From an uncultured Bacteroidales bacterium (GTDB lineage Bacteria > Bacteroidota > Bacteroidia > Bacteroidales > Paludibacteraceae), in contig ONEG01000014.1 of NCBI GenBank assembly GCA_900316845.1, forward strand, positions 56,878 through 120,877: 64,000 bases of DNA. The letters run 5' to 3'. Shown here one piece after another: positions 1-64,000 of the stretch. Every line of letters begins with the position of its first letter. The first letter of the stretch is position 1. The notes under the pieces are model-generated. The model made no database searches. It was not told the origin of the DNA and saw only the letters and a program-made list of their open reading frames with translations. Both the position numbers and the translations under genes were made by a program.

Positions 1-615
1 GTCAAGGCGAATAAGAACTACATGGAGACCACCTATCCGCAGAGCTCTCTGATGCCGCGGTTCCTGTTCCTCAATGCTGTCTCTGTAGCCAAGACCGAAG
101 GACAACCGGCATTCATCGCCGAGCTGCAGAACCTCGTAGCGAACTATGGTTCGACGGAGTTAGGCACCATGGCAAAAGACATGCTCGCGATGATGGGGCA
201 GGGTATGGAGAGCCAGAAAGGCGGCGCTACGTCGTCCCTGGCTGACATGCGCGGACAGGTAGAGGAGACACCCGAAGAACAAGAGGCGGCTGCACAGGAA
301 TGGAGCGAGGATCGCAAACAACCTTCTGTCGTCGTGCTGATACTGCCTCAGGCTTCCGAAGAGGCACTGAACGAACTCCTGTACGAAGTGGCACTGTTCA
401 ACTTCTCGCAGTTCCTCATCCGCGATTTCGACCTACAGAAGATGCCGGTATGGGGTGAGACATGCGCGCTGCGCGTCAGCGGTTTTGCAGATATGGATGA
501 AGCAGAGTGGTGGATGGACCTCCTGCAGAAGAACACAGATATGCAAACAATCCTGCAGGGCAAACAAATAAAGGCAGTTACCGAAGTAAACCTGCCTTTG
601 ATTGTGGGGAAATAA
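1..615 (+). CDS. C-terminal part of a TPR-type protein (5' end outside window)
   Basis: The frame is open from base 1, so the first in-window ATG (22) is internal and this is the last 204 residues of a longer gene. The start looks like the end of a helical repeat array (NYGSTELGTMAKDMLAMM). It is followed by an acidic, Gln/Glu-rich linker and a compact C-terminal domain with alternating hydrophobic strands. This arrangement resembles the end of large TPR lipoproteins common in Bacteroidales, some of them SprE/PorW-like. The family assignment is inference from a fragment. It ends just before a tRNA on the opposite strand. Confidence 0.5.
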   Translation, partial: VKANKNYMETTYPQSSLMPRFLFLNAVSVAKTEGQPAFIAELQNLVANYGSTELGTMAKDMLAMMGQGMESQKGGATSSLADMRGQVEETPEEQEAAAQEWSEDRKQPSVVVLILPQASEEALNELLYEVALFNFSQFLIRDFDLQKMPVWGETCALRVSGFADMDEAEWWMDLLQKNTDMQTILQGKQIKAVTEVNLPLIVGK

Positions 616-627
616 GCCATCCATTTG

Positions 628-701
628 TCGGGAAGACGTGATTCGAACACGCGACCTCCGGTCCCCCAGACCGTTGCGCTACCGGGCTGCGCCACTTCCC
701 G
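628..701 (-). tRNA. tRNA-Pro (anticodon GGG)
   Basis: Read on the minus strand, a full cloverleaf folds. The acceptor stem is CGGGAAG/CTTCCCG, the D arm carries GCGC...GCGC around AGCCCGGTA, and the anticodon loop is CTGGGGG with anticodon GGG. The T arm is GCGTG-TTCGAAT-CACGT. The outermost anticodon-stem pair (A-G) is mismatched. CCA is not encoded, so it would be added after transcription; a CCA-adding enzyme gene lies at 36.9-38.3 kb. Confidence 0.93.
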
Positions 702-728
702 CCGCGTTCGTTTTTACGAAAGCGGGTG

Positions 729-760
729 CAAAGGTACTGCTTTTTTCTGACATACGCAAA
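729..760 (-). promoter_or_regulatory. promoter of tRNA-Pro
   Basis: On the minus strand a -33 TTTG (757-760) is separated by exactly 20 bp from a -7 box TACCTTTG (729-736), the Bacteroidota consensus. Transcription would start about 20 nt before the tRNA. The site lies only 16 bp from the miaB start codon on the other strand. Confidence 0.8.
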
Positions 761-775
761 TTTTTAGAGCATAAA

Positions 776-2131
776 ATGATAAAAAAATTTTATATTGAGA
801 CATACGGTTGCCAAATGAACGTCGCAGACAGCGAGGTTGTGGCGGCTATTTTGGAGACTACCGATGCGGAAATAACCGACCGGTGGGAGGATGCCGACAT
901 CATTCTCCTCAATACCTGTTCCATCCGTGACAACGCCGAGCAGAAAGTCGGTGCCCGCCTCCGCGAGTTAAAAGCGCACTTGAAGAGTCGAAAGTCGAAA
1001 GTCGAAAGTCAAAAGACTATTATCGGCGTCATCGGTTGCATGGCAGAGCGCATGGGGCAGGAGCTGATTGATACTTTCGGTGTGGATTTTGTTGCAGGAC
1101 CGGACGCGTATCTCGATATCCCCAATCTCCTTGCCCAATGCGAGCAGGGACATAAGGCGATGAACGTGGAGCTCAGTACCACAGAGACCTACCGCCAGAT
1201 CATCCCTTCGCGTATCGGACGCTCCATCAGCGGGTTTGTGTCCATCATGCGGGGTTGTAATAACTTCTGCTCCTACTGCGTCGTGCCTTATACCCGCGGA
1301 CGCGAGCGCAGCCGAGACGTGGAGTCCATCCTCAATGAGGTACGTGACCTCCAATCGAAAGGCTATAAAGAAGTCACCCTCCTCGGCCAGAATGTCAATT
1401 CCTATCGCTACACTCCAATGGTAAATGGTACATGTGAAAATGGTACATGTATCGACTTTGCCGATCTTCTGGAGCTGGTAGCCGATGCCGTGCCGGACAT
1501 GCGTATCCGTTTCACAACCTCCCATCCCAAGGACATGTCCGACAAGACCCTCGAGGCCATCAGCCGCCATAAGAACCTCTGTAAGTTCATCCACCTGGCG
1601 GTGCAGTCGGGTTCGAACCATATCCTCCAACTCATGAACCGCAAATATACCCGCGAGTGGTACTTGGACCGTATCGCTGCTATCCGGCGTATCCTGCCGA
1701 CTGCAGCCATCAGTACGGATATCTTCTGCGGTTTCCATGACGAGACACTCGAGGATCACGCCCAGACGCTCTCTCTCATGCGCGAGGTGGGATTCGACTC
1801 CGCCTTCATGTTCAAGTACTCCGAGCGCCCCGGCACCTATGCGCATAAGCACCTGCCGGATAACATCCCCGAGGAGGAGAAAGTAAGGCGGCTCAATGAG
1901 ATCATCGCGCTGCAGACCCAACTCTCTCTGGAGTCTAACCAACGGGAGATAGGCAAGACCGTGGAGGTACTCGTCGAGGGCTTCTCCAAACGCAGCCATG
2001 ACGACATGTACGGACGGACGGAGCAGTACAAGACCGTCGTCTTCCCCCGTACCAACCAGAAGATCGGAGATCTCGTCAAAGTGACCATAAAAGAGGCATC
2101 TGCCGCTACTTTACGCGGAGAAATAGCCTAA
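776..2131 (+). CDS. miaB: tRNA-2-methylthio-N6-dimethylallyladenosine synthase
   Basis: Radical-SAM methylthiotransferase that converts i6A37 to ms2i6A37 in tRNAs reading UNN codons. The order is as expected: N-terminal UPF0004 domain with conserved cysteines (YGCQMN, NTCSIRDNAEQK, GVIGCMAER), the radical-SAM cluster motif CNNFCSYC near residue 160, and a C-terminal TRAM domain. I chose ATG 776 because the product then starts MIKKFYIETYGCQMN as in the family (451 aa); the frame stays open upstream through the tRNA. Oddity: residues about 70-81 (KSRKSKVESQK), between the cysteine motifs, are encoded by a 7-bp tandem repeat that orthologues are not expected to have. No promoter of its own was recognised. 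Confidence 0.97.
   Translation: MIKKFYIETYGCQMNVADSEVVAAILETTDAEITDRWEDADIILLNTCSIRDNAEQKVGARLRELKAHLKSRKSKVESQKTIIGVIGCMAERMGQELIDTFGVDFVAGPDAYLDIPNLLAQCEQGHKAMNVELSTTETYRQIIPSRIGRSISGFVSIMRGCNNFCSYCVVPYTRGRERSRDVESILNEVRDLQSKGYKEVTLLGQNVNSYRYTPMVNGTCENGTCIDFADLLELVADAVPDMRIRFTTSHPKDMSDKTLEAISRHKNLCKFIHLAVQSGSNHILQLMNRKYTREWYLDRIAAIRRILPTAAISTDIFCGFHDETLEDHAQTLSLMREVGFDSAFMFKYSERPGTYAHKHLPDNIPEEEKVRRLNEIIALQTQLSLESNQREIGKTVEVLVEGFSKRSHDDMYGRTEQYKTVVFPRTNQKIGDLVKVTIKEASAATLRGEIA
986..1017 (+). repeat. 7-bp tandem repeat inside miaB
   Basis: About four and a half imperfect copies of AGTCGAA. The tract lies in a surface loop of the UPF0004 domain and keeps the frame. It is one of the dispersed heptamer/octamer tracts of this window. 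Confidence 0.9.
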
Positions 2132-2164
2132 AACAAAGAAATTTCGCATTTTTTTGCTAAAAAA

Positions 2165-2196
2165 TTTGGTTATGTCATAAAAAAGCAGTACTTTTG
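2165..2196 (+). promoter_or_regulatory. promoter of the greA leader
   Basis: TTTG (2165-2168), 20 bp, TACTTTTG (2189-2196). It would give a leader of about 130 nt before the small ORF at 2340 and about 260 nt before greA. Confidence 0.8.
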
Positions 2197-2239
2197 TACC
2201 GAAAACAAAATTTTCATAGTTAAGGTTTAGGTTTGATGG

Positions 2240-2272
2240 CAATAGGAGGCTGTGAAGTTTCCTATTGTTTTT
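2240..2272 (+). terminator. terminator-like hairpin 1 in the greA leader
   Basis: Perfect 7-bp stem CAATAGG/CCTATTG (2240-2246 with 2261-2267) followed by five T. It lies about 40 nt after the predicted start of transcription, so it could act as an attenuator and not only as the end of miaB. Confidence 0.6.
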
Positions 2273-2292
2273 AAACCAAAGGGTTAAAAAGA

Positions 2293-2320
2293 AATAGGTC
2301 TTTTTTGGCCTATTGTTTTT
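2293..2320 (+). terminator. terminator-like hairpin 2 in the greA leader
   Basis: Stem AATAGGTC (2293-2300) pairs with GGCCTATT (2307-2314, one G-U pair) around a T6 loop, followed by GTTTTTT. The stem sequence is nearly that of hairpin 1. The two could therefore swap partners (AATAGG of one with CCTATT of the other), giving alternative folds. Confidence 0.6.
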
Positions 2321-2339
2321 TAGACAAAGCAAAAAAAAT

Positions 2340-2450
2340 ATGGAAAATACGGATCTTGTTTTTGACACTCCCTCTCTGCCGGATTTGACAGATATGGAGG
2401 AGGCTCGCAAAGCGATTATCGTCAGCGAGATTTTGAACCGAAAATATTAA
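2340..2450 (+). CDS. 36-aa acidic small protein upstream of greA
   Basis: ATG to TAA gives 36 residues starting MENTDLVFDTPSLPDL and ending SEILNRKY. The N-terminal half is acidic and the C-terminal half is an amphipathic helix (EEARKAIIVSEILNRKY). It lies 12 bp before greA, downstream of a good promoter and two terminator-like hairpins, and uses ordinary codons. It could be a genuine small protein co-transcribed with greA or a leader peptide whose translation affects the hairpins. I do not recognise a named family. Confidence 0.6.
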   Translation: MENTDLVFDTPSLPDLTDMEEARKAIIVSEILNRKY

Positions 2451-2462
2451 AACAGAAATACT

Positions 2463-2930
2463 ATGGCAGTAACCTACATGACCGCTGATGGTCTAAAGAA
2501 ACTAAAAGAGGAAATCCAACAGTTGGAGACTGTGGAACGCCCGCGTATCATTGCCGCTATAGCAGAAGCGCGTGAGAAGGGCGATTTAAGTGAGAATGCA
2601 GAATACGATGCTGCGAAAGAGGCGCAGGGTGCGCTGGAGACGAAGATCGCTGTGCTGAAAGCCCGTCTGGCTGAGGCGCGCGTCCTCGATGCATCGGATA
2701 TACGTACCGATGAGGTGCAGATCCTGACCAAGGTACGCGTGCGCATGGCGAACGGAATGGAGAAGACTTTCCATCTCGTTACCGAAGGAGAAGCGAACCT
2801 CGCGGAAGGAAAGATTTCCGTCACCACCCCGATTGCAAAAGGTCTGATGGGAAAGAAAGTAGGAGAGATTGCGGAGATCCAAGTCCCCGCAGGTGTCCTC
2901 AAACTTGAGGTCCTCGAGATCAGCCTCTAA
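2463..2930 (+). CDS. greA: transcription elongation factor GreA
   Basis: Rescues backtracked RNA polymerase by stimulating cleavage of the nascent RNA through the secondary channel. The 155 residues match the family length. The N-terminal coiled coil carries the acidic tip motif GDLSENAEYDAAK (about residues 40-53), and the C-terminal FKBP-like domain ends TPIAKGLMGKKVGEI. It follows the 36-codon ORF by 12 bp and precedes the HIT gene by 20 bp, so the three probably share a transcript. The structured leader suggests control by transcription attenuation, which is inferred. Confidence 0.97.
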   Translation: MAVTYMTADGLKKLKEEIQQLETVERPRIIAAIAEAREKGDLSENAEYDAAKEAQGALETKIAVLKARLAEARVLDASDIRTDEVQILTKVRVRMANGMEKTFHLVTEGEANLAEGKISVTTPIAKGLMGKKVGEIAEIQVPAGVLKLEVLEISL

Positions 2931-2950
2931 ATGACCAAATCGTAAATGTT

Positions 2951-3358
2951 ATGACTCTCTTTACTCGTATCATCAAAGGTGAGATCCCGAGCTACAAGGT
3001 AGCCGAGGACGACAAGCATTACGCTTTTCTGGACATCAATCCGCTCGTGAAGGGACATACGCTCGTCATCCCGAAGTTGGCGGAGCCGGAAGCAGATTAT
3101 ATCTTCGACCTGACGGACGAGCAGCTGCAAGGCCTGATCACGTTTGCGAAAAAAGTGGCGGTGGGAATCAAAGCCGCTACGGGTTGCAAACGCGTCGGTG
3201 TAGCTGTCTTGGGAATGGAGGTGAACCACGTGCATATCCACCTCGTACCGATGAACTCGGAGAAGGACATGCTCTTCACCAACCCCAAGCTCTCTCTCCC
3301 GGCAGAAGAGATGGCGATCATCGCCAACTCCATCGCCGAAGCGATAGAGAAGAAATAA
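2951..3358 (+). CDS. HIT family nucleotide-binding hydrolase
   Basis: Cytoplasmic histidine-triad protein of 135 aa, Hint/HinT branch; members hydrolyse phosphoramidate or dinucleoside substrates. The signature HVHIHL is at about residues 95-100 and the N-terminal TLFTRIIKGEIPSYKVAED is typical. The physiological substrate is unknown. It ends in a shared terminator with the convergent M13 peptidase gene. Confidence 0.92.
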   Translation: MTLFTRIIKGEIPSYKVAEDDKHYAFLDINPLVKGHTLVIPKLAEPEADYIFDLTDEQLQGLITFAKKVAVGIKAATGCKRVGVAVLGMEVNHVHIHLVPMNSEKDMLFTNPKLSLPAEEMAIIANSIAEAIEKK

Positions 3359-3360
3359 AT

Positions 3361-3386
3361 AAAGCCCGCAACCGCGGGCTTTATTG
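3361..3386. terminator. bidirectional terminator between HIT gene and M13 peptidase
   Basis: Perfect 9-bp stem AAAGCCCGC/GCGGGCTTT (3361-3369, 3374-3382) with loop AACC, flanked by A/T-rich sequence on both sides. It serves two convergent genes. Confidence 0.85.
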
Positions 3387-3387
3387 T

Positions 3388-5427
3388 TTACCATATCGAT
3401 ACTCGATTCTCCGGGGCGATATACATCGGGCTTTCCTCCGTCACGTTCCATGCCTCGTACCATGCGTTGATCTGCGGCAGAGCACCGTTGACACGCCATC
3501 GACCGAGGGAGTGAGGATCGCTCTTCGTGCGGTTCAGGATCTCCTCCGGGCGGATGTTACCTGCCCATACGTTCGCGTACGCGAGGAAGAACCGTTGTGC
3601 CGGCGTGAAGCCGTCGCGGGTCTGCAGACGCTCACTCTCGGGCTTGCTCTCTTCGTTCAGGCAGAAGGCCAGGTAACTAACCTGCAGACCGCCGTGGTCA
3701 GCGATATTCTCACCCAGCGTGAACGCACCGTTAGCGTGTACGCCCGGAGCCACTTCGATCTTGTTGAACGCTTCTTCCATCACTTTCGTGCGCTCGTCGA
3801 AGGCGGCTTTGTCCTCTGCCGTCCACCAGTTGATCATGTTACCGTCCTTGTCAAACTGACAACCCTGATCGTCGAAGCCGTGGGTCATCTCATGACCGAT
3901 GACAACACCGATAGCGCCGTAGTTGAACGCGTCATCGGCGCTCATGTCGAAGAACGGATACTGCAGGATGCCGGCAGGGAAACAGATCTCGTTGGACGAG
4001 GGGTTATAGTATGCGTTCACCGTCTGCGGCGTCATGTACCATTTCTTCTTATCTACCGGCTTGCCGAGGTAGCTCAGGCTGTACTCCTGCTCGAATTTAG
4101 CAGCGCGCTCGAGGTTAGCATAGTAGGTATCCTCCGGGTTGATGTCGAGCTTCGAGTAGTCGCGCCATTCGTCCGGATAACCGATCTTGATGGTGATCGC
4201 GTTCAGTTTCTCGAGGGCTTTGGCCTTCGTCTCGTCGCTCATCCATGCTAAGTTCTCAATGCGGATACCCAGCGCTTTTTGCAGGTTATGCACGAGCGCG
4301 AGCATGCGTTCCTTATTCTCTTCGGGGAAGTATTTCTGTACGTACATCTGTCCTACCGCTTCGCCGAGCGTGCCGTTGACGATACCCACGGCGCGTTTCC
4401 ATAGCGGACTCGGCTCCTCGCGACCGGAGAGCACCTTGCCGTAGAAATCAAAACTCGTCATGTATATCTCCGTCGTCAGGTACGATGCCGCACCTTCGAT
4501 AGCCTGCCAGGTGAACAGCGTCTTCAGGTCCTTCAACGGCTCGTCAGCCAGCATCTTGCCTGCTTCCTGCAGGTGCGGTATCTGTCCTACGGAGAGGCTG
4601 TCTAACTCTACGCCCAAGGCATCGAAATATGCTTTCCAATCGACCTGCGGCACGAGCTCCTGCAACTCCGCGATGGACATCTTGTTGTAGTTCTTGATCG
4701 GGTCACGCAGCTCCACGTTGTTATACGCCGCTTTCGCCAGCCTTGTCTCCATACGCAGCACCGTCTGTGCGCGGGCTGCACCGTCGCTGAAACCGAACAG
4801 ACCGAACATCTTCTCTACGTACGCCACGTAGGCATTACGGATGGCGGTCGTCTGCTCGTCCGTGTCGAGGTAGTACTCTTTCTCGCCGAGCGCAAAACCT
4901 GCCTGGCACTCGTTGAGGATGTTCATCGAACTGTTCATCGCGTCCGCATCAACGTACATCGCCCATAGCTGATAGTCCATCGCCGCACCGAGGTGCTTCG
5001 ACAGCTCCTCACGAGAAGTTATAGCTGCTATCTCGTCGAGGGTATGCTGTACCGGTGCGATACCTTCCTTATCACGACGTGCCGTGTCCATCGCGAGGTT
5101 ATACAGGTCCCCGATCTTCTGCTCAATAGAGCCCGTCTCTTGACTCTTGTCTCTTGACTCTTGTCTCTTGGCTATCTCCTGAATCAGCCCATTCACCTGC
5201 TCGAGGTTCGTCAGTCCGAGTTTGTCGAACGAACCGAAACGTGCATACTCCGGCGTCAAGGGGTTGTTGGCCATCCATCCGCCGCACGCAAACTGATAGA
5301 AGTCATTCTGCGGAACCGCCGTCGTGTCTAAGTTCGCTAAGTCGATTCCCGTCGTCTGTTCCTGTTTGTTAGTACAAGCTGTAGTCATAAGCATTACTGC
5401 GCTTAAAGTAAAAATAAGTTTTTTCAT
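3388..5427 (-). CDS. M13 family zinc metallopeptidase (neprilysin/PepO-like lipoprotein)
   Basis: 679 aa from ATG 5427; the start is set by the signal sequence MKKLIFTLSAVMLMTTAC, a probable lipoprotein signal with Cys at about residue 18. M13_N fills most of the chain and M13 catalytic motifs follow: HEMTH near residue 511 and GENIADHGG near 572, which supplies the third zinc ligand. The protein ends in the usual short tail with W (ENRVSIW). It should degrade peptides at the cell envelope. A 7-bp tandem repeat (5135-5171) encodes RQESRDKSQETGS in a loop near residue 90. It has its own promoter, overlapping that of the divergent adhesin gene. Confidence 0.95.
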   Translation of the reverse strand: MKKLIFTLSAVMLMTTACTNKQEQTTGIDLANLDTTAVPQNDFYQFACGGWMANNPLTPEYARFGSFDKLGLTNLEQVNGLIQEIAKRQESRDKSQETGSIEQKIGDLYNLAMDTARRDKEGIAPVQHTLDEIAAITSREELSKHLGAAMDYQLWAMYVDADAMNSSMNILNECQAGFALGEKEYYLDTDEQTTAIRNAYVAYVEKMFGLFGFSDGAARAQTVLRMETRLAKAAYNNVELRDPIKNYNKMSIAELQELVPQVDWKAYFDALGVELDSLSVGQIPHLQEAGKMLADEPLKDLKTLFTWQAIEGAASYLTTEIYMTSFDFYGKVLSGREEPSPLWKRAVGIVNGTLGEAVGQMYVQKYFPEENKERMLALVHNLQKALGIRIENLAWMSDETKAKALEKLNAITIKIGYPDEWRDYSKLDINPEDTYYANLERAAKFEQEYSLSYLGKPVDKKKWYMTPQTVNAYYNPSSNEICFPAGILQYPFFDMSADDAFNYGAIGVVIGHEMTHGFDDQGCQFDKDGNMINWWTAEDKAAFDERTKVMEEAFNKIEVAPGVHANGAFTLGENIADHGGLQVSYLAFCLNEESKPESERLQTRDGFTPAQRFFLAYANVWAGNIRPEEILNRTKSDPHSLGRWRVNGALPQINAWYEAWNVTEESPMYIAPENRVSIW
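5135..5171. repeat. 7-bp tandem repeat inside the M13 peptidase gene
   Basis: Five imperfect copies of CTCTTGA/CTCTTGT as read on the plus strand. It is in frame, in a linker before the GSIEQKIGDLY motif. Confidence 0.9.
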
Positions 5428-5451
5428 AATCGAATTTTTCAAAATCGACTG

Positions 5452-5499
5452 CAAAATTACAAAAATTCTTGCATATATGCAAATTTTTTAGTACTTTTG
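5452..5499. promoter_or_regulatory. overlapping divergent promoters sharing a palindrome
   Basis: Minus strand: -33 TTTG (5480-5483), 20 bp, TAATTTTG (5452-5459), for the peptidase. Plus strand: CTTG (5468-5471), 20 bp, TACTTTTG (5492-5499), for the adhesin gene. Both -33 boxes lie at the ends of the palindrome TTGCATATATGCAA (5469-5482), so the two polymerase sites overlap. Confidence 0.8.
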
Positions 5500-5570
5500 C
5501 GCTCGCAAAAATATATTTGTATGCGATGGAACTTTTACTGCCAATGTATAAAATATAATCATCTAATCAT

Positions 5571-8500
5571 ATGAAAACTAAAATTTTATCTTTGTTGATT
5601 GCATTAGTAAGTATAGGCACTATACTTCATGCAGAGTCTTATGTGGTTGACTCCGGATATTGCGGAGCAGGAGAAGACAGTACCGCTTTACGGTGGGAGT
5701 TCAGCAGTGACGGAACGCTGAGTATCAGCGGAAATGGCGCGATGCGTGATTTTCAGGATTCAACTGAACTTCCCTGGCAGCATTACCGTACTTATGCGAT
5801 AAGGCATATATACCTCTCGGAGGGCATTACGCATATCGGCAGCCGTGCTTTTGAGACCATGCAAGCGGTGGATACCATTACTATACCGCAGAGCGTGAAA
5901 TCCATCGGCAGCGGAGCATTCATAAGTAACTACCTGCGAACCCTTGTTTTGCAGGAGGGATTGGAGCGTATTGATGAGTTTGCGTTTGAGAATTGCAACA
6001 ATTTATGGCGAGTCATACTGCCATCGACGGTGTCGTCTATAGGCGATATGTGTTTTTTGAATTGCTATTCCATACAAGAGTTTGAAGCAATCAACAATCC
6101 CCATTTTGTCAGTCCGGACGGAGTTCTCTTCCGCAGAGATACCATTTCGTTGATACAATACCCTCTTGGGAGATACGTAGAACAATATACCATCCCCAGC
6201 CAATGTGATACTATTTACCATGGAGCTTTCTATGGCTGTCAGCATCTTCAGTCTGTCACCTTCGATCATTGCCCTCATATGAATGGTGCTTTCTATTGGT
6301 ATGACCCCATTTCGTTTTATATCCCATGCGGAATGAAAGATATATTCGCCCAGGCGTTAGGGATGCCGGAATCGCGCATTTATGAGTCCGTAGGAGCTGT
6401 CGAGCATGCTGTAACCTTCAACTATGAAAGCTCCGGATATATAGAGAAACAGAATGTACAGGCACTATGTGACGGAACCAGCATGACGCTATCGGCAAAT
6501 CCCTATAACGGCTACCATTTCGTACAATGGTCTGATAGCGTGACCGATAATCCCCGTAATGTAACAGTTACGCAGGATTCCGCTTTTACTGCTATCTTCG
6601 CACCGTATAGCTATATGGTATCCGTATATTCCGCCGATACCACAAAGGGGAAAGTGACTTATATCCATGGTCAGTATGATTATGGCACCTACCTCCGCCT
6701 AACGGCAACACCTCTTGAGGGGTACGCCTTTAAGGGATGGAGCGATGAGAGCAAAGCGTACCTATGTCAAACAGATTCCGTAACCCGCAATTATTATGTA
6801 CGCGGTGATGCAGAGGTTTATGGTTATTTCGTGGAGGCTGATTCTATCGTAAGCGATTCCTGTGGCGCAAATTTAATTTGGGAACTGAATTGCGATGGTC
6901 TGCTGACTTTCCGCGGTAGCGGCGCAATGTATAATTACTCCTCCTCCACCAATCCGTGGCTCCCTTACGAAAGGAGTATCCGTGATATTTCCTTTGTTGG
7001 CTATATAACTACTATTGGAAATTATGCTTTCTACAACATGGATTTGAAGGATTCGCTGTTTATTCCCAGTAGTGTTACAGAGATAGGTAATCGTGCCTTT
7101 TACAATAATAATGATTTAACATACGTATCCATTCCAAATGCCAATATCGGGGAGTTCGCTTTTCAAGATTCGAGATCATTGCAGTCTGCCGTCATTGGAA
7201 ACGGCGTATATACCATAGGCAGAAATGCATTTAAAAGTTGTAGAAAATTAACCACGCTTCAGTTGGGTGCAAGCCTTAGCAGTATAGAGAAAGATGCGTT
7301 CCGATATTGCGACTCTCTCCGGACAATTATTTGTTACGCCACGACTCCTCCTGCTTTACCCTCGGGAAGTTCCAGGTCGTTTGATGATAATAAATCTCGT
7401 ATTACCCTTTATGTCCCCGCAGAATCGATAGAATCATACCGAAATGCAGAAGAATGGTCGGAGTTTACAAACATCTTATCTATAGAAGGAGGAGGAGAAC
7501 CTATGCCCCCATGTCCTCTTGCCTCCGGATATTGCGGAGCAGGTGAAGACAGTACCGCTTTACGATGGGAAATGGGATGCAACCATACGCTCGTTATTGA
7601 AGGTAGCGGAGCGATGGAGGATTACATGGACTCATTGCAAGTGCCATGGTTTGACTACCGCTACAATGAGATCAGAAAAATCCAACTCTCGGATAGCATT
7701 ACCCGTATAGGAAACCTGGCGTTCCATAATTGTTGGACCATTGAGGAACTCGCTCTTCCTCAAAGACTGCAGTCTATCGGAGAATACGCCATCTCCTATT
7801 GTACTCAGCTAAAACAAATTGAGATCCCAAGCAGTGTCACTACTATAGATGATCAGGCATTTTATGGATGTGAGACTTTGCGTACGGTAACCAACTATGC
7901 TACTACCCCGCAGGCTATTAGTCAATACGTATTTGATTATCGCGTTCGTACGTATGGAACGCTTTATGTTCCGAAAGGTAGTGTAGAGTTATACCGCGCC
8001 GCAGAAGGATGGAAAGACTTCACGAATATTCAGCCTATCAAATGTATCATTGCTTCCGGTAGTTGCGGGGCGCAAGGTAGCAATTTAACCTGGGAAATCT
8101 CTTGTGACAGTATCTTGACGATCAGCGGTACCGGAGAGATGGCAAACTGGACCAGAGAGAGGGAGACTCCATGGTATAATGACAATAGTGCATTGGGTCC
8201 AAAAGGATTCTTACCGTTCCATTCCGTAGTGATTGAAGAAGGCGTTACTTCTGTGGGAAATTATGCGTTCAGGTATGATACCTCGTTAGTTTCCCTGTCG
8301 CTGCCTAAGTCCATGAGGAAGATTGGCGAATATGCATTCCGGAAAGCCAAGATTAAGACCCTGACGATTCCTGAGAATGTGGATACGATTGGTCAAAGTG
8401 CTTTCTACGATTGCGCTCAGATTGCCTCTGTTACCTGCCTGGCAACAACGCCGCCTACCAATGCAAGGGAAGCTCGTTTCTTCACAAACACATACAACTT

Positions 8501-11438
8501 TGAGTTGCACGTGCCGTGTGGTACCGCACAAGCCTATAGTGCCGCGCAGGTATGGAGATATTGGACTCCGACAGAAGGTATCTATGACTACTCGGTAGGG
8601 GATGCGGAGATCCTGACAATGCCTGCATGTCTCAATAACTCCACCCTCCGGTTCCAAGCCCGTGAGAAAGCCGGATATTTCTTCACGCAATGGTCTGACG
8701 GGAATCAGGATAACCCTCGTACCGTACACTTGGAAGAAGGAACGCGTTTTGCAGTCGAGGCGGAGTATGAAGTCGGCATGATAGATATTGTCTGTGCCGG
8801 TGATAGCTGGGAAGATATCGTCATCAACTCTGATACCGTCATTGGATACCGGCATTTCTTCGTCTATACCAACATTATGCCGAACCTGAGCGAAGATTAT
8901 TATCCTATTTGCGATGACCTCGGACATCTGTATTTCAGCCACACCGAGAAGCAGTTCCGCAAAGCCTTTGCTGAAGCCAACCGTTATGCTCCTAAAATAT
9001 TGGAGTTTGGGTGTAAAATAGGAGAGAATCCGCTCAACAACATCGCCGAATACTGGGCGATTACTTCTTGCGGAGATACACTGAGAGGCGATATCCCGGT
9101 TACCCGGCAATCGGCATCGTGCGTATCGCCCACTCAATTCACGATGGAAGGAAGACATTTCTGGGTGGGCTTGACCTTGGCTACGAATGCCAGCGGAGAA
9201 AGCGAACCACAAACACCGTATCTGATTCTTTCGGCTAAGAAAGCATGCACAGTAACGATCCATAATCCGGCTACAGGCTGGGAAATCACACGAATTCTGC
9301 AAGCCGGACAGGTATATAAGGAACATGATATACCTTTGGAACAATGGTATCCGAGCAATGCGAATAGCGCCGCAGGCATTGCGGCCATGGCAGGAAGGAC
9401 GATGCCGTTAGGGCTGCATGTAGAATCAACGGAAGATATCTCCGTCGTTGCCATGCAATACATGCGCATGTCATCCGATGCAACCGCTATTCTGCCGGCT
9501 CCAATGCTGGGAGCGGAGTATTATACCCAGGATTATCGTCCGTTCAATAACACAGACGAATCCTATACAACCATCACTATTCTTGCGACCGAAGATAACA
9601 CGACGGTAGAGATTGTGCCGTCTTCCACTACCCTGGACAATCATCCTGCCGGCGTTCCTTACACGGTTTCTCTGAATAGTGGTCAGATCTACTACGTGCT
9701 CTCTCAAAATCAGCAGAGCCTTTCCGGCACGCATGTGAAGGCACTATTGAATAAGTCAATCGCCGTTTTCAGCGGAAATATCTTAACGCAAGTACCGAAC
9801 GGAGTATCAGCACGTGATTGTCTTTATGAACAGGCTATACCGATGAATTTCTGGGGAACAGAGTTCGTAGTGACCCGCTCGTTGCAGAAAGACGCCAACC
9901 GCGTACGCATCACCGCCTTAACGGATGAGACTTCTATCGCTATCGACGGTTATGAAATGGCAACCATTAATGCCGGAGAGACTTTCGAATTTGAGATGAG
10001 TGTCGGCGATCTGACCCGAAGGCATAGCAAACTCATAGAGACAATTCCTTTAATCGTACAGTCTGATGCTGTTTATCTGCATACTTCGATGCCGGTAGCC
10101 GTTTATTCATACGACGTGGGAAATAGTTATACTGCCGTTGAGACTGAGTCCGTTGACGGTGTGGGCGACCCGTCTATGGTTTGGATTGCACCGGTGGATA
10201 TGGGAACTACGGATGCGCTCTTCGCCGCTCCTTCGTCCTCACGGTACGAGTATCACCACTTTGTCAATCTGGTTGCACTGTCAGCATATTGTGACCAGAC
10301 GACATTAAGGAGGAATCAGCAATATGATATTCCTCTTGAGTGGACTCCGGTTCCCGGCAATCCGATGTATTCCTATAGCCGCGTAGAGTTGCCGTCTTGC
10401 TATGATTGTACATATTCTCTGCGCAACCCGCATGGAGTGATAGCACACGCGTATGGAACCGAAGAAGATGGAGCGTACGCATATTCATTGGGTGGTACCG
10501 CTCGGCAACTAATGATTTCAGGAGATGAATATGTATGTCTCGGTGAGCAGTCCTATTTTTCAATACCATCCACCATCCCGTATGACTACATCGAGTGGAC
10601 TTTGGAAGGAGGACCAAGTATATATAATGCTTCTACTGACGTTTATTATCAGTTCCCGGATACCGGCGCTTATCTTGTCTCTGTTACCCTTTATTCGCAT
10701 CATGACGAGCCGTTGATGATCTATACCCCAATCTCCGCCTCCATGATGGTAACGGTGCTGCCGAGGGATACGTTCTACAACGAATACCGGATGTGCCGGG
10801 GTGAGTCCTTCATCTATAACGGTCGTCTCTACTCGGAGGCTATTCAGGATACCATCGTTCACCGTTGTGACTCCATAGAGATCTTTACCCTGCAGATAGC
10901 TGACTGCTCCGTAGAAACGCCTGAAGAAGTTTACGTGGAGCCGGAGAGTCATACCGTTGATTTCACCTGGCCGATTATCAGTGGTGCAGAGTATTACACG
11001 CTGATCATCTGGGCGAATCAAGAGCAGACCGAGAGACTGTGCACGCTCACCTTCAACGCAGCCGGCATATTGATTCGTATCGATTTCGGTGTACCGACAT
11101 ATGCTCCGGCGTACGTATTGAATCAGCCGCAAGCGCCTAAGAAACGCCACCTGCGCAAGCTGATCGTTGTAGGTACCACCACGCTTGACTTCACCATCAC
11201 CGGCTTGGATCCTGATCATGAGTACTTCTTTGAGATACAGGCCTTTGACAAAGACGATGAACCTATTGATACTAAATCCGGCTCCTTCACCACTACGGCA
11301 GAAGTTCCAACGGGCTTAGACCACATAGGCTCATCGACGACAGGAACGGAGGATGTTCGTAAGGTCCTTATGAACAACCACGTGTTCATCCTCCGCGGAA
11401 ACAAGGTCTATACCATCACCGGTCAGGAGATTAAGTAA
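5571..11438 (+). CDS. giant BspA-type LRR surface protein with IgGFc-binding-like region and C-terminal sorting tail
   Basis: 1955 aa with a cleavable signal peptide (MKTKILSLLIALVSIGTILHA). Four modules start with a Gly/Cys motif such as SGYCGAGEDSTALRWE or DSCGANLIWE (about residues 28, 430, 648, 828); each leads into BspA-like LRR_5 repeats (GITHIGSRAF type). The first module is followed by two InlB-B-like repeats (about 280-400, motif FVQWSD). From about 1190 to 1620 lies an IgGFc-binding-like region starting GRHFWVGL. After it come PKD-like and fn3-like domains (about 1650-1900) and a short tail ending ILRGNKVYTITGQEIK. The tail resembles type IX secretion targets (inference). Likely an exported adhesin binding host or bacterial ligands. 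It is expressed from the divergent promoter region. Confidence 0.88.
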   Translation: MKTKILSLLIALVSIGTILHAESYVVDSGYCGAGEDSTALRWEFSSDGTLSISGNGAMRDFQDSTELPWQHYRTYAIRHIYLSEGITHIGSRAFETMQAVDTITIPQSVKSIGSGAFISNYLRTLVLQEGLERIDEFAFENCNNLWRVILPSTVSSIGDMCFLNCYSIQEFEAINNPHFVSPDGVLFRRDTISLIQYPLGRYVEQYTIPSQCDTIYHGAFYGCQHLQSVTFDHCPHMNGAFYWYDPISFYIPCGMKDIFAQALGMPESRIYESVGAVEHAVTFNYESSGYIEKQNVQALCDGTSMTLSANPYNGYHFVQWSDSVTDNPRNVTVTQDSAFTAIFAPYSYMVSVYSADTTKGKVTYIHGQYDYGTYLRLTATPLEGYAFKGWSDESKAYLCQTDSVTRNYYVRGDAEVYGYFVEADSIVSDSCGANLIWELNCDGLLTFRGSGAMYNYSSSTNPWLPYERSIRDISFVGYITTIGNYAFYNMDLKDSLFIPSSVTEIGNRAFYNNNDLTYVSIPNANIGEFAFQDSRSLQSAVIGNGVYTIGRNAFKSCRKLTTLQLGASLSSIEKDAFRYCDSLRTIICYATTPPALPSGSSRSFDDNKSRITLYVPAESIESYRNAEEWSEFTNILSIEGGGEPMPPCPLASGYCGAGEDSTALRWEMGCNHTLVIEGSGAMEDYMDSLQVPWFDYRYNEIRKIQLSDSITRIGNLAFHNCWTIEELALPQRLQSIGEYAISYCTQLKQIEIPSSVTTIDDQAFYGCETLRTVTNYATTPQAISQYVFDYRVRTYGTLYVPKGSVELYRAAEGWKDFTNIQPIKCIIASGSCGAQGSNLTWEISCDSILTISGTGEMANWTRERETPWYNDNSALGPKGFLPFHSVVIEEGVTSVGNYAFRYDTSLVSLSLPKSMRKIGEYAFRKAKIKTLTIPENVDTIGQSAFYDCAQIASVTCLATTPPTNAREARFFTNTYNFELHVPCGTAQAYSAAQVWRYWTPTEGIYDYSVGDAEILTMPACLNNSTLRFQAREKAGYFFTQWSDGNQDNPRTVHLEEGTRFAVEAEYEVGMIDIVCAGDSWEDIVINSDTVIGYRHFFVYTNIMPNLSEDYYPICDDLGHLYFSHTEKQFRKAFAEANRYAPKILEFGCKIGENPLNNIAEYWAITSCGDTLRGDIPVTRQSASCVSPTQFTMEGRHFWVGLTLATNASGESEPQTPYLILSAKKACTVTIHNPATGWEITRILQAGQVYKEHDIPLEQWYPSNANSAAGIAAMAGRTMPLGLHVESTEDISVVAMQYMRMSSDATAILPAPMLGAEYYTQDYRPFNNTDESYTTITILATEDNTTVEIVPSSTTLDNHPAGVPYTVSLNSGQIYYVLSQNQQSLSGTHVKALLNKSIAVFSGNILTQVPNGVSARDCLYEQAIPMNFWGTEFVVTRSLQKDANRVRITALTDETSIAIDGYEMATINAGETFEFEMSVGDLTRRHSKLIETIPLIVQSDAVYLHTSMPVAVYSYDVGNSYTAVETESVDGVGDPSMVWIAPVDMGTTDALFAAPSSSRYEYHHFVNLVALSAYCDQTTLRRNQQYDIPLEWTPVPGNPMYSYSRVELPSCYDCTYSLRNPHGVIAHAYGTEEDGAYAYSLGGTARQLMISGDEYVCLGEQSYFSIPSTIPYDYIEWTLEGGPSIYNASTDVYYQFPDTGAYLVSVTLYSHHDEPLMIYTPISASMMVTVLPRDTFYNEYRMCRGESFIYNGRLYSEAIQDTIVHRCDSIEIFTLQIADCSVETPEEVYVEPESHTVDFTWPIISGAEYYTLIIWANQEQTERLCTLTFNAAGILIRIDFGVPTYAPAYVLNQPQAPKKRHLRKLIVVGTTTLDFTITGLDPDHEYFFEIQAFDKDDEPIDTKSGSFTTTAEVPTGLDHIGSSTTGTEDVRKVLMNNHVFILRGNKVYTITGQEIK

Positions 11439-11442
11439 CCCC

Positions 11443-11489
11443 CTTCCCCTCTCCCTCCCCTCCATGGGGAGGGGTCGGGGTGGGGCTTT
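11443..11489 (+). terminator. GC-rich imperfect hairpin after the first adhesin gene
   Basis: A C-rich arm (11443-11463) pairs with a G-rich arm (11468-11486). The inner core CCCCTCC/GGAGGGG with loop ATGG is perfect, and CTTTA follows. It probably ends the adhesin transcript, but the long pyrimidine/purine arms also resemble a dispersed intergenic repeat. Confidence 0.5.
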
Positions 11490-11523
11490 AGCTGTGCTGC
11501 TGATCCCACTCTTGACCGCACAC
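11488..11523 (-). pseudogene. 3' fragment of a small gene (tail VCGQEWDQQHS)
   Basis: On the minus strand the codons before a TAA read VCGQEWDQQHS. This is nearly the same as the tail ICGAEWDQQHA of the broken gene 150 bp upstream (11643-11901). It is a second relic of the same family. The region up to 11640 holds no intact gene. Confidence 0.5.
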
Positions 11524-11604
11524 GCGCCTCGCGGGCAAACCCCTCGTATATGTACCTAAACTACGTTCAGGTAGTAAATACTCGGGGCAGTTCCGCTCTC
11601 CCCA

Positions 11605-11623
11605 CCGGATGTAAAACATCCGT
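11605..11623. repeat. small palindrome CGGATGT/ACATCCG
   Basis: 7-bp stem around AAA inside a C/G-rich stretch. It is similar in style to the GGATG/CATCC hairpins at 60.93-60.97 kb. Confidence 0.45.
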
Positions 11624-11642
11624 CGGGGACCCCGTGGAAAAT

Positions 11643-11901
11643 TTACGCGTGCTGCTGATCCCATTCAGCGCCGCAAATTTTCCAATACCATTGTTTCATG
11701 GTCTTTGCGCCGTTCGGCTCGTTCTTCTGAGCGATGAAGGTCTGCTGGTCAGTCGTGATCTTCGACAGGGTTTGAGGTCGTTGCAGCGGTTCGGTGCGTC
11801 GCGAGCAACATCTTCTCGCAGCTATGCTGACCGCTCTTACCGGGTTTGGACAATGCGCCGGACACATGATCAATTCCGGCTGAATAAGTTACTGATGCCA
11901 T
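11643..11901 (-). pseudogene. frameshifted small gene of the island
   Basis: From ATG 11901 the first frame encodes MASVTYSAGIDHVSGALSKP... and stops after about 50 codons at LATHRTAATTSNP. The next frame over is open from about 11795 and carries TLSKITTDQQTFIAQKN and a tail KQWYWKICGAEWDQQHA with TAA at 11643. The two halves look like the two ends of one protein of roughly 115 aa, with an internal deletion or frameshift near 11780. Function unknown. It is the last gene of the minus-strand island. Confidence 0.6.
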
Positions 11902-11970
11902 AATAATTAAAGTTTTTTATGTTTTTTTCTTAAATTTCTTAAATACTAATACTTCCACGAAGACCGTCGA

Positions 11971-12288
11971 TTAGTCGAAGTTCGGTTTGACGTACTTCTG
12001 CGCAACGGTGTAGGCGAAGAGCGTTCGGTACTTCTTCTGCGCCTTGAACGCGGCTTCGAGGGTTGCACGCTCGGTCGGATCAGCCAGTGCTGTCTTCGCT
12101 GCCAACGCGGCCGTCTTCAATGCTTCCTGCGAGAGGATGTTCTTCGCGTGGGTCGCTTTCGAGGGGTTGAGCAGGTCCACGCCTAACTGCTCTTTCTTGC
12201 ATCCGCAGCGTTTGAAATACAGGCTCTCGGAGCGGTTGAATTTGCCCATCACGCGGGCAAACATGCCATGTAATCTAATCTTTGCCAT
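11971..12288 (-). CDS. small basic protein of unknown function
   Basis: 105 aa, MAKIRLHGMFARVMGKFN at the start. Two cysteines (RCGCKK) follow, then a long Ala-rich helical part (ALKTAALAAKTALADPTE) and an aromatic C-terminus (YVKPNFD). I do not recognise it. Its start overlaps the end of the next upstream gene by 14 nt, suggesting translational coupling. It belongs to the run of short minus-strand genes at 11.6-15.4 kb. Confidence 0.7.
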   Translation of the reverse strand: MAKIRLHGMFARVMGKFNRSESLYFKRCGCKKEQLGVDLLNPSKATHAKNILSQEALKTAALAAKTALADPTERATLEAAFKAQKKYRTLFAYTVAQKYVKPNFD

Positions 12289-12550
12289 TTGAGAAATTGA
12301 TTGTTAATTGGTCTTTAAACTTTCGTTCGAGGAAGTCGAGGTGTCGTTGTTTGCCATAGACTTCCGCGAAGACGATACGTGTCTGTTGTTCGGCGGCGGA
12401 GGGAGTGTGACCGGATCGGTCCGGCCGTGCTTGAACGATATGCATCACGCCGCCTCCTGTCTTCGGATACCGGCGGATATAGAAAGGATCTGTTCCCATC
12501 AGTATCCCGCGCACCGACTCAATCCCCGGGTCAAACTCTACCTTCGCCAT
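12275..12550 (-). CDS. small 'MAKVEFDPGIESVRG' protein, unknown function
   Basis: 91 aa from ATG 12550. This start gives a sensible N-terminus and a 4-nt gap to the upstream gene; the frame is open further upstream without a better start. N-terminal residues suggest a short beta-rich domain (GILMGTDPFYIRRYPKTGG). A basic helical part (EVYGKQRHLDFLERKFKD) follows. The style (MAK + 'I.S..G' + 'R.Y.') recalls short proteins common in Bacteroidales accessory DNA, but I cannot name the family. Confidence 0.65.
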   Translation of the reverse strand: MAKVEFDPGIESVRGILMGTDPFYIRRYPKTGGGVMHIVQARPDRSGHTPSAAEQQTRIVFAEVYGKQRHLDFLERKFKDQLTINFSNGKD

Positions 12551-12554
12551 ACCG

Positions 12555-12755
12555 CTACAGTTTTTTCGACGCGTCGTAGGTTTCGATCGTTTTGGTCTGG
12601 ATGATAACGGAGGTGTCGGCTTTCTGCCAATACTCGCTTTTGGTGGTGATAGTCCGGGTGACATTGCAGGAACTCATCCCCAGCGCAATCGCCAGACACG
12701 TCAGCAATGCCGTTACAGCCGTTGCCACGATTTTGTAAATCTGTTGTTTAGTCAT
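12555..12755 (-). CDS. small lipoprotein-like membrane protein
   Basis: 66 aa from ATG 12755. There is one hydrophobic segment (IVATAVTALLTCLAIALGM) followed by SSC, a possible lipobox, then a Thr-rich tail (TRTITTKSEYWQKADTSV). The size and layout resemble tiny hydrophobic proteins that accompany phage or amidase genes in Bacteroidales; this is only a resemblance. It has a hairpin in its leader (12792-12823) and lies in the island's operon. Confidence 0.65.
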   Translation of the reverse strand: MTKQQIYKIVATAVTALLTCLAIALGMSSCNVTRTITTKSEYWQKADTSVIIQTKTIETYDASKKL

Positions 12756-12791
12756 AATGGTTGATTTTTTGAACACGACATGCAATATAAA

Positions 12792-12823
12792 CAGCCAAAG
12801 GGGGTACTGTCCCTCTTTGGCCG
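12792..12823 (-). promoter_or_regulatory. hairpin between two island genes
   Basis: CAGCCAAAGGGG (12792-12803) pairs with CCCTCTTTGGCCG (12811-12823) with one bulge. It sits between the stop of the 121-aa gene and the start of the lipoprotein-like gene. It could be a weak terminator or an mRNA-processing or stability element. Confidence 0.45.
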
Positions 12824-12857
12824 TCTTTGTCCGAAAAAAATGCAAAAAAATGATTTT

Positions 12858-13223
12858 TTAATCATCCAGCAGAACAATCGGAAAATCGTCAGGATGGTAG
12901 TTCACATCCGGATAACCGGGCAGATCGGGTTTGGGTCTGCAAATCTCTATACGGATCTCCTCATGGGAGGCTTGAGCCGCAGTCAGATACTGCGTCACGA
13001 ACACCTCCTCCACGCTCTCTTCCCATTGCCAAGCGCAGTATCTGCCTTGGATGCAGACACCTCTCCAACTGACCGTCAGGCGGTAGATAAGCTCCAAGGG
13101 AAGGTGCTCGTTCAGTACAAAGACTTTTGCCAATAGCCGGTCGCCGGAAATAGGGTTTATTTCCCACACCTCGCAGTGGGCACCGGATATAAATTCCCGG
13201 GTTTTAATCAATTTCAGAAACAT
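12858..13223 (-). CDS. hypothetical protein, 121 aa
   Basis: Starts MFLKLIKTREFISGAHCEVW and ends acidic (HPDDFPIVLLDD). Mixed alpha/beta composition with several Trp and no signal or membrane segment. Unrecognised. It follows the HTH gene by 12 bp and codon usage is like the neighbours, so it is probably real. Confidence 0.65.
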   Translation of the reverse strand: MFLKLIKTREFISGAHCEVWEINPISGDRLLAKVFVLNEHLPLELIYRLTVSWRGVCIQGRYCAWQWEESVEEVFVTQYLTAAQASHEEIRIEICRPKPDLPGYPDVNYHPDDFPIVLLDD

Positions 13224-13235
13224 TTCTTTTTCCTT

Positions 13236-13427
13236 TCATTTTTGAATTTCTATCGAGTAGTGCTCGACAATTATTTGTACCGCGGATGGCGGCAGTAATT
13301 GTTGTTTTTTGTTTAATCGCAGAGGGGCTAACTGCTGAACTATGTATGGATCTTTTAACCACCTACGGAAAGTTCGTTTACTTACCCCTGCCGCCCGTGC
13401 CAAGGCGGATTTGGTCATTGCTTTCAT
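13236..13427 (-). CDS. small helix-turn-helix protein
   Basis: 63 aa (or 60 from the second Met). AMTKSALARAAGVSKRTFRR is a clear HTH (recognition helix VSKRTFRRWL), followed by a proline-linked helix (LLPPSAVQIIVEHY). Probably a DNA-binding regulator or adaptor for the island. Such tiny HTH proteins occur in Bacteroidales mobile regions (general knowledge). Confidence 0.75.
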   Translation of the reverse strand: MKAMTKSALARAAGVSKRTFRRWLKDPYIVQQLAPLRLNKKQQLLPPSAVQIIVEHYSIEIQK

Positions 13428-13473
13428 GTCGTTTATATCTCGGGAGATGGTCCCGTTATGGTCGTGTTGTTAA

Positions 13474-13833
13474 TTATGATTTGACATAGATGACGCAGTT
13501 TCCGGTAGGGTTGGTCATTTTCCATCCGTCGCGTTCCTCCGTCGTCCCGTAGCGGGTGTAGTAGTCGTTGAAGGAGAGGGTCTGGGAGCGCGGCTTGGAT
13601 CGTGCTTGCCGGACCTCATCCTGCTGTGCCGCATCATCCATTGCGAAATATGGATTAGGATGCACAAACTCGTCATTTTTCTTCTTTGCAGCAATCTGCT
13701 GCGCTATTCGCGTTCGCTTAGCCTCATCCCATCGGTTCCATTTAGCTAAGCAGCTCTCGAACCGCCCTCTGGTATCAAACGTCTCAGAAGGTCGCAGCAG
13801 CTGCCAAAACTCCATAAATGTTATCTTTTCCAT
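13474..13833 (-). CDS. hypothetical protein, 119 aa
   Basis: Starts MEKITFMEFWQLLRP. The N-terminal part (to about residue 65) is helical and charged, with FVHPNPYFAMDDA. A Tyr-rich C-terminal part (SFNDYYTRYGTTEERDGW) follows. No known catalytic motif. Its ATG overlaps the end of the preceding small ORF (13821). Unrecognised; probably a real member of the island because of length, codon use and tight spacing. Confidence 0.7.
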   Translation of the reverse strand: MEKITFMEFWQLLRPSETFDTRGRFESCLAKWNRWDEAKRTRIAQQIAAKKKNDEFVHPNPYFAMDDAAQQDEVRQARSKPRSQTLSFNDYYTRYGTTEERDGWKMTNPTGNCVIYVKS

Positions 13834-14009
13834 AATTTTAAAATTGCAGCAACAGCTATTAGACTATACACTGTTAATACTATGATAGCGTAACAGCTGC
13901 TGCTTTTCTTTTTAATTCTTTTTTTGGTTCTTTTTTTCTTATGCCCTTTCTTTTTAGTCAAGTTCAGAAAGGTATAGCTTGTATTTATTTGCTTGAATTT
14001 TTTACCCAA
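13821..14009 (-). CDS. possible small Lys-rich membrane protein
   Basis: 62 codons, but the only start in a suitable place is TTG. The stretch is very Lys-rich (KKKGHKKKRTKKRIKKK), followed by one hydrophobic helix (YAIIVLTVYSLIAVAAIL). The Lys run comes from A-rich DNA, so it may be chance. In its favour, it fits between neighbours and overlaps the next start by 13 nt. Confidence 0.35.
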   Translation of the reverse strand: MGKKFKQINTSYTFLNLTKKKGHKKKRTKKRIKKKSSSCYAIIVLTVYSLIAVAAILKLWKR

Positions 14010-14027
14010 AAAAGATACAAGCTATAA

Positions 14028-14063
14028 CCCGGCTAAGTTAAATAACCTGGCTAAGTTAAATAA
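14028..14063. repeat. 18-bp tandem duplication
   Basis: Two copies of CCNGGCTAAGTTAAATAA in the gap between two small genes (14010-14077). Nothing else was seen in that gap. Confidence 0.7.
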
Positions 14064-14077
14064 CTCAGGAAAATTGA

Positions 14078-14212
14078 CTACTCATCGACAGAAAGAACGG
14101 TATCCTCCCGCTCGATGAAGGGGTCGTAGTGCTTGTTGGGTTCCTTGGCGGCGGCATCAAGTGGATCAACCACCTGATACCGCTTGCGGAACTGCTCTAA
14201 GGTCATTCTCAT
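14078..14212 (-). CDS. 44-aa acidic small protein
   Basis: From ATG 14212 (or 14206): MRMTLEQFRKRYQVVDPLDA, ending FIEREDTVLSVDE. Start 14212 leaves 16 nt to the upstream gene. No recognisable domain. Accepted because it fits the operon and has plausible codon use. Confidence 0.5.
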   Translation of the reverse strand: MRMTLEQFRKRYQVVDPLDAAAKEPNKHYDPFIEREDTVLSVDE

Positions 14213-14228
14213 GATGCACAAGGACCGT

Positions 14229-14633
14229 TTATGCGGTGAAAGCGATGCGGAAAGAGCGTTTGATGGAGTCGGAGTCGGGATGGGCTTTGGCGAGCTTCTC
14301 GGCGGTACGCTTGACGTCGGCACGCATGTCCTTGAGCTGCGCGGCTATCTGCTCCTGCAGGGCGAGCTGCTGGACGTAGATGGCATGGTTCGGGTCGGAG
14401 GTCACAGCCGGGTTGGTGTTCTTCTCCCAGGTGTAGGACTTAGGCCGGCTGACGACGATCTTGATGCCGTGGTACTCGATGGTGCCGGTGAAGGCCTTGC
14501 CCAGGCCACGCTCGGCGATGAGGGCTTGGACGGCTTCCTCTACCTGCGGACGGAGCGCTTTGAGGGTTTCTTCGGACTCGTTGCAGGCTACTTGTGCTGC
14601 AAAAAACTGATCGATAACTTCATAGTTTGTCAT
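14229..14633 (-). CDS. hypothetical coiled-coil protein, 134 aa
   Basis: Starts MTNYEVIDQFFAAQVACNES. The first half carries helices and a short beta part (GTIEYHGIKIVVSRPKSY). The second half is a continuous charged helix (LALQEQIAAQLKDMRADVKR), probably a coiled coil. The layout would suit a phage-type structural or scaffold protein, but there is no firm match. A TACTTTTG promoter element lies about 80 bp upstream, so the gene probably leads the second transcript of the island. Confidence 0.7.
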   Translation of the reverse strand: MTNYEVIDQFFAAQVACNESEETLKALRPQVEEAVQALIAERGLGKAFTGTIEYHGIKIVVSRPKSYTWEKNTNPAVTSDPNHAIYVQQLALQEQIAAQLKDMRADVKRTAEKLAKAHPDSDSIKRSFRIAFTA

Positions 14634-14670
14634 AATGTTAAAAAAGTTTTAGTTAATGTTCAGGTGCCTG

Positions 14671-14713
14671 CATAAAGCAAAAGCACCAGACCTCCATTTT
14701 GGAAATCCGGTGC
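14671..14713 (-). terminator. terminator of the first island transcript
   Basis: On the minus strand GCACCGGA (14713-14706) pairs with TCTGGTGC (14690-14683), with an inner TCCA/TGGA stem, followed by TTTTGCTTT. It lies 43 bp after the stop at 14756 and abuts the next -7 box. Confidence 0.55.
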
Positions 14714-14720
14714 AAAAGTA
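14713..14720 (-). promoter_or_regulatory. -7 box of the second island transcript
   Basis: TACTTTTG on the minus strand. The matching -33 element 20 bp upstream is poor, so the promoter is weak or regulated. It overlaps the terminator hairpin by one base. Confidence 0.5.
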
Positions 14721-14755
14721 CTGCAATTTTTGTCCGATTGTTAGGACGTTTTGTC

Positions 14756-15142
14756 CTATAAATGTCCGAAAGATGTCCGACTTGTCCGAAAGTGACTTAT
14801 CCGGTTGCGATTTATGTTTCTTTGTAGCGAGTTTTCGTCCACAAACCACCCAAATTCATTGGTGAGACGTGAGCAGAGGTCACGGAGAGAATGGTTGACG
14901 CAGAAGGTCTTAAACTCCTCGTCAAAGCGCTTGCGTTCCTCGATATATTTGCGCACCTCCGAGTATTTGCCCTCGTGCGGAGTCGGGAGAATATCTTGCT
15001 CCGTTTTCTCGGGAGAAGAGACCTCCTGCTCGTGCGGTTCTGTCACAGATTCCGGTTGTTGAGCGGGGTTATTTGGGTGTTGAACGAAGGTGTCGATGTG
15101 CTCGATATAGGTTCCGTAGAAGTTGTTGATAAAGGCGGACAT
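14756..15142 (-). CDS. hypothetical protein, 128 aa
   Basis: The N-terminus is MSAFINNFYGTYIEHIDTF, a beta-type motif. It is followed by a Pro/Glu-rich linker and a conserved-looking C-terminal domain (RKYIEERKRFDEEFKTFC, then NHSLRDLCSRLTNEFGW). The last 100 nt of the preceding gene overlap its start in another frame. Function unknown. The C-terminal part looks like a small helical DNA- or protein-binding domain (inference). Confidence 0.65.
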   Translation of the reverse strand: MSAFINNFYGTYIEHIDTFVQHPNNPAQQPESVTEPHEQEVSSPEKTEQDILPTPHEGKYSEVRKYIEERKRFDEEFKTFCVNHSLRDLCSRLTNEFGWFVDENSLQRNINRNRISHFRTSRTSFGHL

Positions 15143-15381
15143 AATTGTACTTGATTAGCGTTTTCGAAATAGTTGCCGGAGAAAGATTCTATCCGGTTGG
15201 TGACGTTGGTTACGTGTTGCTGCTCTCGGAGCCGTTCGATCTCCTTTTGTTGGGATTGGATGAGGTCGAGCATCTGTTGATCCTGCGAAGCGTGGGATTG
15301 GAGCAGAGCGGCCATAGCTTTGTCATGCGATATTCTCGCTTGCATTTGTTCGATAATATGGTTTAGTTGCTCCTTATTCAT
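15043..15381 (-). CDS. hypothetical coiled-coil protein, 112 aa
   Basis: First gene of the island, directly after a strong promoter. Residues 1-50 are a Gln-rich coiled coil (MNKEQLNHIIEQMQARISHD), then a beta-like segment (NRIESFSGNYFENANQ). The Ser/Thr/Pro-rich tail is encoded in the 100-nt overlap with the next gene. That tail is low-complexity; the overlapping frame (MSAFINNFYG...) looks more conserved, so the C-terminus here may be a by-product of the overlap. Confidence 0.6.
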   Translation of the reverse strand: MNKEQLNHIIEQMQARISHDKAMAALLQSHASQDQQMLDLIQSQQKEIERLREQQHVTNVTNRIESFSGNYFENANQVQLCPPLSTTSTEPISSTSTPSFNTQITPLNNRNL

Positions 15382-15409
15382 GGTCAGTTTTTGAGAGTGA
15401 AAGTGGCTG

Positions 15410-15441
15410 CAAAGGTACTGCTTTTTTTTGACATGTGCAAA
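15410..15441 (-). promoter_or_regulatory. promoter of the small-gene island
   Basis: Minus strand: TTTG (15438-15441), 20 bp, TACCTTTG (15410-15417), about 30 bp before the first ATG. It fits the phylum consensus perfectly. Confidence 0.8.
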
Positions 15442-15550
15442 TGTGCTCCGGACAGACCCCTCGTGAGGCCGCTAAAATCGTGAAAAAAGAGTCTCGGTTG
15501 TAAGTTGCTGATTTTCAAACTGATAGCATTTTTAGTGCAAAAAGTGGCTT

Positions 15551-15649
15551 TTTTCGTTAAAAAATGAAGATTTTTTTGCCCCCTATTGATGCGCCCTGAG
15601 AGGGTGTTTTTTTCAAAATGTCGATTTTCGTTAAAAAATGAAAATTTTT
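15551..15649. repeat. pair of 25-bp direct repeats in a gene-free stretch
   Basis: The stretch 15442-15659 has no convincing gene. It holds two near-identical A/T-rich copies (15551-15575 and 15625-15649; core TTTTCGTTAAAAAATGAA) 74 bp apart. Confidence 0.65.
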
Positions 15650-15659
15650 GAATTTTAAT

Positions 15660-15694
15660 CACACGGGCGGCTCAACGAATGAGTCGCCCGTGTG
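15660..15694. terminator. strong hairpin next to the ATPase relic
   Basis: 15-bp stem (15660-15674 with 15680-15694, one G-U pair) with loop ACGAA; inner part GGGCGGCTCA/TGAGTCGCCC. It lies just after the stop of the minus-strand ATPase fragment and is presumably its old terminator. Confidence 0.7.
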
Positions 15695-15702
15695 TATTAT
15701 GC

Positions 15703-15993
15703 CTATAAACCTTTTTGCAAGAATTGGAACAGACCGATGTACGTTATCCCATTTTCATCCGTCCAGGGAGCTATGTCATCGCCCACGATAACCACCTTCC
15801 GAAAACTGTCATCTATCCGTTTCAGAGATTGCAGTTCCTGCTCGCGCTTGACATCATCGTCTATCCGGTATGCCGATTGAATGTAATACTTCTCCTGACC
15901 GTTCATGGCAATAAAATCCACTTCATACTGCGTTTGTTGCTGTTTGCCATCTTTCATCTCACGCACTTCCACAACACCCACATCTACCAGATT
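15703..15993 (-). pseudogene. C-terminal fragment of an AAA/DUF4143 ATPase gene
   Basis: The open stretch encodes only about 96 residues, preceded in frame by a stop at 15994. DVGVVEVREMKDG, YEVDFIAMNGQEKYYIQSAY, KREQELQSL and FRKVVIVGDD match the DUF4143 end of the ATPases of which an intact but not closely similar example lies at 61337. The AAA part (roughly 300 residues) is missing. What follows upstream is directly the dyad-repeat region, so the gene body was deleted between promoter region and 3' end. Confidence 0.75.
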
Positions 15994-16006
15994 TTAAATT
16001 ACGCAA

Positions 16007-16099
16007 ATATTTATCCGTATTTTGGCGCAAATTTGCACTAAATTGTGGTTTTGTGTGATATTTATCCGTATTTTGGTGCAAATTTGCACTAAGATACGG
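16007..16099. repeat. two 35-bp direct repeats, the second forming a 34-bp palindrome
   Basis: Copies at 16007-16041 and 16058-16092 (51 bp apart) differ at one base. The second copy together with flanking bases makes an imperfect palindrome at 16066-16099 (arms begin CCGTAT and end ATACGG, centre GTGCAAATTTGCAC; 15 of 17 positions match). It lies directly upstream of the ATPase relic, where an operator would be expected. Confidence 0.85.
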
Positions 16100-16114
16100 T
16101 TAGATAGCATACTT

Positions 16115-16250
16115 ATCCTCCACGGGTAGAAGGTCTATAATGCGCAAGGCGCGTTGGTGAAGTAAATTTAAAATAAATTTACGAAAAATTGCAAAAAGTG
16201 GCATACACTCTTGTGTATGTCATTTTTTTTTAGTAATTTTGCAGCGCAAA
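16115..16250 (+). repeat. direct repeat copy 1: relic adhesin 3' end + terminator + promoter
   Basis: It matches 22648-22784 over about 136 bp with only a few differences. In the frame of copy 2 it reads ILHG-stop-KVYNAQGALVK-stop, a decayed copy of the tail of the downstream adhesin gene. Next come the hairpin GCATACAC/GTGTATGT with a T9 tract (16201-16230), and a promoter with CTTG (16210-16213), 20 bp, TAATTTTG (16234-16241). The -33 box lies inside the terminator hairpin. It drives the second adhesin gene. Confidence 0.85.
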
Positions 16251-16278
16251 ATGAGATATAACTAAAATCAATAATATT

Positions 16279-19200
16279 ATGAGAAAACTTTTTACCCTTT
16301 TGCTCGCTGTAGCAGCCAGCGTAGGAATTAGTGCGAATGACTATGGTACATGTGGGCCTGATTTACGCTGGACCTATGATTCACAGACTCATGAACTTGT
16401 TATAGGAGGTTCCGGCCCTATGTATGATTATTCCTATCACGGCGCCCCTTGGTCTCCATATCGGGAAGATATTACTTCGGTGTCATTTGTAGAAGATGTC
16501 TCGATTCCGAATTTTCCATTCGTAGCTTCTACCGAGGGTGCAGTAACTCTAGTATGGAACATAGCAAATATAGACGAGATGTGCGATGAAGTTGGCTACG
16601 TATTCGCAGGTAACTACAACGACTGGAATACCACTGATGTAGAGGCAATGGCTCATTTTGAACCTATTCCAGGTCACATTGGGTGGTTTAAAGCAGTTAT
16701 TCCTCAGGTAGATGGTGTTGATCACCTTGAGGGGAAACTCTGCGCACTGCAGAAAGATGGTACTTTCAACAGCTTTTGGGAAAACCAATGGATCGGTACA
16801 GAGGATCATCCGTGCGAGATCATCAGCGGTTCTGCTGAACTTCAGACAGAGTATGAGGTTGAAACCCGCCTCGTTTGCGCTGCTGATGCTGACGTTGTTT
16901 ATGTGAAATCGTATGCCTTCAAGACCAACCCTTGCGTTGACGCAGTGTACGATCAAGTTACCTTCAACCTGACCGTTGAGGTTCCTGTTGCAGATGGTGG
17001 TACTGTTTACATCGTAGGTGATGCATTTGAGAAATCCTGGGATCAGACTGCATACCCGATGACGGGTTCCGGCAGCAACTGGACGATCACTCTTCCGGCA
17101 ATCGTAGGTAAAACGTACATGTTCTGCGTAAACGCTGACTGGGCTAACGCCCAGATGGCTTATGACGAGGAAAAAGCCTGTGTGAAAAGAGCAGAAAACA
17201 TGAAAGTTGACTTCACAACGATGGAGCCGACCGTTTATGGTTTCATGAACTTCGGTCTTACTGTGGATCAGGTTTGTCAGGAAGAAACTATTGAAGGCGT
17301 TATGTTCATCAAGTGCGCCGGTAATGGGTGGATTTGGACGCAAATGACCGTTGATCCTGAGGACAATACCAAATTTACGTATGAGTCTACTGTTGCTGAT
17401 GCAGATCATGTAGGTGCTAACATCGGTGTTACTAATGCAGCTGAAGGTCAATGGTATGACCTTGGTACAGCAGAGGCTAATGGTCTTGCAGAAGGTGATG
17501 CTGTCGTTTATACCTTTGTTTCTACAGTAGGCGCAACCGGTAATCTCTCTGTAGTAAAGAAGGTTAACACAGGATATGACGCTTCTATAAGAAATAAAAA
17601 AACAGAGTCCGCGACACCTCAGATAACGTCAATTGGTGCATATGCTTTCTCTGGTTGCAGCGGTTTGAGCTCTATGGCGATTCCCAATGGTGTCACAAGC
17701 ATTGGGGATGGCGCTTTCGACGGTTGCCGTAATCTTAATACAATTACCAATTATGCCACTATCCCACAACCCCTTGATCCAGATGGCATCTCTGTATTTG
17801 GAGGCGTTCCTCTTACATGCACCCTTTATGTTCCGGCAGAAAGTGTTGCCTCATATCAGGCAGCGGATGTGTGGAAAGATTTTGAAAATATATTGGCGAT
17901 AGAGGAGTCTGGAGAAGCTGAAGTACTTTCTATTGCAGAAGCAATTCAAATTGGTATGGCTCTTGACTCGATGGCTACTTCCGCAGAAACATACACAATA
18001 GAAGGTTATGTTATTAATGCAGGTACTTTTTACGCGGGAACTAAATATCAAAACTGGTATATGGCGGATGATCAGGAAACGGCTTTTTCTGGTTTCCAGG
18101 CATATAAGTGCTATCCGATAGATGGCATAGATACAGTAGAAGTACGTAATGGCTCCAAAGTAAGGATGACAGGTCATTTGCAAAAATACTACGATCGACA
18201 AAAGGCTCTCTACGTTGTAGAAATGACATATACCCCAGCAATTATACTCTCTAAACCGCAGATTGACACCATTACAGTAGCAGAAGCACTTGCGTTGGGC
18301 GCTGAATTGGAGGATAATGCATCGACAGGCAAGCAATATGCGATCCGAGGCTATGTATCTTCCGTTAGTCAATATTATGAGCAATTGGGCGATCAGGATT
18401 TCTATATAGCGGACGATCCCAATAGTACTGCAAATACTAATGCAGCGGGAGGATTTTACGTATATCGCGGTGTCCCAAGTACAGGAACTGCGGTTAATAA
18501 AGGGGATTTAGTAGAGTTAACATGTGCTATTCGTAAATATGTACCAGCGAGTGGCACAAAGATTAATATTGAAAATTCTGAATTTCCAATATCGGTTACG
18601 GTTCTTCAAACTGCTTCTGATACTTGCATCGTCGCCTCCGGCACATGCGGCAACCGTCTTACATGGGAACTTTCGTGCGATAGTGTGCTGACTATTAGCG
18701 GAACAGGTGCGATGACAAGTTACTCATCGGATACTATTGTTCCATGGTCTTCTTATAGAACCTCTATTGCTTCAGTGGTTGTCGGAGATGGAATAACCAG
18801 AATCGCTAATTATTCCTTCCAAGCATGCGAAAATCTAAGGTCTGTTACCCTTCCGACTAGTGTAACGGAAATTAGAGACTTTTCATTTAGCGGTTGTTCG
18901 AGTTTGATTTCCATTGAGATACCTAATAGTGTAACAAGAATAAGAAGCAATGCTTTCTGGGATTGTGATGCGTTGACTTCTATTGCCATACCTTATAGTG
19001 TCACAAATATACAAGACCAAGCTTTTCGTGGGTGTAATAGTCTGAATTCTATTAACGTTGATTCAGAGAACCCCAACTACACATCTGTTGATGGGGTGTT
19101 GTTTAACAAAGAGGCGACAGAATTAATTCAATACCCCGCAGGCAAAAATAACACATCATATTCTATTCCCAATAGTGTCACAAGTATTGGAGCATATGCT

Positions 19201-22200
19201 TTCTATGATTGTAACAATTTAACATCTGTTGAGATACCCAATAGCGTTACATTAATTGGATGGGGTGCCTTTTGTGGATGTGAAGGTTTGACCTCTATTA
19301 CTGTTCCCAATACTGTCACGAGTATTGGAACAACGGCTTTTAGTTATTGCTACAATTTGACTACGGTGACACTCCCAGATAGTATCACCAGTATTAGTAT
19401 GGCACTTTTTGAATCTAGTAATCGCTTGACTTCCGTAATAATTCCAGATGGCGTTACAAGCATCGGATACCAAGCTTTTCTTGCATGCTCCGGTTTAACC
19501 TCTATTACTATTCCCAATAGTGTTATAAGTATTGAGAATTATGCTTTCTATGGGTGTCGCAATTTGACAGCAATTACGAATTATGCAATCACCCCACAAA
19601 CAATAAATACAGAGGTATTTAGTAATTTCAACAAATCCACTTGCACCCTCTATGTCCCGGCGGAAAGTGTAGATGCTTACAAAGCAGCGGATGTGTGGAA
19701 AGATTTCTACAATATCCTGCCGATAGGCGGAGGTGATACCCCTTCTCCAGAAGAAAGGACAGGTCAATCGACCGAAGGAAAAGATTTCTGGGTGACGTTC
19801 ATGCAGGCAGACCAAGATCCGAATAATGACCTTGTGTTGTCGCTCTCTATCTCTTCTCGCGAGGACTGCCAAGTAATGATCGCCAATCCGTACACAGGCT
19901 ATATGGAGACCGTAAATGTCTCGGCAGACCAACCGCAAAAGGTGGAATTATACTCCGGCAATGTGTTACGTGACAACGCACGTTCAACGATGGCGCAAAG
20001 CAGTAAAGTGTGCTATGCGGTCAATTCGGAGGTAGCCGATACGTGTGCGTTGCATATTATGGCAACGAGTGACATCTCGCTCTTTGCCACCAACTACAAA
20101 CGCGCTACTTTTGATGCAACAAATGTGCTGCCGACTGCTCTTCTGGGTGATGAATACTTCATCCAGACCTATACGCCATCTGACCATGCTGGAGTAAGCT
20201 CAAGTCAAGGTTCGCATTTCGCGATTATTGCTACGGAAGATAACACCATCGTGGATTATTGCCCGACCGTTCCGACTCAATCCATTAACGACTCCATTAA
20301 TGCAGCCCAAACCAAAAAGGACTTTATGGGTGAAGATGCTCTAACAGAGCGGGACAAATACTGGCTCAACTACACGATAGGCGATACTTTGCACACTCCG
20401 GTATTGATGGCAGGTCAAGTGTTCTACGTATGGACAGGGAAGAAAGACGGAGAAACAGGTGATCTCTCCGGAACGTATGTCAAAGCGCGTAATGGCAAGC
20501 GCATTGCTGTATTCCAAGGCAATCCGCATACCAATATCCCTTATCAGGTAAAACAACGTGACCAACTCTACTCGCAAGCTATGCCTGTGCAGAGTTGGGG
20601 AAGTACCTTTGCACTGACGGCTTCCGCAGAGCGTCCGAGTGATATTATCCGCGTGATGGCGTTGTATGATGGTACAGAGGTTCGCATCAACGGAGAAACG
20701 GTGCATACCTTTGATTTTACAGTAGATACCAAACATTTCTGGGAGTTTGAGATCGGTCCATCCGGCACGTATGCACAGGATGGAAGTTGTATGCTGACCA
20801 CTTCTCAGCCCGTAGCGGTACACTTGTTCTTGACTTCGCAACGATACAAAGGTAGTAGCAGTAGCAATGGAGACCCTGCGATGCTATGGGTAAGCCCGAT
20901 AGAGCAGCAGATGGAGCAAGTGAATTTTGTGACGAACGACAGCAGAAATGGAACGATTAGCAATTATTTGAATGTCGTTACAGACCGCCCCAATTCGATG
21001 ACATTGGATAATATCTCTATTGCATCGTACTTCAGTCCCGTAAGCGGCTCCAATACGTATCATTATGCGCAGATCGCATTAGGTAGTACTGCCACTGCTC
21101 ATACATTAAAATGCAATGGCGGGCGGTTTAATGCACATGTGTATGGATTTACCAGCAATGAGTCTTACGGCTATTCAGTAGGCGGTTTCATAGAGGATCT
21201 CACCCCTTATATATACATCAATGGAGAGCAAATTACTTCTTATACTGACAACGACCTATGTGTTCGTGATACACTCCTTATGGACATCACGACCTCATTC
21301 TATTATCAATCCATGAAATTGGATTTCGGCGATGGGACAGTAGTGTACGCAACCGATGAAGAAGGAATTCATGCAAGACATGCATATGATGCTCCGGGTG
21401 TGTATCATGCGAATGTGGTTGTTGCGTCTAATAACAACAGATTGGACAACATTTCGATCCGTATCTTTGCAGGCCCGTTAAGTTTAACGTATGAGCCGTT
21501 AAACGATATCTATGTGGGTGACAGTATATTCTATATCTACTACCACAGTCCTATTCAGGAGATGCAGATAGACGAGGATTTCACGATAGATAGAAGCTTC
21601 AATGACGCAGCGCTACAAGACGGTTTCGTTCATTATACTACCAGACTCAATAGATCGTTCTTTGGTGTTCGTATTCCGGAAGGAGCACGCGTCGGAGTGG
21701 AGTATGCTTTTAACGTGGACATCCATACACCATGCGGAGATTATACAGCCACTATTCCTTTTGTCTTGAAAGCGCGCAGAACGGGTAGTTGCGGTGATAA
21801 CCTGGCACTCACATGGACCTATGATCCCGAGACAAAGACACTGACAATCACCGGAGACGGCGCCTTGAACAGCAATTATACCTTCGGTACGGAGGCTCCG
21901 GTAGAGATGGAACAGCTGATCATCGCAGAAGGAGTGACATCTATCGGCGCGAATGCATTCAGTAATATGAGTACGCTTCAGACGATGCAACTTCCGGCTT
22001 CGCTGAAGACTATCGGCGCGAGTGCTTTTGAGAATGACATCAATCTGACGGCTATCTACAACTACCGCGAGCGTCCGTGTCTGGTAGATGCTACCGCTTT
22101 CAATGGCGTGAATAAGTTTGACTGTACGTTGTATGTATTGGAGGGCTCGGTAGATATGTATAAATCCTCCATATCCGACTGGAAAGATTTCTACTTCATC

Positions 22201-22698
22201 TTACCGATCGGCACGACCGAAGTGACAGAACCTGTCTCAGACGTGACCGTAGAGCCGCATGACAATTCCGCTACTGTAACATGGCCTACCACGGAAAACG
22301 CAGTGACCTATACTATAGAGATTTCGAAAGACGGAGTGGTGTTCTGTCGTTTGATCTTTAATGCGTATGGACAACTGATAGGTATAGCCTTTGCTCCTGG
22401 TCGTGAAGGAGTGCATCATGCGATGGCTGCTACGATGACTACAGGTGGTATGCAGTTTACCGTAACCGGCCTAAATAGTAATACGAACTATAGTTACACG
22501 GTTGTTGTTAAAGATGAGAGCGAAGAGACCATCTCTTCGTATGCCGGCGAATTCACGACAACCGGTGAAGATACTCCTACTGGAGTTGAGGGTATTCAGC
22601 CGTCAGAAGTCAGCTATCGGAAGCTCCTCCGCAACGGTCAGATCTTCATCCTCCGCGGGGACAAGGTATATAATGCGCAAGGCGCGTTGGTGAAGTAA
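16279..22698 (+). CDS. giant BspA-type LRR surface protein with inserted domains and C-terminal sorting tail
   Basis: 2139 aa; signal peptide MRKLFTLLLAVAASVGISA. The first LRR module starts (GTCGPDLRWTYD) but after about residue 85 is replaced by ~350 residues of three beta-sandwich-like segments (for example TVYIVGDAFEKSWDQTAYPM). LRR_5 repeats resume at about 445. Two copies of an OB-fold-like domain (YTIEGYVINAG, YAIRGYVSSVS; about 550-780) follow, then a longer LRR_5 array (about 785-1145). An IgGFc-binding-like region (KDFWVTF near 1168) runs to about 1640, then a PKD domain (LDFGDGTVVYAT), another LRR module (TGSCGDNLALTWTYD), an fn3-like domain and tail ILRGDKVYNAQGALVK. Probably an exported adhesin. 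The LRR tract is more AT-rich than the rest. Confidence 0.87.
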   Translation: MRKLFTLLLAVAASVGISANDYGTCGPDLRWTYDSQTHELVIGGSGPMYDYSYHGAPWSPYREDITSVSFVEDVSIPNFPFVASTEGAVTLVWNIANIDEMCDEVGYVFAGNYNDWNTTDVEAMAHFEPIPGHIGWFKAVIPQVDGVDHLEGKLCALQKDGTFNSFWENQWIGTEDHPCEIISGSAELQTEYEVETRLVCAADADVVYVKSYAFKTNPCVDAVYDQVTFNLTVEVPVADGGTVYIVGDAFEKSWDQTAYPMTGSGSNWTITLPAIVGKTYMFCVNADWANAQMAYDEEKACVKRAENMKVDFTTMEPTVYGFMNFGLTVDQVCQEETIEGVMFIKCAGNGWIWTQMTVDPEDNTKFTYESTVADADHVGANIGVTNAAEGQWYDLGTAEANGLAEGDAVVYTFVSTVGATGNLSVVKKVNTGYDASIRNKKTESATPQITSIGAYAFSGCSGLSSMAIPNGVTSIGDGAFDGCRNLNTITNYATIPQPLDPDGISVFGGVPLTCTLYVPAESVASYQAADVWKDFENILAIEESGEAEVLSIAEAIQIGMALDSMATSAETYTIEGYVINAGTFYAGTKYQNWYMADDQETAFSGFQAYKCYPIDGIDTVEVRNGSKVRMTGHLQKYYDRQKALYVVEMTYTPAIILSKPQIDTITVAEALALGAELEDNASTGKQYAIRGYVSSVSQYYEQLGDQDFYIADDPNSTANTNAAGGFYVYRGVPSTGTAVNKGDLVELTCAIRKYVPASGTKINIENSEFPISVTVLQTASDTCIVASGTCGNRLTWELSCDSVLTISGTGAMTSYSSDTIVPWSSYRTSIASVVVGDGITRIANYSFQACENLRSVTLPTSVTEIRDFSFSGCSSLISIEIPNSVTRIRSNAFWDCDALTSIAIPYSVTNIQDQAFRGCNSLNSINVDSENPNYTSVDGVLFNKEATELIQYPAGKNNTSYSIPNSVTSIGAYAFYDCNNLTSVEIPNSVTLIGWGAFCGCEGLTSITVPNTVTSIGTTAFSYCYNLTTVTLPDSITSISMALFESSNRLTSVIIPDGVTSIGYQAFLACSGLTSITIPNSVISIENYAFYGCRNLTAITNYAITPQTINTEVFSNFNKSTCTLYVPAESVDAYKAADVWKDFYNILPIGGGDTPSPEERTGQSTEGKDFWVTFMQADQDPNNDLVLSLSISSREDCQVMIANPYTGYMETVNVSADQPQKVELYSGNVLRDNARSTMAQSSKVCYAVNSEVADTCALHIMATSDISLFATNYKRATFDATNVLPTALLGDEYFIQTYTPSDHAGVSSSQGSHFAIIATEDNTIVDYCPTVPTQSINDSINAAQTKKDFMGEDALTERDKYWLNYTIGDTLHTPVLMAGQVFYVWTGKKDGETGDLSGTYVKARNGKRIAVFQGNPHTNIPYQVKQRDQLYSQAMPVQSWGSTFALTASAERPSDIIRVMALYDGTEVRINGETVHTFDFTVDTKHFWEFEIGPSGTYAQDGSCMLTTSQPVAVHLFLTSQRYKGSSSSNGDPAMLWVSPIEQQMEQVNFVTNDSRNGTISNYLNVVTDRPNSMTLDNISIASYFSPVSGSNTYHYAQIALGSTATAHTLKCNGGRFNAHVYGFTSNESYGYSVGGFIEDLTPYIYINGEQITSYTDNDLCVRDTLLMDITTSFYYQSMKLDFGDGTVVYATDEEGIHARHAYDAPGVYHANVVVASNNNRLDNISIRIFAGPLSLTYEPLNDIYVGDSIFYIYYHSPIQEMQIDEDFTIDRSFNDAALQDGFVHYTTRLNRSFFGVRIPEGARVGVEYAFNVDIHTPCGDYTATIPFVLKARRTGSCGDNLALTWTYDPETKTLTITGDGALNSNYTFGTEAPVEMEQLIIAEGVTSIGANAFSNMSTLQTMQLPASLKTIGASAFENDINLTAIYNYRERPCLVDATAFNGVNKFDCTLYVLEGSVDMYKSSISDWKDFYFILPIGTTEVTEPVSDVTVEPHDNSATVTWPTTENAVTYTIEISKDGVVFCRLIFNAYGQLIGIAFAPGREGVHHAMAATMTTGGMQFTVTGLNSNTNYSYTVVVKDESEETISSYAGEFTTTGEDTPTGVEGIQPSEVSYRKLLRNGQIFILRGDKVYNAQGALVK

Positions 22699-22784
22699 AT
22701 TAAATGTAAATTTACGAAAAATTGCAAAAAGTGGCATACACTCTTGTGTATGTCATTTTTTTTTAGTAATTTTGCAGCCGCAAA
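22648..22784 (+). repeat. direct repeat copy 2: adhesin 3' end + terminator + promoter
   Basis: It contains the true last codons and stop of the second adhesin gene, the same T-tailed hairpin, and a promoter (CTTG 22743-22746, 20 bp, TAATTTTG 22767-22774) that now serves the YhcH-family gene. Homologous recombination with copy 1 would delete or multiply the 6.5 kb between them. Confidence 0.85.
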
Positions 22785-22837
22785 TAATAACGAGTGAAAG
22801 AATAAATGAAATAGAACTAAATTAAATCTTAAATAAT

Positions 22838-23290
22838 ATGATACTGGACAAATTAGAGAACGCCGACAGGTACTTCGATTGCGTACCGGGCTTCGAACAA
22901 TTCATGAAATTCTACAACGAAAACGACTTGGAAGAGATGCCGGCGTGCAAGATTTTCCTGGACGGCAAGAACCTCTTCGTGAACATCAATGATTTCAAGG
23001 GCAAAGAGGAGTCCAAATGCCGCATGGAGGCACACCGCGACTACCTGGATATCCAGATTCCGCTGGGCGACGACGAGGAGATGGGATGGAAAGCGCAGGT
23101 CGATTGCCAGGATGTGACGCAGGAGTACGACGAGGGTAAGGACGTAGAGTTCTACGGCGACAAGGCTACCGCTAAATTCACTGTGCCGGCAGGACATTTC
23201 GCAGTCTTCTTCCCCGAAGATGCTCACCAGCCCGGTATCGCTCCGGGAAAAGAGTACCGGAAGCTCATCGTCAAGGCGAGAGTGGATTAA
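22838..23290 (+). CDS. YhcH/YjgK/YiaL (DUF386) family protein
   Basis: 150 aa cupin-like cytoplasmic protein. AHRDYLDIQIPLGDDEEMGW and the C-terminal FFPEDAHQPGIAPG with conserved His and acidic metal ligands are family hallmarks. Members (EbgC, NanQ) act on sugar anomers or sialic acid; the substrate here is unknown. Transcribed from the promoter in repeat copy 2 and followed at 56 bp by glgB. Confidence 0.93.
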   Translation: MILDKLENADRYFDCVPGFEQFMKFYNENDLEEMPACKIFLDGKNLFVNINDFKGKEESKCRMEAHRDYLDIQIPLGDDEEMGWKAQVDCQDVTQEYDEGKDVEFYGDKATAKFTVPAGHFAVFFPEDAHQPGIAPGKEYRKLIVKARVD

Positions 23291-23346
23291 AAAGACCGCC
23301 TTCGGCTGACAGAGTACAGAAGAAAACCATTAAAAACACACATATT

Positions 23347-25461
23347 ATGGCAGTAAAGTCGAAAGTAGAAAGTAAAAAGTCGAAAGACGAAGGCCCGAAA
23401 CATTTACCGATAGTGGCACGGGACCCGTATCTGGAGCCGTACGAGGGTGCGCTGCAAGCACGCGCCGAGTATGCCCTCCGCAAAGAGGCGGAGATCACCG
23501 GCGGACAAGATCTTGCGGATTGGGCAAGCGGATACCTGTATTTCGGATTACACCATGACCGCCACAACAAACAGTGGGTCATGCGCGAATGGGCACCGAA
23601 CGCCACGGCGATCTATATCAAGGGCGATATGAACGGATGGCAGAAAGACGAAGCCTACCGTCTGCAACCCATCGGTAACGGCGTCTGGGAAGCCAAAATG
23701 CCGGAGGACGCCATCAAGCATGAGCAGTTGTACAAGCTCCTCGTCGAATGGCAAGGCGGTTACGGCGAACGCATACCGAGTTACGTGCGCCGCGTGGTGC
23801 AGGACGAGCAGACGAAGATCTTCTCTGCGCAGGTATGGGACGAGCCCGAATACGAATGGAAGAACCGACAAACAAAGGGACAAAGGAGCAAAGTACAAAG
23901 TACAAAGGAAGCCCTCTTTATCTACGAGTGCCACATCGGTATGTCGTCCGAGCAGGAGAAAGTGAACTCGTATGAGGAGTTCCGCCGCGACGTACTGCCG
24001 CGTATCGCCAAACTCGGCTATAACTGCGTACAGATCATGGCGGTGCAGGAACACCCGTACTACGGTTCGTTCGGCTACCATGTATCGAACTTCTTCGCAG
24101 CCTCCAGCCGTTTCGGAACGCCGAACGAGCTCAAGGCGCTCATCGACGATATTCACGGCAGGGGCATGAAGGTGATTATGGACCTCGTTCACTCGCACGC
24201 GGTGAAGAACGAGTTGGAAGGTCTGGGTAACTTCGACGGCACGGGGTATCAGTATTTCCACGATGGTCCGCGGCGTGAGCACCCGGCATGGGACAGTCTC
24301 TGCTTCAACTACGGCAAGAACGAAGTGCTGCACTTCCTGCTCTCAAACTGCAAGTTCTGGATCGACGAGTATGACTTCGACGGTTTCCGCTTTGACGGCG
24401 TGACCTCGATGATTTATCTTTCGCACGGTTTAGGCGAGGACTTCAACGGGTACGGCAGCTATTTCAACGGCAACGAAGACGGCGATGCGATCATGTATCT
24501 GACGCTCGCTAACAAAGTGATCCATGAGGTAAAGCCCGATGCTATCACCATCGCAGAGGAGATGAGCGGCATGCCGGGTCTGGCAGCCAAGATAGAAGAC
24601 GGCGGCATGGGCTTCGATTACCGTCTGGCGATGGGTATTCCGGATTTCTGGATCAAGTATATCAAAGAGGTGAAGGACGAAGACTGGAAAGCCGGCCATA
24701 TACTCTACGAGATGACCAACCGCCGCGAGGACGAGAAGACCATCTCCTACGCGGAGAGCCATGACCAGGCACTGGTAGGCGACAAGACGATCATCTTCCG
24801 TCTCGTGGATTCCGACATGTACTGGCATTTCGAGCACGGCCATTCGACCTATATGGCAGACCGCGGTATAGCCCTGCATAAGATGATACGCCTTGTGACC
24901 GCCTCCACCATCAACGGTGGCTACCTGACCTTCATGGGGAATGAGTTCGGTCATCCGGAATGGATCGACTTCCCGCGTGAGGGTAACGGATGGAGCTATA
25001 AATACGCCCGGAGACAATGGGGGTTGGTAGATAACCCGAACTATTTCTTCTCGGACCTCAACCGCTTCGACGAGGCGATGATTCATCTGCTCAAGGAGCA
25101 CCTGCTGATCCAGAAACCGACCGCAGAAGAGAAGAAATACAACGTCGGCAACCACCTGCCATGGGTGATGAAATGGTGGGACAACGAGGGTGACCAGGTA
25201 GTGGCGTATTCGCGTGGCGATCTGCTGTTCATCTTCAACTGGAATGGTCAGAAGTCCTTCTCCGACTATGGTATCCTGGTGCCGGAAGGCAAGTACCAAG
25301 TGGTGCTCAATACGGACGCGAAGGAGTTTGCAGGCTTTGGCCTCGCGGACGACAGCGTAGAGCATTTCACGGTACACGACGACCTCTACGCCAAGGACGG
25401 CAAGGGATGGCTGAAGATGTACCTCCCGGCGCGCAGCGCGGTGGTTTTAAAGAGATGTTAA
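23347..25461 (+). CDS. glgB: 1,4-alpha-glucan branching enzyme (GH13)
   Basis: 704 aa. It introduces alpha-1,6 branches into glycogen. CBM48 is at about residues 60-170. The GH13 barrel follows, with nucleophile region DGFRFDGV (near 345), acid/base region AEEMSG (near 403) and ESHDQ (near 471); a beta domain is at the end. The length and motifs fit the eukaryote-like GH13_8 branch found in Bacteroidota. Two low-complexity insertions are encoded by 7-bp tandem repeats, at the N-terminus (KSKVESKKSK) and between CBM48 and barrel (KGQRSKVQSTK). No other glycogen gene is in the window. Confidence 0.96.
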   Translation: MAVKSKVESKKSKDEGPKHLPIVARDPYLEPYEGALQARAEYALRKEAEITGGQDLADWASGYLYFGLHHDRHNKQWVMREWAPNATAIYIKGDMNGWQKDEAYRLQPIGNGVWEAKMPEDAIKHEQLYKLLVEWQGGYGERIPSYVRRVVQDEQTKIFSAQVWDEPEYEWKNRQTKGQRSKVQSTKEALFIYECHIGMSSEQEKVNSYEEFRRDVLPRIAKLGYNCVQIMAVQEHPYYGSFGYHVSNFFAASSRFGTPNELKALIDDIHGRGMKVIMDLVHSHAVKNELEGLGNFDGTGYQYFHDGPRREHPAWDSLCFNYGKNEVLHFLLSNCKFWIDEYDFDGFRFDGVTSMIYLSHGLGEDFNGYGSYFNGNEDGDAIMYLTLANKVIHEVKPDAITIAEEMSGMPGLAAKIEDGGMGFDYRLAMGIPDFWIKYIKEVKDEDWKAGHILYEMTNRREDEKTISYAESHDQALVGDKTIIFRLVDSDMYWHFEHGHSTYMADRGIALHKMIRLVTASTINGGYLTFMGNEFGHPEWIDFPREGNGWSYKYARRQWGLVDNPNYFFSDLNRFDEAMIHLLKEHLLIQKPTAEEKKYNVGNHLPWVMKWWDNEGDQVVAYSRGDLLFIFNWNGQKSFSDYGILVPEGKYQVVLNTDAKEFAGFGLADDSVEHFTVHDDLYAKDGKGWLKMYLPARSAVVLKRC
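23354..23388 (+). repeat. 7-bp tandem repeat at the glgB start
   Basis: About five degenerate copies of AAGTCGA/AAGTAGA type right after the start codon. It adds a Lys/Ser-rich N-terminal extension. Its sequence is close to the tract in miaB. Confidence 0.85.
23869..23908 (+). repeat. 7-bp tandem repeat inside glgB
   Basis: Degenerate copies around AAAGTAC/CAAAGGA. In frame, in the linker before the conserved IYECHIGMSS segment. Confidence 0.8.
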
Positions 25462-25472
25462 ATCGAGATCCC

Positions 25473-25496
25473 GTAATTACGTAATAACGTAATCCC
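25473..25496. repeat. 8-bp tandem repeat between glgB and the thioredoxin-like gene
   Basis: Three imperfect copies: GTAATTAC, GTAATAAC, GTAATCCC. Nothing else was seen in this 53-bp gap. Confidence 0.85.
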
Positions 25497-25514
25497 GAAA
25501 AAAAGCAAACAACA

Positions 25515-26054
25515 ATGAAAAAGACTCTATTATTTATTTTCGCGGCGATGGTAATGGTTGGCTGCGGTAAGAAAGCTCAGGAATCGGAGAAGACTGCTAC
25601 GGACACCGTAGTGATCGTCGAAGAAGTGATGGTACAGACCGGTAATACAGCCGGCACATATTTTACGGATTTCACGGGTGTGACGCCGGAAGGCAAAGAG
25701 CTGTCGCTGAGCGAGTTGGTCGGCAAGACCGATTATGTGCTCTTGGATTTCTGGGCATCGTGGTGCGGTCCCTGCCGTCGTTTTGTGCCGGTACTCAAGG
25801 AGATCTACACCTCCATGCCGGAGGGCAGATTGCAGATCCTCTCTTGCTCCGTCGATCAAGAAGAGGCAGCTTGGCGCACGGCGCTGAGCGAAGAAGATAT
25901 GCCGTGGGTACAAGTGCGCGAAGATGAGGCGCATCCCTGCTCCGATAAATACGGTGTACAATTCATCCCTCATACCGTCCTCATCGACAGCGAGGGTACG
26001 ATCGTCGGCGTCAACCTCGAGGAACCCGAGATCCAGGAGATCTTATTTAATTGA
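25515..26054 (+). CDS. thioredoxin-like (TlpA/ResA-type) lipoprotein
   Basis: 179 aa. The lipoprotein signal MKKTLLFIFAAMVMVGC places it at the envelope. The thioredoxin fold carries the redox motif WCGPC (about residues 83-87) in LLDFWASWCGPCRRF and the cis-Pro region VQFIPHTVLI. Probably a thiol-disulfide reductase for exported proteins. The gene stands between glgB and nagB with repeat-bearing gaps on both sides, so it may be co-transcribed with them. Confidence 0.92.
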   Translation: MKKTLLFIFAAMVMVGCGKKAQESEKTATDTVVIVEEVMVQTGNTAGTYFTDFTGVTPEGKELSLSELVGKTDYVLLDFWASWCGPCRRFVPVLKEIYTSMPEGRLQILSCSVDQEEAAWRTALSEEDMPWVQVREDEAHPCSDKYGVQFIPHTVLIDSEGTIVGVNLEEPEIQEILFN

Positions 26055-26078
26055 TAATTGATAATTTATAATTGATAT
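26050..26078. repeat. 7-bp tandem repeat before nagB
   Basis: Four copies of ATTGATA/ATTTATA type. It covers the stop codon of the upstream gene and ends at the nagB start codon. Confidence 0.85.
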
Positions 26079-26888
26079 ATGCGAGTAATTATTGAACCTT
26101 CGTATGACCTGCTGAGTCAGTGGGCTGCGAACTATGTAGCAAAAAAAATTAATGAGTTTGATCCCAAAGAGAGCAAGCCTTTTGTGCTCGGTCTGCCGAC
26201 CGGTAGTTCGCCTCTGGGCATGTACAAAGCCCTTATCGAACTCAACAAGGCAGGCAAAGTGTCCTTCCGTAATGTGGTAACGTTCAATATGGACGAGTAC
26301 GTGAACCTGCCCGAAGAGCACCCGGAGAGCTATCACAGCTTCATGTGGAATAACTTCTTCAGCCATATCGACATCCGCAAAGAGAACGTGAATATCCTTA
26401 ACGGTAACGCCGAAGATCTCGCAGCCGAGTGTGCGCGTTACGAAGAGCGAATCCGTAATATCGGCGGCATCCATCTCTTCCTCGGCGGCATCGGTCCTGA
26501 CGGACATATCGCCTTCAACGAACCGGGTTCGTCGCTGAGCAGCCGCACCCGTAAGAAAGAGCTGACAACCGATACCATCATCGCTAACAGCCGATTCTTC
26601 GACAACGACGTGAACAAAGTGCCGAAGACCGCTTTGACGGTAGGTGTAGGAACGGTGATGGACGCTAAAGAGGTGCTGATCATGGTTAATGGTCATAACA
26701 AAGCCCGTGCGTTGCAACACGCTATCGAGGAGCCGATCAGTCATATGTGGACCGTCTCTGCGCTGCAGATGCACCAACACGGTATCATCGTCTGCGACGA
26801 GGCTGCATGCGAAGAACTCAAAGTAGGAACGTTCAACTATTTCAAAGATATCGAGAAGAATAACCTCGATCCGAACACGCTGCTGTAA
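26079..26888 (+). CDS. nagB: glucosamine-6-phosphate deaminase
   Basis: Converts glucosamine 6-phosphate to fructose 6-phosphate and ammonia, linking amino-sugar breakdown to glycolysis. 269 aa, the usual length. Motifs: [15 protein letters not shown] (phosphate binding), FNMDEYVNL (catalytic Asp near residue 71), [17 protein letters not shown] (active-site His) and the allosteric-site C-terminus. The preceding gap is only a heptamer tract. It is followed by a hairpin terminator before susC. Confidence 0.97.
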
Positions 26889-26896
26889 CTCTTTTG

Positions 26897-26919
26897 CGTA
26901 CCCGATACGCTTTTGTTGT
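26897..26919 (+). terminator. terminator after nagB
   Basis: Stem GCGTA/TACGC with loop CCCGA followed by TTTTGTTGT. It separates nagB from the SusCD genes. Confidence 0.5.
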
Positions 26920-26942
26920 ATTGGTGGGGTCGAAATTATAAA

Positions 26943-29900
26943 ATGATGAAACACATTAATCTTAGAATCTTGTCAGTCCTGTTGCTTCTTGCAATGGGAT
27001 TGACTTGTTTTGCCCAGACTCATTTCTCAGGCATAGTGAAAGACACAGGCGGTGAGCCGCTTATAGGTGTAAGCGTTCTATGGGGAGAAAGTCAGGGAAC
27101 GAGTACAGACTTGAATGGCGAGTTCAGCATAGAGGCCCCGCAAGGAACCAAATTGACCTTCTCTTACATGGGTTTCCGTATGGTCTCCACCGTAGTGGGT
27201 GAGAACATGGTTATTACCATGGAGGAGGACGTGACGACCCTCGATGATGTCGTTGTCATCGGTTATGGAACCACGAGCCGGAAAGATCTGACGGGATCTG
27301 TTTCGTCCCTTAGTGGAGATGAAGTTCTGGCTGTTCCGGTAGCAGATGTGACGCAGGCTATACAAGGTCAGATAGCGGGTGTGAGTATCAGTACGCAGGA
27401 CGGAAGACCCGGTGCTAATGCGGCCATCCGTATCCGAGGAGGAGGTTCAATCACACAATCGAACGATCCGCTTTTTGTGGTAGACGGCGTGGTAGTGAGC
27501 GACATCAGCGATATACCGGCTGATAATATTGCCAGCATTGATGTGCTCAAAGATGCAGCTTCTACCGCTATCTATGGCGCCCGAGGTGCCAATGGTATTA
27601 TCTTAATCACCACCAAATGTTCGGATGGACAGCAGAAAGTGAAGATCAACTACAACATGTACTATCAGCTGAAGACCAACGCCCGTAAACTGCAAACGCT
27701 CAATGCGTATGATTATATAAGGTTCACGTGGGCGTACGCGCAGGCCTATGGCGACTCGTATGGAGATAACGTAGCCAAATATTTCGGTTTGGGTAGTGCG
27801 TATGGCAACCACTTGGAAGATTATCGTACTTTCAAAGTGCACGATTATGTGGACGAGGTAGTGGGTAATGCCGGCAGTTGGAATCACGACGTGACGCTCA
27901 GTGGCGGTACTTTATGGACCAAATACTATGCTGCTTTTAACTATTCAGACGATGGTGGCTTGTTGCGTAACACCGGTTTCACACGTTGGAATGCGAATAT
28001 CAAGGTGAGTCAGAAAATCTTGGAGAACTTGCATGTGGACGCTGATATCCGTTATACCGAGCGCAGTTACAAGGGCGTGAAGGATATGTACGAATTGGCG
28101 ACCTCTGCTTATTGGTTCCGCCCGATAGATGTGCCACTCGGCGAAGACAAAACCGCTTATTTCGGTAACGGTGATACCTATATGGAGTTATCCAATAGCC
28201 CGACGGCAGTCCTTAACAACTATCAGAATATCGTCAAGCGTATTCGTCTTACGGGTAATGTCGGACTTACATGGGTGCCTGTAAAAGGATTAACTGCCAA
28301 GACAGAGCTCTCCTTAGGCCGCTATTGGGATGAGACGAATTATTGGGACGGCGGACATTTCTTCGGCTTTACGACTGCTAAACTTACACAAGCTAAAGGT
28401 TCGAATTTCCGATGGACCACTACACTGGGCTATCAAGTACAAGGATTAGATGACGCGCATCGTCTGTCTTTCCTTGCGGGTAATGAATTGATTTCCGGAA
28501 AATCTTCCACCAGCCATATCTACGGATCCGGCTACCCTAAACAGTACGATTTGGATTTAGCGATGGCGCGTCTGTCTCTCACGGATCCGTCTATCGGTAA
28601 AGATGAGTTCGGTAATGTGATAGGCGTTCCTACTCGAACTCTATCTTGGTTCGGGCGTATTAACTATGATTTATTAGACCGATACCTGTTTACCGTCACT
28701 TTCCGTGCGGATGGTAGTTCTAAGTTCGCTCCTAAGCATCATTGGGGCTATTTCCCAGCAGCTGCTGCGGCTTGGCGTATCTCCGAAGAACCGTTCATGA
28801 GTGGCGCTTCCGGCTGGTTGGATAACCTCAAACTGCGTTTGTCATGGGGTATGTCCGGTTCGGATAATATCGATCCCTCTTTATGGCAGAACGGTCTATG
28901 GACGACCGCTGTAGTCACGATAGACGGTGTCCCGACGAACATCTACAAACCTACCGAACTGATGGGCAACAACGATCTCAAATGGGAAAAAACGATCAGC
29001 CGTAATATAGGTTTGGATTTCGGCTTTTGGAATGGTCGTTTACGGGGAACGATTGAGGGGTATTGTAATACGACCAAGGATATCCTGATGCGTGTGCCGG
29101 TTGATGCTACTACGGGGTATAGTTACCAATACCAGAATATCGGCAAGACCTCCAACAGAGGTGTGGAGATATCCTTGCATGCTGATCTGTATCGTTCTAA
29201 GGACCTGAAGATAGGTGTTAATATTACCTATAACTATAACAAGAATAATATTGACCAACTCTCTCCGGATGTCATAGCCGACACGCATACCAACTGGGGT
29301 TCAACCATGCGTAAACCATATTACGACTACGTCATTCGAAGTGGTCAACCCGTGGGGTCGATATATGGATTCATGAGTGACGGTTTCTATACGGTGGATG
29401 ATTTCGACATGGATATCTATAACGCCACCGGTACATGGCAGTTGCGCCCGGGTGTTCCCGATTTGGTGGATGTGACCAACTATGCTACCGGCGGGCAATT
29501 CAAGAACAAAGCGCAGAATGCTTTCCCAGGAATGGTGAAGTTCAAAGACACCAATAATGATGGGGTAGTCAATAATGACGACGCGACGATTATCGGTCAC
29601 GCTATGCCCGAACATACCGGTGGTTTCAATCTCTACTTGACTTGGAAAGGTTTGGATTTTGCAGCAGGTTTTGTATATCAGATTGGAGGAAGTGTGTATA
29701 ACGCCAATGCCATGTTTTCTATGATGGGTAACAAAGATAACTCGCTGGGTGCCAACCGTCTGTCATTCGTGGCTGATGCATGGAAGATGTACGATGTGAA
29801 CGCAGCCGGAGACCTTGTTCCAGTGACGGATCCGGAAGGCCTTCGGGATCTTAATGCCAACGCGCGTTATGGGCTTCCTTATTCGGAATATGGTATCGTC

Positions 29901-30176
29901 TCATCGGATTTTATTGAGGACGCCTCGTATCTGCGTCTGAACACACTCACCTTAGGTTATACCTTCCCGGATAAATGGATGCAGAAAGCCAAAATCAGCA
30001 AACTGCGCGTTTATTTCACAGGAGGAAACTTGTTCTGCATCGCCGGATATAAAGGACTCGACCCTGATGTGAACACCACTCCTGTTACCGGAGGTTTCCC
30101 AACGCCCGCGTACGACTACCTGTCTTATCCGAAAGCACGTACATTCACTTTTGGTCTTAACCTTTCATTCTTCTAG
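26943..30176 (+). CDS. SusC-type TonB-dependent outer-membrane transporter
   Basis: About 1077 aa from ATG 26943 (26946 is an alternative); the start is set by the signal peptide MMKHINLRILSVLLLLAMGLTCFAQ. Order: carboxypeptidase-D-like repeat (FSGIVKDTGGEPLIGVSVLW), TonB box/plug (DDVVVIGYGTTSRKDLTGSV, IRIRGGGSI), then the 22-strand barrel ending in an aromatic residue (FTFGLNLSFF). It imports oligosaccharides or peptides together with the SusD partner 5 bp downstream. No glycoside hydrolase, sigma/anti-sigma pair or hybrid sensor is adjacent, so the substrate cannot be predicted. Confidence 0.96.
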   Translation: MMKHINLRILSVLLLLAMGLTCFAQTHFSGIVKDTGGEPLIGVSVLWGESQGTSTDLNGEFSIEAPQGTKLTFSYMGFRMVSTVVGENMVITMEEDVTTLDDVVVIGYGTTSRKDLTGSVSSLSGDEVLAVPVADVTQAIQGQIAGVSISTQDGRPGANAAIRIRGGGSITQSNDPLFVVDGVVVSDISDIPADNIASIDVLKDAASTAIYGARGANGIILITTKCSDGQQKVKINYNMYYQLKTNARKLQTLNAYDYIRFTWAYAQAYGDSYGDNVAKYFGLGSAYGNHLEDYRTFKVHDYVDEVVGNAGSWNHDVTLSGGTLWTKYYAAFNYSDDGGLLRNTGFTRWNANIKVSQKILENLHVDADIRYTERSYKGVKDMYELATSAYWFRPIDVPLGEDKTAYFGNGDTYMELSNSPTAVLNNYQNIVKRIRLTGNVGLTWVPVKGLTAKTELSLGRYWDETNYWDGGHFFGFTTAKLTQAKGSNFRWTTTLGYQVQGLDDAHRLSFLAGNELISGKSSTSHIYGSGYPKQYDLDLAMARLSLTDPSIGKDEFGNVIGVPTRTLSWFGRINYDLLDRYLFTVTFRADGSSKFAPKHHWGYFPAAAAAWRISEEPFMSGASGWLDNLKLRLSWGMSGSDNIDPSLWQNGLWTTAVVTIDGVPTNIYKPTELMGNNDLKWEKTISRNIGLDFGFWNGRLRGTIEGYCNTTKDILMRVPVDATTGYSYQYQNIGKTSNRGVEISLHADLYRSKDLKIGVNITYNYNKNNIDQLSPDVIADTHTNWGSTMRKPYYDYVIRSGQPVGSIYGFMSDGFYTVDDFDMDIYNATGTWQLRPGVPDLVDVTNYATGGQFKNKAQNAFPGMVKFKDTNNDGVVNNDDATIIGHAMPEHTGGFNLYLTWKGLDFAAGFVYQIGGSVYNANAMFSMMGNKDNSLGANRLSFVADAWKMYDVNAAGDLVPVTDPEGLRDLNANARYGLPYSEYGIVSSDFIEDASYLRLNTLTLGYTFPDKWMQKAKISKLRVYFTGGNLFCIAGYKGLDPDVNTTPVTGGFPTPAYDYLSYPKARTFTFGLNLSFF

Positions 30177-30181
30177 GTCCT

Positions 30182-32293
30182 ATGAAAAGAACTATCTATA
30201 CTACATTGATATGTATGCTCGTCGGGATCTTTCCTGCCTGCCATGATTTTTTAGAAACCCACTCGGCATCTACGATGGACGGAGATTTTGTGACGTCATC
30301 CGAAGCGAATATACGCTTGGCAATGAGTGGTTTGTATGAGACTTGGCGTGATTGCGCGCAAAACAAAGTGTTCGGGGACGGACTATGGTACGGAGCCGAT
30401 GTACCCGGTTCGGACATCACACGACATCCCGAAGCATTCACTAACCAACCCGGGCGACATTGGCCCGAATGTCTCTATCAGAACGGAAACTATGCCTCAC
30501 AGTATGGCTTGCTGTCTTATCTAAAAGAGGACGATATCTTCGCCAGCCTCTATAAGATCATCGCCGTCTCCAACGCAATCACGGAGGCTGTCGAGGCAAG
30601 AGATGACTTCGAGTCCATGATTATCGGGAAACCTTCCGAGTTGGGGCAGTTATATGGAGAAGCGGTGGCTATGCGTGCCACTGCCTATCGCGAGTTGATC
30701 AAGAACTTCGGAGATGTACCCTTCAACAACAAGATTGGCGAGGTGGCGCAAGGATTGGTAGGACGAGACTGGATCTATGAGAAATGTCTGGAGGAGTTGC
30801 AGAAAGTGGAACCCGTCATGTATCCGGTGAATAACAAAAGCCGCTTCTCGCAGACCTATGTGGACGGTCTGATCGGGCGCATGGCTCTCGAAGCCGGAGG
30901 TTATCAGACTCGGCGCAACGATATAGAACGCAAAGATCTAAAAGGAAACGTCATTTCGTATGAGCCGTTAGGAACAGTCAATAATGATGCCACATATGCT
31001 CGTCGTTCCGATTGGCAGCGTTTTTATTCCCTCGCGAAAACATATTTCCAAAAAGCCTTTTCAGAGCATCTGGGAACGGCTGTTTTTCATGAGACAGACC
31101 CGCGTGCAGATGAGGCGAACGGACGAATATACAACAACCCTTACCAGTATTTTTTCCAGCAGATGATGGATGCTGATGGAATGTACGCAGACGAGTCGAT
31201 ATACGAATATCCCATGCAGCAAGGCATCGTCAATGATGCACGCCCGTACTCGTTCGGACGGCCTTCCAACGGCGGATCCAAGAACGCTTACCCCTGCAAA
31301 GCCTACGGGCAGGGACGCGTCAATCCCGCTTTCTATTACGGCGTCTTTGACCCGCAGGATAAACGACGAGACGTAGCCGTAACCGTCACAGGATCAGATG
31401 GAGCTGGTAACGAGAAACTGATCCCCTTTGTGCCCAACTCCAAAGCCAACGGTGGAGGACTCTCCTTCAATAAATGGGATGAGAACCGTCAAACCCATCC
31501 ATGGGTGAAAGCACAGCGAATGTCAGGTATCAACGGACCATACATGCGACTCTCGGAGATGTATCTCGGTTACGCAGAGGCTTGTGCCGCTTTGGGCGAC
31601 AACGGAGAAGCGCGTACCTATCTGGACTTGATTCGTAACCGCGCTTTCGGAGATGCCATAAAAGCCAAAACAGATGCTTTCATCGCTCAGGAAGGCTCAC
31701 TCCTCAATGCTATCATTCAGGAACGGGGATTTGAGTTCGCAGCGGAAGGGGACAGACGTTTCACCCTCATCCGTACAGGACTTCTGCCGGTGAAAATCAA
31801 ATATATCAAGGATCTGACGCGCGCGATGATTGACGGACTCAAAACGAACGGTTATTACACCTTTCAGAACGGCAATACGATCAGCGACACCGTCTATACC
31901 AAGATGGTGAACGGCCAAAAGGAGAAGGGTTACCGCCTTACGACCCAATGCCCCGAAGGACAAGAGGATGATCCGCTGCTCTACCCCGGATGGCGGGGAC
32001 AGAAGGATAACTGGGATGAATTAGGCTGCGCGTACAAAGGAGACACCTTGACCAATCTGGCTATAAAAGGACTCTTCAAATCGCTCAGTTCCAGTGAGAT
32101 AAGTGCTTTGAAAGCCGAGGGATACGAAGCACAGGCATGGGGAGCCGATATCGTCCAATATGAAGATGAGTATTACACATACCTCTTCTATGATTATGAC
32201 TATACCAAAGCGCCGATTTACCTCTGGCCTTTCACCCCGCAGATCCTCTCCACCGGAGGATTCAAAAATGGATACGGCTTCAAGAATGAGTAA
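30182..32293 (+). CDS. SusD/RagB-type surface lipoprotein
   Basis: 703 aa, long for the family (usually 500-650). Lipoprotein signal MKRTIYTTLICMLVGIFPAC, then the SusD N-terminal TPR region (YGEAVAMRATAYRELIKNFG) and the C-terminal segment LIRNRAFGDAI/RGFEFAAEGDRRFTLIRTG. It caps the SusC barrel and binds the ligand. It starts 5 bp after susC and the pair is one transcript. Confidence 0.95.
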   Translation: MKRTIYTTLICMLVGIFPACHDFLETHSASTMDGDFVTSSEANIRLAMSGLYETWRDCAQNKVFGDGLWYGADVPGSDITRHPEAFTNQPGRHWPECLYQNGNYASQYGLLSYLKEDDIFASLYKIIAVSNAITEAVEARDDFESMIIGKPSELGQLYGEAVAMRATAYRELIKNFGDVPFNNKIGEVAQGLVGRDWIYEKCLEELQKVEPVMYPVNNKSRFSQTYVDGLIGRMALEAGGYQTRRNDIERKDLKGNVISYEPLGTVNNDATYARRSDWQRFYSLAKTYFQKAFSEHLGTAVFHETDPRADEANGRIYNNPYQYFFQQMMDADGMYADESIYEYPMQQGIVNDARPYSFGRPSNGGSKNAYPCKAYGQGRVNPAFYYGVFDPQDKRRDVAVTVTGSDGAGNEKLIPFVPNSKANGGGLSFNKWDENRQTHPWVKAQRMSGINGPYMRLSEMYLGYAEACAALGDNGEARTYLDLIRNRAFGDAIKAKTDAFIAQEGSLLNAIIQERGFEFAAEGDRRFTLIRTGLLPVKIKYIKDLTRAMIDGLKTNGYYTFQNGNTISDTVYTKMVNGQKEKGYRLTTQCPEGQEDDPLLYPGWRGQKDNWDELGCAYKGDTLTNLAIKGLFKSLSSSEISALKAEGYEAQAWGADIVQYEDEYYTYLFYDYDYTKAPIYLWPFTPQILSTGGFKNGYGFKNE

Positions 32294-32328
32294 TAAGACT
32301 AAAAACGGACTTAAGTAAGACTCAAAAC

Positions 32329-32457
32329 GGTCTAATCCTAGACCATAGTAATACCCTTAACGCACTCTCGTCCTATCCATCCTTTAGACGTCGTCCATTA
32401 GATCAAATGTCATTTGACAATATTTTGCGTGGCACAGTTGGCACACTTGGCACACTT
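32329..32457. repeat. gene-free stretch with hairpins and a 9-bp tandem repeat
   Basis: 32294-32515 has no gene. It holds the hairpin GGTCTA-ATCC-TAGACC (32329-32344), the palindrome TCAAATG-T-CATTTGA (32404-32418), and three copies of GGCACAGTT/GGCACACTT (32431-32457). Confidence 0.7.
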
Positions 32458-32515
32458 TTAGTTTTCTACTTTTTTGAACCAAAAATGCAATTTTACGTCG
32501 TTTTTTGTTTAAATC

Positions 32516-32547
32516 CTTGCGTATCTCAAAAAAAAGCAGTAATTTTG
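32516..32547 (+). promoter_or_regulatory. promoter of cysS
   Basis: CTTG (32516-32519), 20 bp, TAATTTTG (32540-32547), 40 bp before the start codon. Confidence 0.8.
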
Positions 32548-32586
32548 CATGCAAAATTGTTTTTTAGACATTAGAAACTATATTTT

Positions 32587-34059
32587 ATGGAAATCTATAA
32601 TTCGCTAACTCGTTTCAAGGAGACTTTCAAGCCGCTGCACGAGGGTCACGTAGGCATGTACGTCTGCGGACCTACCGTGTACGGCGATGCGCATTTGGGA
32701 CATGCCCGTCCGGCAATCACGTTCGATGTGCTGTACCGGTATCTGCAGCATCTAGGCTATAAGGTGCGTTATGTGCGTAATATCACTGATGTAGGACACT
32801 TGGAGCACGATGCGGACGAAGGCGAAGATAAGATTGCTAAGAAAGCGCGCCTCGAGCAACTCGAGCCGATGGAGGTGGTGCAATACTACACCAACCGCTA
32901 CCACCGCGACATGGCGGCGCTGAACGTCCTCCCGCCGTCGATAGAGCCGCACGCAAGCGGACATATCATCGAGCAGATCGCTTTCGTGCAGAAGATTCTC
33001 GACCGCGGCTACGCGTATGTGTCAAACGGAAGCGTCTATATGGACGTCGAGAAATACGCCAAAGACTATCCGTACGGCAAGCTCTCCGGACGTAACCTCA
33101 ACGATATCGTTACCGAGACGCGTGAGTTAGACGGACAGGCAGAGAAGAAGCACTCTTACGACTTCGCGCTATGGAAGAAAGCCGCTCCGGAGCATATCAT
33201 GCATTGGCCATCGCCGTGGAGCGAAGGATTCCCCGGATGGCATATGGAGTGCTCCACGATGGGCACCAAGTACCTCGGTGAGCAGTTCGACATCCATGGC
33301 GGTGGTCTGGACCTGATCTTCCCGCACCACGAGGCGGAGATAGCGCAGTCCTGCGCAGCACTCGGGCATGAGTCCGTGCATTACTGGATGCATAACAACA
33401 TGATTACCATCGCCGGCAAGAAGATGGGTAAGAGTTATAATAACTTCATCACCCTGGAGCAATTCTTCTCGGGTGAGCACCCGCTCTTGTCAAAACCTTT
33501 CGGTCCGATGGTCATCCGTTTCTTCATCCTCCAGGCGCACTATCGCTCGACGGTGGACTTCTCTTCCGAAGCCCTCGAAGCAGCCGAGAAAGGTCTGCAA
33601 CGTATGCAGGAAGCGTACGCAAGATTGCTGAAGATCCCGTCTTCTGCGGCTACCAGTGTAGAGGTAGGCGGCTTGCGCCAACGCTGTGCTGAGGCTATGG
33701 ACGACGATCTCAACACGCCGTTTGTGATTGCAGCGCTGTTTGACAGCGTGAAGGCGATCAACACCGTTTGGGATGGCAAAGGAACCATTAGTGAGTCGGA
33801 TCTTGCCGAATTGCGTGATGTATGGAAAACCTTCGCGATTGATATCCTCGGTCTGCGTCTGGAGGAGGATGGCTCTTCCCTTCAGGGAGGAGACAAGAAG
33901 ATGAAGGCGTTCCACGGCGCCATCGACTTGTTGCTCGGTATCCGTCTGCAAGCCAAGCAGAACAAAGACTGGGCAACCTCCGATAAGATCCGTAACGAGC
34001 TGACGGCTCTCGGCTTCCAAATAAAGGACACCAAAGATGGCTTTGAGTGGTCTATATAG
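32587..34059 (+). CDS. cysS: cysteinyl-tRNA synthetase
   Basis: Charges tRNA-Cys. 490 aa class I synthetase with zinc-site region [19 protein letters not shown] (HIGH motif as HLGH), [19 protein letters not shown], and KMSKS loop as KMGKSYNN (near residue 280). The DALR-type anticodon part is at the C-terminus. Own promoter; the next gene's first possible start lies inside its 3' end. Confidence 0.97.
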
Positions 34060-34771
34060 AATAAAGAATAAAGACCGCTCCGCTAAAAGAGTAAAGACTT
34101 GTTTGCGTCTGCTGATGCATTTAAGTCTTTATTCCTTATTCTTTATTCCTTTAGTCTCTTGTGGTCATCAGACGCAAGAGACGGTCATTGCAGAAGACAG
34201 CCTCGTTTGGTATCCCGGAAGGACGTTTAGTTACAAGTTGAAATTCAACGACCTGCAGAGCAAACAGCATGAGGTAGCGAGTCGTATCGGCTTGTCGCGT
34301 CCGCCGAAAGACAGAGACGATGCCGCATCGATGCGCAAACAGTTGGTGGAGATCAAGACCAATGAGAACTATATCGTTGATAGCCTGACGCATTCGGTGC
34401 CGTACCTCATTCCTTCTGCTGCGCGGGAGTTAGAGGCTATCGGGGCAGAGTGGGCAGATATACTAAGTCGGAACGGTTTGCCGCATTATCAGTTCTACGT
34501 CACATCGGTACTGCGTACGCAAGAAGATATCAAGTTCTTGCAGAAAAGCGGCAATATTAACTCCGTCACGCAGTCCTGTCATTGCTACGGTACGACTTTT
34601 GACCTCGCGTACATGCGATATAATAAGGTTACGCGCTCCCGTATGTACATGCACGAGGATAACCTGAAGTTAGTGTTGGGGCAGGTGCTGCTGAACCATC
34701 AGCGAGCAGGAAAGATCTTCGTCAAATACGAGGCGAAGCAGAGTTGTTTTCACATTACGGTGAGGGAATAA
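34037..34771 (+). CDS. DUF5715 family lipoprotein (M15 peptidase-like)
   Basis: 244 aa from ATG 34037, overlapping cysS by 23 nt; an internal start (TTG 34103 or ATG 34115) would also give a signal ending FFIPLVSC. Conserved-looking segments [29 protein letters not shown] and CFHITVRE match the SxHxxGxxxD and terminal His pattern of VanY-like M15 carboxypeptidases. A role in peptidoglycan or other envelope hydrolysis is therefore plausible (inference). The long basic N-terminus is encoded by repeat-like DNA (34059-34096), so the true start is uncertain. Confidence 0.75.
34059..34151. repeat. inverted pair of 7-bp-type tandem tracts
   Basis: GAATAAAGAATAAAG (34060-34074) and a complementary degenerate tract CTTTATTCCTTATTCTTTAT (34127-34146) face each other across the signal-peptide region of the DUF5715 gene. 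They could pair in mRNA. Confidence 0.6.
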
Positions 34772-34796
34772 AAAACGGGCTTTAGCGGCCCGTTTT
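34772..34796. terminator. bidirectional terminator
   Basis: Perfect stem AAAACGGGC/GCCCGTTTT (34772-34780, 34788-34796) with loop TTTAGCG. The stop codon of the minus-strand small gene lies in the loop, so two convergent genes share it. Confidence 0.85.
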
Positions 34797-35000
34797 CTTT
34801 TTTTCTTCTTTATCGCAGACATCAATCAGTCCGCAGCCCGAGCAGTCCTCCTGCTCGGGATTTTCTTTTTGGCAGTCTTCGGGATTTCGGTATCCCGATT
34901 TATCGGTATTCCGAGCCCGCTTGGCTTTGATGCGCTCGTTGATCTCGATAAGAACGATGATGACGAGCGCCATACCTATGAATGCGATTAGCGCTTTCAT
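34782..35000 (-). CDS. small membrane protein with Cys-rich tail
   Basis: 72 aa. One N-terminal membrane helix ([18 protein letters not shown]) precedes a basic stretch and a tail with [10 protein letters not shown] plus two more Cys (four to five in total), a possible metal or iron-sulfur site. Its ATG overlaps the parE stop (ATGA), so it is translated with parE. I know no function; the Cys pattern is seen in the sequence. Confidence 0.75.
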
Positions 35001-36916
35001 GACTCGAAATCCTCTTCTACGCGGTCTTCCTCGATGACGAGGTTGTCGATGATGAACTGCTGGCGCTCGGTGGTGTTCTTACCCATATAGTATGCGAGCA
35101 GTTCTTTGACGTTATCATCCTTACGGAGGTTCACTTGGTCGAGACGGATACCATCGCCGATGAAGCCCTTGAACTCATCCGGGGAGATCTCTCCGAGTCC
35201 TTTGAAGCGTGTGATCTCCGGTGTCTTGATCTTGGCGATCGCCGCTTGCCGCTCCTCTTCGGAGTAGCAGTAGATGGTCTGGTTCTTGTCCTTGACACGG
35301 AAGAGCGGCGTCTGGAGGATATAGACGTGCCCTTTCTTGACGAGATCCGGGAAGAACTGCAGGAAGAAAGTGAGCATTAGCAGGCGAATGTGCATTCCAT
35401 CGACATCGGCATCGGTGGCGATGATGACTTTGTTGTATCGTAATTCGTCGAGTCCGTCTTCGATATTCAGCGCTGATTGCAGGCAGTTGAACTCTTCGTT
35501 CTCATAAACGACCGACTTGCTGAGCCCATAACTGTTGAGCGGTTTGCCTCGCAGCGAGAAGACCGCCTGGGTGCGTACGTCGCGGCTCTTGGTGATCGAA
35601 CCCGAAGCGGAGAGACCCTCGGTGATGAAGATGCAGGACTCGAGTCTCAGATCGTCGTCTGCTTCCTTGGAGGACTTGACTTGCTTCGCGTCGTTGAGGT
35701 GGATCTGGCAATCCCGCAGTTTGGGGTTGTTGACGAGGTTCTTCTTCGCCCGCTCACGTGCTGCTTTGGTCACGCCTGCAATCGCCTTGCGCTCCTTCTC
35801 GGAGTCTTGGATCTTTTGCAGCATGATCTCTACGGTCTGCGGCGTCTTATGGAGATAGTTGTCGAGTTGGGTCTTGACAAAATCATTGACGAACTTATTG
35901 ACGGAGATACCGCCGGAAGGAGACATGTCTTTGGAGCCGAGTTTGACTTTGGTCTGGCTCTCGAAGACAGGCTCTTCTACATTGATGGCAATCGCTCCGA
36001 CAACGCCGTTACGGATGTCTGCGAGCTCTTGGTTCTTGTTAAAAAACTCCTTGATGGTACGACCGATAGCCTCACGATAAGCAGCCTGGTGTGTACCGCC
36101 TTGGATCGTGTGCTGACCGTTGACGAAGGAGTAGTACTCGTCGCCGTTCTGGTCGGTATGGGTCAGCGCTATCTCGATATCTTCGCCTTTGAGGTGGATG
36201 ATCGGGTAGAGCGGCGAGACCGTCATATTCTCCGTCAAGAGGTCCAAGAGACCATTTTTGGAGGTATATTTCTTACCGTTATAGACGAGCGTCAGACCGG
36301 TGTTGAGGTAGGCGTAGTTACGCAGCAGTTCCTCGATATAGTCGTCGCGGAAATGGTAGTTCTCGAAGAGTCCTTTGCTGCTATCCGGCACGAACTCGAT
36401 GATCGTACCGCGGCGTTCGGTACCGGAGTACGGTTGAATACCGGTATCGGAAGTCAGTTTGCCCTGCGCAAACTCTGCGCGACGTGTGCTGCCATCCCGG
36501 AAAGACTGTACGGCGAAGAAAGAGGACAAGGCGTTGACGGCTTTGGTACCGACACCGTTCAGACCGACGGATTTCTTGAAGGCCTTGGAGTCGTATTTAC
36601 CTCCGGTATTGAGGACGGAGACCACTTCGACTAATTTTCCCAAAGGGATACCGCGTCCGTAGTCGCGCACGCGCACTTTGCCGTCCTCTACGTCCACTTC
36701 GATCACTTTGCCTTCGCCCATGCGGAACTCATCGATAGAATTATCTATCGACTCCTTAATGAGAACGTAGATACCGTCATCGGAGTGACTGCCGTCGCCT
36801 AACTTACCGATGTACATACCCGGACGTCGCCGGATATGGGACATGTCATCGAGGTGAATAATGTTCTCGTCGCCGTACGAAACGGCTGCCAAATTTATTT
36901 CGTTTTCTTCTGCCAT
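34997..36916 (-). CDS. parE: DNA topoisomerase IV subunit B
   Basis: 639 aa ATPase subunit that decatenates chromosomes with ParC (not in the window). GHKL ATPase motifs: [38 protein letters not shown]. Transducer domain, then Toprim with TEGLSASGS (a variant of EGDSAGG) and [10 protein letters not shown] metal site. The length without the GyrB insert and the Toprim variant support ParE over GyrB. Its start overlaps the cca stop by 22 nt. Confidence 0.9.
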
Positions 36917-38340
36917 AAGTCAATAATATATGCTTTCGCTGCCTCGTACTCGTTAGGGATGATGCCGTCGAGGATTGCGTCTTTGACAGCAGCTTTGAGT
37001 TCGCCTACTAACGAACAAGGTTCGAGATGGAACATCTCCATGATCTCATCGCCTTTGACGGGCGGTTGGAAATTGCGTATTCGGTCCCGTTCCTCCAGTT
37101 CGACCATCTTCTGCCGCACGAGTTGGTAGTTCTGATGGTACCGCTCCACTTTCTGCTCGTTGCGGGAAGTGATATCTGCGTCGCAGAGAAGCATGAGGTC
37201 GTCGATGTCGTCTCCTGCTTCGAAGAGCAACCGCCGTACTGCCGAGTCGGTCACGGTGTCCTCGATGAGGTTGATGGGGCGCATATGCAGATCCACCATC
37301 TTCTTGACGTACTCCATCTTCTCGTTGAGCGGCAGTTTCATCTTCGCAAAGATCTTCGGTACCATCTTCGCTCCGAGGTAGTTATGGTTACGGAAAGTCC
37401 ATCCTGCCTGCGGGTCCCATTGCTTGGAGCGCGGTTTGCCGATATCGTGCAATAACGCTGCCCAACGGAGCCAAAGGACTTTGTCCTTTCGTTCATTCGT
37501 TAACTCGTTCATTCGTTCACTCGTTAACTCCGCTACGTTGTCAAGCACTTTGAGCGTGTGGTAAAAGACGTCCTTGTGTCCGCGACCTTCTTTTACTTCG
37601 ACACCTTTGAGAGCGGCTAATTCCGGGAAGATGAGCGGCAAGAGACCTGTCTTGTCCAGCAGGATCCATCCTTCGGAGGGCCTGCGGGAGAGCATAATCT
37701 TATTTAACTCCTCCGCGATGCGCTCCTTGGTGATGATACGTATGCGTTCCTTATTTCGCGCGATAGCGTCGAAAGTCTCGCCGTCAAGGTTGAAACCTAA
37801 TTGCGTAGCAAACCGCACGGCGCGCATCATCCGTAAGGGGTCGTCCGAGAAAGTGATATCCGGGTCGAGGGGCGTTTTGATGATACAGCGCTCGAGGTCG
37901 CCTATGCCGTCAAAGGGGTCTAATAGTTCGCCGTAATGGTCTTTGTTAAGACAGATTGCCATGGCGTTGATGGTGAAGTCGCGCCGGTTCTGATCCTCCT
38001 CCAACGTGCCGTCTTCTACGATGGGATTACGGCTGTCACGCGTGTAACTCTCGCGCCGGGCACCTACGAACTCAAGTTCCATCCCATTCTTCTTCACCTG
38101 TGCGGTACCATAGGTCTTGAAGACCGCCAGATGCGCACCCTTGCCAAGCCGTTTGACTACGGCTTCTGCCAACGAGATACCGGATCCAACCACCACGATG
38201 TCGATATCATCCGAGGGACGATGGAGAAACAAGTCTCGCACCCATCCGCCGATGACGTAACATTCCAAGCCTAAGCGATCCGCTTCTTCGCCTACCAGGT
38301 GAAGGATAGGATTTTCTATTTTTGAATCCGAAATACGCAT
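36895..38340 (-). CDS. cca: CCA tRNA nucleotidyltransferase / HD domain protein
   Basis: 481 aa from ATG 38340, chosen because the product then begins close to the conserved core [13 protein letters not shown]. The nucleotidyltransferase head carries DIDIVVVG and [10 protein letters not shown]; the HD domain has [11 protein letters not shown]. It adds or repairs the 3' CCA of tRNAs, needed here since the tRNA-Pro gene lacks CCA. An 8-bp tandem repeat encodes [17 protein letters not shown] just before the HD domain. It shares an operon with parE and has a divergent promoter with rpsP. Confidence 0.95.
37489..37530. repeat. 8-bp tandem repeat inside cca
   Basis: Five copies of TCGTTCAT/TCGTTAAC/TCGTTCAC type. 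In frame, in the linker before the HD domain. Confidence 0.9.
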
Positions 38341-38358
38341 ATTTTGTAAAATCGGGTG

Positions 38359-38427
38359 CAAAATTACAAAAAAAAAATGAAAAATGCAAGAATAATTTGT
38401 GTATATCAAAAAATTGTTGTACTTTTG
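38359..38427. promoter_or_regulatory. back-to-back promoters of cca and rpsP
   Basis: Minus: CTTG (38387-38390), 20 bp, TAATTTTG (38359-38366). Plus: TTTG (38396-38399), 20 bp, TACTTTTG (38420-38427). The two -33 boxes are only 5 bp apart. Confidence 0.8.
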
Positions 38428-38515
38428 CAGGCTTTTTCGAGTAAAAAGCACGTCATTAGTATTAACCCGGGCAAGGATTCGCGTAATCCACGGCCCATAA
38501 AACCAACAAAAAGAA

Positions 38516-39079
38516 ATGGCAACAAAAATTCGTTTGGCTCGTTATGGTCACAAAGACTATGCTTTCTACCACATCGTAGTAGCAGACAGCCGCTCGCCGC
38601 GTGACGGCAAGTACATTGAGCGTCTTGGCTCGTTCAACCCGAACACTAATCCTGCAACCGTAATCCTCAATTTTGAGCGTGCGTTGTACTGGGTAGGCGT
38701 AGGTGCACAGCCGACTGACACCGTACGTACAATCCTCTCTAACGAGGGTGTACTGCTTTGCAAACACCTCCAAGGCGGCGTGGCAAAGGGCGCTTTCAGC
38801 CAGGAAGAGGCTCAGAAGCGTTTCGACGCTTGGAAGGCTCAGAAGGACGCTAAGGCTGGTAAGATCAGCCAGGCAGAGGCAGACAAGAAAGCTGCTGCTG
38901 CAAAAGCTCTTCTTGCTCAAGAGGTAGAGACCAACAAAGCTATCGCTGCTAAGATCGCAGAGAAACGTGCTGCTGCGGCTGCAGAGCTCGCAGCTGCTGC
39001 ACAGGAGGCTGCTCAGGAAGCTGCTGCCGCTGAGGCAGAGGCTAAGGGCGAAGAGGCTCCAGCAGAGGCTGAGGCTTAA
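38516..39079 (+). CDS. rpsP: 30S ribosomal protein S16 (bS16) with long Ala/Glu-rich tail
   Basis: 187 aa. Residues 1-80 are the S16 core ([34 protein letters not shown]). The rest is a charged, Ala-rich helical extension ([18 protein letters not shown]), typical for Bacteroidota S16. The S16 core helps assemble the 30S body; the tail's role is unknown. Monocistronic, with promoter and terminator visible. Confidence 0.97.
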
Positions 39080-39081
39080 AA

Positions 39082-39118
39082 ATCGGAATATCGATATATC
39101 GACATATCGAAATACCGA
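39082..39118. repeat. 8-bp tandem repeat after rpsP
   Basis: Four and a half copies of TCGGAATA/TCGATATA/TCGACATA/TCGAAATA directly after the stop codon. Confidence 0.9.
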
Positions 39119-39126
39119 AGAAAAAG

Positions 39127-39156
39127 AAGTCCAGAACGTAAGTTTTGGGCTTTTTT
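39127..39156 (+). terminator. rpsP terminator
   Basis: 11-bp stem AAGTCCAGAAC (39127-39137) with GTTTTGGGCTT (39142-39152), with two G-U pairs, loop GTAA, then T-rich. Confidence 0.8.
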
Positions 39157-39197
39157 GTGCTCTTTCATTCGTTAATTCGCGAAACTTTTTACTTTTA

Positions 39198-39229
39198 TTT
39201 GCATATATGCAAAAATTGTTGTACCTTTG
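39198..39229 (+). promoter_or_regulatory. promoter of the polysaccharide operon
   Basis: TTTG (39198-39201), 20 bp, TACCTTTG (39222-39229), 25 bp before the first ATG. The spacer starts with CATATATGCAAA, as at 5471. Confidence 0.8.
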
Positions 39230-39254
39230 CGCACTTTTTATGCGCAATCTATAG

Positions 39255-40265
39255 ATGAGTTGTGGGATATTTAACATAAAGGAACGCGAATCAAATGCGG
39301 AATTATTAAGAATTCTCTGTATCTTTGCAATTCTATTGCATCATTTTTGTATTCACGCTTTATATCCGGAAATAGTGCCACTTGATATGGTCGGTAAAGG
39401 ATGGGATAGCCATTTCTTGTTATCTTCCTATGCTTTTATCTATCTTGGTGTCAATTGTTTTATCCTTATTTCCGGTTGGTATGGTATTAAAACCCGTTTG
39501 CGTGGATTTGTAAATTTATATTTGATATATGCATTTTATACACTTATAGATTCTTACGATCATATTTTTTCATGGGACACACTCCAACATGTGCTTTTGC
39601 CATTTAGTCACGGGAATATGTGGTTTATGAATTGTTATCTCGGACTTTTCTTGCTAGCACCTATTCTTAATGCCGCCATTAAACATATGAATACTCGTCA
39701 GCATGCATATTCGCTTATATTATTGAGTATAGCAAGTATTTATTTGGGAGGTTTTTGGCAAATTAGTCAATTTGATACTAATGGCTATTCTATTGCTCAT
39801 TTTGTCTATTTGTATTGGATCGGAAGTTTTTTGCGTCGTGTCGCCACAGATGAAAAAAGAAGTGCTCATAGGTGGTATTATTTCGGTGTATATGTCGGCG
39901 CAGCCTTGCTTTGGGGAGCAAGTGCAATGAGTCTTGCATACGGTCATTCCATCCTGCCTTGGAATATATGGGGGTACAATAATCCGTTCTTGTTACTTGC
40001 GTCGATCGCTTTTTTCTTATTTATAATGTCTTGGCATTTCAAAAGTAAGATGGTTAATTGGCTGGCAATGTCCTGTTTGAGTGTATATATGTTGAATGAT
40101 ATGGTCATTCAGTATGATTTTTTACGTCCCTATGCGCATGCGTTTGGACCATGGCAACAGTTAGGACTGCTATTAGGAGTGACGATTGCATTCTATTTGT
40201 TGGCGGTAGGAATAGATCAAATACGTATTTTACTTACACAACCGATATTGAATAAACTACGATGA
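39255..40265 (+). CDS. acyltransferase 3 family membrane protein
   Basis: 336 aa, about ten membrane helices. Starts with a short cytoplasmic part (KERESNAELLRI) and the catalytic-type His in ILLHHFC, typical of O-acetyltransferases that modify surface polysaccharides. First gene of the operon; overlaps the next by 4 nt (ATGA). AT-rich compared with neighbouring housekeeping genes, suggesting recent acquisition. Confidence 0.87.
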   Translation: MSCGIFNIKERESNAELLRILCIFAILLHHFCIHALYPEIVPLDMVGKGWDSHFLLSSYAFIYLGVNCFILISGWYGIKTRLRGFVNLYLIYAFYTLIDSYDHIFSWDTLQHVLLPFSHGNMWFMNCYLGLFLLAPILNAAIKHMNTRQHAYSLILLSIASIYLGGFWQISQFDTNGYSIAHFVYLYWIGSFLRRVATDEKRSAHRWYYFGVYVGAALLWGASAMSLAYGHSILPWNIWGYNNPFLLLASIAFFLFIMSWHFKSKMVNWLAMSCLSVYMLNDMVIQYDFLRPYAHAFGPWQQLGLLLGVTIAFYLLAVGIDQIRILLTQPILNKLR

Positions 40266-41323
40266 GAGAACGTATTACATATTTGGATGTGGCACGGGGT
40301 TTGGCTATCCTGCTCGTGATTTTTTATCATGTGCCGCTATATATACGTATCTGCCATCCGGATGCTGCGGATTTATTGGTCCCGCATATTCATGCTGGAA
40401 CCTATATATTGCCGTTTTTCATGCCGGTATTCTTTGTTATTTCCGGTTATTTTACAAAGACGTCCATGAATTATTGGCAATTCTTATGGGGGGATGTCAA
40501 GCATTTATTAGTGGTGGGCTTACTTTTGACATTTATTAATGTTCTTATTCAATCAATAGGTTTATGGAATAGTGGAGCTGTCGGATGGTTTTTGCATTCA
40601 TTGCTATCGATACATTTTTTAGATATTATTTTTAGCAATTGGTTTGTAGCTGCCATCTTCTTCGCTCGTCAAATATATTATGGGATAGACCGCTTGGCGC
40701 AATATCTCTCAAGAGGACGTAACGGATTATATTGGTGCGTTGAACTGATTATGTTAACCTTCATGGCTATTGCCGGCATACTCATAGAGCCGTACGCACC
40801 GCATAATAGTCAATGGTTCTACTGCCAAGGTTTCGTGTTTGCACTATTTATCGCTTTTGGTAAATTATTGAGATCCTATCCTGTTTCTAAATGGTGGATG
40901 CTTGGTGGTGGAGGAATATATATCCTATTGATGATGGTTGCACACATGTTAGGATGGTCGACATTGGAATACGGTATGATTAATACATCCTTTACCGTTG
41001 CTCATTGGCCGTTTTATATGGTATTGGCGATTAGCGGTTCTGCCTTATTGATAGGTTGCGCGCAACTGATAGATCATTTTAAGCCGTTGGAGTTTATCGG
41101 TCGTCATTCATTAACTTTTTATATACCACAAGGTGGTGTTTTGCTCGTAACTGCAACCTTGTTAGGAAAGATTCTTTCATTGGAAAGTGCTTTATCCGTA
41201 TGGTTGTTTATTGTAGCGATGTGGTGTATTTGTTTGTGCGCATTGAGTTTGCTGAGCGTCTGTCAAGACGGATGGAATAAATGTGCGGAAATATTTAATT
41301 CGAAAGTGTTCGTGCATAGATGA
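40262..41323 (+). CDS. acyltransferase 3 family membrane protein
   Basis: 353 aa with about ten membrane helices. Starts MRERITYLDVARGLAILLVI, the usual YLDxxRGxA motif with FYHVPLY. Probably a second O-acyltransferase (or a Fucose4NAc-type transferase relative) acting on the same polymer. AT-rich like its neighbour; its end overlaps the flippase start by 4 nt. Confidence 0.9.
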   Translation: MRERITYLDVARGLAILLVIFYHVPLYIRICHPDAADLLVPHIHAGTYILPFFMPVFFVISGYFTKTSMNYWQFLWGDVKHLLVVGLLLTFINVLIQSIGLWNSGAVGWFLHSLLSIHFLDIIFSNWFVAAIFFARQIYYGIDRLAQYLSRGRNGLYWCVELIMLTFMAIAGILIEPYAPHNSQWFYCQGFVFALFIAFGKLLRSYPVSKWWMLGGGGIYILLMMVAHMLGWSTLEYGMINTSFTVAHWPFYMVLAISGSALLIGCAQLIDHFKPLEFIGRHSLTFYIPQGGVLLVTATLLGKILSLESALSVWLFIVAMWCICLCALSLLSVCQDGWNKCAEIFNSKVFVHR

Positions 41324-42561
41324 GGCGGATAGTGAAAAATATGACGGCATTGGGGGTGCTTCAGATAGCGAATTATCTGATACCGCTTTTAGTGTTGCCG
41401 GTGGTGAGTCGCGTGTTAGGCGCAACGCTTTTCGGAAGCGTCGGATACGCGCAGAATATCGTTTCTTACCTGACGCTTTTGGTCAATTTCGGTTTTGAAT
41501 ATTCGGCTACGCGTCAAGTGGCTTTGGCGGGTGATGATAAAGAGAAGAAGCGGCAGCTTTTCTGGGCGGTTATCACGGCGAAAGCGGGATTGTTGGTGCT
41601 ATCGTTTGTCATTTTGGCTCTTCTGCCGCTTTTCGTGGAGCGTGTGGCGTGTGATCCGAGGTTGTATATTTATACGGCGCTGACGAATATCGGTATCGTG
41701 TTCTTCCCGACTTGGTACCTGCAAGGCGAGCAACAAATGGACAAGATGGCTTGGGCGAATTTCTTTACGAAGTTGTTAGGGGCATTGCTGGTGGTTGCGT
41801 TGGTTCGCGAGTCATCGATGTACAGATGGTACCCGTTGTTGCTGTCGATGGCGAGTATTGTGGTGGGAATCGGCGCGATGATTTATGTCGTACGTCATTT
41901 TGAGATAGGCAAGTATATCTGTACGCGCGAAACGATGGAAGAGGTGCTGCATGCCGGCATGCCGATCTTTATCAATAATGTGTTTGTCAGTCTGTACACG
42001 ACGGTCAATATGACCTTGTTGGGCGGTTTTGTCACGGATGAGATGATCGGTTATTTCTCTGCGGCGCAGCGGCTGATTATTGCGTTGAATATGGTAGTTG
42101 TCTTGCCGGTTAGTACTGCTATTTATCCGGAGATGAGCCGGCGTTTCGAGACTTCGCCCGCGGAAGGGATGCAATTCTTCAAACGCGTGCTGGTTTATGC
42201 GTCTTTGGCGGCAGCAGTCGTGTCGTTGGGAACATTTGTCGTAGCGCCGTTCGCAATCCCTATTATTTACGGTGACGGATATGAACCCGCGATTGAAGTG
42301 TTACGATGGCTTTCGCCGCTTCCATTCTTAGTAATGGTTGCTACTTTGTTAACTGTACAGGGGCTCTATGGTCTAGGATTACACCGTTTTGCCCCTTATG
42401 TGGGACTTATTTTGGCCTTGCTGTGTATCTCCGTCAATTTGTGGTTGTTGCCGAGTCTGGGAGTGAAAGCGGTTTGTGTCGGATGGAATGTGGCGGAAGT
42501 GATGGAATGCGTTATTGTCGGAGGGATATTAATGGTTAAAGGACGAAGGGTTACGGGTTAA
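41320..42561 (+). CDS. Wzx-type polysaccharide flippase
   Basis: 413 aa, about 12-14 membrane helices of the MATE/MVF fold (MTALGVLQIANYLIPLLVLP, VSRVLGATLFGSVGYAQ). It moves lipid-linked repeat units across the inner membrane. It is more GC-rich than the two acyltransferase genes upstream. A 7-bp-period tract lies at its end. Confidence 0.93.
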   Translation: MRRIVKNMTALGVLQIANYLIPLLVLPVVSRVLGATLFGSVGYAQNIVSYLTLLVNFGFEYSATRQVALAGDDKEKKRQLFWAVITAKAGLLVLSFVILALLPLFVERVACDPRLYIYTALTNIGIVFFPTWYLQGEQQMDKMAWANFFTKLLGALLVVALVRESSMYRWYPLLLSMASIVVGIGAMIYVVRHFEIGKYICTRETMEEVLHAGMPIFINNVFVSLYTTVNMTLLGGFVTDEMIGYFSAAQRLIIALNMVVVLPVSTAIYPEMSRRFETSPAEGMQFFKRVLVYASLAAAVVSLGTFVVAPFAIPIIYGDGYEPAIEVLRWLSPLPFLVMVATLLTVQGLYGLGLHRFAPYVGLILALLCISVNLWLLPSLGVKAVCVGWNVAEVMECVIVGGILMVKGRRVTG

Positions 42562-42571
42562 CGGTTAAGGG
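42548..42571. repeat. 7-bp tandem repeat at the flippase stop codon
   Basis: GGGTTAC-GGGTTAA-CGGTTAA-GGG; it includes the stop codon and fills the gap to the polymerase gene. Confidence 0.8.
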
Positions 42572-42572
42572 A

Positions 42573-43757
42573 ATGTTTTATTTGATTTGTTTTGGCATAT
42601 TATGCGTGTTGGCGGTACTGAATGTCCAGATGCACGACAAGTTGAGTACGCAGATCTTGAACGGTCTGGCGGCGATTATGCTGATTTGCATCGCGGGATT
42701 GCGATACGAGACCGGAGGAGACTGGGATTCCTATACCACCTTGTTTGCTGATTTTCCGTCTTTTAGCCGGTTGATAGGAAGACCGGCGGAGTTTGCGGAT
42801 ATCTCGGTAGAAGAAGGATTTGTGCTGCTTTGCGCGTTGGTGAAATCTTTAGGCGGCACGGTGCAGCATCTGTTCTTCGTGGTAAGTCTGATCAATATTA
42901 CCCTCATTGCTTGTGCTGCGAGCAAATATACGAAGTATCCGGTGGTGGCATTATTGTGCTACTACGGCATTTTGTATTTTAACTTGGAGATGATTTATAT
43001 CCGCCAGGCAACGGCGGTAGCGCTGTGTTTCTTTGCGTTGCAGTACATCCCGTCGAAACGGATCGTGCCCTATATGATCTTTATTCTGCTGGCCTGCACA
43101 TTCCACCGCGTAGCGGCGCTGATGATTCCGTTGTATTTCCTCTTGAATATCAAATTGCCGTCTTGGGCTTATCTGGCGGTTGTTGGCATCGGAGCGGCCG
43201 TCATGCTGGCAGGTATTCCTTGGATCCAAACGATCTTCTTGACGGTAGCGGGTTGGCTTGGAGAGAACTACGCGGAAAAAGCCGAGCTATATACGGAGGA
43301 TGCGATGTTCGCTGTGAACCGCGGTCTGAGTCTGGGCTTTATACTGAATCTGGCTATATTCGCCGTCATTATTTTCTTCAAAGAAAAGATCGACGCGCTG
43401 CCTTACGGGACAATCATGCTGAATATGTTTTTCGGCAGTCTGATATTGTATTACTATTGTTTTGAGTTGGTGGAGGTAAGCAACCGCGTGCGGTTGTTCT
43501 TCCTGATCGGCATCATTGCGTTGCTGCCGATGGTGCTGGAGGTCTTGCCGCTTTTCTTGGAGCGGTTAGCAGGATTAGTAGTGGTGGCGCTGTATTGTTT
43601 CAGTTTCTCGCGAGGGATCTTTTTAGAGTCCCCGCAGTCTGCGGCGTATAATCCGTATCAGAACTATATCGAGTATAAGATTAACCCTCGTCCGAGTACC
43701 GGCAAACAGCGGTTAGAACAAAGTAAGAAAGCCTTCCAAAACGAACGAAAACACTAA
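42573..43757 (+). CDS. EpsG family polysaccharide polymerase
   Basis: 394 aa, about ten membrane helices. The RYETGGDWDSY motif near residue 46 and YIRQATAVALCFFAL are EpsG/Wzy-like signatures. It would polymerise repeat units in the periplasm after the flippase. Its TAA overlaps the next ATG (TAATG). Confidence 0.9.
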   Translation: MFYLICFGILCVLAVLNVQMHDKLSTQILNGLAAIMLICIAGLRYETGGDWDSYTTLFADFPSFSRLIGRPAEFADISVEEGFVLLCALVKSLGGTVQHLFFVVSLINITLIACAASKYTKYPVVALLCYYGILYFNLEMIYIRQATAVALCFFALQYIPSKRIVPYMIFILLACTFHRVAALMIPLYFLLNIKLPSWAYLAVVGIGAAVMLAGIPWIQTIFLTVAGWLGENYAEKAELYTEDAMFAVNRGLSLGFILNLAIFAVIIFFKEKIDALPYGTIMLNMFFGSLILYYYCFELVEVSNRVRLFFLIGIIALLPMVLEVLPLFLERLAGLVVVALYCFSFSRGIFLESPQSAAYNPYQNYIEYKINPRPSTGKQRLEQSKKAFQNERKH

Positions 43758-44872
43758 TGAGACACATCCTTTTCATATCTCACGCCCGGGGCATTCATGG
43801 TGCAGAGGCGGTGATAGTACGCGCAGCGAAAGCGTGTGCAGCAACCGGTGCTAAGGTGACAGTGGTGGTGCCGTCGTTGGTGGAGGATGCCGGCATGGAA
43901 CAAGCGCTGAGCGGGATTGAACGCTTGCAAGTTCTCGCTTTGCCTTACCGCGCCGCGGGAGGAAGCATGATACGCACGAGGCTCGTCCAATGGTATAATC
44001 GGTTCGCCTTGAATCAGTTGAAACGGTTTGTGGCGCGCGAACAGGTGGATACGATTTACTCCAATACGTCAATCACAATTTTAGGGGCAGAGTTGGCGCG
44101 GCAAACCGGCATAAGGCATGTGTGGCATTTTCACGAACCTGTGGACGAACGCTTCGGATGGGATTCATCGATGAAGAATTATTATCGCTCGCTGGTCAAC
44201 GCGACAGAGACCATCGTTTGTATCTCCAAGCAGCAATTAGCGGAATGGCAGCATACTTTGGAGATGCCTTTGAAGCAAGCGCAAATCGTGTATAATCCCA
44301 TCAAAGCAATCTCCGTGGTGCCCGCTGCGAGAAGGACTTCCCGGGACGAGGTGCGGATCGGTTTTATCGGCCATTTCGAGGAACGCAAGAACCTGCCTTT
44401 GTTGGTTCAGACGTTTGTGAGAGTGCACGATCAGATGCCCAATACACGATTGTGTCTTTGCGGCGCCGTGGACAGAAAAGACGAGGCGTACATAGCGCAG
44501 ATGACGGACTTGCGTGAGCCTGTTCTGACAGTGCTGCCGCAGACGCATGAGGTGGAGAAGTTCTACAACAATATCGATATCCTCGTTTTGCCTTCTTGGC
44601 GTGAGACGATGCCGCTGGTGGTTTTTGAGGCGATGCAGGCGGGCGTTTGCGTACTGCAAACCAACCGTTCGGGCATGAGCGAGTTGCTGGAAGGCGGCAA
44701 AGAGACCCTGTTCTTCTCGCCGGACAAACCGGAAGAATTAGAGCAGTTACTGATGAACTGTATGGACGCCGATTACCGGCAGTCGATCGCGCAAGCAGGA
44801 CAGAAGAAAGTGAAAGAACTCTTGAAGAACTCATCGTTTGACAAACAAATACAAACCCTTTTATGCGAGTAA
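43757..44872 (+). CDS. glycosyltransferase family 4
   Basis: 371 aa GT-B enzyme. N-terminal SHARGIHGAEAVIVRAA (GT4 loop), C-terminal IGFIGHFEERKNLPLLVQTF and the EX7E motif in ETMPLVVFEAMQAG. It transfers a nucleotide-activated sugar with retention; donor unknown. Overlaps the next gene by 10 nt. Confidence 0.93.
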   Translation: MRHILFISHARGIHGAEAVIVRAAKACAATGAKVTVVVPSLVEDAGMEQALSGIERLQVLALPYRAAGGSMIRTRLVQWYNRFALNQLKRFVAREQVDTIYSNTSITILGAELARQTGIRHVWHFHEPVDERFGWDSSMKNYYRSLVNATETIVCISKQQLAEWQHTLEMPLKQAQIVYNPIKAISVVPAARRTSRDEVRIGFIGHFEERKNLPLLVQTFVRVHDQMPNTRLCLCGAVDRKDEAYIAQMTDLREPVLTVLPQTHEVEKFYNNIDILVLPSWRETMPLVVFEAMQAGVCVLQTNRSGMSELLEGGKETLFFSPDKPEELEQLLMNCMDADYRQSIAQAGQKKVKELLKNSSFDKQIQTLLCE

Positions 44873-45927
44873 TTGCGTATTATCTACCTCAGTTTCATGC
44901 CATTCCCGAGAATGACGAATGGTGGGGAAAAGGCTTTACGGAATGGACTTCCGTCCGCAGCGGCAAGCCGTTGTTTAAGGGACATCAGCAGCCCGTAGAG
45001 CCCGGTGAGTTGGGGTATTATAATCTCTTGGAGGCGGATGTGAAGGAGCGTCAGGCGCAGTTAGCGCGTGAGGCTGGCGTGGAAGGATTCTGCTACTGGC
45101 ATTATTGGTTCGGCGGCAAACAACTGTTGGAGAAACCGCTGCAACAGGTGATGGAAAGTGGCAAGCCGGATTTTCCGTTTTGTCTGGGGTGGGCGAATGA
45201 GAGTTGGAAAGCAAAGACTTGGCTCGACCAGCAGACAGCGCCGGATAAGATGCTCATAGAGCAGACGTATTCGCCCGAAGACGACCAAGCACATTTTGCA
45301 GCCATCCTGCCGATGCTGCGCGACAAAAGGTATATACAGGTGGACGGCAAACCGTTGTTGATGGTCTATCGCCCGTTTGATCTGCCGGACGGCAAAGCGT
45401 GGACGGCACGATGGAGAAAAATGGCAAAGGATGCCGGATTTGAGGGACTGTATCTGTTAGGTCACGTAGCCTACCAAAAGCAAATAGACGATGTACTCGC
45501 TATGGGTTTTGATGCTGTGAACTTAGTCCCGCTCGGAGATACGAAACGAAATAAATGCCTGGCGCTGCGCCATCTGCCGACCTTGATCAAGCATCTGCGG
45601 GGTAAGTCTCCGTTAGTGTACGATTATGCGAAAGCGATTAAGGTCTTTGCGGAGCCGGCGATGCAACGCGAGGAGGTAGTGCCGACTATCTTGCCCGGAT
45701 GGGATCATTCTCCGCGTAGTCGGATGAGGGCGTTTGTGATGAATAACTCCACGCCCGAGGCGTTCAAGGCACATGTGGAGGCGATCAAAAACATCGTAGA
45801 TAAGAAGCAAAACCAACTGGTGATGCTCAAGTCCTGGAACGAGTGGGGCGAAGGAAACTATATGGAGCCGGATGCCCGTTGGGGAAGACTATATATTGAT
45901 GTTTTAGGAGAAGTACAAAGCCGATGA
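44863..45927 (+). CDS. WbsX-type glycoside hydrolase 99-like protein
   Basis: 354 aa. MRVIAYYLPQFHAIPENDEW, WWGKGFTEWTSVRSGKPLF, GVEGFCYWHYWFGGKQLLE and SWNEWGEGNYMEPD are the WbsX signatures. The family is common in O-antigen and capsule loci and is related to GH99 endo-mannosidases; its step is not settled. Overlaps neighbours on both sides by a few nt. Confidence 0.93.
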   Translation: MRVIAYYLPQFHAIPENDEWWGKGFTEWTSVRSGKPLFKGHQQPVEPGELGYYNLLEADVKERQAQLAREAGVEGFCYWHYWFGGKQLLEKPLQQVMESGKPDFPFCLGWANESWKAKTWLDQQTAPDKMLIEQTYSPEDDQAHFAAILPMLRDKRYIQVDGKPLLMVYRPFDLPDGKAWTARWRKMAKDAGFEGLYLLGHVAYQKQIDDVLAMGFDAVNLVPLGDTKRNKCLALRHLPTLIKHLRGKSPLVYDYAKAIKVFAEPAMQREEVVPTILPGWDHSPRSRMRAFVMNNSTPEAFKAHVEAIKNIVDKKQNQLVMLKSWNEWGEGNYMEPDARWGRLYIDVLGEVQSR

Positions 45928-46865
45928 GAGTGACATTTGACAATATAATCTTTTCACTTCAGCGTTACGGAGGAATCTCCGTGGTGTGGAATGAGTTGTT
46001 ATCGCGTGCGCGAGTGGACAAGGATTTGCAGGTGACGGAACTCGATTATCGCGAAGCATTGGAGCCGAGGTGGATGGAGCGGTACCGCATACCAGCCTAT
46101 ACAGCAGAAGAACCCTCTATTTTCCATTCCTCCTATTTTCGGATCTTACCGCAAAAAGGGGTATATAACGTGACTACGGTGCATGATTTGACCTATCATT
46201 ATTACCGGAAAGGAATGCCGAAAGCGGTTCATCTCTGGGAGGAAGAACGAGCACTGCGCCATAGTAAGGCAGTCATCTGTATCAGTGAGAATACGAAACG
46301 CGATCTGCTCAAGTTTTATCCGTGGGTAAAGGACGAACGACTGCATGTGGTGTATAATGGTGTCAGCGATCTGTTTTTCCCGATATCATCGATACAAAAG
46401 AAAGGCTTTCTCCTTTTCTTGGGGAATAGTCAGATGGCGTACAAGCGTTATGACGTAGCGCAAGAGGTAGCTCGGTTGACGGGACTGGAACTGAAAACCA
46501 TCTCGGGTGTGGCTTCGCATGAGTTGAACAGGCTCTATAATGAAGCCCTTTGCTTGCTTTATCCTTCTGACTACGAGGGATTCGGATTGCCGATTCTGGA
46601 AGCACAGAAAGCCGGTTGTCCGGTTATTGCACAGAGGTGTTCGTCCGTTCCGGAAGTAATTGGACCAGAGGGATTGATGGTGGCGCATGATACTCCCAAA
46701 CGGATGGCACAAGAGATGGCGGATATAGTGTTGCAATTAAAGTCCCGCCCGGTGGAATCTATCGTAAAAGCCGGATTAGAGAATGCCCGACGGTTCTCAT
46801 GGGCAAAGACCTACGAAAAAACAAAACAAGTATATGAAAATATCTATAATAACGATTACCTATAA
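45924..46865 (+). CDS. glycosyltransferase family 4
   Basis: 313 aa GT-B enzyme. RYGGISVVWNELL at the start, VTTVHDLTYHYY, CISENTKRDLL, and EX7E in YPSDYEGFGLPILEAQKAG. Start by ATGA overlap with the WbsX gene. Its last 32 nt overlap the start of the next gene. Confidence 0.93.
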   Translation: MRVTFDNIIFSLQRYGGISVVWNELLSRARVDKDLQVTELDYREALEPRWMERYRIPAYTAEEPSIFHSSYFRILPQKGVYNVTTVHDLTYHYYRKGMPKAVHLWEEERALRHSKAVICISENTKRDLLKFYPWVKDERLHVVYNGVSDLFFPISSIQKKGFLLFLGNSQMAYKRYDVAQEVARLTGLELKTISGVASHELNRLYNEALCLLYPSDYEGFGLPILEAQKAGCPVIAQRCSSVPEVIGPEGLMVAHDTPKRMAQEMADIVLQLKSRPVESIVKAGLENARRFSWAKTYEKTKQVYENIYNNDYL

Positions 46866-47580
46866 TTCCGCGAATACTCTGCCGCGTACGTTGGAGAGCG
46901 TGCAAAGTCAGACCTATCCGGATATCGAGCATGTCATTGTGGATGGGGCTTCGACGGATGGAACCAAAGCGTTGATAGAGACCTATGCGAAAGCGCATAA
47001 GAACGTGCGGTGGATATCCGAGAAAGACAAAGGGATCTACAACGCGCTGAACAAAGGTATCTCTTTGGCGACAGGAGATGTGATCGGGTTCCTGCACTCG
47101 GACGATGTGCTTTTTTCGACCCGCTCCATAGAGCAGATAGCTGCGGCTTTTGAGGATAAGAATATCGATGTGGTATATGGCGATTTGCAGTATTGCCGGG
47201 AAGGGAAGATTGTGCGGAGATGGAAGAGCAATACCTTTCATCCGTATAGCCTGAAATACGGATGGATGCCTCCGCACCCCACGGTTTATGTGCGCAAAGA
47301 GGTGTACGCACAAGTGGGCGAATACGACGAGTGGTTCCGCATCTCGGCAGACTACGATATGATACTTCGTATTTTCGGAGCCGGATATAAGACAGCTTAT
47401 CTTCCCGAGGTGCTTGTAAATATGGAAATGGGCGGCGCAAGTAACAAAAATACAAAAGCTCGTCTGTCCAAGACCCAGGAGGATTATATTGTACTAAAGA
47501 AAAATCATGTAGGAGCCGGTTATCTGACCGTTGCCTGCAAGCAACTCCGCAAACTGCGTCAGTTCCTAAGAAAATCATAA
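46834..47580 (+). CDS. glycosyltransferase family 2
   Basis: 248 aa from ATG 46834, chosen because the product begins MKISIITITYNSANTLPRTL as in the family; the frame is open upstream without a better start. GT-A fold with DGASTDGT and SDD metal-binding motifs (LHSDDVLF). Transfers a sugar in assembly of the repeat unit, specificity unknown. Confidence 0.93.
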   Translation: MKISIITITYNSANTLPRTLESVQSQTYPDIEHVIVDGASTDGTKALIETYAKAHKNVRWISEKDKGIYNALNKGISLATGDVIGFLHSDDVLFSTRSIEQIAAAFEDKNIDVVYGDLQYCREGKIVRRWKSNTFHPYSLKYGWMPPHPTVYVRKEVYAQVGEYDEWFRISADYDMILRIFGAGYKTAYLPEVLVNMEMGGASNKNTKARLSKTQEDYIVLKKNHVGAGYLTVACKQLRKLRQFLRKS

Positions 47581-47584
47581 ATGC

Positions 47585-48415
47585 ATGCTGAACATCTCCA
47601 TTGTACTATATCATCCGAAATGGGAGCAGGAGGTTATACCTCTTGTTCGAGAATTGCTGCGGGTGAAAAACCTGCGGAAGATCTACCTCTTGGATAACAC
47701 GGCGCCGGAGTACCGCAAGGCGGAGATTGCGAAGCAGAAAGAGACCCTTGCTGCACAGTTCAGGACGGATAAACTGCGGTACATGGCGATGAGCGGGAAC
47801 CTCGGTTACGGCCGGGCGCATAATATCGCTCTGCGTGAGAGTGCATACTACCGGACGGAGTTTCATCTAGTGATGAATTGCGACATCCGCGTCAAAGCGG
47901 AAGATATAGACGCGATGTGCGAGCGGATGGAGGCGTACCCTCTGGTGGGACAGATGATGCCGAAAGTGGAGAACCCCGACGGCTCGCAGCAATACCTCGC
48001 AAAAAGACTTCCGTCACCGATAGATGTCTTCGGCCGTCGGTTCTTGCCGGCGTGGATGATGGCGCGGCGGAATAAGCGCTACGAGTTGCGCGATATGGAC
48101 CTCAGCCATCCGGTCAATGCACCATACCTCAGCGGTTGTTTCATGCTGCTGCGTACGAAAGCGGCGGTGGAGGCAGGGCTCTTTGATGAGCGCTATTTCA
48201 TGTACCCCGAGGATATAGACCTCACGCGTACCATCCATCGCAACTGGCTCACGCTCTACTACCCCGAATGGACCATCGTTCACGCCCATGCGCGTGAGTC
48301 CTATAAGAATAAGCATTTGCTGTGGGTGCATATCCAAAACATGTGCCGGTATTTCAATAAATGGGGCTGGATATGGGACCGTGAGCGATGGACGTTTAAC
48401 AGGCAACTAAAATAA
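47585..48415 (+). CDS. glycosyltransferase family 2 (rhamnosyltransferase-like)
   Basis: 276 aa. MLNISIVLYHPKWEQEV, GNLGYGRAHNIAL, MNCDIRV and the late YPEDIDLTRT motif fit WbbL-like transferases. Starts 4 nt after the previous stop. Last sugar gene of the operon; psuK follows after 7 nt. Confidence 0.9.
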   Translation: MLNISIVLYHPKWEQEVIPLVRELLRVKNLRKIYLLDNTAPEYRKAEIAKQKETLAAQFRTDKLRYMAMSGNLGYGRAHNIALRESAYYRTEFHLVMNCDIRVKAEDIDAMCERMEAYPLVGQMMPKVENPDGSQQYLAKRLPSPIDVFGRRFLPAWMMARRNKRYELRDMDLSHPVNAPYLSGCFMLLRTKAAVEAGLFDERYFMYPEDIDLTRTIHRNWLTLYYPEWTIVHAHARESYKNKHLLWVHIQNMCRYFNKWGWIWDRERWTFNRQLK

Positions 48416-48422
48416 ATCAACT

Positions 48423-49319
48423 ATGGCGACACTTATTTCTGTAATTGGCGGAGCGAATGTGGACTTGTCTGCTACGCTCACGGATGCTTTTATCGCAGCG
48501 GACTCGAACCCCGGTCACGTGGAGGTGGGCTACGGAGGTGTGGCGCGGAACATCGCCCATAACCTCACGTTGTTAGGCGCTCGTACTCAGCTTCTGACGA
48601 TTTTCGGAGGCGACCTCTTCGGTGGGCTCTTGCACGACTACTGCAAGCAACAAGGCATCGATGTGCACCTCTCGGAGCGCGAGTCGTCCTTGCGTTCGGG
48701 TTTGTATCTTTGCCTTCATAACCATGCTGGAGAGATGATAGCCGCGGTCGCAGATACAGAGGCCATCCGTCTGATCACGCCGGAGTGGCTCGCCAAAAGG
48801 AGCGGTGAGTTGAACCTCTCGGATTATGTGGTGGCTGATACGAATATCGGCGAAGAAGCAATCCGATGGCTCATGGAGAATGTCACGGTGCCGCTCTTCA
48901 TCGACGGTGTCAGTACGACCAAGGCGCATCGGGTAGTGAACGCCCTACGTAACGCCAAACTGCCGTACCTCCATACGCTCAAACTGAATCTCAAAGAGGC
49001 GTTGGCGGTAACCGAGAAACAGACGTACGGCGAGGCGGCGCAAGAACTGCTGGACCTCGGCGCGGCGCATGTCTATATCACCCTCGGTAGCGAAGGCGTT
49101 TACTGCCGGACAGCAGCGGAAGAATGGCTCTTCCCTGCGTTGCCGGGAGAAATAGTGAATACGACGGGAGCCGGAGACGCGTTCCTTGCCGGAGTCGTGT
49201 ACGCTCATGCGAAAGGTATCGATTTCCCGCAAACGGCGCAGTATGGTCTCATGGCGGCGCGGGCTACCCTCATGACCCCCAAAGCGGTCAATCCGGAGAT
49301 TGCAAATATCTTATTGTGA
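48423..49319 (+). CDS. psuK: pseudouridine kinase (PfkB family)
   Basis: 298 aa ribokinase-fold enzyme. VIGGANVDLSATLTDAF at the start, GYGGVARNIAHNL (substrate loop), and NTTGAGDAFLAGVVYA with the catalytic Asp. The specificity is taken from the neighbour psuG: it would make pseudouridine 5'-phosphate. Continues directly from the polysaccharide genes with a 7-nt gap. Confidence 0.9.
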   Translation: MATLISVIGGANVDLSATLTDAFIAADSNPGHVEVGYGGVARNIAHNLTLLGARTQLLTIFGGDLFGGLLHDYCKQQGIDVHLSERESSLRSGLYLCLHNHAGEMIAAVADTEAIRLITPEWLAKRSGELNLSDYVVADTNIGEEAIRWLMENVTVPLFIDGVSTTKAHRVVNALRNAKLPYLHTLKLNLKEALAVTEKQTYGEAAQELLDLGAAHVYITLGSEGVYCRTAAEEWLFPALPGEIVNTTGAGDAFLAGVVYAHAKGIDFPQTAQYGLMAARATLMTPKAVNPEIANILL

Positions 49320-49322
49320 CTA

Positions 49323-49340
49323 AAATCATAAATCATAAAT
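49323..49340. repeat. 7-bp tandem repeat between psuK and psuG
   Basis: Two and a half copies of AAATCAT; fills the 19-bp gap up to the psuG start codon. Confidence 0.75.
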
Positions 49341-50256
49341 GAATAATACCTATCTATCTATTTCGCCGGAAGTGCAGGAGGCACTGAAGGCAGGCAAGCC
49401 CGTTGTGGCTTTGGAATCAACGATCATCAGTCACGGCATGCCGTACCCGCAGAACGTGGAGACGGCGCTCAAGGTGGAACAGACGATTCGCGAGAACGGA
49501 GCCGTCCCGGCAACGATAGCCATCATCGGCGGACAACTCAAAGCCGGTTGCACTCCCGAGGAGATCGAGTATCTGGGAAAGAAAGGCCAGGCGGTTATCA
49601 AGGCTTCGAGGCGTGACTTGCCGGTGCTCATCGCCCGCAAAGCCGATGGCGCTACGACGGTTACCACAACGATGATCATCGCTGCCATGGCAGGCATTAA
49701 AGTATTCGCTACAGGCGGTATCGGCGGCGTACACCGCGGTGCGCAGCAGACGTTTGACATCTCTGCGGATCTCGAGGAACTCGCGCAGACACCGGTGATG
49801 GTCGTTTGCGCAGGAGCTAAGTCTATCTTGGATCTCGGTCTGACGCTCGAGTATCTGGAGACAAAGGGCGTGCCGGTGATAGGTTACGGAACGGACGAAC
49901 TGCCGGCTTTCTATACCCGTCATAGCGGCTTCAAGGTGGATTACCGTATCGACACGCCCGAAGAGTTGGCTGCGGCTTTCAAGGCAAAAATGGATTGCGG
50001 TCTCAAAGGCGGCATGCTTGTCACGAACCCTATCCCTGAGGAGTTCTCGATGCCTAAAGAGGTGATTGACAAAGCCATCGATCAGGCCCTCAGGGAGATG
50101 GACGAAGCCGGCATCCATGGCAAACAATGTACGCCGTTCCTGCTGGCGAAAGTGAAAGATCTCACCGGCGGCGAGAGTCTGGCGTCTAACATCCAATTAG
50201 TACTGAATAACGCCCGCCTTGCGGCAAAAACTGCGAAAGCCTTATGCGAAAAATAA
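49339..50256 (+). CDS. psuG: pseudouridine-5'-phosphate glycosidase
   Basis: 305 aa. It splits pseudouridine 5'-phosphate to uracil and ribose 5-phosphate. [39 protein letters not shown] and [12 protein letters not shown] are family signatures, with active-site Lys in VIKASRRDL. Its end overlaps the next start by 13 nt. Together with psuK it forms a complete salvage route. Confidence 0.97.
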
Positions 50257-50990
50257 AATTCTATACTCTGTACTCTGTACTCTGTGTTCTTTTATTCTCA
50301 TCCTGCCATCGTCAGCCGATGCATGTGGTTTCCGTCACTACGCAAGCCATCCCCGTAGATGCTTCTGCAGATGCAATCCGAGACACTGACTACATCGCTC
50401 ATTTAGCGCCTATTAAGGCAGATTTGGAGCGCGAGATGAATGTGCAGATCGGTTATGCCCCCGAACGAATGTGGGTGGACGGACCGGAGTGTCCGATGCT
50501 TAACTGGGCGACGGAGGCTTTGTGGGAAGCGGCAAAGAAAGTGTACCCCGGTCAGGTGGATATAGCGATTGCAAACATGGGCGGAATGCGGTGTGCCTGG
50601 GACGCGGGACCGATTACCAAAGGCTGCGTCTTCGAACTCATGCCGTTTGATAATGAGCTGGTCGTGCTGACCCTCAAGGGAGAAGATATCCTCGCGCTCT
50701 GTGAGTCCTTCGTGCGTTACGGAGGCCAAGGTGTGGCAGGAATGCGCGTGACGGCAGTTGATGGCAAACTGGCGGATGTGACCATCGCCGGCAAAGCAGT
50801 CGATCCGCAAGCGTTATATACGGTCGCTACCAGCGATTACCTCTCCGGTGGTGCCGACCATATGGATGCGCTCACGCATTTTACAGAGTGTTGGAAGAGC
50901 GATCTTCTGATCCGTGACCTCTATCTCGAGGCCGTACAACAACAAGATACCATACAGGCTGTCGTAGATGGCAGAATGACAATATTATGA
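50244..50990 (+). CDS. 5'-nucleotidase C-terminal domain lipoprotein
   Basis: 248 aa; lipoprotein signal ending VLLFSSC. Only the 5_nucleotid_C domain is present: [48 protein letters not shown]. The catalytic metallophosphatase half, usually the neighbouring gene in Bacteroides, is absent here, so it may act with a partner elsewhere or only bind nucleosides. Its hydrophobic signal segment ([10 protein letters not shown]) is encoded by a 7-bp tandem repeat. Confidence 0.9.
50261..50290 (+). repeat. 7-bp tandem repeat encoding a signal peptide core
   Basis: Three to four copies of CTGTACT (with variants CTATACT and CTGTGTT) code for [10 protein letters not shown] of the nucleotidase-domain lipoprotein. 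Confidence 0.85.
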
Positions 50991-51220
50991 GTAAGAAATT
51001 CTTAATCTGCATGAACGCACTACTCGGCGCCCTCAGTGTGATGCTGGCGGGTTGTCATGTGCAGAAAAAAGCGAATCCAGCGGAGCAGCAGGAGTCAGAC
51101 AACAAACCAGTACAGGAGGTTAGAGAACCGGAGCCGGAGGTCAAACCGCTCTACGGCGTGCCTGTGCCCGATGAGCCCATTAAGTGCAAGTACGGAGCAC
51201 CGGCCCCTCGCAAGTACTGA
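50987..51220 (+). CDS. small lipoprotein with Pro-rich YG[AV]P tail
   Basis: 77 aa. Signal [23 protein letters not shown], then an acidic, Glu/Pro linker and a tail with two degenerate copies of YGxPxP (LYGVPVPDEP, CKYGAPAPRKY). Overlaps the previous gene by 4 nt. Its last 41 nt overlap the 3' end of the convergent LD-carboxypeptidase gene. Function unknown; likely an envelope-anchored peptide. Confidence 0.75.
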   Translation: MSKKFLICMNALLGALSVMLAGCHVQKKANPAEQQESDNKPVQEVREPEPEVKPLYGVPVPDEPIKCKYGAPAPRKY

Positions 51221-52100
51221 CCACCGCCCCCTCGGCAGAAATAATCATCCGGGTCGGTACGCCGAGCCACAAGGGCAAGTTGTGCTCCACATGTCCCACC
51301 GGCGCATTGAAAAGAATGGGGTAGTCGTAGTCTGCGACTACCTCTTTTATGGTCTCATAGATGGAGCAACCCATTGACGGATCGTCTTCACAATCGCTGA
51401 ATTGTCCTACAATCAGTCCGCTTAGATGCGCCAATACACCGCTGAGTTTGAGATTGCGAATCATCCGGTCAATATGGTAATGCCGCTCTGCGATATCTTC
51501 AATCAGCAAAATCGGTTTCTGACGGCTCAATGCTGACGGCTGCATGCTGACGGCTGCATGCTGAATGCTGAAAGCCGTTCCTTGCAGACCATAGAGAACG
51601 GAGAGGTTGCCGCCGATGAGGGGACCTTCTGCTGCTCCGAAACGGTTCAGCGGATGGGCTTCCCACCGATATTCCAATGGCTCGCCCTTCAATGCCTTTC
51701 TTAGCGCTACGATCGGTTCGCTGTCTTCCGGCAGCGTTGCGATATGCTTGCACATGATGCCATGAAGAGAGGGCTGATGGCAGATGGCGGATAACCGGTG
51801 CAGCGCGGTAATGTCGCTAAAACCGATAATGGGTTTGCCGATGGGAGCAATACGGTCGATGATCCGTTGCAATCCGTATCCGCCGCGCGAACAAAGGATG
51901 AAGTCTATATCGCTGTCCGCCAGCGCCGCATTGAGATCCGAAGCCCGCTGTTCATCCGTTCCGGCAAACCGTCCCCATCGCGCGCGTGCGTACGCGCCCT
52001 CGCTCACTTTATATCCCCACGCGCGCAGGCGTGCAGAGGCTTGGTCAATATAGGTCGGGTCGATGACCCCGGACGGAGAAATGATACGAATATGTTTCAT
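51180..52100 (-). CDS. LD-carboxypeptidase (peptidase S66)
   Basis: 306 aa from ATG 52100, which overlaps the upstream stop (TAATG). Cleaves the terminal D-Ala of tetrapeptide stems for murein recycling. Catalytic Ser in CSRGGYGLQRIID, GFSDITALH, Glu in LLIEDIAE, His in GHVEHNLPLWLG. A 7-bp tandem repeat inserts IQHAAVSMQPSALSRQK before the LLIEDIAE strand. Last gene of the SDR-LdcA pair. Confidence 0.93.
   Translation of the reverse strand: MKHIRIISPSGVIDPTYIDQASARLRAWGYKVSEGAYARARWGRFAGTDEQRASDLNAALADSDIDFILCSRGGYGLQRIIDRIAPIGKPIIGFSDITALHRLSAICHQPSLHGIMCKHIATLPEDSEPIVALRKALKGEPLEYRWEAHPLNRFGAAEGPLIGGNLSVLYGLQGTAFSIQHAAVSMQPSALSRQKPILLIEDIAERHYHIDRMIRNLKLSGVLAHLSGLIVGQFSDCEDDPSMGCSIYETIKEVVADYDYPILFNAPVGHVEHNLPLWLGVPTRMIISAEGAVVSTCEGPVLRTCT
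51519..51573. repeat. 7-bp tandem repeat inside the LD-carboxypeptidase gene
   Basis: Seven to eight imperfect heptamers of GCTGACG/GCTGCAT/GCTGAAT type. In frame. The longest such tract in the window. Confidence 0.9.
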
Positions 52101-52906
52101 TACGAGTAGAGCTTGTGTTCTATCCAATTCACCAGTCGTTTCGGCAGGATACGGTCGAGGAAGCAAAGTACCCGATACAGGAATCCGCCCACATATTGCG
52201 GTCTTGGCGAATGGCAGGTGGCGATATGATAGAACAGCTTCGCCATTTGTTCGGGTTGCATGCCGGCTCGCTCGTCCCGCTCCATATTGGCAATCGCCTT
52301 ATGCGCAGAGCGGTAGATCTCTTCGCCTGCCGTGGATTTGTTGCGAGCGTCGGTAAAGCCGGTACTCACATCGCCCGGCATCATCACAGAGACGGAAATC
52401 CCGAAAGCCCGTACTTCGTTTGCCAGCGCAAGCGCCATGGCGTTGATAGCGGCTTTCGATGCGGAGTAGAAAGCCTGATACGGAACGGGTAGTTGGGCTG
52501 CGACGGAAGAGGTGTAGATGATCCTTCCGTAGCCTTGTTGGCGTAACTGCGGCAGGACCGCTTGCGTGAAACGCACCGCGCCCATGAAGTTCACGTCCAT
52601 CTGATGCTCCGCGTCGACGATCGTTGTATATTCGATCGGTCCGGAGATACCATAACCGGCATTGGAGATGACAGCATCAATATGATCGGTCTGCGTTAAC
52701 ACCTCCTCGATGGCCTTCTTGCAGCTCGCCTCGTCGCACACATCGCATTTAACATGCGTTATGGAACCTTTGCCCGAATGGTTGTCCGCTCTGTCGGGAG
52801 CACCCGACCGGCTCAACTCAAAGACACGCCAGCCCCGCTCTGCGAAGAGCGAGGCTGTAGCTTTTCCGATACCCGAACTGCCGCCGGTTATGATTAGTGT
52901 TTGCAT
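52100..52906 (-). CDS. short-chain dehydrogenase/reductase
   Basis: 268 aa from ATG 52906. Rossmann motif TGGSSGIGKATASLF, NAG in VISNAGYGISG, catalytic Ser...YxxxK as S-VAAQLPVPYQAFYSASKAA, and a hydrophobic basic tail (LDRILPKRLVNWIEHKLYS). Because it directly follows the serine palmitoyltransferase gene, it is a good candidate for 3-ketosphinganine reductase (inference). Overlaps the LD-carboxypeptidase start. Confidence 0.9.
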   Translation of the reverse strand: MQTLIITGGSSGIGKATASLFAERGWRVFELSRSGAPDRADNHSGKGSITHVKCDVCDEASCKKAIEEVLTQTDHIDAVISNAGYGISGPIEYTTIVDAEHQMDVNFMGAVRFTQAVLPQLRQQGYGRIIYTSSVAAQLPVPYQAFYSASKAAINAMALALANEVRAFGISVSVMMPGDVSTGFTDARNKSTAGEEIYRSAHKAIANMERDERAGMQPEQMAKLFYHIATCHSPRPQYVGGFLYRVLCFLDRILPKRLVNWIEHKLYS

Positions 52907-52936
52907 CAATTATCAATTGTCAATTGTCAACTATCA
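52906..52936. repeat. 7-bp tandem repeat between spt and the SDR gene
   Basis: Four copies of CAATTAT/CAATTGT/CAACTAT type. They fill the 27-bp gap and include the final codons region of the upstream gene. Confidence 0.85.
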
Positions 52937-54118
52937 CATTTGCGGTGCGCCTTCTTGCAGCACGCGTGCGATGATCTGAACGGCTTCGTCGATGATAGGC
53001 TCCGTATGGGTCGCCATCAGCGTTGTACGCAGCAGGCACTCGCCTTCTACGCAAGCCGGAGCGATAACCGGGTTCACATAAACGCCCTCTTCGAACATCT
53101 TCTTACCGAAATACAGGGTGTCCAGCGTCTTGTAGGTGAAGATCGGCACGATAGGTGTCGGCGCCTCGATGATCTTCACACCGTTAGCCAGCAGCTGTTT
53201 CTGGAAATACTTGGCGATATTCATCAGTCGTGTCGGCCTCTCCGGGTCAAGGATCAGCTGATGCAGCGCTTCCAGCGCCGTAGCCGCCGAGCACGGAGTG
53301 ATCGATGCGGAGAAGATGAACGGACGGCTCACGTGGCGCAACCAGTCCGCTACGCGGTGAGAGGTTAACATACATCCGCCGATAGAAGCCAACGATTTGG
53401 AGAAGGTCAGCATCGTGATATCTACCTTGTCCGTCAGACCGAAATGGGCTGCTGTACCGCGACCGCCGGGACCTAACACACCGAATCCGTGGGCGTCATC
53501 GACCATCACACGGGCACCGTATTTCTCGGCTAACGCACATATCTCCGGCAGCTTGCAGATGTCGCCGCGCATGGAGAAGACGCCGTCGGTCACAATCAAC
53601 TTTCCGGCATTCTCCGGAATGGATTTCAGTTGGCGCTCCAGATCCTGCATGTCCGAGTGGCGGTAACGAAGTACCTTCGCAAAACTCAGACGGCAAGCGT
53701 CATAGATAGAAGCATGGTTCTCACGGTCGTTCAGGATATAATCATCCTTGCCGCAGATGGCGGAGATAATGGCTAAGTTGGTCTGGAAACCCGTCGAGAC
53801 AGTCATGCACTCCTCGTAACCCGTGAAGGCGGCTATCTCGCGCTCCAGCTGCAGGTGCAAGTCCAGCGTACCGTTCAGGAAACGGCTGCCGCTCACGCCT
53901 GTTCCGTATTTATCCAAGGCCTCATGTCCGGCTTTGATAACTGCCTCGTTTTCCGTGAAACCGAGGTAGTTATTCGAGCCTAACATGATCACGCGGTGGT
54001 TCTCCATCTGCACCACAGGGGCTTGACGGCTCTCCAACTCGTGGAAATACGGATAGATACCTAATTTGCGAACCTGTTTGAGCGTCTCAAAATGGTCGCA
54101 TTTTTCAAATAAATCCAT
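52934..54118 (-). CDS. spt: serine palmitoyltransferase (alpha-oxoamine synthase family)
   Basis: 394 aa PLP enzyme that condenses serine with an acyl-CoA, the first step of sphingolipid synthesis. VYPYF-like start (GIYPYFHELESRQAP), MLGSNNYLG, KYGTGVSGSRFLNGTLDLH, DDAHGFGVLG, PLP lysine in TFSKSLASIGG. KBL and BioF belong to the same family. The strong likeness of the N-terminal half to the Bacteroides SPT, and an SDR next door, favour SPT. It lies 1 nt after mdh. Confidence 0.85.
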   Translation of the reverse strand: MDLFEKCDHFETLKQVRKLGIYPYFHELESRQAPVVQMENHRVIMLGSNNYLGFTENEAVIKAGHEALDKYGTGVSGSRFLNGTLDLHLQLEREIAAFTGYEECMTVSTGFQTNLAIISAICGKDDYILNDRENHASIYDACRLSFAKVLRYRHSDMQDLERQLKSIPENAGKLIVTDGVFSMRGDICKLPEICALAEKYGARVMVDDAHGFGVLGPGGRGTAAHFGLTDKVDITMLTFSKSLASIGGCMLTSHRVADWLRHVSRPFIFSASITPCSAATALEALHQLILDPERPTRLMNIAKYFQKQLLANGVKIIEAPTPIVPIFTYKTLDTLYFGKKMFEEGVYVNPVIAPACVEGECLLRTTLMATHTEPIIDEAVQIIARVLQEGAPQM

Positions 54119-54119
54119 A

Positions 54120-55061
54120 TTAGAGGACGTTTAGATCCTTTAAAATCGCGGTTGTCTTACGAACGGCAGCCTCGCTCTCGTGCAGTTTGGCGCGCTCCTC
54201 TTCGCTGATGTTCAGCTCCAGAATCTTCTCAATACCGTTCTTGCCGATGATACAAGGTACACCGATGGTGATGTCCTTCATGCCGTACTCGCCTTCGAGG
54301 GCTGCGGAGCAAGGGATCATCTTCTTCTGGTCCTTGATGATGGCCTCTGCAACGCTTGCAGCAGCTGCACCCGGAGCCATCCATGCACTCGTACCGAGCA
54401 GACCCGTCAGCGTAGCGCCGCCAACCATCGTGCTCTTAACCACGTTCTCCAGCTCCTCTTTCGACAGGAACTCGCTGACGTTGATACCTTTGTAGGTCGT
54501 GTAGCTCGTCAGAGGGATCATCGTCGTGTCGCCGTGACCGCCGATGACGAAACCGTCCACGTCGTTGGCGTTGCACTTCAGCGCCTGGCTCAGGAAGTAT
54601 TTCAGACGGGCGCTGTCGAGTGCGCCACCCATACCGATCACGCGGTTACGCGGCAACTTCAGAGCGTGCAGCGTCAGATAAGCCATGGTGTCCATCGGGT
54701 TGGATACAACAACGAGGATAGCGTTCGGGCTGTATTTGAGTACCTGGTCGCAAACACTCTTCACGATACCTGCGTTCACGCCGATCAGCTCCTCACGCGT
54801 CATACCCGGCTTGCGGGGCAGACCCGAAGTGATGATTACTACGTCGCTGCCGCTGGTCTTCGAATAATCATTCGTCACACCCGTTACTACGGTGTCGAAG
54901 CCCATCAGCTGAGCCGTTTGCATGATATCCATGGCTTTGCCCTCTGCAAAACCCTCTTTGATGTCGATCAGACATACCTCGTTAGCCACCTCATTTACGG
55001 CCAACACGTTCGCGCACGTAGCACCTACGTTACCTGCGCCTACAACAGTTACTTTACTCAT
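54120..55061 (-). CDS. mdh: malate dehydrogenase
   Basis: 313 aa NAD-dependent enzyme interconverting malate and oxaloacetate. Rossmann motif VVGAGNVGATCANVLA, catalytic His in GGHGDTTMIPL, Arg in GLPRKPGMTREEL. The LDH-like MDH type fits its length. Leads an operon with spt, SDR and LD-carboxypeptidase; promoter at 55102-55133. Confidence 0.97.
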   Translation of the reverse strand: MSKVTVVGAGNVGATCANVLAVNEVANEVCLIDIKEGFAEGKAMDIMQTAQLMGFDTVVTGVTNDYSKTSGSDVVIITSGLPRKPGMTREELIGVNAGIVKSVCDQVLKYSPNAILVVVSNPMDTMAYLTLHALKLPRNRVIGMGGALDSARLKYFLSQALKCNANDVDGFVIGGHGDTTMIPLTSYTTYKGINVSEFLSKEELENVVKSTMVGGATLTGLLGTSAWMAPGAAAASVAEAIIKDQKKMIPCSAALEGEYGMKDITIGVPCIIGKNGIEKILELNISEEERAKLHESEAAVRKTTAILKDLNVL

Positions 55062-55101
55062 AGTATTTGTATATTTTATGCATTAATTTTCAAAAAGCCT
55101 G

Positions 55102-55133
55102 CAAATTTACGATTTTTTTTGTATATATACAAA
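55102..55133 (-). promoter_or_regulatory. promoter of the mdh-spt operon
   Basis: Minus strand: TTTG (55130-55133), 20 bp, TAAATTTG (55102-55109), 41 bp before the start. The palindrome TTTGTATATATACAAA overlaps the -33 box. Confidence 0.8.
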
Positions 55134-55150
55134 TTTTTCTCCATAATTCT

Positions 55151-56176
55151 TCAATTTTTCTCCATTTTTTGCAGCCTGATTGTCAAAATGGCCTGTTCGA
55201 TGATATCATCTTGGTCAGAACCGGTCATCGTAATGGGGATATCCGGTTCGATTCCGTTCTCTATATCTTTCTTGTCCCGGTCGTACATCCGCACGCTGGA
55301 GAGACGCACCATCCATCCGTTCGGCATCTCGTAACTCATCGGCATTCCTCCGCCTCCTCCGCTGGTGCCTCCGATGATGTGTGCATAAGGCACGTACCGC
55401 ATGATATTGACGAACAGGTTGGCTGCCGAATACGACCTCCGGTTACACAGTACCACCACCGGCCTTTTCCATTTGCTTCCCACCATGGAAGCGTCGGATG
55501 TCAGCGGCTCGAAATCCGAGAAATCGTTATGTCCCGGTCCTGTTTTGTGGCGCCAGTAACCGATGGTCTCATTCTCCGTGAAGAAAGGCGAAGAGAGGCG
55601 GTACGCGTTGGTGATATCTCCGCCGCCGTTATTGCGCACGTCGATAATCAGACCCTCGCATTGTTCGAATGCTTTGAAAACCCAGTAGATATTCCCCGCC
55701 GAGAAAGAGTTGGAGAAACTGGGATAATATATATATCCCACTCTTCCGCTGTCTATCGTGTTGTAATACAGACCGCCGGCAACGCGGCAGTCCTTCAGAT
55801 ACGGAGCTTGCAGCCGGGCGTCGTAGTTGGCGGGGAAGGTGTCAAACCACGCGGTGTTGGCAGAGCGGTCAAAAGCGGAATAGAGATTCACATGCCCGTC
55901 GCGCAAGGAGTCCAACATCCCTGCGCACAGGTCAAAAAGTGCCACTTGGTGGCTGGGCTTGAGTTGGGCGGCTTTGGCGACATACTCCTCACGGATGGCA
56001 TCCCAGTCGATGCCTTTGTCCTCGATGTAGCAATAACGCGTGTCGATGATCTGCCACAGTCCTTCGATATTGGTCACAGGGTCCGCGGAATAACTCATCT
56101 CCTCTTTGGCGTGACAACCGCTCAGCAGCCACATGCCCGCGAGCGCAATTCCTATAAAATATATCTTTGTTTTCAT
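55151..56176 (-). CDS. S41 family peptidase lipoprotein
   Basis: 341 aa; lipoprotein signal MKTKIYFIGIALAGMWLLSGC. Tricorn-like core without a clear PDZ domain. GLIIDVRNNGGGDITNA precedes the catalytic Ser in NRRSYSAANLF, then GGTSGGGGGMPMS and GIEPDIPI. Probably an envelope processing protease. Its ATG overlaps the upstream DUF3316 gene (ATGA). Confidence 0.92.
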   Translation of the reverse strand: MKTKIYFIGIALAGMWLLSGCHAKEEMSYSADPVTNIEGLWQIIDTRYCYIEDKGIDWDAIREEYVAKAAQLKPSHQVALFDLCAGMLDSLRDGHVNLYSAFDRSANTAWFDTFPANYDARLQAPYLKDCRVAGGLYYNTIDSGRVGYIYYPSFSNSFSAGNIYWVFKAFEQCEGLIIDVRNNGGGDITNAYRLSSPFFTENETIGYWRHKTGPGHNDFSDFEPLTSDASMVGSKWKRPVVVLCNRRSYSAANLFVNIMRYVPYAHIIGGTSGGGGGMPMSYEMPNGWMVRLSSVRMYDRDKKDIENGIEPDIPITMTGSDQDDIIEQAILTIRLQKMEKN

Positions 56177-57039
56177 AAGCGTGAATGGGGGTTAATCCGG
56201 TATTTCCAGATACACCCGATGACGAGATTAATCTGATTGCGCGAGAAATGCAGATCTTTCGTGCCGTAGTCGTTCAACTCGTGCGCTGCGCCGACGCGCC
56301 AGGTAGAGTGGGGAAACTGCAGGTCAAGCGTCAATTCGTGTTTGAGGGTATGATGGTTCCAGGGCCCCGAACAACGGGCTTGGCCGGGCACGCCTTGTGA
56401 GATCTCATAGTACGACTCCCAGTATTCCGGCAGGAAGTCAAAACCGATCAGGTTCGTGCGGATGAGATAATTCAGGCGGTAGCTGGTTTTCTTTCCGTAG
56501 AACGACCAGCTCACACCACCCATCGCCATCGCCTCTACCGCGACGTCAAACGACACAATCTTGTTGACATTAGAGCCATGCTCTCTGACCGCAAAACTGC
56601 CTTCCAGATACGGTCCTACGTGTACTTTGAGACGGTCGTCGATCCATTTCCAACAATAGAATGCGCCCCATCCGGCATCAAGATGCAAACTATAGAAAAG
56701 ATTCGACCGGGCGGTGTTGACCGATCGTCCTGCGGCGAGATCGACACGTCCGACATGTCCCCAGTTCGCCAACCGGCCTGTCCTGCCTAACTTCGTGTCC
56801 TGACGGAAAGCCTGCCACCACTCGTTACCCAAACCCAACTGCCAACCTCTGTACGCCATCGGACTGAGATAGGTGTCTATCTGCCGTCCATACCCCGCAT
56901 GGATCTTGAGCACGTTGGTATGTTCCTGTGCGTACGTCTCTGCCGGCGTTGGTGTCCCTTCCGTCCCGTAAGTCCCTTCCTGCGCGCAGAGCGACAGACC
57001 GAAGAGCGCCAAGAGCATGATGCCGAATACTTTTTTCAT
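56173..57039 (-). CDS. DUF3316 family outer-membrane protein
   Basis: 288 aa; cleaved signal MKKVFGIMLLALFGLSLCAQ. After a Thr/Glu/Pro-rich linker the chain shows alternating aromatic beta strands (WQLGLGNEWWQAFRQD, GGVSWSFYGKKTSYRLNY) and HSTWRVGAAHELNDYGTKD, consistent with a small beta barrel. Function unknown; coupled with the S41 peptidase. Promoter at 57064-57095. Confidence 0.8.
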   Translation of the reverse strand: MKKVFGIMLLALFGLSLCAQEGTYGTEGTPTPAETYAQEHTNVLKIHAGYGRQIDTYLSPMAYRGWQLGLGNEWWQAFRQDTKLGRTGRLANWGHVGRVDLAAGRSVNTARSNLFYSLHLDAGWGAFYCWKWIDDRLKVHVGPYLEGSFAVREHGSNVNKIVSFDVAVEAMAMGGVSWSFYGKKTSYRLNYLIRTNLIGFDFLPEYWESYYEISQGVPGQARCSGPWNHHTLKHELTLDLQFPHSTWRVGAAHELNDYGTKDLHFSRNQINLVIGCIWKYRINPHSRL

Positions 57040-57063
57040 ATACTCATCAGATTATTCCGGCTA

Positions 57064-57095
57064 CAAAGGTACAACAAAAATTGCTCATACGCAAA
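57064..57095 (-). promoter_or_regulatory. promoter of the DUF3316-S41 pair
   Basis: Minus strand: TTTG (57092-57095), 20 bp, TACCTTTG (57064-57071). Confidence 0.8.
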
Positions 57096-57113
57096 TTTTT
57101 CTGCGATTTTTAT

Positions 57114-58715
57114 TCAAATTCCGATTGCTGCACAAATAAAACTCAAAAACAGAGGATGCGGGTGTAGCACGGTGCTACTGTATTCGGGGTGAAACTGTGT
57201 GCCGATAAACCACGGGTGGTTTTGTAGCTCGATGATTTCCGTCAGACCGCTATCCGGATTGATGCCGGAGCAAATCAAGCCGTGTTCTTCCAACTCTTTT
57301 TGGTAAGCGTGATTGAGTTCGTAACGGTGTCGATGTCGCTCTTGGATCCTTTCGCAAGCGTATATCTCGCGCACGCGACTTCCTTCTTTTAATACGCATG
57401 GATAAGCGCCCAGACGCATCGAACCGCCTTTGTTGATCGTACGTTTCTGGTCTTCCATCAGATCGATGATATTATGCGTCGTGTGCTCGTCAAACTCGGT
57501 CGAGTTAGCGTCCGCGTAGCCCAAGACATCTCGCGCAAACTCAATCGCCATACATTGCATTCCCATGCAAATGCCAAAACAAGGGATCTTGTTCTCTCGC
57601 GCAAAACGGATAGCTTGTAACTTGCCTTCCACACCGCGATTCCCAAAGCCCGGAGCAATCACTATTCCCTGAAAATCAGCCAGTTGCTGCACATTCGCTT
57701 CGTTGATATCATCCGAGAGGATGGAGGTGAGGCTCAGCTTGCGGTTGTTGTATGCCGCCGCGTGCGAGAGGGCTTCGCGGATAGATTTATAAGCGTCCTG
57801 TAACTGTACATACTTGCCGACCAACGCAATCTTCACCTCTTCTTCGGCATTCTCTAATCGGTTGAGAAACGCTATCCAAGATGCCAAATCGGCTTCCGGC
57901 ACAGAAGATACATCCAACCCGGTCTTCCGCAGAACCACGCGATCCAGGCCTTCATCTAACATATTCAGCGGCACGCGGTAGATAGTGGGCGCATCGATGG
58001 ATTGAATAACTGCATCTTCGTCCACGTTGCAGAACAACGCTACTTTCCGTCGCATCTCCGTCGGGATCTCATGTTCGGTTCGCAGCACGATGATATCCGG
58101 CTGTACACCTTCTTGCTGCAGGTCCTTCACGGAGTGTTGAGTCGGTTTGGTCTTCAGCTCTTTGGCTGCCGCCAGATAAGGTACGTACGTCAGATGGATG
58201 CAGCAGCAGTTCCTTCCCATCTCCCATCGCAACTGCCGCATCGATTCGATGAACGGCAATGACTCGATGTCTCCCACGGTACCGCCGATCTCGGTGATCA
58301 CAAAGTCAAACCGACCCGTTTGTCCGAGCGACGTGATGTGATGTTTGATCTCATCGGTAATATGCGGGATGATCTGTACGGTCTTGCCCAGGTAATCGCC
58401 TCGCCGCTCTTTCTCAATCACGTTCTGGTAGATGCGTCCGGTGGTGATGTTATTCGTCTTGTGCGTCTCGACGTTCAAGAACCGCTCGTAATGACCCAGA
58501 TCCAGATCCGCTTCGTGCCCATCGACGGTCACATAACACTCCCCGTGCTCGTACGGATTGAGTGTGCCTGGATCCACGTTGATATACGGATCCAACTTCT
58601 GAATGGTTACCCGAAAACCGCGGGATTGTAGCAGTTTGCCTAAGGATGCTGCAATGATTCCCTTGCCCAGCGATGAAGACACGCCGCCCGTTACAAAAAT
58701 ATACTTCGTTTCCAT
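57114..58715 (-). CDS. pyrG: CTP synthase
   Basis: 533 aa from ATG 58715, giving the standard start METKYIFVTGGVSSSLGKGI. Synthetase domain with KLDPYINVDPGTLNPYEHGE; glutaminase domain with nucleophile Cys in CFGICMGMQCMAIEFA and His/Glu in FHPEYSS. Makes CTP from UTP with glutamine. The short distance to the DUF3316 gene (74 bp) is filled by that gene's promoter. Confidence 0.98.
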   Translation of the reverse strand: METKYIFVTGGVSSSLGKGIIAASLGKLLQSRGFRVTIQKLDPYINVDPGTLNPYEHGECYVTVDGHEADLDLGHYERFLNVETHKTNNITTGRIYQNVIEKERRGDYLGKTVQIIPHITDEIKHHITSLGQTGRFDFVITEIGGTVGDIESLPFIESMRQLRWEMGRNCCCIHLTYVPYLAAAKELKTKPTQHSVKDLQQEGVQPDIIVLRTEHEIPTEMRRKVALFCNVDEDAVIQSIDAPTIYRVPLNMLDEGLDRVVLRKTGLDVSSVPEADLASWIAFLNRLENAEEEVKIALVGKYVQLQDAYKSIREALSHAAAYNNRKLSLTSILSDDINEANVQQLADFQGIVIAPGFGNRGVEGKLQAIRFARENKIPCFGICMGMQCMAIEFARDVLGYADANSTEFDEHTTHNIIDLMEDQKRTINKGGSMRLGAYPCVLKEGSRVREIYACERIQERHRHRYELNHAYQKELEEHGLICSGINPDSGLTEIIELQNHPWFIGTQFHPEYSSTVLHPHPLFLSFICAAIGI

Positions 58716-58747
58716 ACAACAAAAAGTTAAATTTTCATTACGGGCTG

Positions 58748-58837
58748 CAAAGATAGTAATTAAATTTGACAAAAACAAGAAAAATCTGCTAAAAATGCAT
58801 TTTTATTTGCATATTTCACAAAAATAACGTAATTTTG
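58748..58837. promoter_or_regulatory. divergent promoters of pyrG and dapF
   Basis: Minus: CTTG (58776-58779), 20 bp, TATCTTTG (58748-58755). Plus: TTTG (58806-58809), 20 bp, TAATTTTG (58830-58837). Confidence 0.78.
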
Positions 58838-58868
58838 TCGCCGATTTTGAATTTTAATCGGATTAAAA

Positions 58869-59702
58869 ATGAAAAATAGCGTCAAAAAGATGCAGTTTAT
58901 AAAAATGCATGGCTTGGGAAACGACTACATCTATGTGGATTGTTTTGACCCCGATACGGCGGACCTTATTGCGCAAACGGAGCTCTCTTCGCTTGCGCAG
59001 CAACTCTCCGACCGTCATTTCGGTATCGGTTCGGACGGTTTGGTGCTCATACTGCCTTCAGACGAGGCGGACGCACAAATGCGGATCTTCAATGCCGATG
59101 GCTCCGAAGCGCAGATGTGTGGAAATGCGATTCGTTGCGTCGGCAAATACCTGTATGAGAGCGGTCTCTGTCGCCGGACGCAGATTCGTATTCAGACCCT
59201 CGCCGGCTCGCGGACGCTCAAGTTGCACGTCGCGGAAGGGAAAGTGGATAGCGCAGAGGTCAATATGGGAAAAGCCGAAGTGATGTTTGATGAGCTGATG
59301 ATCAACTACCGCCCGGTAGCGTTTGTCTCTGTCAACATGGGCAATCCGCATATAGTGCTTTTCCCTCAGACACACGTGGCAACGATGTCGCTCACGCCGC
59401 TCGGACCGACTCTCGAGAGACATCCGCATTTCCCTGAAGGAACCAACGTAGAGTTCGTCTCCGTGCGTAATCCGAATGAATTAGACATGCGCGTGTGGGA
59501 GCGCGGCTCGGGCGAGACGATGGCTTGCGGAACGGGCGCGTGTGCTGCGGCAGTAGCAGCGGCGGTCCTCTCCAAAACCGGCAACTCTGTCACGGTGCAT
59601 CTGAGAGGCGGCGACCTGCATATTCATTATGATCCCGAGACCCGGGAGGTCACCATGCGAGGTCCGGCTACCGAGGTCTTTCGCGGAGAATACAGCTTAT
59701 AA
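58869..59702 (+). CDS. dapF: diaminopimelate epimerase
   Basis: 277 aa from ATG 58869; ATG 58890 (MQFIKMHGLGNDYIYVDC) is equally plausible and closer to the family start. Converts LL- to meso-diaminopimelate. Both catalytic Cys are present: MCGNAIRCVGKY and MACGTGACAAAVAAAV. Forms an operon with dapL 11 bp downstream. Confidence 0.97.
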   Translation: MKNSVKKMQFIKMHGLGNDYIYVDCFDPDTADLIAQTELSSLAQQLSDRHFGIGSDGLVLILPSDEADAQMRIFNADGSEAQMCGNAIRCVGKYLYESGLCRRTQIRIQTLAGSRTLKLHVAEGKVDSAEVNMGKAEVMFDELMINYRPVAFVSVNMGNPHIVLFPQTHVATMSLTPLGPTLERHPHFPEGTNVEFVSVRNPNELDMRVWERGSGETMACGTGACAAAVAAAVLSKTGNSVTVHLRGGDLHIHYDPETREVTMRGPATEVFRGEYSL

Positions 59703-59713
59703 AACGTACGCTT

Positions 59714-60877
59714 ATGAAAATCAACTCACATTATTCAGCCTTACCCGCTCATTACCTCTTTCACGACATCGACCTGCGCGTACAAGCGTACCTCTCGCAG
59801 CATCCCGACGCCCGTCTCTTGCGCATGGGAATAGGCGATGTCACGCGTCCTCTACCACGCGTCATAGTCGATGCGATGCAACGGGCGGCAGAGGAACTCG
59901 CCCATGAAGAGACTTTCCGCGGCTACTGCCCCGAGAACGGCTATGAGTGGCTGCGGCAGACCATCATCGATCATTTCTTTCTGCCGCGAGGCATACATTT
60001 TGACCCCGATGAGGTCTTTATCTCCGAAGGAGCAGGAAGTGACTTAGGCAACCTCAGCGATCTCTTCGACCGCGAAAACAAAGTGGCAATCATGGATCCG
60101 ACCTACCCGGCGTACGTCGATGCGAATATCATGGCGGGACGCGAGATAACTCTCCTGCCTTGCCTCCTGGAGAATAATTTCGTGCCCGAGCTGCCCGCGC
60201 AACCGGTGGACATCATCTATCTCTGCTTTCCGAACAACCCCACGGGAGCTGTCCTCACGCGTGACCAACTCCGCTTGTGGGTGGAGTACGCCCGTCGCAA
60301 CCACTCCCTTATCATCTTCGACGCCGCGTACGAAGCCTATATCTCTTCGCCCGACATCCCGCATTCTATCTACGAGATCGAAGGTGCACGGGAAGTGGCA
60401 ATCGAGGTGCACAGTTTCAGCAAGAGTGCAGGCTTTACCTCCGTCCGCTGCGGCTATGTGGTCGTGCCTTTTGAGACCGGACTCCAGCCGCTATGGATGC
60501 GTCGGCAATGTACCAAATACAACGGTACTGCCTATGTCTCTCAACGCGCTGCGGAGGCCACTTTTACGCCCGAAGGGCAGAAGGGCATTCGCGAAAACTT
60601 GGCGTATTATAAAGAAACCGCGTCTCTCATCTTGAATGGTCTGCGCGAGATAGGATTAGAGGTCTATGGCGGTGAGAATGCGCCGTATATATGGTGTCGC
60701 GCGCCGCACGGATGGGACTCCTGGACCTTCTTTGACCATCTGCTCAATCATTGCCAAGTGGTCTCTACACCTGGAGTCGGTTTTGGTCGTTGCGGAGAAG
60801 GCTTTGTCCGTTTCTCTGCCTTCGCCAACCGCCAAACCGCCATCGAAGCCCTCCGCCGCATTATGCGCGCCTTATAG
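59714..60877 (+). CDS. dapL: LL-diaminopimelate aminotransferase
   Basis: 387 aa PLP enzyme making LL-DAP from tetrahydrodipicolinate in one step, just before DapF. LLRMGIGDVTRPLP, GYCPENGYEWLRQTI, EGAGSDLGNLSDLF, and PLP Lys in SFSKSAGFTSVRCGY are typical. Followed by a terminator at 60890. Confidence 0.96.
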   Translation: MKINSHYSALPAHYLFHDIDLRVQAYLSQHPDARLLRMGIGDVTRPLPRVIVDAMQRAAEELAHEETFRGYCPENGYEWLRQTIIDHFFLPRGIHFDPDEVFISEGAGSDLGNLSDLFDRENKVAIMDPTYPAYVDANIMAGREITLLPCLLENNFVPELPAQPVDIIYLCFPNNPTGAVLTRDQLRLWVEYARRNHSLIIFDAAYEAYISSPDIPHSIYEIEGAREVAIEVHSFSKSAGFTSVRCGYVVVPFETGLQPLWMRRQCTKYNGTAYVSQRAAEATFTPEGQKGIRENLAYYKETASLILNGLREIGLEVYGGENAPYIWCRAPHGWDSWTFFDHLLNHCQVVSTPGVGFGRCGEGFVRFSAFANRQTAIEALRRIMRAL

Positions 60878-60889
60878 TATGTCCACTTT

Positions 60890-60913
60890 GCGGAGCATGA
60901 GTTCCGCTTTTTC
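60890..60913 (+). terminator. dapF-dapL terminator
   Basis: Stem GCGGA (60890-60894) with TCCGC (60903-60907), then TTTTTCTTC. Lies 13 bp after the dapL stop. Confidence 0.6.
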
Positions 60914-60925
60914 TTCTTCCGTTCC

Positions 60926-60974
60926 GCGGGATGCCATCCCGCTATTTTGTCCTTTGTGTCGGATGTTATCCGAC
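60926..60974. repeat. two adjacent GGATG-type palindromes
   Basis: GCGGGATG-C-CATCCCGC (60926-60942) and GTCGGAT-GTT-ATCCGAC (60958-60974). They have similar sequence and share their style with the palindrome at 11605. They may be REP-like elements. Confidence 0.65.
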
Positions 60975-61006
60975 GATTTCCGATTTGTCATTTACCGGCG
61001 GTCCCG

Positions 61007-61068
61007 CCCTTTCTTAAACCCGCCTATCCCTTTCTTAAACCCGCCTATCCCTTCCTAAATCTGCCTAT
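61007..61068. repeat. 21-bp tandem repeat, three copies
   Basis: Two identical copies and one diverged 20-bp copy of a CT-rich unit (core TTTCTTAAACCCGCCTAT). It lies in the 459-bp stretch between dapL and the ATPase gene, which has no gene. Confidence 0.85.
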
Positions 61069-61101
61069 TTCGGCATAAAAAGGCCTATTTTCTCCCCAAA
61101 A

Positions 61102-61133
61102 TTTGCATAATTCAAAAAAAAATTGTACCTTTG
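61102..61133 (+). promoter_or_regulatory. upstream promoter of the ATPase gene
   Basis: TTTG (61102-61105), 20 bp, TACCTTTG (61126-61133). The spacer nearly copies that of the second promoter at 61286, pointing to a local duplication. Confidence 0.7.
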
Positions 61134-61179
61134 CTGCGGATGTTTTGGTAAAATCTCATAATCTAATATATCAAGAGTC

Positions 61180-61266
61180 GTAAAATAATGCATTCTAAAA
61201 TGGTAATAATGTGTAAAATAATGTATTCTAAAATGTAGATTTTTGTAAAATAATGCATTCTAATGG
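61180..61266. repeat. three 23-bp direct repeats at 32-33 bp spacing
   Basis: Copies at 61180-61202, 61213-61235 and 61245-61266 share TAAAATAATGCATTCTAA (one C to T change in copy 2) with the palindromic core AATGCATT. They sit between the two promoters, one every three helical turns. Possible operator or iteron-like sites. Confidence 0.8.
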
Positions 61267-61285
61267 TAAAAAAGTAGTACCAACT

Positions 61286-61317
61286 CTTGCACAATTCAAA
61301 AAAAAGCAGTACCTTTG
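61286..61317 (+). promoter_or_regulatory. proximal promoter of the ATPase gene
   Basis: CTTG (61286-61289), 20 bp, TACCTTTG (61310-61317), 20 bp before the start codon. Confidence 0.8.
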
Positions 61318-61336
61318 CGCAAAATTTTAATGTCTT

Positions 61337-62602
61337 ATGATTGATAGTAGAACTTTAGAAACGATTCTCTTGGATCAAAAGAATGAGTTGGAAGCACGCG
61401 AACAAGAGGCCCTTTGCCATCGACCGGAAGAAGCACTCGTGGAGATAAATAGTCCGCAAGCGCAGGTAGTGATAGGTGTGCGACGTAGTGGCAAATCGAC
61501 CATGTGCTATCAAGCCCTCAAGCAAAGAGGCGTGCATTTCGCCTATGCGGATTTTGACGATGAGCGATTTAAAGGGCTGCAAGCCGAGCAGTTGAACGAT
61601 GTGCTCGAAGTGCTGTACAAGATATACGGCGACTTTCAATATCTTTTCCTTGACGAGATTCAAGACATAGACGGTTGGCATCTGTTCGTCAACCGAATGT
61701 TGCGCCAGAAGATGCATGTCATCATTACCGGTTCCAATGCCAAGTTATTGAGCGGCGAGTTGGCAACTCACTTGACTGGACGCAACAAAGAGATTTCGCT
61801 CTATCCGTTCTCTTTTCAAGAGTTCTGCGATATGAAAGGCGTGGACACGAAGAGCGTGGCTACCAAGGAAACGGCTTTCCGTAGAGCCGCTTTCGATGAA
61901 TACATGCAGCAGGGTGGTTTTCCGGAGTTGCTAATCATCGAAGATAAGCGGCACTATATCAATACGTTGGTCGATAACATCCTCAAACGCGATATCGAGC
62001 AACGTTACAAGATTGTTTACAAGGCTGCTTTCGAGCAAATGGCTCACCATCTGCTCAATATCTCCCCGTCCATAGTGGCTACGCAGGAAATAACCGACTT
62101 GTTCCATTTCAAGTCGCTGCATACCACCAAGAACTATATTGACTACCTTAAACAAGCGTACCTATTGGTGGGCGTGCCGAAATATGCAACCAAAAGCAAG
62201 CTACGCACGGTACAGGAGAAATTATACGCTGTGGATGTGGCGATGATGAATATGCGCGAGAATGCCTTTTCCCCAGAGAACTTGGGCTGGCGGTTAGAGA
62301 CCATCGTGCTTATCCAGTTACTTCGTAAATGCAAACTGAACGGATGGGACATCTGCTATCTTAAAGAGCGTAGCGGAGAGTGCGATTTTCTGGTTTGCCA
62401 AGGCAACCAAGTGCAGCAATGCATTCAAGTGTCCTACGATATCTCCAATGAAAAAACACGCAATCGCGAACTGAACGGATTAAAGACTGCCGCTCAGGTG
62501 ACTAAGTGCAACAACCTATTGTTGCTAACCGACCATACATACGAAGATACCACGCACGAGGGCTTAGATATCAAGATCCGCCCTGTTCATGAGTGGCAAT
62601 AA
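61337..62602 (+). CDS. AAA ATPase with DUF4143 domain
   Basis: 421 aa. AAA_14 domain with Walker A GVRRSGKSTM (about residue 50), Walker B YLFLDEIQDI and sensor ITGSNAKLLS. The C-terminal DUF4143 part has a nuclease-like core (SGECDFLV ... CIQVSYD). The family is widespread in multiple copies in Bacteroidales; a cellular role is not established. The upstream region with two promoters and three repeats suggests special control. A decayed relative lies at 15703. Confidence 0.93.
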   Translation: MIDSRTLETILLDQKNELEAREQEALCHRPEEALVEINSPQAQVVIGVRRSGKSTMCYQALKQRGVHFAYADFDDERFKGLQAEQLNDVLEVLYKIYGDFQYLFLDEIQDIDGWHLFVNRMLRQKMHVIITGSNAKLLSGELATHLTGRNKEISLYPFSFQEFCDMKGVDTKSVATKETAFRRAAFDEYMQQGGFPELLIIEDKRHYINTLVDNILKRDIEQRYKIVYKAAFEQMAHHLLNISPSIVATQEITDLFHFKSLHTTKNYIDYLKQAYLLVGVPKYATKSKLRTVQEKLYAVDVAMMNMRENAFSPENLGWRLETIVLIQLLRKCKLNGWDICYLKERSGECDFLVCQGNQVQQCIQVSYDISNEKTRNRELNGLKTAAQVTKCNNLLLLTDHTYEDTTHEGLDIKIRPVHEWQ

Positions 62603-62620
62603 ATAAACGAAATCATTCCT

Positions 62621-63031
62621 ATGAAACGTCTCTTTCCTATCCTCCTTGTCTGTCTCTTGCCCCTCATTGTGCAAGCGCAAGATACTATTTTTGTTGATTC
62701 TGATGGAGAAGAATATATTGTAGATAGACTACCTCCTGTGCCCCAGTTTCCCGGTGGGCAACAAGCCTTTGCTCAATATCTGATTCAAAACACGCATTAT
62801 TTGGACTTAGTATGGGATGCTGACATTACCGGACGCGTTATTGTACAATTTTTAGTGCAGGCAGATGGCTCCATTACGGACGTTGAGGTTGTTCGTTCGA
62901 TGGGTTACCCTAAGTTTGACGAGGAGGCGAAACGTGTGATCTCTGAAATGCCCAAATGGGTCTGGAAACACGACCCGGGCGAGTTTGCTCCGGTGAGATT
63001 TACTGTGCCTGTAGACTTCAAACTTAAATAG
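62621..63031 (+). CDS. TonB C-terminal domain protein
   Basis: 136 aa with cleaved signal MKRLFPILLVCLLPLIVQAQ. PVPQFPGGQQAFAQYLIQN, GRVIVQFLVQADGSITDVEV and the terminal beta hairpin are the TonB_C fold found in many Bacteroidota periplasmic proteins. Lacks the membrane anchor and Pro-rich spacer of true TonB, so it is unlikely to energise transporters itself. Lies 18 bp after the ATPase gene. Confidence 0.88.
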   Translation: MKRLFPILLVCLLPLIVQAQDTIFVDSDGEEYIVDRLPPVPQFPGGQQAFAQYLIQNTHYLDLVWDADITGRVIVQFLVQADGSITDVEVVRSMGYPKFDEEAKRVISEMPKWVWKHDPGEFAPVRFTVPVDFKLK

Positions 63032-63035
63032 CTTT

Positions 63036-63620
63036 ATGAAACACCTAATCTACATATTCCTTGCGTGTCTCTGCCTTCCTATGATGGTAGGCTGTAATGA
63101 TTTGGAAACGATGGCAAAGCATTACGAAATACATCATAAAGACATCTCCGAATTAAGACATTATGCATCTATTGTTTTAAATGATAGTTGCTCTTTGCGC
63201 CTGGAAATAGACCAACGCGGAATCACCATGTTTGCTAGTGCATCTAAAGAAGAAAAGCACCTGATTTGGTCGGATGATTATGAGCAAAAGTTACCATCTA
63301 TCGGATTGACCACAAACGAGCTAGATAGTATCGTCTTTTTATTGAAAAAAGCTGACTGTATAGGTATCGATGTCAATTCGTCGAGTGTTATACAAGCGGT
63401 TTGGTATCGCCGTCCTAACTTTTTTGATTTGTATAGTTATGTCATTTTCGAAGAGCCTATATCGGATAATAAGTGGAATAATTATCTTGATGATTATAGC
63501 GCTGTCCCGTATTGTGATACAGTGGTGTTTCGATACGGTGGAGCTACTTTTGGGGCGGATGTTATACCGGAATGTGATAGAGTTAAATTTATCAAAAAAC
63601 ACCATATAGAGAAGAAATGA
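63036..63620 (+). CDS. hypothetical lipoprotein, 194 aa
   Basis: Lipoprotein signal MKHLIYIFLACLCLPMMVGC. The mature part mixes strands and acidic helices (SCSLRLEIDQRGITMFASAS, TNELDSIVFLLKKADC, DTVVFRYGGATFGADV); no known motif. Starts 4 bp after the TonB-domain gene, so it is co-transcribed. AT-rich. Confidence 0.75.
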   Translation: MKHLIYIFLACLCLPMMVGCNDLETMAKHYEIHHKDISELRHYASIVLNDSCSLRLEIDQRGITMFASASKEEKHLIWSDDYEQKLPSIGLTTNELDSIVFLLKKADCIGIDVNSSSVIQAVWYRRPNFFDLYSYVIFEEPISDNKWNNYLDDYSAVPYCDTVVFRYGGATFGADVIPECDRVKFIKKHHIEKK

Positions 63621-63721
63621 AATGACTATTTCCTATTATCACATATATCATTCCCCTTCAAAAACAAACACCACTACGACCCCCGTTTATACTATAGAAT
63701 AATTGTAATTTCGATGAAATT

Positions 63722-64000
63722 ATGAATAACAAAAAGTATTTTAATGTAGTTTGGACTATTCATTATAACTGCCATTATTTGGCTAAAGTGGCGATTTGAT
63801 GAATTACAAATGCAGCAAAATGCTGAAACGATGATAAGGACTATTGACTCCATCAAAAATGAGACGGGTTTTTATCCTGACAATTTAATATATTTGGAAA
63901 GTGATAGTGGCGTAGGGCCTTTTTATGAAAAAAAGAATGATTCTACTTATACTGTATATTTCTGTCTTGGATTTGATGAATATTATATCTACGATTCAGA
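63722..64000 (+). pseudogene. small membrane protein with a +1 frameshift (cut by window end)
   Basis: ATG 63722 gives MNNKKYFNVV and then reads out of frame to a stop at about 63800. From the TTT at 63750-63752 onward a different frame is open to the window end and encodes a membrane helix (GLFIITAIIWLKW) and a soluble part (RTIDSIKNETGFYPDNLIYL). Removing one T at 63750-63752 joins them into one protein. It is either a true frameshift (phase variation or decay) or a sequencing error in a short homopolymer. Confidence 0.6.

Follow-up and report, generated by a model that had tools for sequence, protein, structure and literature searches.

The 64,000-nucleotide stretch of DNA analysed here (the window) raises the question of why short tandem tracts of period 7 or 8 are found both between genes and in frame inside housekeeping genes, and whether they derive from one mobile sequence or from a process acting at many sites. 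The host is an uncultured gut bacterium with a 2.34-Mb genome, from a rumen/gut Bacteroidales genus that likely belongs to the Paludibacteraceae. A preliminary description of the window listed about fifteen strict period-7 or period-8 tracts, and Tandem Repeats Finder (TRF) called a tandem repeat for each of the 15, with coordinates that agree with the list exactly or to a few bases. A stricter autocorrelation scan (scoring +1/-2, score of at least 11) missed one tract, at 42546, which is too imperfect; of the 14 that it recovered, nine have period 7, three have period 8, and two (34126 and 51519) were picked up at period 14 only. Ten dinucleotide shuffles of the window gave zero arrays at period 7, 8 or 14. 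The tracts are as follows, without strand unless one is named, and with the nagB and S16-like gene names assigned by eye.

986..1015, period-7 array, unit AAAGTCG, in frame in the MiaB linker (TRF and autocorrelation)
5135..5170, period-7/14 array, unit AAGAGTC/AAGAGAC, in frame in an M13 peptidase gene on the minus strand (TRF, autocorrelation; Pfam M13); differs in G175
23355..23391, period-7 array, unit AAAGTCG, GlgB N-terminus (autocorrelation); shared by the window and G076, missing or reduced in G175, G069, G022, G034 and G077
23869..23908, period-7 array, unit AAAGTAC, in frame in GlgB (TRF, autocorrelation)
25472..25493, period-8 array, CGTAATTA/CGTAATAA, intergenic (TRF, autocorrelation); G069 and G022 lack it, and G175 has a shorter version
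26048..26077, period-7 array, unit AATTATC (read as AATTGAT), stop-to-start spacer before nagB (autocorrelation)
34054..34074, period-7 array, unit ATAAAGA (TRF, autocorrelation)
34126..34151, period-7/14 array, unit TTATTCC/TTATTCT (TRF, autocorrelation)
37488..37530, period-8 array, unit AACGAATG, in frame in Cca (TRF, autocorrelation; Cca homology), adjoining an AAAGGAC-TTT-GTCCTTT hairpin
39078..39119, period-8 array, unit nnATATCG, after the S16-like gene (TRF, autocorrelation)
42546..42571, weak period-7 array, unit AAGGGTT (TRF only); longer in G175 and G069
49323..49340, short period-7 array, unit AAATCAT, intergenic (TRF, autocorrelation)
50260..50285, period-7 array, unit ACAGAGT (T-rich strand), in a signal-peptide-like N-terminus (autocorrelation)
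51519..51572, period-7/14 array, unit GCTGACG/GCTGCAT, in frame in an LD-carboxypeptidase gene on the minus strand (TRF, autocorrelation)
52905..52936, period-7 array, unit AATTATC/AATTGTC (TRF, autocorrelation); one unit longer in G175

At Rfam gathering thresholds the only match in the window was a tRNA, and three other loci carrying the nagB spacer element gave no match. A genome-scale scan, covering 833 kb of the 2.34-Mb genome at an autocorrelation score of at least 12, found 94 arrays of period 7, 43 of period 8 and 34 of period 11, with 13 at period 9, 8 at period 10, 6 at period 12, 3 at period 6 and none at periods 5 and 13, while the means of three local dinucleotide shuffles were 0-0.67 arrays at every period from 5 to 16. 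The genome-wide excess for which a scan had been proposed is therefore large (94 and 43 arrays against approximately zero), and head-to-tail 7-nucleotide copies beyond chance, as in heptanucleotide SSRs, are present. The same excess at periods 7, 8 and 11 was repeated in two sister species. We note that the period-11 class had been overlooked in the preliminary description.

Comparison of orthologous sites, using one genome per species, revealed that the period is commonly retained where the unit is not. In the nagB spacer, 26 unit types were found among the 45 of 75 rows with a period-7/8 array (duplicate genomes included; the count covers 130 bases upstream, and a few arrays may belong to the preceding gene). 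For the 65 nagB loci with flanks, again including duplicates, 31 had a period-7 array, with 19 distinct units; a single GATTTAT unit is present in G022, and two units with a near copy in G069. Together with the MiaB site, where 25 of 29 inserts are distinct, this bears out the earlier claim that the period is fixed while the unit varies. Where orthologues shared a unit, 5 of 8 length changes were multiples of the period and 3 were not. Among pairs with flanks at least 95% identical, 3 of 23 had a unit at least 2 bases away or another period. Between L036:523 and G175, an array was replaced with a change of period between flanks 97-99% identical; at flank identity of at least 90% the unit was kept in 22 of 55 pairs. 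Units formed gradual series in the nagB spacer and in MiaB, and were closer within sites than between them (0 of 1000 permutations as low; 49 of 1000 for coding sites alone), a similarity present at MiaB, GlgB and nagB and absent at the other three sites. Not every tract turns over, as the octamer tract at 39078 is identical in all six relatives in which it is readable. Since the period is often kept with the unit changed, and copy number in some cases changes by whole multiples of the period, a process is favoured over a single mobile sequence, as had been argued. Plain slippage, which had been suggested as that process, leaves wholesale replacement beside nearly identical flanks unexplained if it acts alone. 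Species frequently share the site and the period but not the sequence that is repeated, which points to a process that writes DNA rather than to one jumping sequence.

Inside genes, this turnover proceeds in frame. Across five sites, 184 of 185 length differences between orthologues were divisible by 3, including 86 of 87 orthologues at the GlgB site at 23869, and all 29 MiaB sequences were in frame; the corresponding comparison at the N-terminus of GlgB, where 23 of 59 differences were divisible by 3, was left out of this count because that stretch includes non-coding DNA. The MiaB set comprises 29 of 30 loci, L234 being omitted because one flank is missing. Distinct inserts made up 168 of 187 at the five sites (MiaB 25/29, GlgB 79/88, MATE 18/18, MurF-Alr 20/24, DXS 26/28), counted over array columns with flanking bases excluded. 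Approximately one third of the inserts are period-7/8 arrays, the rest being hairpins or plain linkers, and the MiaB loop carries period-7 arrays in 19 of 29 sequences. The expectation that orthologues should have nothing at such sites held in part: the MiaB linker is 6 residues longer than in the solved homologue 7mjv, the GlgB linker exceeds solved homologues by 8 residues (4bzy) or 4 (7p43), and the Cca tract is missing in G160, G022 and G034, but a fourth relative has another insert in Cca. Hydrophobic readings occurred in 7 of 13 N-terminal arrays versus 7 of 65 internal arrays. Selection of array ends for codon phase was rejected because same-ended arrays are read in different frames, and stop-free units were likewise discarded as the cause of the unit vocabulary, 30 of 41 coding-site units being stop-free against 69% of all heptamers. 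Chance or assembly artefact would gain some plausibility from the fact that the named relatives are metagenome assemblies, but the shuffles yield almost no arrays, separately assembled species carry identical arrays and frame is preserved almost throughout, and we regard this reading as already refuted, with a negligible residual probability.

The units themselves are neither private to each tract nor free in sequence, contrary to what had been claimed. In the window, AAAGTCG is shared by the tracts at 986 and 23355, and AATTATC by those at 26048 and 52905 on opposite strands; across the scanned sequence AAAGTCG is the unit of 21 of the 94 period-7 arrays (background 0.12%), it recurs in other families, and unit coincidence within three genomes is 1.6-6.5% versus 0.1% expected from background heptamers. 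The arrays consist of a constant core and a variable spacer, as judged by within-array variants falling in fewer columns than under random placement. In the host's own arrays, variant columns numbered 75 at period 7 (95.8 expected; lowest of 500 simulations 83), 50 at period 8 (70.4 expected; lowest of 500, 63) and 40 at period 11 (52.3 expected; lowest of 500, 44), and in the genus loci 73 at period 7 (100 expected; lowest simulation 90) and 28 at period 8 (38.8 expected; lowest simulation 33); the test fails for the genus loci at period 11 (21 against 25.7 expected; lowest simulation 20). Shared vocabulary and a constant core are not expected from template-free synthesis, another of the processes earlier suggested, and argue against it.

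Arrays may also be copied between places. An identical 30-bp AAAGTCG array with the same ends recurs at three loci that are unrelated to each other and is read there in two different frames, the MiaB array of G133 is identical to the host's own with flanks at 82%, and the DXS array of G041 is identical with flanks at 74/80%, although arrays common to these three genomes can also be explained by ancestral retention. Units were shared across sites within species; this test is inflated, as three sites were chosen where the host genome has AAAGTCG, and with six AAAGTCG-rich species removed, 2 of 18 pairs were identical (0.29 expected; 42 of 2000 permutations). These observations bear on a simpler explanation by slippage in situ alone, in which a chance short repeat would be extended by polymerase slippage with a preferred step of 7 nucleotides and drift neutrally by concerted evolution, with no copying between sites. 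The period excess, the copy-number steps and the graded series of units at the nagB and MiaB sites are all as this explanation predicts, but the level of unit coincidence, the recurrence of exact 30-bp arrays with identical ends at unrelated loci and the period-changing replacement at L036:523 are not, and we consider it somewhat unlikely.

A further explanation is that the tracts are micro-elements mobilised in trans that settle at tolerant sites, with defined ends and heptamer arrays as bodies, comparable to Rickettsia palindromic elements or REP/MITE. In agreement with this, the host's AAAGTCG arrays tend to begin with AGTCG (11 of 28 rows) and to finish with AAAG (16 of 28), the corresponding counts in other genomes being 7 and 12 of 31 rows; an array may contribute several overlapping rows to these counts. 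Hairpin-type inserts are also found at the sites that arrays occupy, and four loci carry identical 11-mer composite ACCATAGGATC arrays. However, neither a constant flank nor a terminal inverted repeat was observed, the units number in the dozens, and viral contigs showed no excess of the heptamer unit (26 stretches versus 26 for the reversed control). Candidate machinery was sought in 15 genomes, nine array-rich and six for comparison; G007, G041 and G104 were labelled array-rich by GTCGAAA counts only and G022 by 3 arrays in 43 kb, and the comparison genomes were measured on 40 kb each for two, both with zero period-7/8 arrays, and on at most 20 kb each for four. Y1 transposase, as associated with REP/RAYT, had no match in 4 of the 9 array-rich genomes (G175, G069, G041, G455), with a best match in the host genome of 25 bits (cut-off 23). 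Reverse transcriptase gave 0 matches in five array-rich draft assemblies (G000, G069, G022, G007, G104) and was present in four others (G175, G041, G441, G455). A reverse-transcriptase generator, of the kind behind DGR, retron or telomerase-like repeats, is unlikely because none was found in the host genome and four other array-rich genomes. In the comparison genomes, 4 of 6 had reverse transcriptase and 3 of 6 a Y1 match, and neither enzyme tracks the arrays across the 15 genomes; both were rejected as determinants of which genomes carry them. Trans-mobilised micro-elements are accordingly improbable. Loss of RecJ was also rejected as a cause, as a RecJ match was found in 15 of 15 genomes (14 above cut-off, one cut off at a contig end). 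Hairpins near period-7 arrays (n=93) numbered 17 with stems of at least 6 (14.3 expected), 12 of at least 7 (5.0) and 6 of at least 8 (1.7), and near period-8 arrays (n=43) 4 (8.1 expected), 3 (3.7) and 2 (1.0), respectively; the association is weak at period 7 and none at period 8, and hairpins were dismissed as a constant companion. An association with hairpins would be expected under template switching, and its weakness counts against the synthesis-error process proposed below.

Arrays might alternatively be selected for function, for example as translational or nucleoid protein binding sites. Many nagB-spacer arrays directly precede the start codon, six relatives share the octamer tract at 39078 unchanged, and cores are constant; but 60 of the 94 period-7 arrays lie within predicted ORFs (by a longest-ORF rule rather than gene prediction), units differ between sister species at one site, and at the L032 site several species carry no more than a short linker. 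Such a function has been suggested for the TAACTGA repeats described below; for the present arrays we judge it very unlikely.

Tandem heptamers and tiny inserts are known from cyanobacterial STRR and small dispersed repeats. Calothrix heptanucleotide repeats are mentioned in PMC4692102. Among long repeat units of bacteria, heptamers are reported to predominate in most genomes rich in repeats (Mrazek 2007 as cited in PMC4679880 and PMC4692102), with slippage involving a 7-nucleotide polymerase contact proposed for heptamer SSRs (Mrazek 2007 via PMC4679880). In contrast to heptanucleotide SSRs as these sources portray them, periods 7, 8 and 11 are here raised together, housekeeping genes contain arrays in frame, and one unit gives way to another at a fixed site. 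Direct repeats of TAACTGA are described from Beggiatoaceae, Cyanobacteria and five Bacteroidetes, Paludibacter among the holders, with a protein-binding function (translational or nucleoid) suggested in Beggiatoaceae (PMC4679880). They resemble the present arrays, by that description, in being short heptamer arrays of patchy spread with 7-nucleotide indels between close strains, mostly before start codons in the main genome and with some orthologous spacers repeat-free in relatives, but the study, in the sections relevant here, follows one unit and does not describe unit turnover at orthologous sites (PMC4679880). Rotated TAACTGA (AACTGAT) is the unit of 1 of our 94 period-7 arrays (L026:4768). 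GGGAATC-type repeats of Xanthomonas and Nostoc are likewise reported as heptamer arrays dispersed genome-wide (2-26 units), but are G-rich and G-quadruplex forming, with 83% at the same place in sister species (PMC4692102, in the portion cited), compared with the 22 of 55 pairs keeping their unit here; unlike in such GGGNATC heptamers, neither GGG nor CCC occurs in any period-7 unit seen at least twice, and AGGGATG is the unit of one single array. Like the present arrays, Rickettsia palindromic elements are portrayed as small repeats in frame in unrelated metabolic genes, but as approximately 150 bp long with conserved peptides (PMC10969869, as far as excerpted here), whereas arrays here are approximately 20-60 bp with variable units; in-frame insertion in unrelated protein genes is found here, and a conserved body of approximately 150 bp is not, the arrays being short, of differing units and with weakly enriched flank hairpins. 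Unit turnover at fixed in-frame sites appears to be new in the open-access literature, heptamer repeats themselves being known.

We therefore propose that the tracts are products of a continuing error process of DNA synthesis, not of one element, combining realignment, drift, short-tract copying and selection, a proposal about evenly poised between right and wrong. During replication or repair, a nascent strand ending in a core of approximately 4 nucleotides (for example AAAG, AATT, AAAT or TCGA) would re-anneal one unit back and recopy the unit, in steps of 7 or 8 nucleotides and sometimes 11; as a match would be needed at the core only, cores would remain constant and the spacer of 3-4 nucleotides would be free to vary. 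An array at a tolerant site can keep its period as its unit drifts, as comparison of species shows, and arrays would be overwritten by short-tract copying from other genomic arrays or from the same site in other species, a step that the data support and that would give each genome its small vocabulary of units. Selection filters frame and hydropathy, as is seen in coding lengths that change by multiples of 3; A-rich readings provide hydrophilic linkers, and hydrophobic readings are over-represented in N-terminal signal-like segments. We note that a vocabulary crossing families is not predicted by local slippage, and counts against the proposal. A stronger version, which we think unlikely, is that in array-rich Bacteroidales a host system writes arrays in 7/8-nucleotide steps and trades them as cassettes among a fixed set of housekeeping-gene sites and between species; if true, site and period would be inherited while sequence is replaced, and these bacteria would have a permanent supply of linkers and signal-peptide segments that keep the frame.

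That in this genus the period can outlast changes of sequence, as it does at several sites across many sister species, allows step length to be studied separately from the unit, and bears on the bacterial preference for heptamer repeats, an open question in the literature cited. The occurrence of array-rich and array-poor relatives within one family makes a search for the responsible gene possible, and the in-frame sites in MiaB, GlgB, DXS and the MurF-Alr fusion illustrate how low-complexity linkers originate in housekeeping proteins.

All fifteen tracts listed in a preliminary description of the window (bases 56878-120877 of contig 29 in a genome of 2,337,091 bases and 37 contigs) were recovered by Tandem Repeats Finder (15/15), and 14/15 were also detected by ungapped autocorrelation with a score of 11. 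None of ten dinucleotide shuffles of the window contained an array of period 7, 8 or 14. When 833 kb of the genome (the window plus 39 stretches) was scanned at score 12, period 7 was represented by 94 arrays, period 8 by 43 and period 11 by 34, with 0, 3, 13, 8, 6 and 0 at periods 5, 6, 9, 10, 12 and 13. Three local shuffles gave a mean below 0.7 arrays at every period, and the genome-wide excess that the preliminary description proposed to test for is present at periods 7 and 8. The comparison set comprised 80 named relatives, which are uncultured Bacteroidales sampled from rumen and gut and in many cases labelled Paludibacteraceae, and the genus is represented by 178 genomes in the collection. 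Two near relatives show the same pattern: G175 carries 44 period-7 and 18 period-8 arrays in 456 kb, and G069 carries 54 and 15 in 441 kb. Zero period-7 or period-8 arrays were seen in 40 kb from each of two other genera of the family, ten genomes of other families had 4 in 134 kb combined, and 49 kb from each of G441 and G455, both selected for carrying AAAGTCG, contained 8 and 16 respectively. Most period-11 arrays of the source genome lie between genes (24/34); at four loci (L014:527, L020:10341, L023:7778 and L030:18271) the variant units follow an identical order, and these four constitute a dispersed composite element.

The window holds other repeats. A second weak period-7 tract (AATGGTA, 1417-1449) occupies another variable loop of MiaB, and tandem repeats of longer period, 51 and 32-33, lie between large ORFs at 16007-16118 and 61180-61263. 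The M13 gene and a gene at 22838 flank two giant ORFs (5571-22698) of 1955 and 2139 aa, whose repeated segments were judged leucine-rich-like by eye; because the two flanking genes are adjacent in several relatives, approximately 17 kb is extra in the window.

The preliminary description had also held that unit sequence was free, which was not borne out. AAAGTCG alone is the unit of 21 of the 94 period-7 arrays, a share that may be inflated by the choice of scanned stretches from contigs with AAAGTCG matches, followed by AATTATC (9) and AATTGAC (5). Two arrays of the genome have the same unit with a probability of 0.065 (285/4365 pairs), against 0.001 predicted from its own heptamers; the probability is 0.016 inside G175, 0.031 inside G069 and 0.057 between the source genome and G455, a member of another family. 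Part of the repeated units stems from duplicated regions, as in G069, where 3/5 AACCCCT arrays lie at contig ends between flanks that resemble one another. GTCGAAAGTCGAAAGTC occurs in 24/61 genomes of the genus (reversed control, 0) and in 6/294 of the order, our own included, with 39 matches in G441 and 19 in G455 (reversed control, 4 matches in 3 genomes); across the phylum, three copies of AATTACG occur in 7/296 genomes, against 0 for the reversed control.

Arrays combine a constant core with a variable spacer (AAAG-TCG, where TCG takes most of the changes; AATT-nnn; TCGA-nnnn), and within-array variants were confined to fewer columns than random placement in 5/6 tests; for period 11 in genus loci the column test fell inside the simulated range. 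AAAGTCG arrays preferentially start with AGTCG (11/28 rows) and end with AAAG (16/28) in the source genome, with 7/31 and 12/31 in other genomes; rows from one array can overlap in these counts. An exact 30-bp AGTCG(AAAGTCG)3AAAG is found at L030:10700, in a MATE transporter gene, at L032:480, in a MurF-Alr fusion, and at L038:17874. Two reading frames are used among these three loci, and a near copy at MiaB uses the third frame; in-frame arrays encode peptides such as KSKVESRKSK and QLSIINYQLSI. At L026:9570-9658 two facing octamer arrays form a large inverted repeat, and the equivalent place in G069 has facing repeats with another unit.

Both flanks of 46/171 arrays of the source genome were found in the retrieved parts of seven relatives, giving 91 pairs.

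Fate of arrays in relatives (pairs at flank identity of at least 95%; 90-95%; below 90%)
Same unit: 13/23; 9/32; 10/36
Unit one base different: 3; 2; 4
Unit at least two bases different: 2; 8; 6
Different period: 1; 1; 2
Array missing: 4; 12; 14

The clearest switch is at L036:523, where an AATGTTT heptamer array of the source genome corresponds in G175 to a TCGAAATA octamer array between flanks 99/97% identical. The spacer before nagB (named by eye) showed 26 units among 45/75 rows, duplicates counted. A conserved dyad-bearing stretch like CTTGTCCGTTAGGCAGTAGTTACCGGCAAG precedes this array in many species (L043, L048, L050, L139, L148 and others); three of these loci (L050, L139, L148) were scanned against Rfam and gave no match. 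In contrast to most other tracts, the octamer tract after an S16-like gene (39078-39119) is unchanged in all six relatives that were readable there, down to 88% glgB identity.

Different coding sites within a species had identical units in 19/47 pairs, against 4.7 permuted (0/2000), with three sites selected for AAAGTCG in the source genome; excluding six AAAGTCG-rich species left 2/18 pairs against 0.29 (42/2000). The MiaB array of G133 is the same as our own between flanks 82% identical, as is the DXS insert of G041 (flanks 74/80%); these common arrays may be ancestral retentions. Slippage with core realignment could generate period, core and drift, and short-tract copying would be required for vocabulary and replacement. 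Reverse transcriptase and Y1 transposase presence and RecJ status each failed to track arrays across 15 genomes, and were rejected as explanations. Two reports (PMC4679880, PMC4692102) already describe heptamer repeats, together with their patchy distribution and a slippage origin, and the latter gives 83% retention of Xanthomonas heptamer repeats in a sister species. Rickettsia palindromic elements are likewise in-frame inserts, but are built differently according to another report (PMC10969869). Among open-licence literature we found no published description of units turning over at fixed in-frame sites, and an earlier account may exist.

The MiaB loop was readable in 29/30 loci, in frame in 29/29 and with a period-7 array in 19. 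At the GlgB, MATE, MurF-Alr and DXS sites, length differed by a multiple of 3 (zero included) in 155/156 orthologues, so that frame is kept in 184/185 with the five sites pooled. Period-7/8 arrays were scored in 16/87, 10/19, 8/23 and 13/27 orthologues respectively, and 54, 7, 11 and 6 had neither array nor hairpin; alternative inserts are plain linkers and hairpins of the CCTCCC..GGGAGG and GACCGGCTTCGCC types. MiaB and GlgB each contain six 30-base bins in which three or more relatives have indels. Counting array columns only, 168/187 inserts across the five sites are distinct, and arrays are therefore one item of a menu. The T-rich reading was used in 8/13 N-terminal versus 14/65 internal arrays, and selection on the products is visible both in this hydropathy and in the retention of frame.
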